Assembly: GCF_000004075.3 (NCBI RefSeq)
Contig: NC_026660.2
Span: forward strand, 25,609,498-25,673,497
Source of the DNA: Cucumis sativus
Lineage: Eukaryota; Streptophyta; Magnoliopsida; Cucurbitales; Cucurbitaceae
Direction of reading: 5' to 3'
Length of the DNA stretch: 64,000 nucleotides
In this document: one piece after another, positions 1 to 64,000 of the stretch
Position numbering within the stretch: the stretch's first letter is position 1
Layout: the number at the start of each line of letters is the position of its first letter
The notes under the pieces: model-generated
What the model was told of the DNA's origin: nothing
What the model saw: only the letters and a program-made list of their open reading frames with translations
Database searches by the model: none
Program-made: the position numbers and the translations under genes

Positions 1-1420
1 TATAATATAATGTTATGATTATCTAATAAGATATCATAGTTGATAATGTCTAAATAGGCATTTTGTTCTTTTTTTTAAAAAAAAAAAAAGTTACTCAAAA
101 AATAGGTGAACCCAACCAAACACTATTTTGAGAGTTTGAAATGAAAAGACGATGAAATTAATTTTTTTTTTATTTTTTTTTCAAGAAAAAGGATAAAGAA
201 AAAAGAAAAAACTTCGTAAAAAAACTAATAACTTTATAAATATTAGAAGACATCATCTAGTTAAGTTGAAAAAAAATCTAACTAAACTTATATTTGTAGA
301 TAAAAGATAAATTTAATATAATATCTAAAATGAGAGTAAAAGATAGAACGTAACATAATTTGTGTGGGAATGAATATTTTCTCAATTTTGGAGCACAATA
401 TGACATTCATAGTCAAGATTCTCATTCATATTTTTTGACATTTTCCCAACAACTAAAGGATAGCATTCGTCCTTTAAAATGATGATTACCTGATTATTTT
501 TCTATGATACTTTAAATTCAAAGAGGAAGAAAAATATAATTTCATTATAAATATATATATCATGTATTATATATAAAAGCAAAATACTTACATTAGAAAG
601 TCTAATTTTTTTGGTCAAATGTTCTCTTTTTACAATTTTCTTTTTTTATATAGTAATAAATAATAGGTATTTAAAAATATTTTAGAATTCATCAAAATAT
701 TTATAGATAAAATAAAACGAAAAATTACAGTAATATTGATAGAGTTAGTTAATAAAATTTAGAATTTTACTATTTTTTAAATAAAGAAAGAAAAATAAAT
801 AGAAAGAGGTAAAATAGTGGGGTGGAAGAAAATATATTAAAAACCCTCGAGTATGATCTGTTATATAAATGCCAATATTATCACACCCATACAATTAACT
901 CATCCAACCAAAATTCATTTTTAAAAAAGTTAATGTAGTCCTTTTTTATTTTATATTTAAGTTGTCTTTATCCGTCACAAAATAAAAAGTGATTACAATA
1001 ATTTATGAATGATTTCATATCTATTTTTAAGTAAGTAATCCCGTTGTTTATTTAATTTCTCAGTATTTAATATATATATGAACCATGCCTTTCTTAATCC
1101 TAACCTACAGATCTGGTGACAATATGGTAATGCTTTTACGTTTTATATTATTTTGTCCATCTTACTCCGACCTTTCATCTTCTTCAACACTTCTTTTTAA
1201 AATATTTAACAACAATTTTCTATTTTTATTTATTTTGTCAATCCACATGAGTGAGTATGAGTAATCATCAGTCCAACCAGAGTGGTTTTGAAAAGAGTTG
1301 CCACCGAGAAAACTGACTATGTCGATTTATAAGACGAGAAATCGACCATCGATTGCCAACACCTTGAATCGGTTGGTTTGATTTTTTTTGGACAAGATGA
1401 AGAAAGAAGTGAAATGCTTG

Positions 1421-1550
1421 GGCTTAATCTCGGTGTTTCCCAGCCAAGATGAAAAACAAAAAGCTTCAAAGATTGGGTTCGATCGGAATGAAAGGCATAG
1501 AAGTTAAGAAGCCTATAACTTGGACCGAGATTGGAAACAAAGAAGTTACA
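1421..1550 (+). repeat. Unidentified dispersed repeat, copy A
   Basis: This segment resembles 3098-3270 in the same orientation. The two share an exact 22-base run ending in AAGAAGCCTATAACT and, in the same order, GGTGTT, CCAAGATG, GGGATGAAAGG-like and GAGATTGGAAAC-like blocks. Copy B carries about 24 extra bases between the last two blocks. No terminal repeats, target duplication or coding capacity are visible. The family is unknown to me. Confidence 0.6.
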
Positions 1551-3097
1551 TTCTTTGGAAATTACATAGACTTTATTTTTGTTTACTTGAGCTTAAAGTT
1601 TATCTATTTGTTTAGCACCGTTCATTTTGTTTTATGTCATATAAGACAATATCTTATGCAAAATTAAATGTGAATTAATGACGTTTCTGTTTCATCTTTT
1701 AATATATATATATAATACCTTTAAACTTCGATCAGCGAGGATATAAATTCAATCGGGTTGGTTCAATTTTTCAAAAATTCCCTCCTTAAAAAATCGATCG
1801 TCGATTGTTTTTTTTTTAAAAAAATCAACTATCGAATATTAGTTTGTTCGATTTTGATCGTTCAAATTGATTTTTTGATATCGATATTCACTCCTAGGAG
1901 TAAGAGAGTCTTGAACTTGAGAAGAGAGAGATAATAAGTAAATGTTGTGAAAAGAAATAAAAATATGAAAATGTTAGTTGTCCATATTTGAAAGCATATG
2001 TGTAGAGTCTAGAGATTCCTTTTGCTTTCTCTCCGCCCAATCTTCCACTTGCCCAAAAGTTACACATATATACACATCCCTTCCTCTCCCCCATTGACTT
2101 CTTCCATTCAACCAACCTTCACTTTTATTTAAATAGAGAATACAAAACCCATACTTACTCTCTTTTTTTTTTTTTTGGACTTCTACAAAACATAAAGACC
2201 CATCTCATTAATTATTATTTTTTATATATAGTTTATAACATGGGTTATTTTTCATGTTTTGTTGTGTTAAATGTTAGTGGTATTTTCAAAATGAAAGTCA
2301 AAATTTGAAATTTGAAAATGTTGAAAAGAAAAAGGCACTTCTTATGCTGGAGAAACCTTATCTTAAGAAAAGAAAAAGGGGAAAGAATACTTTGTAGAAA
2401 ATTAAAGAGTGAAAGAGCAAAAGCAATCAATAATGATGTCATATTTAGGATTGTGAGTCTTATGTTTGGGATAATCGAGTTTCTATTGTTATGTGGACTT
2501 TAAGATGAATGTTGATGTTCTCTCTCAAAATAATAACAAATACAACAATTGTGCATATTTGTAGAGATAGCTATGTCAATGTGTAAGTAGCAATAGAAGT
2601 CAACAAAACTTTGTAATTAGCTTACAATTTTACTTTTTTTTTTCAAAATTTCTCTCTTCTAAAAATCAGCATTTAAAGCCCAATGGGTTTCTGCTCACAA
2701 GCATTTATGGGCCCAAATTTATTCAGTGCTTTCCCCCAAAATCTTAAGAATATTAACGCAACACATCACATATAGATTCTTTGTTTGTCATTTCCTTTTC
2801 TTTAACCATTTTCTCGTCCAAAAGTATAATAATAGGAAGAAAATCATTGGATATAGTTTATCCCAAAATTATTTTTTTTTTATTGAGTATTTTAAAATTT
2901 TAAAATTAGTTTTAGAAAGGAGACCTTTTTAAAATATAATATCTAGGTCAAGTATTTACATCTCATGACAAATTTTGAACTCATTAGGCAGAAGCCCAAA
3001 ACAGATAGTGAAATACCAAAAAAGCTCGTGAAATCCTAAATCACCCAAATTAATTGTGATTTTTTTTTCTTTTCATACTTGGCATGCAAAATTTCGA

Positions 3098-3270
3098 GAC
3101 TAATCTTGGTGTTCCTGACCAAGATGGAGGATAGGAAACTCTAGAGATAGAGTTATTGGACTAATCCCGGTGCTTGTTTGGTCGGGATGAAAGGTAGAGA
3201 AGTTAAGAAGCCTATAACTCAAGCTATCTCAGGGTCGAGTTTGACCAAGATTGGAAACATGAAGTTTCTT
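3098..3270 (+). repeat. Unidentified dispersed repeat, copy B
   Basis: Second, longer copy of the repeat at 1421-1550, lying about 1.7 kb downstream in direct orientation. Divergence outside the shared 22-base run suggests an old duplication or two independent insertions of one family. Confidence 0.6.
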
Positions 3271-4297
3271 TATGTTAGTGATAAACACTAATAGAAATAA
3301 ATCATTTTCTATCAATGATAGAAGCTAGTATTAATGTGTATCAATAAAAACTGATACTAATGTGTATTCCAGGCACATGATTCAATTTTATATGATTTAA
3401 TTTGAAAAAATATACATGGAGTTTCAACGTGATAACTTTATTAGACACTGATACAGTGAAGTTTCGATGTGGAGAAATATTGTTACCGTGCTCGTTATGT
3501 AAAGACCATCTCATGAAAAAAATAAACGAAGAAGACGATTCTTTGACAAGTATTTAGGTGTGCTAACATCTAGTTTTGAAATAACATAAAAGTAATATAT
3601 GACATCTATCTATCAATTGTTTGTATTTTAGTTTTATTGTTTTTAAAGGAATGAAAAAAAATAGTTACAAGATAAATTAAAATTTAAGAATGTATGTGTG
3701 AGTTAGAAAAGGCACATATTATTTGATACTTATGGTTCAAATACAAAACGTGGAGGTTGGGATGAAATGAGTTGGAGGGAATTTAAAAAATAGGTAGTTC
3801 GTCCCCTCAAAACAACATATAAACATATTGCTTTTACATTCTCATTCATATTTTTGAGGTTCCTTCAGAACTAAAACAAAAAATGAACTTCATCCTTCCA
3901 CTGCAATAAGCTAAAGCGACTTTTGGCTTGTAATTAGTTATTCTGTCCTTTCCATCTTTCCCCCAATTCCATCCACCCACCTCCCTATATCTTTAATCCT
4001 TCTAACCCAAGCCCCCTATAGTCTACCAACACATTTTTTAAATTAAAAAACACCCTCCCACTCCTAACTCATCACAATCTAAATAATCATTCCCTTCACA
4101 AATTAGGAGAAAGAAAACAAGAATCGGTTTTGGATTAGGACGTAGTAATTGTAAAGCAAATCCCCTCCCCTCCCCTCCTTCTCCTTTCTTCTGCCTCTCC
4201 CCTGTTTCTTGGTTTGGTTTGGTTGTAACTTATAAGTTTATAAGTATAATTCAAACCCAAATTTACTCAAGAAATTGTCAGCACAGAACCAAAAAAA

Positions 4298-5230
4298 ATG
4301 AAACCCAATTCCAACAACACCAGGCTCATTCTCCTTCATCCTTACATCCAAAAACAGGGCACTTCCTCCAAGATATGGCTTCTTGCCTTCCTCTCCTTCT
4401 TCACTCTCGCCTTCCTCCTCCTCCTCCTCCTTGTCTACACTCGTGCCTCCACTACTCCCATCACTGCCGCCTCTTCCCTTGTCTCATCCTCTCCCTCCTC
4501 CCCATCTTCCTCCGCCACCCCTCTCCCCACCACCGTCATCAACACCCTTCTCTACTACGCTTCCAAATCCAACGACTCCTTCCATATGACCCACTCCGAG
4601 CTCAAACCCATCTCCGACGTCCTCCGAAAATGCTCAACTCCTTGTAATTTCCTCATCTTCGGCCTCACTCAAGAAACCCTTCTCTGGAAATCCCTCAACC
4701 ACAACGGCCGTACCGTTTTCATCGACGAGAATCGCTACTACGCCGCTTTCATTGAAGAGAAACACCCCGAAATCGACGCCTACGACGTCCAATACACCAC
4801 CAAAATAAGCGAATTGAACGAACTGATTACGACGGTTAGAGAGCAGATACGAAACGAGTGCCGTCCAGTACAGAATCTTTTATTCTCCGAGTGCAGGTTG
4901 GGACTGAATGACCTTCCAAACCACGTGTATGACGTTGACTGGGACGTGATCTTAGTGGATGGGCCACGTGGGGATTGGCCCGACGCGCCGGGAAGAATGT
5001 CGGCGATCTACACGGCGGGGGTCCTGGCGAGGAGTAAAAAAGGAGGGAACCCGAAAACGCACATTTTCGTGCATGATTATTACGGGGAAGTGGAGAAGGT
5101 TTGCAGTGATGAGTTTCTGTGTAGCGAAAATTTGGTGGAAGCAAGTCATACGCTTGGGCATTATGTGGTTGAGAAGATGGATGAGAATTGTTTTCAATTT
5201 TGTCATAATACGACGGCGTTCAGATCCTAG
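4298..5230 (+). CDS. IRX15-L: IRX15/IRX15-LIKE DUF579 xylan biosynthesis protein
   Basis: Single-exon gene of 310 residues. The short basic N-terminus contains LILLHPYIQKQ-like residues typical of IRX15, then one membrane anchor at about 26-47, a Ser/Thr/Pro-rich stem to about 75, and the DUF579 domain. Diagnostic stretches are PCNFLIFGLTQETLLWKSLN, GRTVFIDENRYYAA, HVYDVDWDVILVDGPRGD and KTHIFVHDYYGEVEKVC. The family consists of Golgi type II proteins needed for normal glucuronoxylan in secondary walls. The related GXM proteins methylate glucuronic acid on xylan; for IRX15 itself the biochemical activity is less clear. The first ATG fits the family N-terminus. A second xylan gene (GT43) lies 12 kb downstream on the same strand. 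Confidence 0.95.
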   Translation: MKPNSNNTRLILLHPYIQKQGTSSKIWLLAFLSFFTLAFLLLLLLVYTRASTTPITAASSLVSSSPSSPSSSATPLPTTVINTLLYYASKSNDSFHMTHSELKPISDVLRKCSTPCNFLIFGLTQETLLWKSLNHNGRTVFIDENRYYAAFIEEKHPEIDAYDVQYTTKISELNELITTVREQIRNECRPVQNLLFSECRLGLNDLPNHVYDVDWDVILVDGPRGDWPDAPGRMSAIYTAGVLARSKKGGNPKTHIFVHDYYGEVEKVCSDEFLCSENLVEASHTLGHYVVEKMDENCFQFCHNTTAFRS

Positions 5231-8200
5231 CTGTTTATCTCTATGCCAATAAGAAGAAGACGGTGTTCTTTTTTCCTTTAAGTAGTGATTCATGAAGTTG
5301 GAAAAGGGTATGGGATATAGATCTAAAACATGTTTGTGTATTTTTATTTATGTTGTTATGAACAACAATATCTCGTTTTCATTATTGTTTATTTTCAAAG
5401 TAGGTCTTCTTTTTGGAAATTTTGGAATTGGGGTTGGACGTTCGAGCATTGGAGCATTGGGGACTTGTAAAAAATAATTCTTTCTTCAATTGCAAAACAA
5501 GAGTTTCAATCGCTTTTTATGTCTTCTTATTTTACTACAAAAATCACTTCTTCTTTTCGTATACTTTTGAACTGTTCACATAAAATGTATATTAATATAT
5601 TTGTAATTAATTATAAAATAACAATCAATTAGCTCCAACAACTTAGGAGAGGAAATCTCACGTTAATATGTAATAAATACATATTTACATTTATTGAATC
5701 TGAGTATAACACTTACAATGCCACTGAGCTTTTTTAAAAAAAATAATAATAACAATAATAAATGTGCAGTGATGCTAATGTCACTGTTGATGTATAGTTT
5801 GCAATAGTTGTATTAGCATTTAGTCATTATTTTACCATTCTTTTCATTTTACTAATTTTTTTTAGAAATAGTTTTATTTATACAGGTGTAATCTACATTA
5901 ATATATACATCCACCATTTCCTGTTTTCATCCTTTGAATTTATAAATTACACTAATTTGGATATGAAAATTAATATTCAAACTTGGGTGTCATATTTAAT
6001 ATCTTTTTATATTTATTACATATATTATAAATGAAGTATGATAAGTTATCAAACTAATTCATAATTTAGGGTTAAGAAATGCTTGGATGTCTGAATTTTA
6101 ACCTTTAAATGTAAGCAATAATTCAGTTTCTTAATTGTAGTTTATACGTTTAAATTTTTAATAACTTACCACTTTAAATAAACGGCACAGGATGAAAAGT
6201 GGCAGTGATCAACCGTGGCTAACGGACAAGCTGAGGATGATTGAAGATGGTGAAATAGGATTTAGGGGTGAGAATTATGTCGACTATCCAAATTAAATTA
6301 TACGGGTTTGAGTTTAGTTATTTTAAAATATGAGTTGTTTTGAGTTTTTTTAAGTCGAGTTTGATTTTGGATTAAGATTCGAAGAATTCAACTAAAACCT
6401 AACTCAAATTCATTATATTATATATAATCATAATTATATTAAGTTTTATAATATGATTAATTATATTAAGTTTTATAATATGATATCTCCAATGTTTTTT
6501 TATTTTAGAAATTTGATTTCTTATTTGACTCTTTATAGGTAATTCTAGATGTGGTGTTAAATATTATTTTACTAATGAAATGTTTTTGGATATGTGTATT
6601 TATGGATATGATGTCATGATGGTTTTAAAATTTAACAAATATTAGAAGTAGGAAAAAATTATACAACTCATTAACCTCAATATAGGTTGAGTGGGAAATA
6701 TTGTTAGAGTGATTCCAATTGTCAATCCAACGAATCCAATGGATTGATTCCAAAATACATCTCAACCAAGGCGTTTATACCCTTAAGAGGACTTGCACAT
6801 GAAGACATATGAGAAAATAAAATAACTATATTTTTTTTTTTGGAAAAACAGGCTTCACTTTCATATTTAATAACATTTTTAAAAACTAATAATAGTAATA
6901 ACCATCAATTATTCTTCTTCCTTCTCGTATTTTCCAAACCCTAATCACCTCTATTAATAATTAATTATTTTTATTAAAAAAACTCGAAGTCAAATAGTTA
7001 ATTAATTCCAATTAATTACGGAAAAATTACATGAAATTATGGGTTGTTACAAATTACAACTCTTAATTGTTAATTTAGCACTTAAAACACCCAGTATTTA
7101 AAAGAAATTGTTTAGGTTTTTAATTAATTCTATATTAATCCATAACTTACTCAAAGAATAAGCAAGAGTATAATTCACATTCATTTGGTGAGAATTAACA
7201 ATCAAATGCTAAAACATTTGAAAACATATCCATATTCTTTTTTAATGGACATTCATTATCCAAAAAGTAAATTAGAAGCAATTTTATCAAAACTTAACTA
7301 TAGCCGACAATTACATCCAATTTTCAACATTAAATATCATTTTTTTGTTGCATATAACAAATTATATTATACATATCAATGGATCTAATCCATCCATGAT
7401 AAATAATAAAAGTTTGAAAAAGTAACACCACTCAACAAATAAAAACAACAAATTTTTGTAGAAAATTATCAATATGACCAAAGAAAAGTTGTTGGATAGT
7501 TAATTGAATGGTATTTGGATTAGAAACCAATCCACTAACTTGAGATCAAACCATTTGTTTTTAAAAGAACAAAACTTCAAAATCATGGAATAGGAAAAAG
7601 TTTGGTTGATATAATAATTGAGGTGAAGACAAAAATGTAAAAGACCTAGAGGGAGAGACAGAATCATTTGACTTGGTATATAAATAATTGATTCCAATGG
7701 GAAACTTTGAATCGATTGTAGTACAGAAATAGAATTTTATGTTGGGGTAATTCATTCCGCACATTATCATTTACATTCAAATCATACTAACTTTTCACCC
7801 AATTCCTCATAATACATATCCAAATTATCTTTGTTTCAAACATAAGACAAACTAATATCAAAATCATATCATCAATTTTAGTATTTTTCTTTTTTCACAA
7901 ACAAGATGTATATTAAAATACCGCTCTACCCTTCATATATCTAAACTTGTAATTGAATCCATTAGACTCACGTAATTTATTTTATTATTTTTTACAGTCA
8001 TTCCCTATAGATACATTTGTAATATTGGAATTTTGATATTCAATTTTTTTTCTTTTAAGTTTAAGTTTCTCCAAATGCCACTTAGGAAAAAGGAAATTAA
8101 ATTAAAGTGTATCAAGCCAATAAGGCAAAATATTTGTGCAATAGCTCTACAACAATAATTTGTGCAATCTTCCCTGCCTCTGTATCTTCTATCATTTGGA

Positions 8201-10141
8201 ACAAGTACATCCTTCTTCCTGTTTGGTAGGGTAAGGTTGATACATTTCTCTCTAATATCTGTAACCTATTATATTTATATATCTGTAGAAGGAATTTGGT
8301 ACAAAAATTGGATGTGTTGATTTGAAATGAAGGTAGAGAAGTTTGATTTGAGGAGTTTTTTGAATGATGGGAGTGTGGACGGAAATTCATATTTATTTGA
8401 ATTTTCATACGATAAGGAAAAAAGAAAACGGGACCAAAATGAAGAGAAAGTTGACGTTGAGACAAAGGCAAGGGAGAGGGTGAAAGAAACAAAGGCCATC
8501 TTATAGGAGGGCCCCCACAAAGGCTAATAATAATAATAATACTTATCAATTCCCTCACCCAACCATTTTGACTTACGTCTCTCCATTTCCCACACCAACC
8601 ATCTTTTTTCTACCCTCAACTCTATTTCCTCCTCCTCCTCCCTATTCAATTTATATTTCTCCATCTCTATATTTATAACTTTCTCTTTTTATTCTTCTTC
8701 TTGACTAACTTCTACATACGTACTTCACCTTTTTACTAGTTCAAATCAATTTTCAAACCAAGGAATTTCAACCATTCAATCAAATGTTGGAGATGTTTAA
8801 GTAGTAATTTGATTTGACAATTACTCGTTGGCTCCACCACCCATATTTTTAGATCGAATAAATAATATCATTCACTTATCTACATCTCTCTAAAGCTTTA
8901 ATTATATCTTACTTTAAATTTATATTTTTTTTAAAAAAAAATATTAAATTCCTTTAAGAATTTTTTAAACATACCAAAATGTTTTCTAAACAATTTTGAA
9001 AGTTAGTTTTAAATTCTTAAGTTATAACATAATTTTCATTTTAAACATTTGATTGGACATGAATTAATTTATAAATTTTAAGACAAGAGTAAGTAGGAAG
9101 TGGATGAATTGAAATTGGCATGGTTAATTATCCTCACTTTACCAATTTCCATATCCTTATTATATTAAAAAGATCCAATCATACATACTTTAAAAAGGTG
9201 TAGACGGAGAGAACATAGCCTCTAACTTAATTTTGTAGTAAAAACAAATACAATTTAAATAATTTATATAACAGTTTTAATATACAATAAGATTGATATT
9301 GATATTGATATATTATTGTTATGTCCATGTGATATAATGAGAGAACCAACAAAATTTAATTTAAGTATCCTTTAGGTGAGAGTTAAAGTGGGTCCCATCT
9401 TTAGCCACTCCATTGTTTTAGTCAACCTTCCGATTTGAAGAACGACATTATGGTCCACTTGTTTCAAATTCTTTGACCCATTCCCTTTTACTTTCTTTTT
9501 TTTTCTTTTTCTTTCCTCTCTCTCTTCTTAATTAATTAATCTATAGATCCTAGTTTAGTTACATCTCCTATGCTTACATTTCTCATATGTTATCAAAATT
9601 TAATTCATATCAAATTTTGTTTAGATAGTCAACAAAACAATTTATTAGATATCCATACAAGTTAGTGAACTACATATCACGCTACATTAATAACATAGTA
9701 CACTAAAACTAATCACCTAATTCCACAAAACAATAATAATATGCAATTCCTGAAACCCTTTTTCTTAAGAGACAGATGGATAAAGATAAACGGGTAAAGC
9801 AAAGCAAGAAGTTGGCATGAAAATTAAGTAATTAGAAGTGCTTAAGAAATGAAATGAAATGGAAAAAAAATTGTTTTTTTTTTTTTCCTTTCTAAAAAAG
9901 CATCCTACTCCAACTAATACCAAATCCACAATCTTTACCTTCCTTTTTCCTTTTTCTGTTTTCTTCCCCATTTTTAAAATATAATAATAATAGACAAATT
10001 CACATTGTTCAAGAAAAGAAAGAGTTATAGTGAGAAAAGGAAGAGGACCATTAATATAAATATCATATGATAAATAACGTGGAAAAAAACTGACCCTGGG
10101 ATCTGATTGAAGATTAAGATGAAATTAACGATGGAGATGTT
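5231..10141. other. AT-rich intergenic region between IRX15-like and WRKY genes
   Basis: No supported gene in 4.9 kb. Open frames such as the one at 8112-8558 on the minus strand are low-complexity and match no family I know. It contains a 27-bp tandem duplication (6432-6485). A promoter-like pyrimidine-rich block with a TATATTTATAA-type sequence lies near 8580-8720, with no ORF after it. The last 120 bases (10015-10141) probably include the WRKY 3' UTR. Confidence 0.65.
6432..6485. repeat. 27-bp tandem duplication
   Basis: Two nearly identical adjacent copies of an AT-rich unit beginning AATTATATTAAG, period 27. It is probably a replication-slippage product. Confidence 0.8.
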
Positions 10142-11204
<1,063 letters not shown>

Positions 11205-11374
11205 ATCTACATACTCATCAATATCAAAACACACAAAAACAACTTTGGGTGTAAGAACAAGAAAAGGAAAAAGTAAAAGAAAAATAGGAGAGAGGAACGA
11301 ACGTTGGATTTGGGGATTGATAAAGAGGAGGAGAGTGGGACAGGTAGAGAGAAAAAGAGAGATTTGTAGAGTGT

Positions 11375-11380
11375 GGTCAA
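11375..11380 (-). promoter_or_regulatory. W-box (TTGACC) upstream of the WRKY gene
   Basis: The plus strand reads GGTCAA, which is TTGACC on the gene's strand, about 170 bases before its ATG. WRKY genes are often auto- or cross-regulated through such sites. A short motif like this also occurs by chance. Confidence 0.4.
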
Positions 11381-11645
11381 AATGGGTTCTGAATTTCGGC
11401 CATTAAAGTCTCTAAATACACCCGCTGTCTCCACTCTCTCTTTTATTTTTTTGTTGTTCTAGTTCTATTACACTTTTGCTTCTATTTTTTCCCCTTTTAT
11501 TTGGTTTATTATTCTTCAGTAGCCAGCTAAGCCAAGTAAGAGTGGATGTGGATCTAAACTAGAAGGGTACAAGTTTGTCAATTTGCTCAATTACTTACCC
11601 CAATTTTCCCATTTGACATGCCCATCGTCGGCTGTGTGTGTGTTG

Positions 11646-11651
11646 TTGACT
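11646..11651 (+). promoter_or_regulatory. W-box (TTGACT) upstream of the WRKY gene
   Basis: A second TTGAC core lies about 440 bases upstream of the WRKY ATG, on the opposite strand to the site at 11375. Spacing and function are inferred only. Confidence 0.35.
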
Positions 11652-13491
11652 AATAGCAATGCACCCCATTTCAATATTTCATCAATTCTTCTCATTCTAA
11701 CCCTCCTTACTTTCACCTCCCTCCGTCTTCCTAAATAAATAAATAAGATCAACTTTAACGCCATTTTGCACCCAATAATAAATATATCTCACAACCCAAC
11801 ATTTTATATTATATTTATTATTTTTGTAAGTTTTTATTATACAATCACTCTTTTATACTTTAAACACAAACTATTATAACTCAAACTAAAATAATTTACA
11901 CTTTCAGTACAAACCACTCCTATTTACCTCAAACTTCTTAGTATAAAGCTTTTGATTTATTTAGGTTCTTTAACAATTATGTTTTATTTATTTATTTGCA
12001 ACAATAATTTTAGAAAATATTATTTTAAATAAAAGTGATAGAAATATTTATAAATATAAATGATAATAATTTTAGTTTATCCATGTCCATTGATGTTTTG
12101 AAAATAACTAATCTATCATATTTGTAAACTTAATAACTATTTTGGAAAAAAAATTGTTTTAAATTATAAAATTTATAAAAATATTGAAAAATTATATTTA
12201 TAAATATTTTAATTTATTTTATTACACATCAAAACAATCCAATTAATTCTCTAAAAATTTTAGTTTTTGTAGGGAGCAACTGTATCTGTAGTAAAGAAAA
12301 AAAAATTAACAACAAAAACTCAACTTTAAACTCCCAAAAAACAAAACGAAAGGTTTACTTTAAACTAGTAAAATAACAATAGCCATAAATAGGGTCTATA
12401 ATTCAAAATTTGAAATTTGAAACTGAGTGGTTCTTAATTCGTATACTCAGTTTCATTCATTGGGAAGAAAAACATTTTTTTAATTTATTATTGCTATGTT
12501 TTTTCTATTAAAAAAAAAAGAAAGAAAAAACATATTGAACTTTAAGCTTTTAAAAATTGTGTATAAGCACCCTTTCTTTTTCTATATTTTATTTTGTATT
12601 GTTATTGTATTTATTTCGACACTTTTAAAAGTGGGGGGAAATTGTCTTTTATTTATAAATTAACTTAGAAATTCATTATTTTATTCCAAAGAGAACCATA
12701 CGATAAAAAAAAAAAAAAATACAAATTGGAAGCCAGATGGTAAAAGTAAAAAAGGAAATCATGATCAGATGAACTCAAAATTGTTTTCCAAAGAAAATAA
12801 TCCCAATGTTGAACATTAAAATTCGAGTACTTCGTAGTCATCCCAAATTTCAACTCCATAGATACAAACAAAAATACAAATAAATAAATCCAATAATATA
12901 AAATACAACAATGATTACATTTTTTAATCTCTATCTTTAATTTCTTACTTGTTTGTGTCGTCTTTACACTCAATAGTCAATCCTTTTTCTTCTTTTCTAG
13001 AGAATCCACAGTCAGTGTGTTTGTTTTGTTCAATCTATAATATTTTTATCCATTTTCGTGTGAATCTACGAGCTGTAGCATTTTGAAATATACTTTGATA
13101 ACACACACCCCACGGCCCACCCCTTGGTTTAAAATTCTCAAACTTCATGGGAAATTTGTCGTTTTCTTTTTATTTTTAGTCTTTGAAAAATAAATAATGA
13201 ATCAAGTTTGTAGATTAAAAAAAAAGAGGAAATAAATAAAAAAAGAAAGGGGGAAAATAATTATAGATGAATGCGGAGAAAAATGAGAAATAAAATAGAA
13301 GGGGGAAGGAAAAGAGAAATTGGGAATCCGATGCCTAATGTCGAGAACCTTGACCTGCAGTTTAAAGGGGGGGCCATGGATGTTAATCTTGTCTAGAATC
13401 TAGATGGGAAATTAGAAAAGGACAAAGATGGTGATTAGGCCAAATATGTGATGTTAGCCCTTTGATCTTTTACCATTTGCTCTTTATTTAG

Positions 13492-13502
13492 CCACGTGTC
13501 AT
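13492..13502 (-). promoter_or_regulatory. G-box/ABRE (TGACACGTGGC)
   Basis: The plus strand reads GCCACGTGTCA, so the minus strand is a full ABRE-type G-box. It lies inside a relatively GC-rich island more than 2 kb from the WRKY start and almost 4 kb from the IRX14 start. Either it is a distal element or it belongs to an unrecognised transcript. Confidence 0.4.
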
Positions 13503-16500
13503 GGATCCATGCCAACGCACCTCCCTCTCAAATACACACCATCCTTCCGTTGACTTTCGTCTTCCCCCTAATCCATCATAAATCCACTTTTCCTCTCTTC
13601 TTTTTTCATTTCAACATTTCTTTTTTGTTTCTTCCACGTTACTATTAGTTGATGCTCCATTATTGGAACACCCAAACAAAAAAAAGGGCTAGTTTTGAAA
13701 ATACTCCCAACCAATAATATAGTCCAAACAAATATAATTGTGGGGTTGACCATACCCTTATTACTATAGTGTCTTTCACCAAAATCAAATTAAAAGTTTG
13801 AATTTCTCACCTCTTATATATCACCTCTACACATACGTGATTTGTAAGTTTGACTAATTCAATTCTATTTTTCATGTTAAAGCCATTTATTCACAATTAT
13901 CTTATTTGATACAAAATAATATTATATAACACGTGCTTCAAACAAAAATACTAGTTTAATATTCTAAGTACTTTAATTTTCTTTTAACTTATATCTAAAA
14001 ACAAATACAGATTTTGTTGGGTATAATTAATTAGTGGCTTCTAAACTTAGTTATTAAAAAATATAAAGGAAATTGAAAGGTAATTAAATTGTTAGGAAAA
14101 TGCAATCAAAATTAATGTTTACTTTAAATAGATAAGAGATGGAGATACATTGTATATAAATGATAAGAATTTAAGTTTTTTTTTTTTTTTTTTGTTGATA
14201 GATTAAAAAGTAAATGCATAGTTGAGTTGGATTTGATTGTAACAAAATAGAGTAACGTCTTTCTCGAAAGTTTACTGACAAAAGCTGTTGGCCACATTAC
14301 GGAAAGAGAAACAAAAGTAATTGTATAACACATGTTAAAATATATCAAATACATTATTAAATTTATGGTATGAAAGTAGAATGAGTCAAATTTGGAACAA
14401 CAAACTACACTAATTATGTGGACCATATCCTACTGGGTGTCGCAACAAACAATGCGGTAAAAAGTTCACAAATTATTCAATTCACTTCCTATAATTTTTG
14501 TTCTCTCTGTACAAATAATTAGCAAAAAATGGCCGACTCAATTATATTCTAACCTTATATTATATTTTCGTCCATATTATCAGTTTGACAGCGTTACATT
14601 AAATGAATTGGAATTTTATATTATTTTGTAAGAAATTACAAAACACAATAGTTTCATATGGCTAACTATCTACTTTGTACCTCTTTACCAAATACACAAA
14701 CGTGCAACTTCAACTTACTCAACTTTTCTTCTTCAAAAACACTGCCTCTTCTTTCTTTTGACCAAATTTTCAACTCCCGAGAAAAACTATTTTTCGTTAT
14801 TTTTCAAAATCTCAAATTTTCAAATCTTGACTTTGTTTTTCAAAACATTGGTAAAAAAAGTAAATAATAAAGCAAGACATTGAAGAAGTTGTCTTCGAAG
14901 GTTTGCGTTATAATGGGCTTAAAACTATGTTCACTTGGACAGCCCTTCAATCATGAGTTGGGTCGACCCGATAGGCCCAAATCTGTTGACAATCCAAAAT
15001 TCTGAATACAGGGCTTGGCCCACGTTCCGAAATGATTCAAAACTATATGCCACTTTCAAATTTAGTTTAGTATTATTTGAATTAATCAATCTCACAATTT
15101 ATAGATGTATCATCAATTGTTTTTTTTTTTTTTTTAGATATAACCTCTTACAGTATACTAGATACCAACATTATTATTTTTAAGACGTATACGAGAAGGT
15201 GAAAACAAATATTGTATAAGTTAATAGTTATTATAATGTTTGGTGATTTAGAGATTTATGCGAACGGGAAAGATAACATATTGGTGAAAGAATTATAAAC
15301 ATTAGAATATCACATAAAAAGCAGTAATCAACATGAACTTTTGTTATTTTTTAACTCTAAAAAACATGAGAAAGAGAAGCAATAAAAATGTTATAAATGA
15401 GGATAATAAATAGCAAGGATATTGGTTGCCTCACTTCAAAGGAAACAAAAGGCAAATTTGAGAAAACTGATGTAATGGTTTCACCAAAATGCCTTTGTGA
15501 TCTTGGAACTTTCATATTCATGAAATTTCTTCAAGTCTCCTAATTTTTAAGAACTTGCTTCAATGATCAGCAACACAATATATGGTTGTTTGCTTGTAAT
15601 TTTTGCAAATTTCCCTTTTTGGTTCTTTTTTTTTTTTTAAATAAAAAAAAACATTATAATCATTGTGGGGCCTATAACACCATTTCTCAATTTGACTTTA
15701 ACATTTTCTTTATTGGGTTGGTATTTTACTATCTCTTCTCTATTTTTTTAATTCAACCTTGTTATAGCTCTCATTTAGATTCTATATTTTATGTATTCAT
15801 TCAACCATCAATGAACTGCACAAACTGCCATTGGTTTCAACTTTCAAGATGATGAATTTCTATAACCTAAAGTTGAAACAGCGTACATTGATTTTGTATT
15901 TCATTCATAAGTCTAAAATCTTATACATATAGTTTGATAGATAAGTTTTCGATATTATAAATTGTAATGCAAAAATAAATTAGTTTGACTCCATAATCTC
16001 CATCTTGGAAAATACTTTTTTAGGCTCTTAGAAAAAACGAAATAGGTAAGGAAACTAGTTTTCAAAATATATATTCTTAAAACATAGAAACAATAATTTG
16101 TAGTAGAAATATGACACATTTTTCATAAAACTGCCTTTTCAATGTACAAAAGAAAGAAACATGTAGAGCTTCCCATTATACCAAATGTATAAACGTTTAT
16201 GTTAACGACATAATTTTCTTTTAGAAGAATAAAGCAAATTATTTCCATCCTTTTCATTTAACATTTGAAATATCTCCTTTTTATGATTTCACTCGTATAC
16301 TTGCGTATAAATAACTCACAAATATATATATATTTGATTTGATTTTTTTCAAACCATTTGTTTTTTTTATGATCACTTCAATTATAATTAGGTGTCCAGT
16401 AATTTTATTTTGGTAGATCATTCCTTTTGTGCCACTGTTATACATTGATAGTAAAATTAAAATAATAATTTTGACAAAATTAAAATTTAATTCCTATAGC

Positions 16501-17067
16501 TTAATAAGTTGATAAAGTTATCCTAATCTAACTTGTAATTGTCCCCAAATTATAAAAAGGCCAAATCGATGATTGAAAAAAAAAGGAATAAAAGGGGAAG
16601 AATTGTAAGGTTGGTAAAATAAATTAAGAAGAAGAAAAAGGAATGATTTAGTAAGAGGATTTGCATGGTTAGAGGGAATGATTTGATAGGTGGAAATTTG
16701 TTGAAGAGCTCAAGACCTCACCAATTAGATTGCTTAGAAGAAGGTAAAAGGAGAGAATGATAATTGTTTTTGTATCAAAATTGAATGATGATATTCTTCT
16801 GATGAAAAGAGGTGTGAATCTGTCAACCACTGGTTGGAAGCTATGCGTTGAATTCCAATCCGGCGTCAAACAAAGCAAAACAACCCCCAAGTGCGGCAAA
16901 TACAAATGAGATGATGCGTTTCAATCTCATTCAAAACTCTTTCTCTATTTAATTTCATCTCATTTTTCTAAATTCATCTATTGTTACTGTCTCTTTCAGG
17001 CATTTCGTCGAGCATCTGGGGCCCCTTCCCTTTCATTTTGGCATAATATCGCCTTCTTCACCGCTTT

Positions 17068-17097
17068 GTGTGTGTTGTGTGTTGTGTGTGTTTGTGC
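17068..17097 (+). repeat. TG-rich microsatellite in the IRX14 leader
   Basis: Imperfect TGTG/TTGTG repeats within the presumed 5' untranslated region of the IRX14 gene, about 250 bases before the start codon. Likely length-polymorphic. Confidence 0.7.
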
Positions 17098-17346
17098 GCC
17101 AAACCAAAGACTCAGACAAAGACATTACCCCCAAGCTTTTCATTCTTAAACTCAAAGCAATTCTTCTCTAATCAACCCCTTTCGCTACTTCTCTTCCATT
17201 CTCATTCTCTCAACCCAATTCCAATCTCACCTTTAAAGCAACTTCTGTAATATCCCCTTTTCGGCCATTTCTCTAATTCTTCCTACTCAACTCATCTTCC
17301 CTTTTGGTTCTAGTGGAAAAAGGGTTTGTGGAGGCAAACCCAGAAC

Positions 17347-20300
17347 ATGAAGCTTTCTGCATTGCAGCAGACTTATGCTGCCCGTCGGGCTAATAGCTTC
17401 AGAGGATCGCCGTTGGATTCGTCTGCTGATAGTCCAATCAAGTCGCCGGCCGGGATTTTCTGGTTGATTCTTCATGGACTTTGTTGCCTCATCAGTCTTG
17501 TACTGGGATTTCGCTTCTCCCGTCTTGTGTTTTTTCTTTTCTTCTCTACTTCAACCACTACTAACCTTTACTTGACTCCCTTTCGATCTGCCACTGACCT
17601 GAATGTTCACTCTACTTCCCTGTCAAATCCGACTGTAAATCTTGAAATTCCGGTGAATAAGACGACGCATACGACCATTGCTGCTTCGAGTAGCCGTGTG
17701 GTGGTTGGGAGGCATGGGATCCGAATCCGGCCGTGGCCGCATCCAAACCCTACTGAAGTTATGAAGGCTCACCAGATTATTGAGACGGTGCAGAGGGAAC
17801 AGAGGCGTCAATTTGGGGTCAAGAATCCTCGAAAGATAATTGCTATAACGCCAACTTATGTGCGGACGTTCCAGGCGCTTCACATGACTGGTGTTATGCA
17901 CTCGCTGATGTTGGTCCCTTACGAACTTGTCTGGATCGTGGTGGAGGCCGGTGGAATCACCAACGAGACTGCTTCAGTTCTTGCCAAGTCTGGGCTGGAG
18001 ACTATCCACGTTGGGTTCAATCAGCGGATGCCAACTTCTTGGGAGGGTAGGCACCGAATGGAGGCTCAGATGAGGCTCCATGCCTTGAGGTTATTTCTCC
18101 ATACCTGCCTTTTTTATTGCCTGCTTCTTGTTTGATGAATTAAGAAGGTAGTTAGGTGATCCTGTTTCTTTCTAAACAAAGCTGAGTGCTCGAGTACGAT
18201 TTGACTGTATATGATTTAGTTAGTAAGCTATTAATTGCGGGGCAAAAAAGGTGAAAAGATCAAGATTGTGCATGATGAAGATATTGTATTTCATACTCCA
18301 TTTTCTCTTTATATGGCTGAATAATTTAGGTTGCTTTTAGATCATGAATTTGATTATATAGGTATGAAATGATGCAGAATTGTGAGCAAAATGATGCTGG
18401 ATGGAATCGTGACGTTCGTGGATGACAGTAACATGCACAGTATGGAGTTCTTTGACGAGATCCAGAACGTGAAATGGTTTGGAGCTCTGTCTGTCGGAAT
18501 TATTGTTCAGTCTGATAAACAAGATGAATCATCAGACGAGATGGAGAACCCACCAATTCCTGCACAGGGTCCTGCTTGCAATTCTTCCAATAAATTGGTT
18601 GGTTGGCACACCTTCAATGCGCTTCCATACGCTGGAAAAAGTGCTAAATTCATTGGTGACAAGACATCAGTTCTTCCGAGGAAGCTTGAGTGGTGTGGGT
18701 TTGTGTTGAATTCCAAGTTGCTATGGAAAGATGCAGAAGATAAGCCAGAATGGGTCAATGAGTTTGATACATTGGAGGTTGGTGATGATGCTTTAGAGAG
18801 TCCACTATTTCTTTTGAAGGATGCATCCATGGTTGAGCCGCTTGGAAGTTGTGGCCGCCAAGTTTTACTCTGGTGGCTCAGAGTTGAAGCTCGTTTTGAT
18901 AGCAAATTTCCTCATGGGTTAGTATCATCTTTAATTTGATGCCTTCCTCCCTATTACATATATGAAATTCATCAATCCGATAGATATATCACTAAAAATG
19001 AAACGAAACAATATGCAACTTTTAGGTCAATTTGTTTCGAATGTGTTTTGAAATTTTAATCACATGACAACACCTAATTTAATGTTGAGGTTGTGCAGTC
19101 CGATCTGATGATCATTTAATTTAATGTGTTTTCTAGCCTCTAAAGATGTCTTGTTTACCTATACTTGGATCATGATTTAAAATCTAAAGTTGTTTGCATA
19201 CTGGTGAAGACGCGGTTCAAATACCTTTTTTTTTTCTATATAGATTTGATGTTTTATCTATGCTGTATCTCTAATTTTAGCTTCTGCATGTTTTTACTAT
19301 GAAGATTGCAATTGTTGCGTGCGTATTTAAATAAATAAATGGCTAAATTACATTAATATTTATTGAGCCAATAGATTCTCGTGATAGGTGGTTGATATGT
19401 GCTTTCTGTTTGATACAATTGTTAGTGATACTATAAGTATATGCCACTACTTCTGTATATCAATGATGCAGTTCCGCCATTTTTGCCTTCTCATTTTCTT
19501 GTACTGATTTCCAAAATTAAATTTACAGAAGTATTTTCAAAACTTTGTATACCATTTATTAACAGGATATTAACTTTTTTTTAGATGTTCATATTATATT
19601 ATATAAATTTCTCACTAATGTAAGATTGATTTTCTTGATTTAAAATAGTGTACAAATTTACTAGTCAGTAAGGTTATGTAATACTGTAACGGGAAAATAA
19701 GATGATTTTGTTACTATATTTAGTAAGCGTACCATTTTTCAACTGAAATTATTTCTGTTGCGGACAAAATTTCTTTTTCTCAAACTATTATTTCATTGTT
19801 CCTCATAGGCGTAGGTTATTCTCGTTTCTAAGTTACCATAACCTCTGGTCTGAGATGGCCCTAGTGTTGGAAGAAACCATGGATAATCTCATAGATTTTT
19901 TGTCGTTCTATTGAAGACAAGAACTATTGGCTCCTCCTCTTGTAAATCGTACAGATTGGGTTCGTATTCATTCAAATTTTGGGCCACTTAACATGCTACT
20001 CTCAAAACGGTGGTAAGATTAGGGTCACCGTCTTCCACCAAGAAATTCTTTTTGCTTAGTAAATATTTTCTTCCTATTTTGCCCTCTCTCTTTCCATTTT
20101 GACTTTTGACGACCGTTCTGAACGCCTATTAGATTTTAGAACCAAAACCATAACCGCTTTTATAATCTTGCCTTTATCTTTTCCAAGAAGGATTGATCAA
20201 CTTAATGGCCAGATTCTGGTACCTAATTACATTTTCTCCCATTTTTCTTATTTTTCTTATTTTGCCTATTTTCCTTCTTTTTTTTCATTTTCTCTTTCGT

Positions 20301-21542
20301 CATTTATATGTCTATTTCTATTTAGCATTTTAGACTTCTATTCTTTTTAGGTACAACCTCTAGAAACGAAGTTTATGCCAATTACCAACTAAGAACATTT
20401 TGGTCCATAAACACCTCTTTCAACATTCTATCCTAGCCATGCTATGGTGCCACTTTAAGATGTTTTCAGTCTGTGCTGTCTTTTAGTAACTTAGTAAGAA
20501 GTCCCTTCAGACTTCTGCTTTTCTTTCTGGCAAATTATATGTACAAAATGTAAAACAATAGTACAAGAACCGTCTTATTTCTAGGAGACTCCGAAGCTCA
20601 TAGGACTCATAGTCTATTTTTCAACAGTCAAGGATTAAGGATGCCAGTTTACAATTTTTGGAGCAGTCTTTAGTCTCTAGGAAGCTAGGGTCGTAGGAAT
20701 TTCCAATGCAAAGTTTCCGTTTGCCCTTTTTCGACTACGCCCCTGTGAGATATTTTGACTTGCTTCCAAGCTTCCCCCAATGTTTTAACGACTTGGATGC
20801 TTACCCATCTACTTAAATGACCTGTAGATAGTTTCTTTGTTCTGTTCTCACAAAAATGTCAGTCTTAAAGTGATAGTTCTGTCTGTATGCGCTTTGACTG
20901 TGAAATGTGCTGATCCCTTACTGTCTGGCGGCATCCTAATCCGCATTGATCTACCTTGTTTCATGTTCATTTTCACTATACTCTGAATCCATCTTCGCTA
21001 TAATTGAGCTGGTACAAAAAAACATCCATGGTATTAAGGAAAGGTCAGGGTAATCCGTGGGTAATTTATATATTATTTATTCTGGCATCACCCACTTCGT
21101 TTCTGTGTTTGCATTTGCATTTGCATGTGTGCCTATGATATCTTCTTCACATGGGTTGTTTTTTATTCCTTGGATTTTTAAGTTAATAGTATTGTTGGCC
21201 ATTTCACGAGGAATGTTTGATCCTCCTTAGACAACCTTCGTTTACCCTCGATCTTGAATGTAGCTTTTACATTCACTTAATGCTTCCACTTTCATTTCAT
21301 ACAGGTGGTTGATTGACCCTCCTTTGGAGATTACTGTGCCTGCAAAACGAACACCGTGGCCGGATGTTCCTCCCGAACTCCCTACTAACGAAAAAGCTCA
21401 GACAGACAATCATGAGGAAACGACTAAGCTTCCTGCAAAGTCTCATTCATCCAGATCCAGAAGAAGTTCTCGAAGCAAGAGAAAGCGTCACGAACCGAAA
21501 GTGGTCGACACTCAAACTTCAGTGAGACATTCTGAGAACTAA
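17347..21542 (+). CDS. IRX14: IRX14-type GT43 xylan xylosyltransferase
   Basis: Three exons, 17347-18089, 18378-18917 and 21305-21542, encode 506 residues. The protein begins MKLSALQQ with the RRANSFR motif seen in IRX14. It has one hydrophobic anchor at roughly 36-67 and a luminal GT43 domain: SSRVVVGRHGIRIRPWPHPNP, TPTYVRTFQALHMTGVMHSL, VWIVVEAGG, a DDS motif at 263-265, QGPACNS and SCGRQVLLWWLRVEAR. A Lys/Arg/Ser-rich tail follows. IRX14 acts in the Golgi with IRX9 and IRX10 in the xylan synthase complex and is needed for backbone elongation. Both introns split codons and keep frame; the second is 2.4 kb. An in-frame upstream TTG is ignored because the first ATG matches the family start. 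Confidence 0.96.
18918..21304 (+). other. Large intron 2 of IRX14 with a non-AT-rich core
   Basis: Intron of 2387 bases with GT donor (GTTAGT) and CAG acceptor. The segment around 19800-20780 has balanced base composition and fragmentary coding-like character unlike the AT-rich flanks. This suggests a decayed element inserted in the intron. I cannot name its family and no ends are evident. Confidence 0.4.
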
Positions 21543-24500
21543 AAAAAATCGACCCATAACACGTCCATGATCTTTCTGGTGTTTAAAGATTAGATGATAA
21601 GAATTCAGAGAAGAAATGATTTTTTTTGGGAGAAAGAAAGCTCATGGTTTCAATGGAAATATCAATCAGAACAGGCAGGTTTCCTAACAGGCCCATGTAT
21701 ACAAAGAATTCATTTTTGATTTCAGACTCGGTTACATTTTTCTTTTTTTAAATTTTTATTATTATTTTTTTCTTTCTTAATGGTGGGGTGATTGATGTTC
21801 TTATTTCATGAGAAAGCAATTTCAACCTGCTACTGCAGGAAAGCTTGTATTCAACATCTTTCAAAATTTTATACGTGATGATGCTCTCAATAGGAGTTGT
21901 GAGTTCTTTTGTCTACTTCTTAAACAAAGAAAACAAAAAGTTGGTGAAAACTCTTGATTTCTTAATTCAACATTATGCCAAACACCTCTCCCTCGCTTTC
22001 TTAATTGAAGCATTTATGAATTTCATGTATTTGTTATGGAATACTATCTTTACTTCAATTCCTTACTTGCCATAAAAGCTAAATAGTTTCTCTTTCTTAT
22101 TTTTATACCACCGTGAATCAAAGATATTAATTTGTATATATGTTCCATTCAATTCTATATTTACTTTCTTGAGCCAAACTTTATACCTTACCACACTTCC
22201 TTGTAATCTCATATTAAAGATAAGAAAAATCAATGTCGATTATTTAATAAATTTGGGGAAAGCAAAAAAGGCAGCACATTCTTTGAAAATGACTATGGTC
22301 CATAAGCTCATTATAGACCCACGGACACTTTGGTAGAATAAATCAACAGACGACATAGATCAGTAACGAATGTAACCTGATAACTTTCTATATTCATCCA
22401 ACTTCAACTTGAAATACAATATAAAATAAAATAAAACAAAACAAAAAATCTTGTAATAATTGAATAGTACTGCACATTAAATTAAATGCTTATTGGAAAT
22501 ATCACACTAAAAAAGAAAAAGAGATCTAGAGAGAGAATGAATAATAAATATTCAAGACAGAGAGAAGAGAAGATGATCCAAAAGAAGGTTAGAAATTTGT
22601 GTTCCCAAGACAAACACCGATTACAATATTTTATTGGGTCTTCTTTTTTTGCTTTGATTCAAGGAATGGTCTCTTTTCTGCATGCCTTGCCCCCTTTCCT
22701 TTTTAATTCTCAGCTTCTTGGGAATAGAAGTCACCAATCCTCCCTCCTTTTTTCTTCTTCAAAATATCAAACTCCAAACTCTTAGCTTTCCTCCTTAAGT
22801 TTGAATTTTTAAAAATAATGTTTACTTATACTTCAAGTTCTACGTTTTCATGGATTGGTTCTTTTTGTTTTTCTTGCCTTTCCCTTGCAACTTAGCATAT
22901 GTTGTCTTTTCAAACCGATATATGCGAGTGTTGAATTAATTTTTTTTTGTTCCCGAATATATTGAAAAGTTTTTTCTTATTATAAATTGTGTTTAAATTA
23001 TTATAAATACTAATATTCTTCTTATTTAAGCATCACGAAATTTTGATATCTAAATTTTGTATCTTATTTTATTTTGGTCCATGAACTTTTAAAATTGGTT
23101 TTTTATTTAAAATTAAAAAAAATATTTAATCTATGTTATTAGAATTAAATCTTTTTTTTTTTTTTTTTTTGTTAAAAATCATATCTCAAGCTTTGAGTTT
23201 ACCAATTTTAGATCAAATAATCGTTTGAGTTTATGAATTATGATATTATATTTTAAAATTAAATGATAATAAAAAGAGTAACTAATTTATAGAGAAATGA
23301 AGGTATGAAACAAGTTTGAAATAGGAAATATGAATTCAATTTGTGAACTTCACAGCTAAAAATATCAAGTTTAGCTTTTCAAAGATTGTTTGAGCATAAA
23401 ATTTTTATATTGAAAATATTTTAATGGTTGAATTAAGATAATAATAATAATAGAAGGGTGGAACGAAGAGAAGTAGATAATGGAAAAAAAAAAAAAGAGG
23501 AAAGGAAAGGAAGAGAGAAGAGGAGAAGAGAGCAGCGTGATGTGAGCTCCTCCTGTATGGGAAATGACAGTCAACTGATATTTCCACATTCTTCCCCAAC
23601 CCTCTTTCTCTTTCTATCCTTCGGTTCCATTATTTTATAAATATGTCTTCCTATAGTTATCAAAATCGTTTTGACATTTGTGTAACTTTGATAAAGGAAA
23701 ATCAGAGTTCCATTCTTCTCCATGCCAGATTTGTACTCAAAGAAAAAGAAACAACTAAAATCTATATCCACCATCAACTTGGAATTTGGAATCTCTTTCC
23801 CAGCTGCTCCACTATCAAAATAAATCTGCCATTTCCAAAATATAAATCAATGAATAAGAATTGAGCCTTTTCTTACAAAAATTAATAGTAATTAATAATA
23901 CGTTTATAAACTGCTTATAAGCAACTTAGCTCGTGTAGAAATTGATGATGTTTTAGTTTCAAAAGTTGAAAATTGTGTCTCAAACAAAGACTTCAAAAAG
24001 ACTGGAGAGATTGAAAAATACCTTACAAAGTTAAACTTCAAGTTGAAGTTCCGTAATAAATGGAAGTTGTCATTTTGTTAGGGATGGACTAAAAAACACA
24101 AAACCTTTGAGAGCCCCCGACTGACTCACTCACTCAGCCCCATAACTCCCACTTGCCTACCCTCCTTCCTCTCATCATATACTCCCTATTTACTCACCAA
24201 TATATAATATCCAACGTAACCCCCCCTCTTTCACCTTCCACTTTCCTACCTCACCAATTTTACCATTTCCTTTTTACAATATAATTTTAGAAAATTTATG
24301 GTTATTTATTACAGATTTCTGTAAAATCGAAACATCATTTTCACAGCAAATAAAAAAAGAAGTAACTTTCGGTGAAGAATTAACTAACCTTTTTCTCTGA
24401 CACATGACGAAGCACAATTACCCTTACTATTATATTATTAATTAAAACTAAACCCATATTAGTAAGAAAAGTTTTCCCTCACTTTTTGAGCTCCTTTATC

Positions 24501-24584
24501 CTATAAATACCCACACATACTTCCCCACTTTCTCCATATCTCGGAATCAACAATATCTTCCCTGTTCTTGAAGCAACCTTCGCC
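21543..24584. other. Intergenic region between IRX14 and cysteine protease genes
   Basis: No supported gene. The first 300 bases include the IRX14 3' UTR. The rest is AT-rich with short low-complexity frames. A purine-rich block at 23450-23540 is followed by a somewhat GC-richer stretch. The last 500 bases hold the protease promoter. Confidence 0.65.
24502..24509 (+). promoter_or_regulatory. TATA box of the cysteine protease gene
   Basis: TATAAATA lies 76 bases before the start codon, followed by CCCACAC and a C/T-rich leader. This is the usual plant TATA to ATG arrangement and implies transcription from about 24535. Confidence 0.65.
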
Positions 24585-27570
<2,986 letters not shown>

Positions 27571-29050
27571 ATGTAGAGATTGTGAGACACGAGTTACTCT
27601 CTAGTTTTGATGGAGGTCGATCATGTCTCGATGTTTCAATTCCTGTTGGTCTTAAGTTTGATCTATTGCTATACTTAAAAATTGTGCTTCTTGTAAATGA
27701 TTTGGTTCAACATCAATGTTCCTCAACAGTTTTAATGACATTTGTTGCATTTAAGATAGGGGAGCTATCTCACACAAATAGTTATGATAATGAAAGCAAG
27801 TTTCCTGTCATGATTTTGCACATTGCTTCTACCTAATGCTATCATTGGGGTCAACTGTGGAGTGGCAAGATGGTGGCAATATTTAATACTTGAAAATTTT
27901 GGGGAAGTTTCACCTTCTCCACATGATGAATGATATAATAAATAATACAAAGGTAAAAGGAGAGAGAAAAGGAAGGAGAACCGTGCACTTTTATTAAAAC
28001 CACACAAGAAAGAGAAAACATAATTGGAATTAAATAATGGCAATTTGATTTTTGATTGAACATCACATTCACACCAATCATATAAGATAAATTTAGATAA
28101 ATTTTCCAAGTAAATGGGTCCAGGTTTTTGATGACCTACATCTATTCAAAACTTAAAAAGCATCAATGAATGATTACGACGTGTTACTTATCTTTGTTTG
28201 AACTACATGTTTTCAAAAAATTAATGAAAGCTTAACAATCAAACTTGGTAAGTATATATTTAGAGATGTGTGATGCAATGCAATTCAAAATCTATATTTT
28301 GATAACATGTTTTGGGTCAATATGAAGCTCTCTCTTTTAGAGTTTCGTGAAGGAAAAGTGGGGGCAAACAAAATAGTCTAAGAAATAGAGCCAACGATCA
28401 GAATTGGTCGTATGGAAGGCGGCCGGGCAGGCGTCCAAGTAATAACACAAATCTGGATAGTAACACTAAGAATATTATTAAAAATATATGTTATAATATA
28501 TCTGCCCATTAATTTAAGGAAAAAAATGTGGAGAGATGATGATATGATATGATGAGAAATTAGCAATGTAGATACATCTCATTGCATGTGCCTTGGTTTT
28601 CTTAAATAAATAAAAGAAAGAAAAAAAACTTTGAATTTACAAACACAATTAATTAATTATTTTCTCTCCTCTCTTTTCCACTCAACTTTTCCATTTTGTG
28701 TGTTTTTTTCTTTTTCATTACATCATTTCTTTTCTTCTCCCTTTTAGCTTCAATTTTTCTTATTAATCAAAATCTCCAATTGTTTTGGTTTGGTTTCTTC
28801 CTTCTATCTTATTTTATTTTCATATTTTTTCTTCTTTTTTGGGTTCGTCAACCTCTCTCTATCTTCATTAATTTCCATTTCCTTCTCTGTTCTTCTTTTC
28901 ATTTTTTTACACTCATTTCGCCCGAAACAACGGAACTGACAAAACCGCCCACCCCGCCCGTGTGTTCGGCCGATCGGCATAACGTCTCCACAATGGGCTG
29001 CACTTTTTGTCCAATATCGATTCCGTCCGATCAATGATCGCCTACTCAAA
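27571..29050. other. Intergenic region between protease and DUF247 genes
   Basis: Protease 3' UTR to roughly 27840, then AT-rich DNA without a supported gene. From about 28690 the sequence becomes pyrimidine-rich and represents the DUF247 promoter and leader. A small upstream ORF lies at 28993-29037. Confidence 0.65.
28993..29037 (+). promoter_or_regulatory. uORF (14 codons) before the DUF247 gene
   Basis: The ATG opens a frame reading MGCTFCPISIPSDQ and stops 13 bases before the main ATG. If the transcript starts upstream, ribosomes would meet this ORF first and would have to reinitiate over a very short distance. Alternatively, transcription begins between the two ATGs. Confidence 0.45.
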
Positions 29051-30655
29051 ATGGTGGCTGTGTTCAATAAAGAGTTATTGAGCTGGTATCTAATCACCCT
29101 CAAGCTCAGAGAAACAGTAGAATCTGGACTTCCCAGAAACTCAATTTCAGCCAACTCCGTTGATTCTCATGGAAAATCAGAACTCCAGCTCCAGGAATCA
29201 AAACAGATTCAATCAGAATCCCATCATGTTATAGTAGAAAATGAAGATCAGAAGCTTGAAGAAGAAGACCCCGAACTCGAATCACCTGTTTCAGAATGGG
29301 TTATCACCATCAAGGAAAAACTTAACCAAGCTCATCAAGATGAAGTAGAAAGTTCATGGGCAAAGCTCTGCATTTACAAGGTCCCCCACTACCTAAAAGA
29401 TGGAGAAGACAAAGCTGTTGTTCCTCAGATTGTCTCTTTAGGACCGTACCACCATGGAAAACGCCGGCTCCGGCAAATGGAACGCCATAAATGGAGGTCA
29501 CTTTACCACATCCTTGACAGATCCAAACAAGACATAAAGCTTTATTTAGACGCTATGAAAGAACTTGAAGAAAGAGCCCGTAATTGTTATGAAGGACCAT
29601 TCAGTTTTAGCAGCAATGAATTTGTGGAAATGATGGTGCTAGATGGTTGCTTTGTGCTTGAACTCTTCAGAGGAGCTGCTGAAGGATTCAAACAACTTGG
29701 GTATCCTCGAAATGATCCAATCTTCGCAATGCGCGGTTCAATGCATTCGATCCAAAGGGATATGATAATGCTGGAAAATCAGCTTCCCCTGTTTGTTTTA
29801 GATCGGCTACTAGAGCTTCAACTTGGTGACAATTACCAGAAAGGACTCGTAGCCGAATTAGCACTGAGATTCTTCGATCCATTAACCCCAAACGATGAAC
29901 CCTTAACCAAAAGTAGCCTAAACAAATTAGAATCATCTCTTGGAAACACAACTGCCTTTGACCCACTTGGTTATCAAGACGGACTTCATTGCCTTGATGT
30001 TTTCCGGCGAAGTCTCCTCCGGTCAGGCCCTAAATTAGCTCCGAAAGTGTGGATGAAACGACGGTCTCATGCGAATCGGGTGGCGGATAAACGGAGGCAG
30101 CAATTGATTCATTGTGTGAAAGAGTTGAAAGATGCAGGGATTAGATTCAAGAAGAAGAAAACAGATCGATTTTGGGATATAAATTTCAACAATGGGGTTA
30201 TGGAAATTCCACGGCTATTGATTCACGATGGAACTAGATCATTGTTTTTGAATCTAATAGCGTTTGAACAATGTCATCTTGATTGCAGCAACGATATAAC
30301 ATCCTACGTGGTTTTCATGGATAATCTAATTGACTCACATGAAGATGTTTCTTATCTCCATTATTGTGGAATAATAGAGCATTGGCTTGGTAGTGATGAG
30401 GAAGTTGCTGAGCTTTTCAATCGTTTGTGTCAAGAGGTAGTTTATGACATTAATGATAGTTATCTTTCCCAATTGTCTGAGGATGTGAATAGATATTACA
30501 ACCATAGATGGAATGCTTGGAGAGCAACTTTGAAACACAATTACTTCAGTAATCCATGGGCCATTATCTCTTTGATCGCAGCAGTAGTTCTTCTATTGCT
30601 TACTTTTGCACAAGCCTTTTATGGAGTTTTTGCTTATTACAAGCCCCCAAATTGA
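29051..30655 (+). CDS. DUF247 (UPF0481) single-exon membrane protein
   Basis: Intronless gene of 534 residues. An acidic, polar N-terminal extension of about 100 residues precedes the DUF247 domain, which opens with LCIYKVPHYLKDGEDKAVVP and QIVSLGPYHHG and continues through MVLDGCFVLELFR, RDMIMLENQLPLFVLDRL and IPRLLIHDGTRSLFLNLIAF. NPWAIISLIAAVVLLLLTFA forms the typical single C-terminal membrane anchor, followed by a short tail. The family is large and plant-specific, often tandemly duplicated, with mostly unknown roles; one grass clade is tied to self-incompatibility. Only one copy is present here. The N-terminus is uncertain because family members vary there. Confidence 0.93.
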   Translation: MVAVFNKELLSWYLITLKLRETVESGLPRNSISANSVDSHGKSELQLQESKQIQSESHHVIVENEDQKLEEEDPELESPVSEWVITIKEKLNQAHQDEVESSWAKLCIYKVPHYLKDGEDKAVVPQIVSLGPYHHGKRRLRQMERHKWRSLYHILDRSKQDIKLYLDAMKELEERARNCYEGPFSFSSNEFVEMMVLDGCFVLELFRGAAEGFKQLGYPRNDPIFAMRGSMHSIQRDMIMLENQLPLFVLDRLLELQLGDNYQKGLVAELALRFFDPLTPNDEPLTKSSLNKLESSLGNTTAFDPLGYQDGLHCLDVFRRSLLRSGPKLAPKVWMKRRSHANRVADKRRQQLIHCVKELKDAGIRFKKKKTDRFWDINFNNGVMEIPRLLIHDGTRSLFLNLIAFEQCHLDCSNDITSYVVFMDNLIDSHEDVSYLHYCGIIEHWLGSDEEVAELFNRLCQEVVYDINDSYLSQLSEDVNRYYNHRWNAWRATLKHNYFSNPWAIISLIAAVVLLLLTFAQAFYGVFAYYKPPN

Positions 30656-33600
30656 CCCACAAACTCAGAACCTACAAGTCTCTGTTTTGCAATTACTTCT
30701 TCTTCTTTCTATTTTTTTGGATCGGTTATCCAGATTATTGAAATGTTCAAATTGTTGATGGAACTGTGTTATTGGTTTTGTAATACCAAAATTTTCATTT
30801 TGATTATGCTGATGATGGAGATATCTTCAATTTTTCAGAGTGGCACAAATAACCCTTGATGAGATGAGTTTTTTGGTGTCTTTTCATGGTCAAACTCAAG
30901 TAAACTAATGGCATAATTCTTACTTTTTAGATTCACTGTTTTGTAGGCGGCTTTTCTACATTTCCCATAACATTTTCAATTATTTGTCTGGTTTGTACAT
31001 AGATTTTTGTACTGTTCTTGGGATATTATCCACAATAATTTCACTTCTTGCTTCTTTACATGAGAACTCCTACCGACTGTTGTTTTCCTTTTTCCTTTTT
31101 CTTTTTTCTTTTTTCCCCTTAATTTTAATTTATTTATTTATTTATTTGATAGTACACACATCTTTTTAATTACTAAAATTTCTTATATTTTTAAGAATAC
31201 AAAGCAGAGCTTGAAACTACACAGATTGAATCCCATAAATTCGACCTCTCAAAGAAGTTATGCCAAAACAAAAACGAAAGAATAATTAGTATGCAGTGAT
31301 GATGTGGTGCAGACTTTGCAATTTCAATTGTGAAACTAATAAAGTTGCACAGAATGCATAGTGACCAGTGGTCAAGGTGTTGGTGTGGAGGATGACGTGA
31401 TACTACCAACAGTCCCAAACTAATGATGTGGTGGATGACATGGATAATAATGCAGTAACACGTACCCAATTGGATTTCGCTCTATTTCCAAAATTTCTTG
31501 GTTATATTACCAAGCTTCATTCTTTGAATATGATTTAAAAAAAGAAAACTCTAAACGTTAAGTTTTTTAATGAACTATTGAATGGGAAAAATATAATGTC
31601 TCTAAGAAATTAAATTTTATATGGAACAAGTCTTATAAAATTTTAACTTTATAAGTACTCACATTAGCACGTTCTTTATTCGTTGGGCATGATTTGGCTT
31701 TGGCCTCTCTTTGAGGAACTATATGATAATTATCTCTCGTGCATCTAGATTAAGCAGTTAATAATCTCTTATAGGGGGAGTGGGGAGTGCTTTCTTATTA
31801 ATTTATGAAGAAGAATACAAAGGGATATTTATAGAAAAACTTGGTTTGTTAACTGCTCTAAACAAACAACAAAATTAGAACTAACCTTTTTAACAAATAC
31901 AACCATTTACTCCCAATTCTAATTGGAGCTCGCTCTTCACTTAGCTCAGAGAGTAACACGTGATGACATTATCTAATTACAATCAAATTGGATTTATGTA
32001 TACACTTCTGACCTAATTTGGCATTCTCTTCATATAAAATTCTAACTCCTATCATTTAAAACGAACTCATCAAAATTCAATTTCAAACACAAAAATAATT
32101 AATCGAAGAAAAATAAAATTGTTAACATCACCTAGTTTAGACTTAGACAATAATTCACATATCAAACATTAACTTAGTTAATTAGAATAATTTCCAAACT
32201 CATTTGTAAATTTGTTAATAGTATAAAAGTGACAATAGACAACACGAAATAATCGGATAAATCCACGTTTAGATTGAGAAGTATTAAAAAGTTATAACAT
32301 ATAGATGGAAATTGATAAAGTTGAAGCTTTAATTATATATACGTAGGTATATAATGAAGCCTGTAAATACTATTTTTACTTTCAAATTTATTTTTATATT
32401 TATTTTTACCAAAAGTAACTCTCAAATTCAATCCTTGTAATTATGAAATGTGCAAAAAAAATGATAACGAAAGGAGGATAGTACTCTCATTTTATAGGTT
32501 CAATTAAAAAAAACAAATTGTGATAATGACTTTAGAAAACAAATTGATTATCAACCACGAACAATCTAAAGAAACTAATCATTTTTCAAAATAAGAGCAA
32601 TACAATGATATTTTCGATATTTGAAGCCATAAAACAATTATTGTCAATCACATAAACTTAACAAATCTAAATAAATTCATCACTATATTAGCGTAAGAGA
32701 TATTTTCAATTTAAAGTTGTTTTTTTATCTGGATTTAACAAATTTGGTTGACCCAGTGATTGTGATAACAATTTTTTTTTAATCTTTCTTTTATGCCCAA
32801 TGATATTTTTGAAACTTTTCCATAGTCCAAACTATTTTGTAAATAAAATTTAACTATTTTTATTTAAAATAACGGTAAGGGTATTATTAAACCATTTGAA
32901 ATTCGTAGTTTAAAGGTTTTTTTTTTTTTTTAAGTTATAGCATTTTTTATAATTTAACCAAAATTCTATTTATTACGGTCATCTTGCAACGACAACCTGT
33001 CTCGAAATCAAATCCTGAATTGACCAAAGACGACGTGTCGTATCTTCCTTGATGAAGAGATGAATAAACTGAGTTGGGAATCGAATTACATCATTCATCC
33101 AAACTGATTAAACAAACGTGAAATTAGAAGAATTCGCCTATCGATCGCCAATTTTGTAAAAATTCTAATCATTCTTCTTCTTCTTCTTCCGGTAGTAATA
33201 TCCATTTTCGAACTGTGACCAGAAACGACCTCCGCGGAGATCTTAACTGGGCGCGCTATCTTCTTTGCTTCCTTTCCTTCCCAATCATTCATTCCATGAG
33301 ATCGATATCAAGTTTTCTATTCGTCTCTGTAAGTTGGCCTGCATTTTCATTTTAAACTCGACATTTGCGTTCGTAATGCTCTACCGCATGATTTGTTACT
33401 CTAGCGATTAGATTTGTGTTTCGTTGTGCCAATTTCCGGTGTTTACTTGCAGATCTAAAGTGCTTTGTTCCCGAATCTTATAAGCACGTGTGACTATTTT
33501 AACTGACAGGTTTTACTAGAGGTGTGTTAAAACGTAGATTGTTAAGAGAAAATGATGATTGGAGCGATATGATGTTTTGAGTATGTTCAAGAACTCTCAC

Positions 33601-33953
33601 TAGGTTCCTTTGAATGGCATTAAGCGGATGTTGCATAACGAGAAAATGAGAACGGGGCTATAGAATTAAATTGTTATATGAGAAATCTTGATCACTTTTT
33701 CTTATATGATATCATGAATTGTACGATTGTTTTTTATATCTCAATTTAGCATTCTGGGACGAGCAAAAGATATCAAGTGTGTTCATGGGAGTTATGTATT
33801 GCAGATTGGGTGTAAAGCTTAACTACAAAAGCTGCAACTTCATTGTGGATATCTCTACTAGTCTCGTCCTCATGGTTTCTATTTGAGAATTAGAAATCAA
33901 CATAGTTCCGAGTTCCAACCAGGATAGTAAAGCGGCATTTAAAGTAGCCCGCG
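30656..33953. other. Intergenic region between DUF247 and PTEN2 genes
   Basis: AT-rich DNA with no supported gene. It contains one Copia-like solo LTR fossil (about 31740-31957) and, from about 33150, the pyrimidine-rich PTEN2 leader. A TCTCT/GTAAGT junction at about 33329 and an acceptor-like TTGCAG near 33800 suggest a 5' UTR intron. Confidence 0.6.
31740..31957 (-). mobile_element. Solo LTR fossil, probably Ty1/Copia type
   Basis: Read on the minus strand, the segment has the order expected of a plant Copia LTR: a possible TGTTA start near 31957, a CTATAAATATCCC promoter box, then a CTTTGTATTCTTC initiation-like stretch and AATAAG, within a few hundred bases. No internal coding region accompanies it, so it looks like a solo LTR. 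Ends are approximate, no clear target duplication is visible, and decay suggests it is not recent. Confidence 0.4.
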
Positions 33954-36900
33954 ATGGATAATGGAACTTCTAATAGTTCAACACAATCTGCAGTCAACAA
34001 TTCAGCTCCAACAGTTGATAACCAAAGTAGTAAAGTAGATAATTTGACATCTATTTTATCTACGTCCGGCATATCATCTTGGGCTAAGAGTTTTAGAAAT
34101 CCACAACCACCTGAAGCAGCAAAAAATGATGACTCTAACCCAGGAAATTCTGGGATGTCAGCAATTGCTCGTTTTAGTAGCGGATTTGGATTCCAGATAC
34201 CTACAATGTCTTCTGTACAAGGTGATGGCGCTGCAGACACCAAATCTGGGATGAAATCTGGTGTATTTGAATCATTAACAAAAGGTTTAGTCGACACATC
34301 TCAGAATGCGGTAAAGGCTATGCAAGTAAAGGCACGCCATATGGTCTCTCAGAACAAGCGAAGATATCAGGTAGGTCTTGTATGCTACATTTTCTTCCAT
34401 TTTCTTGTTCTTGTTGTATTTATTATATGCACTTTCATAATTCTTCTCTTACTGACTACAAGATAAAATATTACACTACTTCTAAACCAATGCAAATGAA
34501 CCATTTACCATAATCAATTGAAAAAAAAAAAAATATTTATTATCTTTTCTTAATTGGATGGTTTACTAAAGAGTCAAAAAACGGTTCTCCAAATTTCCTA
34601 TTTTTTCAATGTACTGAATACGTTAATAAGATTTGATTGCCAAAACAGGAAGGAGAATTTGATTTGGATTTGACGTACATCACTGAAAATATAATTGCTA
34701 TGGGGTTTCCTGCTGGTCACATGAGCTCTGGTCTCTTCGGATTCCTTGAGGTAAGAGAAAAATATTCAGATAAATTTAGTTCTTTTTGCACTTATGTTTT
34801 TAGTGGATGAGATCATTACTTTGCATCTTGAAAACGTATGATTGGAATTTTTTTTCTAGGGATTTTACAGAAATCATATGGAAGAAGTGATCAAATTTTT
34901 TGAAACCCATCATAAGGTAAATTTTATTTTCACTTATTTTCTGGTAATTTATGATCTCAAACAGCAGCAGACTAGGGAAAGGAAGATCTACGACCAGCAT
35001 TACCACATACCATGCCTTTCTACATCTTGCTATCTTCTCTTCCCAAACGCTTGTCCCATTAATTCAATATGTGTTCACAAATTGAATCATTATTTATTTG
35101 CAGGGAAAATACAAAGTTTACAATCTTTGTTCAGAGCGTTTGTATGATGCCTCATTATTTGAGGGGAAGGTGAGCTTTCACATTTCAGGTCTTCAATTGA
35201 GCATTCTCACTGATTTCAATAATAATCAATGGTACAACAAGAAATGTATAAACTTCTTTTTCCTTTGGTTGATCTGAAAACTTGAATTTGGCATTGTTTG
35301 TCTATCTGATACCAACCAGTTGTTCCAACGTACTTCAGTTTGAGGAACATATAGGATCCTGTGACCCAAAATAATTTCTTGTCTGTGGAATAAAAGTATT
35401 ATAGCAAACCTATCTATGTGTTACAAATGTTTACTGCAGATCTTATTTTCTGAGTAGCTTTGAATAATGGACTGTTAAAAAATGATAGATGCTTATTTTA
35501 TTTCTCAAGGCAGAAAGGGGCAACTAAACTGTTCCCATTAATTATTCCTTCGACCTGCAAATTTTGGATTTTCAGGTTGCACATTTCCCTTTTGATGATC
35601 ATAATTGTCCTCCTATCCATCTCATAAAATCATTTTGTCAAAGTGCATATACATGGTTGAAGGAGGATATCGAGAACGTGGTTGTTGTTCATTGTAAAGC
35701 TGGTATGGCAAGAACAGGGCTAATGATTTGCAGCCTCCTTTTATTCCTAAAGGTCAGATATATAGTCTATTCCTGATAAGGTTGGTAGATTTATTTTCAA
35801 TCTTGGGCCTGTTTGTTACTATCTTTCGTTTCCATCTGAATACAGTTCTTCCAAACATCACCAGAAGCAATTGACTATTACAATCAGAAAAGATGCGTGG
35901 ATGGGAAGGCTTTGGTTCTTCCTAGCCAGATTGTTAGCCATTCAATTCCCGTCCTCTTTTTCTTTCTTTCTTTCTTTTTTTGGTTAAGTTTACTTTATTC
36001 TAATACCTATTTACTTGATGCAGAGGTATGTCAAGCATTTTGAGCGCATTTTAACACAATTCAACGGAAAAACTCCACCAGGACGGAGGTATGCTGTCGA
36101 TATATCACCGAGAACACAGATATGATCCACCTAGAGTTTACTAATGTTATAATTTTACAGGTGCATGCTGAGAGGTTTTCGGCTTCACAAGTGCCCGTAT
36201 TGGGTCAGGCCTTCCATTACAATATCAAATCACAGTGGTATTTTGTGCATTTCTGCTGTTTTCCTTATCCTATAAATCTTTTTGTATGATCATACAATAT
36301 TAGCTGACCTACTCCAGTTGACTTCTTGGCAAGGCTATTTTTCTCGGTCTTTTTCAATTTCTGCCTTATGGTCGAGGGTCGTGTAAAAATGAAGGAATTT
36401 GGACTTTAATGAACATATCTCTCACTAGAATATGTCATTTCATTAACCTGCAATTTTTTTTTATTTTGAATATAGCCTCCGGTTTTTGTAGAGATGTGAG
36501 GGATAGTTTGTATATCGGTTCAATGCATGTTTATAATTCTCTTTTTTCTTTCTCCGATTGCTTTATTAAGGCCAAGCTGGCAAGCTATGTTGCTTCAACA
36601 ATACCTTTTATGTTTCAATGGCTATGGATTTCAAAGATAATATATGATACATATACATTTGCGTGTGTGTGATGCTTACCAAAGTTTTTCGATAATCAAC
36701 AGAGATTTTGTTCTCAACAAAAAAGCATCAGAAGACAAAGGATTTAATGGTGAAGTTTTTTAAGTTCAAACCTCTGGTTTAGTTCCACTATAACATCTTA
36801 GGATGATTTACGTCTCTAATTCGACCTCTCGACTTATGCTGCAGCCAGAAGATTTCTGGATTAGGGCACCAAGGAAAGGATTTGTGGTCTTTGCACTGCC

Positions 36901-37762
36901 AGGTGAGCCTGGTTTGACAGAGTTGTCAGGGGACTTCAAGATTCATTTTCATGAACGGCATGGGGATTTTTACTGGTTAGTTAATTTCCTTGGCATTTCC
37001 AATCTTGTTTATTAATTATTATTGGGAAGGTCTTTTAACATTGTTTTCCGATTTACTTTTTCCAGTTGGTTAAACACAACAATGACCGAAAACAAAGTTT
37101 TATTAAGTGACACGGATCTTGATGGTTTTGATAAGGTAATCACCACAATGCTTCAAGTACTTCGACACCGTTTAATAGTATCTTCAAACATAATCCATTG
37201 CCGAATTATAAACCCTTTGCTTTTGCATTTATAGAGAAAACTCCCAACTCCTGGATTTCAAGTCGAAGTTGTGATGATAGACTATGATGGTTCTTTGCCA
37301 GCACGATTGAAAACTGATTCAGCTGGCAAAGGATCCGATCGTCGCTCTATTCACAATCGAGCCTCGGATCATGAAGCAGGACAATCCAACTCAAACAAAA
37401 TGTCCGAAGGTGAAGAAAACGATGACAATGTATTCTCTGATAGTGACGAAGAAAATGGTGACATAAAAACCAGTCTAACTCGATCAACTTCTGGAAATGG
37501 AAATGGAAATTCAAAAGCTGACCATTCATCAACAACAATTTCCTCTGAAAGAATTGGGAGTTTAGCTCATGAAACTAGTCATTTATCCTTCGGAAATGAG
37601 AAAAACTCACAACCTAATGCTTCAAAAGGACCTGCCGTGATACAACCATCAGGCCTTGAGATCCCAAATTTGGATTCAGTAAGAGCAAGTGATTTCAAGG
37701 CAATAGCTGCTGATGCGTCAGTTTTCACGTTTGGGGATGAAGAAGACTTTGATAGTGAATGA
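33954..37762 (+). CDS. PTEN2: PTEN2-type dual-specificity phosphatase
   Basis: Twelve coding exons: 33954-34370, 34649-34750, 34860-34916, 35104-35169, 35576-35752, 35846-35932, 36024-36088, 36161-36237, 36703-36749, 36845-36975, 37066-37135 and 37235-37762. They close in frame at 607 residues. After a disordered N-terminal region of about 140 residues comes the phosphatase domain (EGEFDLDLTYITENIIAMGFP) with the P-loop HCKAGMARTG at 253-262 (catalytic C254, R260). A C2 domain follows, with PEDFWIRAPRKGFVVFALPG and WLNTTM. A long acidic Ser-rich tail ends DASVFTFGDEEDFDSE. Plant PTEN2 dephosphorylates 3-phosphoinositides and binds phosphatidic acid. The exon 6 donor is ATT/GTTAGC, weaker than usual but supported by the family sequence LPSQIRYVK. 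Convergent with the SDN gene. Confidence 0.95.
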
Positions 37763-38786
37763 AGCATGGGCTGTACGGCTGCTTAGAATCATTTATACTG
37801 GAAAGGTTGTGCCACCAGAAGTTGATATTCGAAGTAAGGTAATATCGGCTGTCAATTGGTTGTCTTTCCGTTAGAATGATACAATCCCATCATTTAAACC
37901 GCCCGGTCTTATGGTAGAGAGTACATCAATGTACTGCATAATTCGAATCTCTTTTCAGAAGAATATCCGAAGCTAGTTTTATAGTTTGTCCAAATTCAAA
38001 AAGGGTTGCAAAATTTTATCAATTGCTCGTTGAAGTAAGATTTTTTTTTTTGCATGAGAAGTCGCTCATCTATCCTTTCATTTAGCGTCTTCACCAATAT
38101 CATAATTGAAGACTTTGTTGCCAAAATAGAATGGGAAATGAGTTCATCTAATTAAATTGATTAATGTACGTAAATATGACATTGGAAATCTTCTCAATCC
38201 TTTCGAACATTGGCTTTTCTCTTATACAATTCAAAACTGAGAAAGTGTCTCAATAAAAATGTATATTTTTAGCAGAAATTAGACAACCGAGACGTAAAAA
38301 GAAACAATGAAAAATGAATGAACTTGGTGCACAAAGCAAAACAAAAATAAGCTCTCATTCGAGATTGGTATAATAATCTAAGAAAAAACTCCTATTGAAG
38401 CAGTTGGGGGAAACCATACACGACACCATTCTTCATCAATAAGACCAGGAAGTCGAACCCCTTTTTCTCTTACCCCTGCGAGATTGGTACAATAATCTAC
38501 AACAGCTAAACCGAGTCTTTGCATAAATTATGTAAGATTATTTGTCCGGCGGTTGGGAATTGGTTTGGCAGCTACGTAGTCAATCATCCCATTGAATCTT
38601 AGCGTACTAGAATGATGGAATTGTTTGTGGATGTCTTGATAGTCTCGCCATAAACCCTTTCAAATTTCACTGCAATTCACCAAGGCCACTAGTGCCTTCC
38701 AAATTGAAAAAAAAAATGAAAAAAGAAAGGAATAAGAGCGGATTCAAGGTGATTAGTTGGCAAAGGTAATCGATCAAGAGCAAAAT
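37763..38786. other. Convergent intergenic gap between PTEN2 and SDN genes
   Basis: About 1 kb holding both 3' UTRs. A tRNA-like stretch at 37900-37960 (TGGTAGAG and ATTCGAATC boxes) may be a degraded SINE. Nothing else is recognisable. Confidence 0.6.
37895..37962 (+). mobile_element. Possible degraded tRNA-derived SINE fragment
   Basis: TTATGGTAGAG resembles a tRNA D-arm/A box, and ATTCGAATC resembles the T-arm/B box about 40 bases on. A small TACAT-CA-ATGTA hairpin lies between. Acceptor and anticodon arms do not form, so it is not a tRNA gene. Confidence 0.25.
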
Positions 38787-41700
38787 TTACCTTTTCTTTC
38801 CTTTTCTCTTTTTGCTATCCTTCTTCACAATGGTGATAGCTTTACGCAGGATACTAAGTTCATAATCCTTCCTTCTCAATTCTTCCTTCAGGCTCTCAAC
38901 CTCATTCAAGTGATCACAACAGTGATTCGAGTCCTCCTTTTGTTTCAATTCTTGCTTCAATCTTTCAACCTCCTCCACATGGTTGCAGCATCTACTCGAG
39001 TTTGAAATTGTCTCAATTTCCATTTTATTTGCAGTCTTCTGCTTTTTGGACATGACTATGTTTTCAATCACCTCCAGATCTCTCTTCTTAGATGAGAAGT
39101 TGTCCATAAAGTCCTTTTGTCCCATTTTCCGAACATAGATACTGACAATGGATCCTGAATGTTGAAATCTGATGAGCTTTTGAGGTCGTCCAGATGAGTC
39201 CTGATTGAATTGCAGGATTGGAGAATTTAATCAGTAAAACCAAGCAGGAAAGTAACTAACAACTATCCTAAAATTCTCCCAAGGACAATCGATTACCCAG
39301 TATTGAAATATGACTAACTAATTTGGTGAGGGAATGGCATAGTATTGAGAGAAATGTGTCAGTATTATATGGGAATACAGACAGCATTACTAATGAAGAA
39401 AATAAATAACTTCTCACAAAAAATGGAGAATGTGTATTCAATATTACCTCATATGCGTTACCTTCAACCTCTTCAAATGCTTGCAGTGCCTCCTTGGGAT
39501 TCTGGAAAATGGCAAGTGCAGAGTATATATCCCCCCCTTGACCTTTCTTAGGTGGCTGTTGGAAAATCAATCGTCAAAAAATAAAACTCATTGGCAAAAG
39601 GTCGTAGGTGGAGAAGAATATAGGCATTGCATAATGGATAACTTGTTTAAACTATAGTAGCTAGACTATTACAGAATTGTGAAACCAAAAACACTACGCT
39701 TTACTAGTTAAACTGTTCGGTCCAGTTACTAGTAAAGTTTATCTTAAAAAGAGTTAATCTGTCAAGTGCTAATCCGACCAGCCGTTAGGTAATAGTTTCC
39801 GATGGCAATCCGACCCTAGCCATTTCACTTTCTTAATCCACAACAAATCCATTCAATAAGCAGTCAACAAATGTGTACAGGATCCTAAACCTGTACATTA
39901 ATCCACGTGCATTATATTTTCATGGTATTCATCTTACAAATTACATCAGAATTATTGACTATGTATATGTCGTGGAGATTATCACAAAAATATTAATTTA
40001 AAGCATATCCACGGATTGTATATTGAAATGGAACAGAACAAAGCCAACCTTAAGTTCAATGGTAAAGTCACCATGAATAGCCTTAGCCAATGCTTCACTT
40101 GGTACATTAATCGGTATGCGATGAAGTAGTAGCTTCTCCATACCAACTTGAGGTGTCTGCAATATTTATAGAAAATCAATATTGATATATGAGCACGTAC
40201 AGCATATACTCTACTGTGATTATATTGGAAAATCTCTGTTCTTACATCCTCATCAACTATAGCAATTCCATCATCAGCTTTGCTCTCCAGTTTCGCAAGA
40301 ACAAGTTTCATGGCAGCCTGAGCATCATCCAGACAATTATGAGGAGCACCCTCCTTCCGAAGGTCATAGCCCAAGACAGACTGTCAAAAGGTCAAAAAAG
40401 AAGAAGACGGGCATCTATAAGACAAATGCTCTGCAGTTGGGCAAGTAAAAGCCCTCGCAGGAAGAAGAAGCTACTCTGTCCATGAGTGAAATAGCATGAA
40501 CTATAGCAAGCGTGTATCTTAAACATACCTTACACAGCTTACTCAAAGAAGGCCTTCTATAGATAGAACCATTGGAATACTTGAAGATAAATGAAGTGTC
40601 AATCACCCTCGAGTGATCTAATTTCAGTGCTGAAGCAATAAAAGAACAAAGGGGATAAAAAAATGTCATATGGACTTCCTTTAGTTATCGTATATTTTAT
40701 CATATCCATGTGATCTTTTAATATTTTTATATAAAATTGAATGTGAATAAATTTACAAATTTTACATATAAAATAAAATGGTAATTCAATTTTACATCAT
40801 TAAATTTTATGTAAAAATCTTACTTTTTGGTATAAATAACTTTCTACCAGGCAAAAAAGGAAAAAGAAAAGGATGAGGGTTAAAAATGTACAATTTTGTC
40901 ACTGATTTACGTTATCCTAATCTTGTAAAAATTCTTTTTTTTCCCTTTATACATTAAGCTTTTTACTGTCAATAAACATTAAAAGAATGATGACATGAAA
41001 AACTTGAGATAGTATCCTTATACTAAGGCGGCCAGTCATCCATATAATAAAATATAGTAAGGCAACCAAGTTTGAGTTGGGTAAGTATTACGAAACTAAA
41101 TTACATTTCGTAGACATCTTCCACTAAATTGAACAAGACATAACTATAGTACAATTAATAGAATATAGTTTACATCAGAATATTCAATTAATAAATAAAT
41201 TAACATGTTTACGCGAATTAAGAAGTTGATTAAAAAACATGAAACGTGAACTTTGATGAAACAGAAAATAAAAATATGGCCCACGACAAATTTGAGGGAA
41301 AACCAATAAGGATATCATTATTAGATTACCTTGCAGATCATTGTTCAGACTGTGGCCTACCAAAATAGTTCTTCCATGTGAAAGGAATTTTGTAATGGAT
41401 TTCTGCAATTTGAACAAAGAATATCCGATCGTGTATGTTGAAGGAAGAGTAAACCATCCACATAAGAAATAAACTACAATTACCTGTACATCAGCCAAAG
41501 AACAAGAAACTCCATCCAAATCCCCAGGAGAAATTCCAGTTATATCAGTTCTATAGTCCTTAATAGCTTTTCTAGGTTTCACAAGTTCATCAATTTTCAC
41601 CTGCAGGTTAGATGGGGACTCGTAAAAGGTCTGAGAAAAGCTATGACATCATATATAAATTGGTATACTGATGGAACCATTGTTTTTCAACATACGTGTA

Positions 41701-43244
41701 TGTGTAAAGGGAGATGTAAATAGAAGCTATAAGAAGACATAGAGGTCAAGAACATACTTGTAAGTCACGATCCACCATGCAAACCCTCACCAAGTTCTCA
41801 GTTCCATCTTCACAGAGAACCATCTCACAGTCGATGGCATAGATCAAATTTGAATTCGGCCCTTTAGACTTTTGGCTGAATTTTGTAACAACCCATTCCT
41901 TCAAAATCAAACCCACAAGTCAACACAAATTCACAGAAAAATAGCCAACCACTTGGTCAAAATATAAAACATCGCATATCAAAATGGAAATTTTTTTGGA
42001 GTCTATTAACAAAACAAGAAAAAAGAAACACGGAAAAATCAAAACAACAGCAGAAGTTGACATCCTCTACCTTATCATATGACGGGAATGAATATTCCAA
42101 TGGGTACTGAGGGTGTTCAAGTGTAAGTCGAACCAGCTTCTGCAATGCCACAAACATTGGTTAAAAATGCCAGAGAATAAAAAAAGGATATTAAAGAATG
42201 GAAAACAGACAGATACAAAGTTGAAATTAACTAGGATAAGGTGATGGTAGTGAGGAAGCAATCGGTTTGCATAATTATTACTGGAATAATCAGATCAAAT
42301 GCAATCAATAAGCTCAACAATCATCCGAGACAAACAGATTATGGTTTCATTTATACATCTGAAAGAGCTCAAGCTCTAAAATCATCAACCACAAATTTTG
42401 TGCATGGTAAAAGTAGCATGGTTAGGAAAAGAAAAATAGCTGATAAGTAAAACATTCAAAGGAAGTCATGCAATGGAGAAACAAGTTAACTAATTTCAGA
42501 AAAAAGATTGCAATGGGCAGATAAAAGTAACAAAGTTAGAAAAAATCGTCACTGCAATATTGACCCTCCACCAAAAAAAAAAATTAATAATCTCACCTGC
42601 TCGGGTGATTCATTTTCTGGAGTTATCTGCGATACTTGCTTCACAAAATTGCGCTTCTCGTTACACTGGAATACTTTATCCAAAAACTGATGAAGAAAAA
42701 ACATTCACGTGATTTATGTCACTCTTAGTTTAGTGAATCACAACGAGAAGATAACACAAATTCCCAATGGCCTTTGTGGTAGACAGAGAGACAATGACTC
42801 ATTACCATCAAATCCTCCTCTTTATCAAATGTCTTGAGAAAAGCAATCAACAAATCATTGGGCCTCTTAGATGGGTCGCTCATGCTAGCCCCGAACTTAG
42901 GGTCACGACTATTAAGAAACTCCTTCCAGTCTCCTTCACTACCTGTCATTCCTCGCTTTTGGGTCAACCGCACCATCTCAACAAGCACCTACAAAGAAAG
43001 ACGATGGGGCAAAAAGCTTTACATACAAATTTAAACCGCTTCCACTAATATTTCTTAGATTGTTTTGTTCAACCAACAGAAGCACCAAGACCGTCTAACA
43101 TTTTGACGGATTCCGTGTCTAAAAGCAACAAAATACTAAGCATACACTTGGCGAACCAATCGAGTAACGACATAAATACGATAAAGATAGTTTCAAAAAC
43201 AGGGAGAGTACCTTCTTCTCTGCTGTAGCGATCTTGTCCTCCAT
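38787..43244 (-). CDS. SDN3: SDN3-like small RNA degrading nuclease (DEDDh 3'-5' exonuclease)
   Basis: Twelve coding exons on the minus strand: 43244-43212, 42988-42806, 42686-42597, 42139-42071, 41898-41758, 41600-41484, 41402-41330, 40629-40529, 40380-40246, 40156-40049, 39555-39448 and 39200-38787. They give 523 residues. The start MEDKIATAEKKVLVEMV matches the SDN family. The exonuclease core has D148 and E150 (AIDCEMV), D233 (GHSLNNDL), H283 and D288 (HNCLDD). An RRM-like segment follows (KLLLHRIPINVPSEAL to about 410), then a coiled-coil tail with two 23-residue Cys-Cys-X-His repeats and a Lys-rich end. SDN enzymes trim single-stranded small RNAs, including methylated miRNAs. The 700-base intron 7 and other introns show only AT-rich sequence. 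Confidence 0.94.
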
Positions 43245-44087
43245 TGGAAAGACCGCCGGAATTCTAAGTAGGAGTGGAACTGAGAAAAGATTAGAGAAGC
43301 GAGGATTGGAAAAGTGGCTGCTTTCCCGCTGCGGAGTTTGTGTATGACTGCGAGAAAATCTGTTGAGAACGAAGAAGTAACCGGAATTAGGGTCGGGTTT
43401 TCGGGTTGAGTAAACGTAAACCTAAATATGATTATTTTTCTATAAAAAGAAAAAAAAATTAAGTTATTTTATATAAAAATTGCATTAGATAAAAAACAAA
43501 TAGGTAGTAACTTCTTCTTCATAATCCAAATTTGATAAATATAATATCCGATAATAATATACTTTTAAATTTGCTATTTTTACCGCTTAAAAAATGTTAG
43601 ATGATATAAATTTTATTATTATAAATTTAATAATTTTTTTTGAAATTATTATAAATTCTGTGTTTAGTTTTCATTTAATATTTCTTAACTTCTCAAAATT
43701 TTAAATGGAACCCTCTGATTTTAGGAGATTTCGATTCAGTTTATAATTTCTTGTTTTCATTTTAATTTATCCTATACAATTTTACAAGTTTATTATAAAA
43801 AATGAATCTTGTTTTAAGTTGAACAAAATATTTAAAATTTTATGTTTTTAAATATGAAAGCTAATTGTAAATTAATTACTTTGTCTATAGATTCAAAACA
43901 TATGAACTCCCATTTTGAATGATTATAGCAGGTTTATGAACCATTCTTGTTAAAATAAAATAAATAATGATTATGGCTAAATCTCTAAAATAGATATTGT
44001 GATACTCTAAGTTTAATAAGTAATTGAATAAATGATTTAATCGTAGTTCAATTACTTAAGTCAAATAATCGAATATTTATTCTCACG

Positions 44088-44135
44088 ATATTATTTAATA
44101 TAGAACACAAAATATTATTTAATATAGAACACAAA
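44088..44135. repeat. 24-bp tandem duplication
   Basis: Two perfect adjacent copies of a 24-base unit starting ATATTATTTAATATAG, in AT-rich DNA. Probably slippage. Confidence 0.85.
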
Positions 44136-47100
44136 AATGATACCAACTAGTTTTATTTATTAATTTGTGAGTTGTTCTAGATTGGTTTGAGTTGATTTCA
44201 ATACAACTTTTTATTTGTTATTTTAATCAAAGCTATAAGATTGTTTTATTTTATTTTTCTAAAAGGAAAAAAAAAATCCAACCCTATAATTGATAAGGCC
44301 ATCTATACTTGGCCCATTTTGCACAAACAAAACGCGTGGACGTCCATTGATTGACCCAATTTCGAAGTTTTGAGGTTTCGAAATCGGCCCACAATTTCCC
44401 ATAAACAAAAGACTTATGTGCATTGGGTTAAAGTACATTTGTCTCCATATTTCGAGTTTGGTTCCCCTTTTAATTTTTATATTTTTTTAAATATCTAATT
44501 CATAACTTTTTTTTTCATACTACAAATATAATAAATAGGACAAGTAATTAGATACATAAAAAAAACTATTAGATGACTCTTCGCTTTTAAATTTTAAATT
44601 TGTTATTTTTATTATTTAGGAAATGTAATACATGAATTCTATTATTATAAGTTTTTTTACTATTTAGTTAAGTACCTCTATATTAACTTTTATAAGTAAA
44701 AAATTGACTAAATAATAACAAAAACTTTGCAAAATAATATATAAAATGCATAAATATTTAAATATTAGATAAAAAATATCAATAATCGAAACAACATCGG
44801 TGTTTTGAGTGGTGTATAGTTTATTATAAATTTGATGAGTATAATTTGGAAGATGGTAGAATTTAGAGTGGGTAGTTTTAGAAACTAACATTTAATTATT
44901 ATAAATGGATATAACCTCGTAAACAATATATATGGATGGTATAAATGATATAACGTTAGTTTTTGAAACCATAAGAAGAAGATGAAAAATATATAGAATT
45001 GATTAAAAAGAAAAGAAAAAAGAAAAAGGTGATACATATAAGGTAAACATTGGGGGAGGAGAATGGTTAATTCGGGCACTTGGTCGCTTTTGGTATGAGG
45101 TGACAGCAAAGAGTATTTAATGGGGAGGGTAAGAAAATTAATTTCATATATTTTTTTGGGGAAGGTACAGAGAGGTAGGGTGTATAGTAGGGGAGAGGAT
45201 TAGAGGTTGAGGGGGAGAGGTAGAGACAGACATCAGAGAAAGCCGTACGCCGTCTGAGTTCAGCCGACAAGACGCCACATTTATTATTCACATTTTTATT
45301 ATTATTATTTTGCTTTCTCTATCGAAGAAGAACCGTATCTCTTCCCTTAACTATCATTGTCCCTTATTAGTTTTTCATTATCCCTTTTCTTCTCCTGCTT
45401 TTAATTTAAAATCACTTTCACCTTATTTAATCTTTTTCTTTTTACGTTACTCAAACTACACTACATCTACTACCTTCTACTTTCCAATGACGTTCTTTAT
45501 TATTCTACGTATTTTGGTGGGTTTAAGATTATGATTGTGTAACTTTACATCCTACCTTCGCAAACTACTTCTATTCCCCCCTCAATGCTTCACCAAACAA
45601 ACTATGACTAATCTTCAATCCGTTTTTTGACATCCCTTATGAAATTGTAATGCAATGTCTCACATTTAGATCAACTATTTTTAGTTTAAATTATAATATT
45701 AAACACGTTTCATTTTAACAGTTTTCAATTAAATTCTATTTTTCATTATTTTTACTTTTTACCATTATATTTTTATTATGTCGTCAGTGCAATCTCTCCT
45801 CGCTTGTATCATTTTGGTAAAATTAACAAATTGGAATACTAAGATATAGTAATTGGCTAGACAAAATGGTTCTATAAAGTTTTTAAATTTTTATTTTTCT
45901 AATGTTGGACCATTTACAGTTTAGTGGTTAAAACACTGTGACTAATTTTGCTTATCACTTTGATAACTAACTTTATTAATCATCCCTAATATCTGATTTG
46001 ATTGTGTTTCACTTTTAGATTATCATATTTGATGAACGTTAGTGCTACAGAACTTAGGTGATACTATTGTGACTCACCTTTAACTTTAATTTTGACCCTA
46101 GCTTATGACGTTACCAACTCATAATGTTTAAAAAAATATAGTTTATTACATAATAATTTAACATTCGTAGAAACACTCTGAGTATATAGCAAATCAAACA
46201 AAATTACTTTTTTAGTTAAACTCGTACTCAGATTTTGAAAGAGGTAAATCAAATAGTAATGGACAAAATTGTGTCTTTTTTCCTTTCTTTTATTTCTCAA
46301 AACAAACATAGAGTAAATAAATCAAAATAGAAATGGATAAAGAAATAGTGGGTTACTTCTTAAACGGTGAGGTCCTCTCTATACACCGGAGCTCCTTCTT
46401 TTATTTCATCAATGTTATTGTTAACTTGTACAGGTCACCCTCTTTGGCTCTACCCATGAATTATCTCTTCTGCATGTCCATGAAGTTTTGAAAAATCCAA
46501 ACATCTCAGGGATAAATAGAGAGGTAGAAATTTATCGAACAAACCGCACTCCTTCGTATACGTCGGGAGTCCATTGATGAGAAGGGGTTGGGGAAAGCTT
46601 GAACCCAATTCCTACGGTGATGAATATAAGCGCAATTGCTTAAAAAATAAGATGGGTGAAACTAAATAAATACTAGCAAGATTGCACGGTTAAAATTGAG
46701 TTGAACTATAGGAAATAAAGAGTCCAAATTAAATTTGTTTTCTTTTGAGTGGATATATATTTCAATCATTTAAGATATGCGTAATTATGAAATAATTTAT
46801 ATAGTTGACAAAGTATTAAATGTAAAATAATATGCACGGGACGAACACAAATTATTATAATTTCTATCAATAAAGTTTTTAGACAATTCTAAAATTGAAA
46901 ATCGTTTGTATCTAAACATACTAGGTGAGGTTCCTTCTTTTATCTATGTGTCTTATGGCTGTGGAGTTCCTTGTTCCACCTACGTGTCTCTCATGGTTGT
47001 GGCCATATAGGATACTCACCCGGACTGGTGGGTCGCAAGCTAAAATCCAACTCTGATTCGCTATCCATCCTTTACAATTACATTCAAACATTTCCCCTAA

Positions 47101-49726
47101 AACCTCCCCCATTTCTTCTTATTTTTCCTTCTATTTCTTACCCATATATTTTCATTGCCCCACACTATCTTTGCCTCTTTTGTTTTCTTGCTCTTCTTTC
47201 TCAATTCCCATCTTCCATCATTCCTGCCAATTAAATACTATTTTATGTTAAATTATTTTCTTTTATTCAAAAAAAAATTATGTTAATTTATAATGGAGTT
47301 TGTTTTATTTCCAAAATTTTCTTCACAATCTTCAAACTTGTGTAACATTCCCTAACATTCAAAGATTATTTGGAGTAACATTTAACGTTCTTTCAAAAAA
47401 CTTATTCTATCATGGTTGGTTTTACATGTTAATCCATTTTCTTTTCATACTATTCACTTAAAAGTTGTAGCATTTTATATAGTTAGAATTTGGAGGTTTA
47501 TTTATTTATTTTTGTAAACTTACGTAGTTTTGCAGTAAAGAGAGAGACGACCTTGTTGTCCAAGGTATTGACACAATCAAAACACCATCATAAACGATGA
47601 AAAAAATAAAACACCTATGATTGATTTTAAGACATTACAGTCTTATTAATTTCTGACACTGTTAGCTTTGTGATAAATCTCCACATTTCTCAAAATAATT
47701 TTTAAGTTCACAACCATGTTCCCTGTCTTGCATGCCTTTTTACGATTTTCATGTTCCTAAAAAATAAAGATGAAATATATGGACACTCCATTTAAATGCT
47801 TGAATATAAATATATATATTTAGAGATTTTTTTTTTTTTTTGGTAAAATGACAACTTGTGAAGTTGTGATTAGGTGCATACAAAATACACTAACACAAGT
47901 ATTTAAATACATATATATATTAATAACAACTTTAATTATATATCATATGTTAACAATGGCGTACAAATATTGAACAACACAAGCTATTTGTAAACCACTT
48001 GCTCTGATACTATATTAAATCATCAATCGTTTTAAAATGTTAAATTAGTAGATGAAGACAAATTTAATTAATATATAATTAGATTCGTGGTTGGATGAAA
48101 GAACTTTTGTTTGAGTATTTAAAAAAATTATTTATTTGTTGATGTATGGTAGGCTACTATGGTTAAGTACGGAATGAATGGAGAAGAACGTTATTTTCTT
48201 ATAAATACATATGCTAAAATTTCCCCCAAAATAATGTTAAAAGCGTAAAAGAGTCGTAATTTTTTATGGCTAAAAAAAAAAAATTTAGCGTTGAATTTAA
48301 AAATGGATGAAAGTAAGGACGAAAAAAGAAGGGGACAGCTGAAAGAAAGATGACGATGACATGTAAAACAATAAAAAAGACAAACATTTAAGGAGAGAGT
48401 GCAATATAGTTTTGGTGTGTATGGTGTTAGTCACATTTAAGTAAAATATGTTTTCCCCTTCCCACGGTTATTCTTTTTTTAGAAGTTGCTACACCAAAAT
48501 GAATTATCAAATTATTTCATTCCATTCACAAAATTTCATCTTACAAAATGAATGATATATATTATCAAATATCATCTTTTTTATTTTTTCCTCCACAAAT
48601 TTCTGCATTTGACATTCCAAATATTGTTTTCCTCCTTTCAGTCGTGGTTACTAAATTTAATTTTCTCACAGACTAACAACAAAACAATAACAAAATCAAT
48701 TAATCTTCCTATTCCACAAAATTTTCCCGTTTTAATTTACTTCTCGTGATGTTTTTCTTTTTCTTTTCCATGTAGAAACCGATGGTTGATTTTTATGGTA
48801 CTTAAAAAAAATCAAAATTAAATGCATATTCTCTTTAATTGAAATAACGTAAGATGTAATTTTAACTCATTGATTTAAGGTGTGTGGTTGGATAGAGAAA
48901 GCTCATCTTCTAAAAATGATTTTTAAGGGGATGATGAGTTTAGATTCATTGACATGTTTTTTTTTTTTCTCTAAAGCTTCATCTATCACAATAATTATCT
49001 ATTAAAAGATTTTTTTTTGTATAGTTTGTTTACTAAAAGAAAAAATCTTTTACAATTTATTATTGTGTTGACCTTGGAGAATGGCCACGACAAAAAATAT
49101 AGACTTTACTTCATTTAATTTTTGTATCTATACGTGTACACTCATTTTCTTTTTGTATGAATTTAATGTTAAAAGTCTATTGGAGTTATTTGAAAACAAA
49201 TTTCAAACATTAAAATTAAAACGAATTTTTTATATGCAGTTAAAATGAACTCACAATTTATGAATTTTCTTTCAAAATATTGAGTTTGATTTTTTTGTTT
49301 AAGTATAAATATAAAAAAAAATCAAATTTATTAGAGAAATATTGTAGTCTTAGACATCCCATTTCAAGACATAACTTTTTAAACAAATAATTCAAATAAT
49401 TACTGAGATCGAGTATATCATTTGTTTAAAATAAATAAATAAATGACCTGCATCCAAGGTACTATTCTTTCTTTCTCAACATACCTACTATAAATTCTAA
49501 ATTTATTAAAATTGGAAGTTGGATACAAACTAGAGAGAAAAAAGTTGAATGTTACGTGTTTCTTTTATTTGAATGTTACGTATTTTACAGACATCTTTTT
49601 TTGAAACAATGTTTTTTATAAAGAAATTGAGATAAAACAATCATTACCTAATACGAGATAAAAATAGAGTTATTTCACTTGTAGTGATTTGCTTCTTTTC
49701 AGTTACAAAATTTTGAAATAGGAAAT

Positions 49727-49786
49727 CTTTGATTGCTTCTTAAAAGCTAGTTCAAACTTTGATTGCTTCTTAAAAGCTAGTTCAAA
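49727..49786. repeat. 30-bp perfect tandem duplication
   Basis: Two identical adjacent copies of a 30-base unit starting CTTTGATTGCTTCTTAAAAG. Perfect identity suggests a recent event. Confidence 0.9.
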
Positions 49787-50621
49787 TGGAAATATGAGTT
49801 TATTATTTGTTTGTTGTTAATGAGTGAATTTCAAACATGTTTCGCTTAATTGTCATTAACTTAAAAACCTTCAATATTTTGAAACATGTGTATCAAGCGT
49901 ACCACTTAAACTAGACTTGTTTTTTTTTTCTCGTATTTGTAAAATTGAAAAACCTTGGAATGAACTTGTAAATTCCTAAATTCAAATTGTCACCCACTAC
50001 AGATTCTCTTTCTCTTTCAAAAACAAGCTAGAGCTTCTTTAGTGCATGACAAGGGGAGAGGTTGTTTTATCCCCCATTCCCTCTTTGTCTCTTTAGTGGG
50101 GATAAGAGTTATGGTTTTGTTGAAAGTGATTGTGCTATTGGTTAGTTGTTGAATGAAAAAAAAGAAACCAAAAGTCTAAGTTTCACTCCTTTTTAATTTT
50201 CACCATTTAACTAAATTCCATGTTTTATTTTATATTTTATAAGTTTTGAAGTTAACTAAATGTACAAGGTCTCTCCAATAAATTTGAAAACTTGTATATT
50301 TTTATAAGAAACTTTCACACTTCAAATACTTTTTAAAAAAACCACAGTTTAAGAGTATAGTTGATAATTTAACTAAGAAATTCATTAGGGTAGGAAGGCA
50401 ATGCATTTGTATTTTATTTTTTTGAAATATAGGAAACAAACGTTTAAGCTATAACAAAAAATTAAAGGAAGAAAGTATATATATTAATGTAATATATATA
50501 TGAATGAAAAAATGTGAAAAAGAAAAAGAAAAAAAGAGTGAAAAAGGGAAATAAAGAAAATTGGAGGCATCCCTTGGGTTCACTCGAGTACTGTGCAGTC
50601 TACCGTTACGTTTCATTATCC

Positions 50622-50629
50622 GCGCCAAA
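50622..50629 (-). promoter_or_regulatory. E2F consensus site upstream of CYCD3
   Basis: The plus strand reads GCGCCAAA within CGCGCCAAAC, so the minus strand is TTTGGCGCG, an exact match to the TTTSSCGC E2F consensus. It lies about 430 bases before the CYCD3 ATG in otherwise AT-rich DNA. E2F control is established for plant S-phase genes and, as I recall, reported for an Arabidopsis CYCD3. Confidence 0.6.
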
Positions 50630-50951
50630 CTCCAAAAAGTATTTTCTTTGTTTTTTTCCTTTTCTTTCGTTTTTTAATATGGATTTCTCTTATTTTATAA
50701 ATTATAAATATTAAAAAAAGTTATCGAGGAAAGAAAGCCAAAATCCCACAAAGAAAATAAATAAATTTTTTTCTAAAAAAAAAAAAAAAAAAAAAAGTGA
50801 AAAGACGACAGGCGTGCAACCTTCTCGGCATAGAACCTCTTTGTTTCTTAGCTTCATTCTGGGAACTGTCCCTATTCCTCTTTCATCTCTCAATCCTTTT
50901 TCCCTGTAACGGACACTCTCTCCTCTTCCTATTCCTCTTCTTCCTCCTCCT

Positions 50952-51017
50952 ATGGATGTGCCTTTGACCACTCCCCTTTTCTCCTTTCTTCTTCTCCACA
51001 TTCCACATTTCAAATGA
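50952..51017 (+). promoter_or_regulatory. uORF (21 codons) in the CYCD3 leader
   Basis: The ATG opens a frame beginning MDVPLTTPLFSFLLL and ends TGA 39 bases before the cyclin ATG. A second upstream ATG at 50957 in another frame stops after three codons. If included in the transcript, these would limit cyclin translation and make it depend on reinitiation. Confidence 0.5.
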
Positions 51018-51056
51018 ACCCACCCCCTTTCCTCTTTTTCTAACCCCACCCACTCC

Positions 51057-52443
51057 ATGGCTCTCCACGATGAACCTCAAGTTCACGACATTCAAACCAC
51101 CCACTCCTTTCTCCTTGATGCTCTTTTCTGCGAAGAACTTTGTTGCCATGAAGATTTGCCTGTTAATGCTTCTGATGACGATACTCAGTACTGGGAAACT
51201 CTCAGAAAAGACCAGCCTTTTCTCGCTTTTAATTTTCTGGAAAACGACCCTCTTTGGGCGGATAACCAACTCCACTCTCTGATTTCAAAAGAAGAGCAAA
51301 CCCAAGTTTCTTATGCTTCTATGACCTCTGACGACTATCTAATTGAAGCCCGGAATGAGGCTTTATCTTGGATTTTTAGAGTCAAACACCACTACGCTTT
51401 CTCTGTTTTAACCTCCCTTCTTGCTGTTAACTACTTCGATAGATTCGTTTCCAATGTGAGGTTTCAGAGGGATAAACCATGGATGAGTCAGCTTGCAGCT
51501 GTTGCTTGCCTCTCGCTGGCTGCCAAAGTGGAGGAGACCCAAGTTCCCCTTCTTCTTGACCTTCAAGTATGTTTGAATTCTTCACCGATAAATACCACCT
51601 TCCAAGTATTTGATAAAATGCTGCACTAAAATTACTTTCTTCCTCCTTTGCTCTTTTAAGTTTAGACCCATGTTAAAACTCGGCATCGTTGTACTTGTAT
51701 TATGTTTTAGGTGGTGGAATCCAAGTTTGTATTTGAAGCCAAGACCATCCAAAGAATGGAGCTACTGGTGTTGTCTGCCCTTCAATGGAAGATGCATCCA
51801 GTAACCCCCATTTCCTTCTTTCATCACATTATCAGGAGGTTACCTTTGAAGAATGACATGCTTTGGGAACTTCTTGGGAGGTTTCAGAACCATCTCCTTT
51901 CTATCATAGCTGGTAAATGGCTTAAGATTTCTTATTTCTGTGCTTATTTATGTTAGCACGTAAATGTTCCATGATCAAACAATTGGGTTCTTAATATCAT
52001 TAGTTTTTTCGATGCCAGATCATAGATTCTTGTGCTACCTGCCTTCTATCTTGGCCTCTGCAACAATATTGTATACCATCAGTGAGATTGCGCCATATAA
52101 TTTCTTGGAGTACCAGAATGAGTTCCTCAGTGTACTTAAAATTAATAAGGTATTGATAAATGTCTGAACATTTCTATTCTCTGATAATTTATATTGTTTT
52201 TAGATCTTAGTCTTTTGCCTGATCCTTGCCAGCTGAAACTTCTTTATATGTTTACAGAATCGTCTAGATGAATGCTACAAATTCATCCTTGATTCTCTGG
52301 GCAGTCATGACAGTTTGCAAAATCTAAGTGACCAAAGCCAGCAATTGTGTGAACTGGGCAGCCCATGCGATGTATTGGATGGATACTTCATATCCGACTC
52401 CTCGAACGATTCATGGCCAATGGTACCATCTATCTCACCCTAG
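51057..52443 (+). CDS. CYCD3: D3-type cyclin
   Basis: Four exons, 51057-51566, 51711-51912, 52019-52149 and 52258-52443, encode 342 residues. The retinoblastoma-binding LxCxE motif is LFCEE at 23-27. The cyclin box follows: ARNEALSWIFRVKHHYAFSV, LLAVNYFDRFVS, PWMSQLAAVACLSLAAKVEE, then VFEAKTIQRMELLVLSALQW. The C-terminal cyclin fold includes HRFLCYLPSILASATILYTI. D3 cyclins partner CDKA to phosphorylate RBR and drive G1/S, with roles in cytokinin-responsive division. The tail stops at SWPMVPSISP, shorter than the roughly 360-376 residues usual for Arabidopsis CYCD3, lacking the final Ser/Pro/Arg-rich segment. Convergent with the ARF gene. Confidence 0.95.
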
Positions 52444-54185
52444 CCTGAAACTCCTCGTTGAGAGATCGATTCATCTGCCTACACAGTTATGCTGGTTTAG
52501 CCAAATTGCTGTTGATGTTCCCGCTTTCTATCAGCTTTCTGCTGAAGAAATTGTTCCAGAACTCTCTTCACATACAGTCACTGTATCGTCACATGATTCT
52601 TGTAATACGATATCCAATGTGGTTTGTGGCCACAGCCCTTGGGAAGAAAACTAACGAGACTGAGATCAATGATGTGAAGAAGCTTATTAATTCTTTCGCT
52701 GGTGGGGGGGTCGGGGGGGGAGAAAGGAGTGAGTGGGGTTGAGAATGGAAGAGTTTGGTTGGCTTTCTATGTTGAGTTATGAACAGTCTTTTCCTGTACT
52801 TTATCTGGGATGATAGATGTAGGACTTCAATTTGATGTGATTGTAAATTCAAATCCAGTTCTCTCTTCTCCTTCCTAAATTTGGATTTTTGCTACTTGTA
52901 ATCTTTTGTTCAATCCAAATGCTTCTGTATTTTATTTTAGTTTCATACTAGAAGTACAATTCAGACTCTAAAGTTAATTATATTGTTATATAATCAGTAT
53001 AAATTTAACTAAAACATTACGCTATATCCCAATTCTTGCCTATATGAACATATTCTAAAGTGTTACTACTAAGTACAAACATTAAACAAGGAAGTTCATA
53101 ACGAAAATTATTGTCCTCACCTATTTGAACTCACATATATTTTTTCAATTGCAGCCTAAGTGTAAAAGGAACAACTGTTGACTATTGTAGGACTGGCTAG
53201 AAAGGATGTTTGGTTCTCCAACAAACAGTTGGATGACAGTGAAGCTTCAGGGAGTCAAAATCATGCTGTAAAAACTGACGGCTGAAACTTGACTGCACAG
53301 TTGGAATTCTTCAAAGCAGTAAATCCAAAGGTTGGTTTGCACGTTTTGTATTCATAGCATAGTAAAATGGGAATCAAAACCAATAGAAAATTGGAACAGG
53401 AATTTTGTTAAACAAATAGCAAAGACCTTGGTCATTTTCGTTTTGTCATCTGCATATGCCTTTAAAGAGTACCTAGCTGCTGCTAGCAAATGACCAAAGT
53501 TCCATGATTGAAGAAAACCTTGAATTTTTATGGGGCCTTTTTTAGTACAAGGCAAATTCATTTTTTTCTCTTTGTTGAGTTGAGCAACTTGACAAAATGA
53601 CAACTGATCTTACAATATTTCAATGTTTCTATTTTGGGTCTAAATTATTCACTTTTTTTATAGTAATTGGCTTGCTCTGGACCCCATTCTTTTTGGCATA
53701 GTTATACTGATTGAGTTTCCCATGATGGCTCATAAGATTAATGACAATATTCCTCCAAGAATACATGGGGCACCAACCTCGGTGATGAGAAACAACAACA
53801 CACCTTACAGTGTAAGAGTACTCCTTAAAAAAAAAAAAACGGAAAGAGTACAAAAGGGTGGACAAGGAATCCCCCTGAGACTATGAACCTCACAGAAAAC
53901 TCTCTGATCAAGATCAATCGTAATGGATCCTAACGTTACAACAAGATCCACGGGATATACGAACTAGATTTGTAAAATTTTCTTTATTATTATTCACATG
54001 GTATACGGGCCTAACCCCACTGCTTTTGCACATATTTTTCTTGGATCTCAAACCAAAACTTTACACAAAAACATGAGTTCAAACACTGCATATCAGAGTG
54101 CACAGAAATAAGTTACATATTTAGGTATTCCTTCTAGGTTCGCGTAAAGAACTTTCCCCAGAGATGTTAATCAAAACAAGTGAGA
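52444..54185. other. Convergent gap between CYCD3 and ARF genes
   Basis: CYCD3 3' UTR to about 52900, including a G-rich tract at 52701-52738. AT-rich DNA without a supported gene follows; the ARF 3' UTR lies at the right end. Confidence 0.65.
52701..52738 (+). other. G-rich tract, possible G-quadruplex
   Basis: Runs of seven and eight G separated by TC, then a GGGG run, about 260 bases after the cyclin stop. Four tracts of three or more G are available within 40 bases on the strand that would be transcribed as CYCD3 3' UTR. Confidence 0.6.
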
Positions 54186-57622
<3,437 letters not shown>

Positions 57623-59315
57623 TTAGTAGGTCATAAGCGGTGACCCACTGCAATGAACATCAGAAGCATCAGATGTCCTCTGCCTTGGAGACAAACTTGT
57701 TATGCCAGCAACATCTACATCGAAATTGATAATACTCTTTCTCTTCTGGGTTTCTAAACCTAGTTTCTCATCAGAAACTTCAGCGATTGGACTCAAAAGA
57801 TTGATTGGTTCGTTACGTTGACCAGACACCATAGCTTGAGCTTCTGCCACAACTGATGCATCATCATCTATAGCATATAGTATCTTCCTTATAGCTCCTA
57901 CAACCTGACACAAAACGAAATGGAAATGCTCAACTCAATGGGCTTGAAATTCTAGAGGACCAAATAAAATGGTTAGAAAATAAGAGAATTTCTGGAAAAA
58001 GTACAGGCAAATTGTCAATCTCTGGACTCTGGCAGAGTATCTCAATATCCCTTAGCTTTGCAAAGTAGAAATCCCTCTCTTTCTCAAGGCTGTCGATTGA
58101 CAGTTTCAATGTTGTGATCTGCATTTGACATTAGTAAGTCTATATATATATCCTCTCCACTATTCATCACAATCTAAGAAATTCACTCAGTTTCAGAAAA
58201 TACCTGTTCATCATATGCAGTCAATCCTCCATTTGATGAAGGTTTTGAAGCATTCGCTGCCTGATTTCCAGAGTTCACTGATGCCTCATTTCTCCGAGCA
58301 TTCTGAGAGACCTGAGCCCTAGATGTAGCACCCGTTGAACCTTTTGCAGAAGAATGTGATGTGGTGCTCTTTTTGCTAGCGTCCTTTCCTCCCTTGGATG
58401 CTTCTCTCCTTTCCAAAGCATTATAACTAACAAGAAAACCAAAAATTGAACTGTCAACATATTGTAGTGTACTTTGACAATCCAATAACTTCTTTACGAT
58501 CATCAATTTCCAAACATTGATGTTGATCATTGTGAAATTATATTGTTCAAATCATAAAATATTTGCAGGTTAGATCCAATAGGGTGATTTAGACATTATT
58601 GAGAGTAAAAAGCAGTATGTTTATAACAAACCAATAATGGTAACTGAGTTAAAAGTAGACAAGATTACCTTTGAAAAACACCTCCATTAGCAGAATCACA
58701 ATAACGTTTCATCCACTGCATGAACTCCAGATTATCGAGAGGCCTTCCTTTCACAAGCTTACTCACCTCGATATGCTACAACATTTCGAAGAAACCAGTA
58801 ACTAAATATAGATCAAGTGCACAAAAAAATACACAGAACGCAATAGAAAACTCCAATCAGCAACATTTCTTAAAGAAAAAAGATTAACCTATGAAGTTTA
58901 AAGGAGCGGACTATTAAAAAAAGATACCTTGGTGATTTTTAATTTGTTGAAGACATCTTGGAGAACCTTATAATTCTGGATCATTTCGTATTCGCTCTTC
59001 GCGTCAAAGTTGACCTTGTGCATTGGAACCATCCCAGGGTGAGCCGCATCCATCAATTGGCAATGAACCGCACCCGAGCATGCCTACAATTCAAGAATCC
59101 ATGAAAAGAGTAATCGTAATAAGGGTTAAACAAAGAAAATTTCAAAAATCTTGGAACAAGTAAGAATGAAAGAAAAAAGGATCGATATTAGGGGTGCTGG
59201 GAGAAACCTCCTCGACTTTGGAAAGATTAAGGTGAAGAGTGGAGTTGATCCAGGCGAGGATCTCCGATCTCCCAACGAAATAAGCAGAATCCATCATCCC
59301 AATGTTTGTTGCCAT
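57623..59315 (-). CDS. EB1C: Microtubule end-binding protein EB1C
   Basis: Six exons on the minus strand, 59315-59208, 59083-58928, 58775-58669, 58426-58204, 58118-58005 and 57904-57623, give 329 residues, the length I recall for Arabidopsis EB1C. The calponin-homology domain starts [20 protein letters not shown] and includes [20 protein letters not shown] and [21 protein letters not shown] Ser/Ala/Lys-rich linker follows. The EB-homology coiled coil starts near 199 ([20 protein letters not shown]). The tail has [14 protein letters not shown] and ends [14 protein letters not shown]; this basic tail, in place of the acidic EEY-like end, defines EB1C and carries its nuclear signal. EB1C acts on spindle and phragmoplast microtubules. 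MSA-like cores lie in its promoter. Confidence 0.96.
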
Positions 59316-59432
59316 TTCTTAGGGCTCTGAATCTCACCCAATGAAATTCGTCAGAATTTTTCACCGGCTCTGGAACAAATTCTCTCTCTGGAGTTGGAGC
59401 GCGAAGAGGATCGAATTGGGGGTCGGGTTACC

Positions 59433-59437
59433 AACGG
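59433..59437 (+). promoter_or_regulatory. MSA-like core (CCAACGGCT) upstream of EB1C
   Basis: ACCAACGGCTC matches nine of eleven positions of the mitosis-specific activator consensus YCYAACGGYYA, about 120 bases upstream of the EB1C start. A second AACGG core follows at 59520-59524. MSA elements bind three-repeat MYB factors and confer G2/M expression in plants. The link here is inference. Confidence 0.5.
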
Positions 59438-59519
59438 CTCCCTGGGGAGAGGAATTTAAAAAAAAAGGAGGAGGAGCGGGATTTCCAATCATTCAAAACT
59501 TAAACGTCACATCGTCCGG

Positions 59520-59524
59520 AACGG
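59520..59524 (+). promoter_or_regulatory. Second AACGG core upstream of EB1C
   Basis: GGAACGGCC lies about 205 bases upstream of the start codon, in the same orientation as the site at 59433. It matches the consensus less well outside the core. Confidence 0.35.
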
Positions 59525-60117
59525 CCACCCCACTTCTACATGGGCTGCCTATTGGGCCCTTCAATTCCACTAGAAAAACATCAGTTCGGCTCAGCCCAAT
59601 AACATCTATTATCTTTTTACACTCTGCACATTTATGCAATGGAAATTATTTCTTTTATATACACTTTTGAGCAATTCATGTTCTTTTTTAATTATTGTTA
59701 TATTTTCAAGAAGAAAAAAAACATTATCTAATTATCATTATTATTTGTTTCTCATAAATCTTGCTCCATGTATACGTTGGCCTTCTAATCTGATGGGTAG
59801 ACTAGAAATTTTGGTTAAATTTTTCTACTATCCATTGACTTGAATTTTAGACATATTAAAAAAGAAGTAAAAGACCAAAAGAATCACCACTTCAAAGTAG
59901 TTTTGAGTTTTCTTAATGATAAGTAATTTTGAATTTACATTGCAAAACAACACTATTTTTGTATGAAAGTAAATCTCATAATGAAAAATAAGTGATTCAC
60001 ACACTATAAAAATGTTCATTTTACGAGACTAAGAAGGAAAAGTGTAAAAGCTTCACAAAGATTTATCCACCCGCCACCAACTTCACAGAAACTAAACCCC
60101 TTCCCCTTTTAAATTTA

Positions 60118-61490
60118 TCAACGGTTTCTTCCTCGTCCGACGAACCTGGCGGGGCTAAACCGATTAAGATCAACAATTGCGGATTCTCCATCCAAAATAA
60201 GCTCAGCCATGGCTGCACCAGTTGCAGGCCCATTCAAAATTCCCCAACAACTGTGTCCTGTCGCCACATAACACTCACTCACCCCCGGGAGCTTCCCGAT
60301 CACCGGCAAGTCATCATCCGTACACGGCAAGAAGCAAGCCTGCTCCGCTTTCAATTCCGCCTCTCCTTCCCCCAATCGACTTGATACAGTCTTCGCCACT
60401 CTCTTTAGAACGCTTATCGATTCTGGATTGGGCGTTATCTCCTCTGGATCCTCCGGCACTTCTTCCACCGCTGACATCCCGCACAAATACACCTCCCCTG
60501 CCCACCAACATCAATCCCATTTACAATCAAAATCAGAATCCCACAAAAAAAAACTGTAATTAAAATTCGAAAGTAGAAAACAAGCTCACCTGTAGGACGA
60601 GGATACATCTCTGGGTCTATTGGCCTTCCACCCTGAGCCGGATAGTAACCTAGAAACAGAGCATGTGGAGTTATGGCTTCCGGCTCTTTAGGTTCCAAAA
60701 CTATACTGTGTGCTTTCAGGCCATACACTCTGAACAGTGATGATAGCGCCTCAAACTTCCCCGACCATGGTCCCAACGCAAGAACAACCGCATCGGCGCT
60801 AATTACTTGGCCGTCCTCCAGCATCGCCGATTGAAATCTGCCACCCTCCAACGTTAGCTTCTCCAATTTCCCGATCACAACCTCCACGCCGTACTTTTCC
60901 ATTGCATTGGATAGAAGGGTCCGAGTGAAGTGCTGTGGGTGAACTTGTGCCGTTGTTTCGGTGTTTCCGATCGTTCTCGTATTCTGAACTGGACCGTCGA
61001 CCCAGGAAGGCACGACGGAATCGCCGGTGGATTTGGAGGAGGTAGAGGGAGTGGGAGGTTTCTGCGATTCCGAAATCGTAAGGCTGAGAGTGTCTAGGGC
61101 TCTATATCCGTACGATTTAGGGCCATCTAGCTCCTGTGAGAGCGAGCGGTGGAGATTAAAGCTGGCGCGAGCGAGGGCGGATATAGGTCCACCATCGCAC
61201 CAATCATAGGCAAGGAAGCCGCCGGCCTTGCCCGAGGCGGCGCATGCGATGGCAGATTTCTCGACGAGAGTAACTGCCGCCCCGTTCTTAGCTAAGAAGT
61301 AAGCGGTGCAGACTCCGATCACTCCACCACCGCAAACCACGACTTTTCTAGTTTCCTGGGGAGTATCCATGGACACCGGCGATGTTACCGGAGATGAGGA
61401 GGATCGAATCAATGTGAGGGTGGAAGCTCTAGAGTTTGGGATGTAACGAAGGATGGGAGAGAACGACGAAACCGGCAGTGTCCCTGCCAT
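60118..61490 (-). CDS. FAD-dependent oxidoreductase, TDA3-like (DAO family)
   Basis: Two exons on the minus strand, 61490-60590 and 60497-60118, encode 426 residues. A Ser/Arg-rich N-terminal segment of about 40 residues could be an organelle transit peptide; an internal ATG (MDTPQ, residue 41) would give a shorter cytosolic form. The dinucleotide fold KVVVCGGGVIGVCTAYFLA has GGGVIG at 54-59, followed by VTLVEK. Later motifs are KAGGFLAYDWCDG, AQVHPQHFTRTL, DAVVLALGPWSG and, near the end, LPVIGKLPG with YVATGHSCWGILNGPATGAA. These fit the DAO-type oxidoreductase fold and the yeast Tda3-like branch present as one gene in plants. Substrate is unknown. The frame is open upstream to 61679 through a poly-Lys stretch, which I reject as leader. 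Confidence 0.92.
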
Positions 61491-64000
61491 TTCTGCCAAT
61501 AATTCCCTACCAAATTCTTTTCTTGGGCCGACGTGTGAGGGTAGGTTCATGAACTTGGGCCAAATTTCGGCCCAAATCGAATCACAGAAACCCTTCTTTT
61601 TTAAGGCCCAAAAGAACCCGAACTGAAAGTTTTGTGGCCAACATCCTAATACCTTTTTCTTCTTCTTTTTCTTTTTCATTTTTTTTAGAATAGCAATAAA
61701 AATTTAAAAAATATATAAAGTAAATTATGAATTGAATCTTCAAATACCCAAAGCACTAAAAATTCACTGTATTCTGTATTGAAGAAACACCTTTTAGAGT
61801 TAAAATCCACATTGAATTATTAGCATAAGAATTGTTCCTATTCAAATAGGGGGGGATTAGTGGTGACTGAGATGCTTTCCCTCCACACAATCATGTCACT
61901 TATTTCCTCTATTTTCATCCAAATCTTCTTTTTTAAGTAATTGTTATGAAATTTTGTTTTCCATTGTTGTTTTGTACTTTGAAATTTTAATTCCATAACC
62001 ATTATTCTAAATTAGCATGTCAATTATAAAAATAATATATTGAAAGACTATCGGGAATGATTGAGTTTTTTTTTTTTGTTTAATTTAATACTCCAAATAA
62101 TCTATAGTTTTTAGGACTACCATTAGATCATACTTTATAAATCCTATCTCCTTTTTTTTCAATTGTCATATTACACGGTGACTCTCACACCTTTGGTAGA
62201 ATTTTCTTTTTATAAATACATAAAATAAATAAAACAAATGACCTATTTACTAAGCATGTTAATGATACAGTTATTTAACTCTAGTTTTACAATCCATTAC
62301 TAACTCAGGCATCACAACGTGCATGTGGAGTATGACACCGTAGATTGATGTGAGTATATTTGTCAAGTAGGTCATCATACATTTGACGATATGGTTCAAA
62401 TCAAAGCAATGCATGTTTCGATCAAATTTTTTTAATAACAATTTTTTTCTCTCATTTATATAATTTGTTTTACGCTTCCCATAAAAGTCTTAATCTTTCA
62501 ATACCTTTAGTGGCTAGTTGTCACATAATTCATTATTTGATTACGAATTATCCTTGAGTTGTACAATCATTATACTATATCTATGTATTACACACATAAC
62601 ATGTTGATAAAAAACAAACACTAGAATCAAAACCATTGTTTAACTTGACATGTACAAAATCAATGGTTCAAGTCTTCATCCTCCATGTTATTGTATTAAC
62701 CGTGAAAGTTTTCCATCCTAATTTTTCTTTTTATTTTTTTTAAAAAAGAGGAATGATAGAAAATCCTCTCATTCCCTAAAATCCAACTTAAATAATATAT
62801 ATGACATATATATATTAAAAGGAGAAGAAGAGTTAATACAATATATATATATATAGAAGTTGGAAAAGGGATCGAGAATCAATAATTGAAAACAAAAGGG
62901 GAAACAAAGGCTAACAAAAAGTGAAGAAACTCAGTAAAGGCATACACATTCATTCAGAAGAGTACTCAGAGGAGAGGAAGAAGACAAAGGATTGAGAGTT
63001 GGAAAGGGCAGAGACCCCTTTTGTTTGCTTCTATTCACATTTCACACAATCATTCTAATCTAACCAATACATTTGTTTCTATCGTATTTGTCGTATATAA
63101 TCGATCGATATTGTTACATTTTGGACATGGTTCTTATAATTTTGTTTTTAATTTTGGTTAAAAGACTCCGTATTATTAATAGAAATAGTTATCCACACTT
63201 ATATATTATAAATGTTTGAAAGTTTTTGTTTGGTTGCAATTCAAACTATCATAAATTATATTTTTGGGACTTCAATATGGTTGCTCTAAAAAATTAATGC
63301 AAATTAGAGATTGTGACTTGCTACCACCCAATGAGTGGGCATAAGAAGAGAAGAGAAAAGAAAAGAAAGAGGGGCAGATTATATTAGGGACCAACCACTA
63401 CTCATTTTTGACAATTTCAGTTTCCACTTTCTCAATGTGCATGAAGTATTTTTAATTCATGAGAATGAAAGCTTTGTTTTCTAGGCCCAAGACCTACTTG
63501 GCTTCCTTCTCTCTCTCTCTTTTCTAATTTATTTTCATATAATTGGTTGCTTTACTTGTATTTTGGTGCAGAAATAATTGGGTGTGTTAGAGACCAAATA
63601 CATTAATTAAGATGCTTTTCAAGCTTTACGTTTTGGTTTCATCCAAAAAGTATCATATTGTTGCGAAGAATCTTCACTTCTATACTATCAATCTTTTCCT
63701 TATTTAGTCGATATATATAGGACTTTGGTTGAGATAGTGACTTTTGTTTTCATTATCAATTTTAAATATGACTGATACACTAGCTCACACAAGCATAAAG
63801 CGGGTTGAATATCATAATCATGAATAATGTACAGATTAATTTAACGGTGGTCATTGAGAACTTCCTAAAAATTGGTTTTATATAAACTTACTTTGATTAT
63901 TTATAATGGTATTCTCTACATTGTTGAACATCTGGACTATAATGATATGCTATGTATCATTTTTGTATCGAAGTTTAGAAGGAAATCTTTCTATTAGTCA
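61491..64000. other. AT-rich right end of the window
   Basis: The first 200 bases are the FAD oxidoreductase promoter and leader. The rest is AT-rich with no supported ORF. A (TA)n run at about 62840-62856 is followed by a purine-rich, leader-like stretch to about 63020, which could belong to a non-coding transcript or the start of a gene beyond the window. Confidence 0.6.

Follow-up and report, generated by a model that had tools for sequence, protein, structure and literature searches.

In Arabidopsis, published codes place IRX15 at At3g50220, IRX15-L at At5g67210, IRX14 at At4g36890 and IRX14-L at At5g67230. Further, the D-type cyclin genes CYCD3;2 and CYCD3;3 are given as At5g67260 and At3g50070, and the phosphatase genes PTEN2a and PTEN2b as At3g19420 and At3g50110. 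PTEN2b therefore lies on chromosome 3, IRX14-L on chromosome 5, and IRX15-type and CYCD3 genes on both (the absences from the individual segments are presumed). By literature listing, the code At5g67270 occurs in a paper on EB1c (PMC4700127) and At3g19400 in papers on cysteine proteases (PMC3253073, PMC4243279).

The window, which is the whole stretch of 64,000 nucleotides of Cucumis sativus DNA that was analyzed, contained 11 gene models, all between 4298 and 61550. In left-to-right order they were as follows.

4298..5230, + strand: IRX15/IRX15-L/GXM-family gene (IRX15-type), one exon, 310 aa; Pfam PF21729 (IRX15_IRX15L_GXM), E 2.7e-81
10142..11204, - strand: WRKY gene of group IId type, containing a plant zinc cluster and 3 exons; Pfam matches to WRKY (1.1e-27) and Plant_zn_clust (3.7e-19)
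17347..21542, + strand: GT43 gene, which we take to be IRX14-type, 3 exons; exons 1 and 2 both match Pfam GT43 (1.5e-29 for exon 2)
24585..27570, + strand: papain-like cysteine protease, presumably RD21-like; Pfam Peptidase_C1 1.7e-87 and I29; exon edges approximate
29051..30655, + strand: DUF247 gene, one exon, 534 aa; Pfam DUF247 1.4e-136
33954..37762, + strand: PTEN2-type phosphatase with the motif HCKAGMARTG, modelled with 11 exons; Pfam PTEN2_C2 1.4e-70
38790..43244, - strand: SDN-type exonuclease; Pfam RNase_T 5e-11; exon 1 joined by hand, last exons approximate
51057..52443, + strand: D-type cyclin, assumed to be D3-type, 4 exons, 342 aa; Pfam Cyclin_N 4.2e-27 and Cyclin_C 6.6e-13
54226..56290, - strand: small GTPase of the ADP-ribosylation factor (ARF) type, modelled with 5 exons, one of their edges set by hand; Pfam Arf 6.7e-80
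57623..59315, - strand: EB1-family microtubule end-binding protein, which we assume to be EB1C-type, 6 exons; Pfam EB1 5.7e-17 and CH 1.8e-10
60118..61550, - strand: FAD-dependent oxidoreductase of the DAO family with 2 exons; exon 1 matches Pfam DAO at 1.1e-28

Pfam or PDB matches were obtained for 11/11 models, so that the window holds the same gene families as expected of a collinear block conserved among eudicots. The families were fixed by Pfam, and the member within the GT43, D cyclin or EB1 family is presumed; finer names for window genes, such as CYCD3 or EB1C, are accordingly our assumption. A preliminary description of this DNA had placed IRX15-L, IRX14, PTEN2, SDN3, CYCD3, EB1C and the FAD oxidoreductase together here, and Pfam recovered all seven families and four more genes. 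The best PDB match of the SDN model was Arabidopsis SDN1 (5z9x, E 6.1e-94) and that of the protease model was Triticain alpha; a granulin domain was absent from the latter model, 24585..27570, as drawn with its approximate exon edges.

The order of these genes was compared with that in Arabidopsis. The segment At5g67210-At5g67290 on chromosome 5 carries IRX15-L, IRX14-L and CYCD3;2 in window order (3/3 by codes in papers), with EB1C as a fourth gene by literature listing; when the presumed positions of SDN3 and the FAD gene are added, the agreement is 6/6. The segment At3g50070-At3g50220 on chromosome 3 carries CYCD3;3, PTEN2b and IRX15 in the reverse of window order (again 3/3 by codes in papers), and the presumed positions of SDN1 and the DUF247 cluster fit the reversed order as well (5/5). 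The window order thus agrees with both of these segments, which the preliminary description had named, with codes that are in part published and in part presumed. Here and below, presumed codes are used for SDN1 and SDN3, for the FAD and F-box genes and for the DUF247 cluster. Presumably, the chromosome 5 segment is without WRKY, protease, DUF247, PTEN2 and ARF genes and has in addition a tRNA-dihydrouridine synthase, SKIP2 and a receptor kinase. The chromosome 3 segment is likewise assumed to be without IRX14, EB1C and the FAD gene, with DUF247 expanded there.

The grouping is beyond chance, as judged by random placement with presumed copy numbers. When the 11 families were scattered randomly over 27,400 positions 20,000 times, with tandem clustering ignored, no run of 9 genes contained more than 5 families, a number reached once, with generous whole-family copy numbers (192 genes), or more than 4, also reached once, with narrower copy numbers (83 genes). 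The maximum was 3 in an initial run that had one unlabelled single-copy entry and was without ARF. By comparison, At5g67210-At5g67290 is said to hold 6 families (three codes published, EB1C by listing, SDN3 and the FAD gene presumed). We consider it highly probable that a conserved collinear neighbourhood dating from an early eudicot is preserved in the window, and that it was fractionated after duplication in the Arabidopsis line.

Parts of the same neighbourhood were found in other eudicots. In poplar, published numbers give Potri.005G141300 and 007G047000 as IRX15-subgroup genes, Potri.005G141400 and 007G047400 as WRKY genes (the passage names no WRKY group), Potri.005G141500 and 007G047500 as IRX14 genes and Potri.005G141900 as CYCD3. 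Potri.005G1413-1419 and Potri.007G0470-0475 hence show IRX15-type, WRKY and IRX14 genes in window order twice, with CYCD3 nearby on 005; two further IRX15-subgroup genes are located elsewhere, on 001 and 009. In grape, the interval VIT_18s0001g09850-10030 on chromosome 18 contains a D cyclin (VvCYCD, VIT_18s0001g09920), a cysteine protease (09990) and a WRKY (10030) as in window order and a MYB (09850) beyond the cyclin. Subtypes in this interval are unstated or conflicting: the protease is called SAG12, and of two papers that name VIT_18s0001g10030, one uses VvWRKY7 and the other WRKY22. Four further grape CYCDs lie elsewhere. In tomato, Solyc04g078470-078550 includes SlCycD3;3 (Solyc04g078470) and an RD21a-type protease (Solyc04g078540), with seven numbering steps between them; the protease was matched to At1g47128, not At3g19400, and six further CycD3 genes are given, five of them on chromosomes 1 and 2. 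By literature listing, Solyc04g078550 occurs in a pepper WRKY-family paper (PMC5171846) and Solyc12g088670 in a tomato immune protease paper (PMC5014320). A cucumber CYCD3 in the literature, Csa3G199660, is on chromosome 3 by its number. The published gene numbers were taken, as a group, from passages of PMC3921138, PMC6770981, PMC6358917, PMC10407606, PMC7415184, PMC5881139, PMC11172563, PMC7449092, PMC9227488, PMC7916130, PMC3907801, PMC8073981, PMC6719168, PMC9145247 and PMC7517658.

For poplar, grape and tomato, positions expected in advance were looked up in the literature, so that the numbers represent chosen places rather than genome-wide best hits. At these places linkage was found, at the family level, for four of the 11 genes in poplar, three (and the MYB) in grape and two in tomato. 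The preliminary description had held that scatter over unrelated chromosomes in grape and Arabidopsis would speak against a common block; some members proved to be linked at the chosen places, and other grape members may be scattered. What was observed here is the gene content and order of the window, and that some of its members agree with gene numbers published for four species. The dispersed Arabidopsis state might instead be the older one, the grouping having arisen or grown by rearrangement in the lineage of the window. At least 7 of the 11 members are without a located outgroup position and ARF is without any comparator, as this reading would allow; however, the order agrees with two Arabidopsis segments and with pairs or trios in poplar, grape and tomato, and repeated independent regathering into one order is very unlikely. 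We thus regard such a rearrangement as highly improbable.

The preliminary description took the WRKY and ARF genes either to have entered the ancestral block later or to have been lost elsewhere. For neither gene is a partner known in the Arabidopsis chromosome 5 or chromosome 3 pieces, a comparator of ARF was not found, and the WRKY matches in other species are at the family level only. However, a WRKY occupies the interval between the IRX15-type and IRX14 genes in both poplar copies, and the grape WRKY VIT_18s0001g10030 is near the D cyclin and the cysteine protease. Later insertion of both genes is therefore unlikely, and the claim is not supported for the WRKY: because the poplar and grape numbers place a WRKY within linked parts of the block, the gene is probably an original member. 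The ARF gene may be either original or inserted. As for its identity, the window model of 294 aa was selected among 8 fitting splice variants, whose lengths span 285-296 aa. CsWRKY51 (CsaV3_6G043450), a group IId gene with 2 introns, is also 294 aa, but the model was chosen after the table had been seen, so that the equal length is a weak hint at most. CsWRKY15, at 293 aa, is close to the window WRKY lengths as well, among the six of seven group IId rows visible in that table.

Selection on linkage, for example if the xylan genes IRX15-L and IRX14 are co-regulated, might also hold such a neighbourhood together. Linkage of the IRX15-type and IRX14 genes is indeed seen in the window, on Arabidopsis chromosome 5 and in both poplar copies. 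However, Arabidopsis IRX15 (At3g50220) and IRX14 (At4g36890) are on different chromosomes, so that their linkage is not required, and the remaining members are without an evident common pathway; we give this explanation very little weight. It is similarly very unlikely that selection keeps the IRX15-L, WRKY and IRX14 trio linked as a neighbourhood for xylan biosynthesis, in which the WRKY would act as a local regulator and from which Arabidopsis would have lost it. A functional gene cluster was rejected as the main reading, since the families are mixed and, apart from the IRX15-type and IRX14-type genes, no members share a pathway.

For the conserved and fractionated block, we infer the orthology of each member, the duplications responsible and the ancestral state. 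An early eudicot segment would have carried the neighbourhood, including the WRKY and probably the protease, and the lineage of the window would have kept most members on one segment. The whole-genome duplications of the Arabidopsis line are alpha and beta; these may have copied the segment, and the gene set would survive there as fragments because the duplicated copies each lost genes. The remnants would be those on chromosome 5 (67.2) and chromosome 3 (50.1), probably that on chromosome 3 (19.4), and IRX14 on chromosome 4 (36.9). The view of the window as the union of fractionated copies thus agrees with the gene order and the outgroup linkage, but its WRKY insertion clause is not supported and it left out At4g36890. 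The block is old and shared in part by Arabidopsis, poplar, grape and tomato, and is a real but ordinary product of plant genome evolution. It changes no concept and would provide a clean example of fractionation, in which a single plant segment reconciles several thinned Arabidopsis segments. Further, the ancestral set would gain the WRKY and probably the protease, which would aid the naming of positional orthologues.

In Arabidopsis, an F-box gene presumably lies between SDN and CYCD3; this gene, like IRX14 itself (At4g36890), was omitted from the preliminary description. An F-box gene was not found in the window, and no stop-to-stop frame of at least 110 aa that could represent an F-box remnant touched 41,649-50,710. 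When all 52 segments of at least 48 aa in 42.9-51 kb were searched against Pfam, 0/52 reached the cut-off; chance-level matches occurred in 5/52, none of them to F-box or LRR families. Five segments elsewhere in the window gave sub-cut-off Pfam matches only (three) or none (two), and among five extra segments 38790-39230 gave sub-cut-off matches only and the other four none. A tRNA scan and an Rfam scan at gathering scores returned 0 matches in the window. No LTR-like pair was seen in a repeat search (at least 40 nt) aimed at the gene-poor 43.3-51 kb. In the whole window, repeats of at least 40 nt, mostly AT-rich, fell into five families of direct copies and two pairs of inverted arms, and the gene-poor stretch contained one direct repeat copy and one inverted arm.

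The plant DNA of the window is rich in A and T (27-38% GC in 4-kb bins), and its genes contain introns. Using a simple splice-aware predictor, followed by splicing of exons around hand-picked peptide anchors, we modelled eleven genes (the block), in the following order and orientation.

IRX15-type, (+)
WRKY, (-)
GT43/IRX14-type, (+)
Papain-like cysteine protease, (+)
DUF247, (+)
PTEN2, (+)
SDN-type exonuclease, (-)
Cyclin D, (+)
ARF small GTPase, (-)
EB1, (-)
FAD oxidoreductase, (-)

Pfam supported the family of each of the 11 models, with partial proteins as queries for several. The names IRX14, CYCD3, EB1C and RD21-like, some of them taken over from the preliminary description, are assumed subfamily labels. 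The top PDB match of the SDN model was Arabidopsis SDN1 (5z9x; 315 residues, E 6.1e-94). Four models (protease, WRKY, ARF and SDN) have approximate exon boundaries. Eight splice variants (285-296 aa) all fit the WRKY model (10142-11204); the chosen one has 294 aa and 2 introns, as does cucumber CsWRKY51 (group IId), which hints only weakly at a cucurbit.

In the excerpts available, published Arabidopsis codes are At5g67210 for IRX15-L, At5g67230 for IRX14-L, At3g50220 for IRX15 and At4g36890 for IRX14 (PMC5881139), At5g67260 for CYCD3;2 and At3g50070 for CYCD3;3 (PMC10407606), and At3g19420 for PTEN2a and At3g50110 for PTEN2b (PMC6719168); EB1C (At5g67270) and the protease code At3g19400 are backed by literature listings. 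By published codes, 3/3 anchors of the chromosome 5 piece (At5g67210-At5g67290) agreed with the window order (4/4 with EB1C), as did 3/3 of the reversed chromosome 3 piece (At3g50070-At3g50220). The positions of SDN1, SDN3, the FAD gene, the DUF247 cluster and the F-box genes are our assumptions. When assumed codes were included, agreement was 6/6 and 5/5, respectively; the chance of such order in either direction is 2/720 and 2/120, for sets that contain these codes. When the eleven families were placed at random, with generous assumed copy numbers and tandem clustering ignored, the maximum was 5 different families per 9-gene run, reached in one of 20,000 trials, versus 6 claimed for the chromosome 5 piece.

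In poplar, the source excerpts assign Potri.005G141300 and Potri.007G047000 to the IRX15/IRX15L subgroup, which also takes in Potri.001G302600 and Potri.009G098800 from other places (PMC3921138), IRX14-1 to Potri.005G141500 and IRX14-2 to Potri.007G047500 (PMC6770981), and WRKY genes, at family level with no group given, to Potri.005G141400 and Potri.007G047400 (PMC6358917); Potri.005G141900 is given as the CYCD3;2/CYCD3;3 homologue. By gene number, therefore, IRX15-type, WRKY and IRX14 genes are ordered as in the window in both copies. Potri.005G134600, 005G147100, 007G029200 and 007G008200 are given best Arabidopsis hits At4g37180, At4g37790, At4g36710 and At4g37790 in the excerpt (PMC6770981). 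These genes sit tens to hundreds of numbering steps off the block, and thus only hint that the chromosome 4 region around IRX14 is a further fragment.

In excerpted grape tables, VIT_18s0001g10030 is VvWRKY7 in one and WRKY22 in another, VIT_18s0001g09990 is a cysteine protease labelled SAG12, VIT_18s0001g09920 is one of five named VvCYCDs (VIT_18s0001g07220, also on chromosome 18, is another) and VIT_18s0001g09850 is a MYB. WRKY, protease and cyclin are in the window's order at family level. Excerpts for tomato give SlCycD3;3 as Solyc04g078470 (six other CycD3 genes are on chromosomes 1, 2 and 12) and Solyc04g078540 as an RD21a-type protease matched to At1g47128; Solyc04g078550 appears, by listing, in a pepper WRKY paper. 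Solyc12g088670 appears, again by listing, in work on immune proteases of tomato, and its number is only two steps away from that of SlCycD3;2 (Solyc12g088650); this is perhaps a second copy. The poplar, grape and tomato numbers were selected beforehand and then looked up, so that these results verify preselected sites and differ from a scan for best hits.

The preliminary description proposed an ancestral block split in Arabidopsis. This idea stands: the window order matches both Arabidopsis pieces, and parts are linked in poplar, grape and tomato. The simplest account is that an old eudicot neighbourhood would have stayed nearly intact in the window's lineage, whereas Arabidopsis would have lost many of the genes once its duplications had taken place. 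The suggestion that WRKY was a later insertion is not borne out; both poplar copies have a WRKY gene in this slot, and in grape one is found close to a D cyclin and a protease, and WRKY was therefore probably an original member. For ARF, no counterpart was found in the segments compared. The protease was probably original too, making the At3g19400-At3g19420 protease and PTEN2a pair plausible as a further Arabidopsis fragment. Plant genome evolution of this kind is textbook material, and this instance may well already be recorded in synteny databases, which lay outside our search; a single search of an open-access library gave no paper that mentions three or more of IRX15, IRX14, CYCD3, PTEN2, SDN3 and EB1C.

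Nearly 8 kb between SDN and CYCD3 (43300-51000) contained no gene model. Both Arabidopsis copies presumably carry an F-box gene there. No F-box gene was found in this gap, which had no long frame and 0/52 segments matching Pfam at the cut-off. Either the gene was lost from the window, or it arose in the Arabidopsis line ahead of the most recent duplication there.

Two-copy tandem repeats with 100% matches were present outside gene models at 49727-49786, 6431-6484 and 44088-44136 (units of 30, 27 and 24 nt). Upstream of IRX15-L, in an area without gene models, a 44-nt stretch occurs twice (1477-1520 and 3176-3219; 89% identity), and both copies are translatable as similar short peptides. A 69-nt unit occurs twice in tandem (55345-55482; 96% identity) directly against the 5' boundary of ARF exon 2 in the model (55277-55347), which it overlaps by 3 nt, and the unit may therefore carry the splice acceptor.
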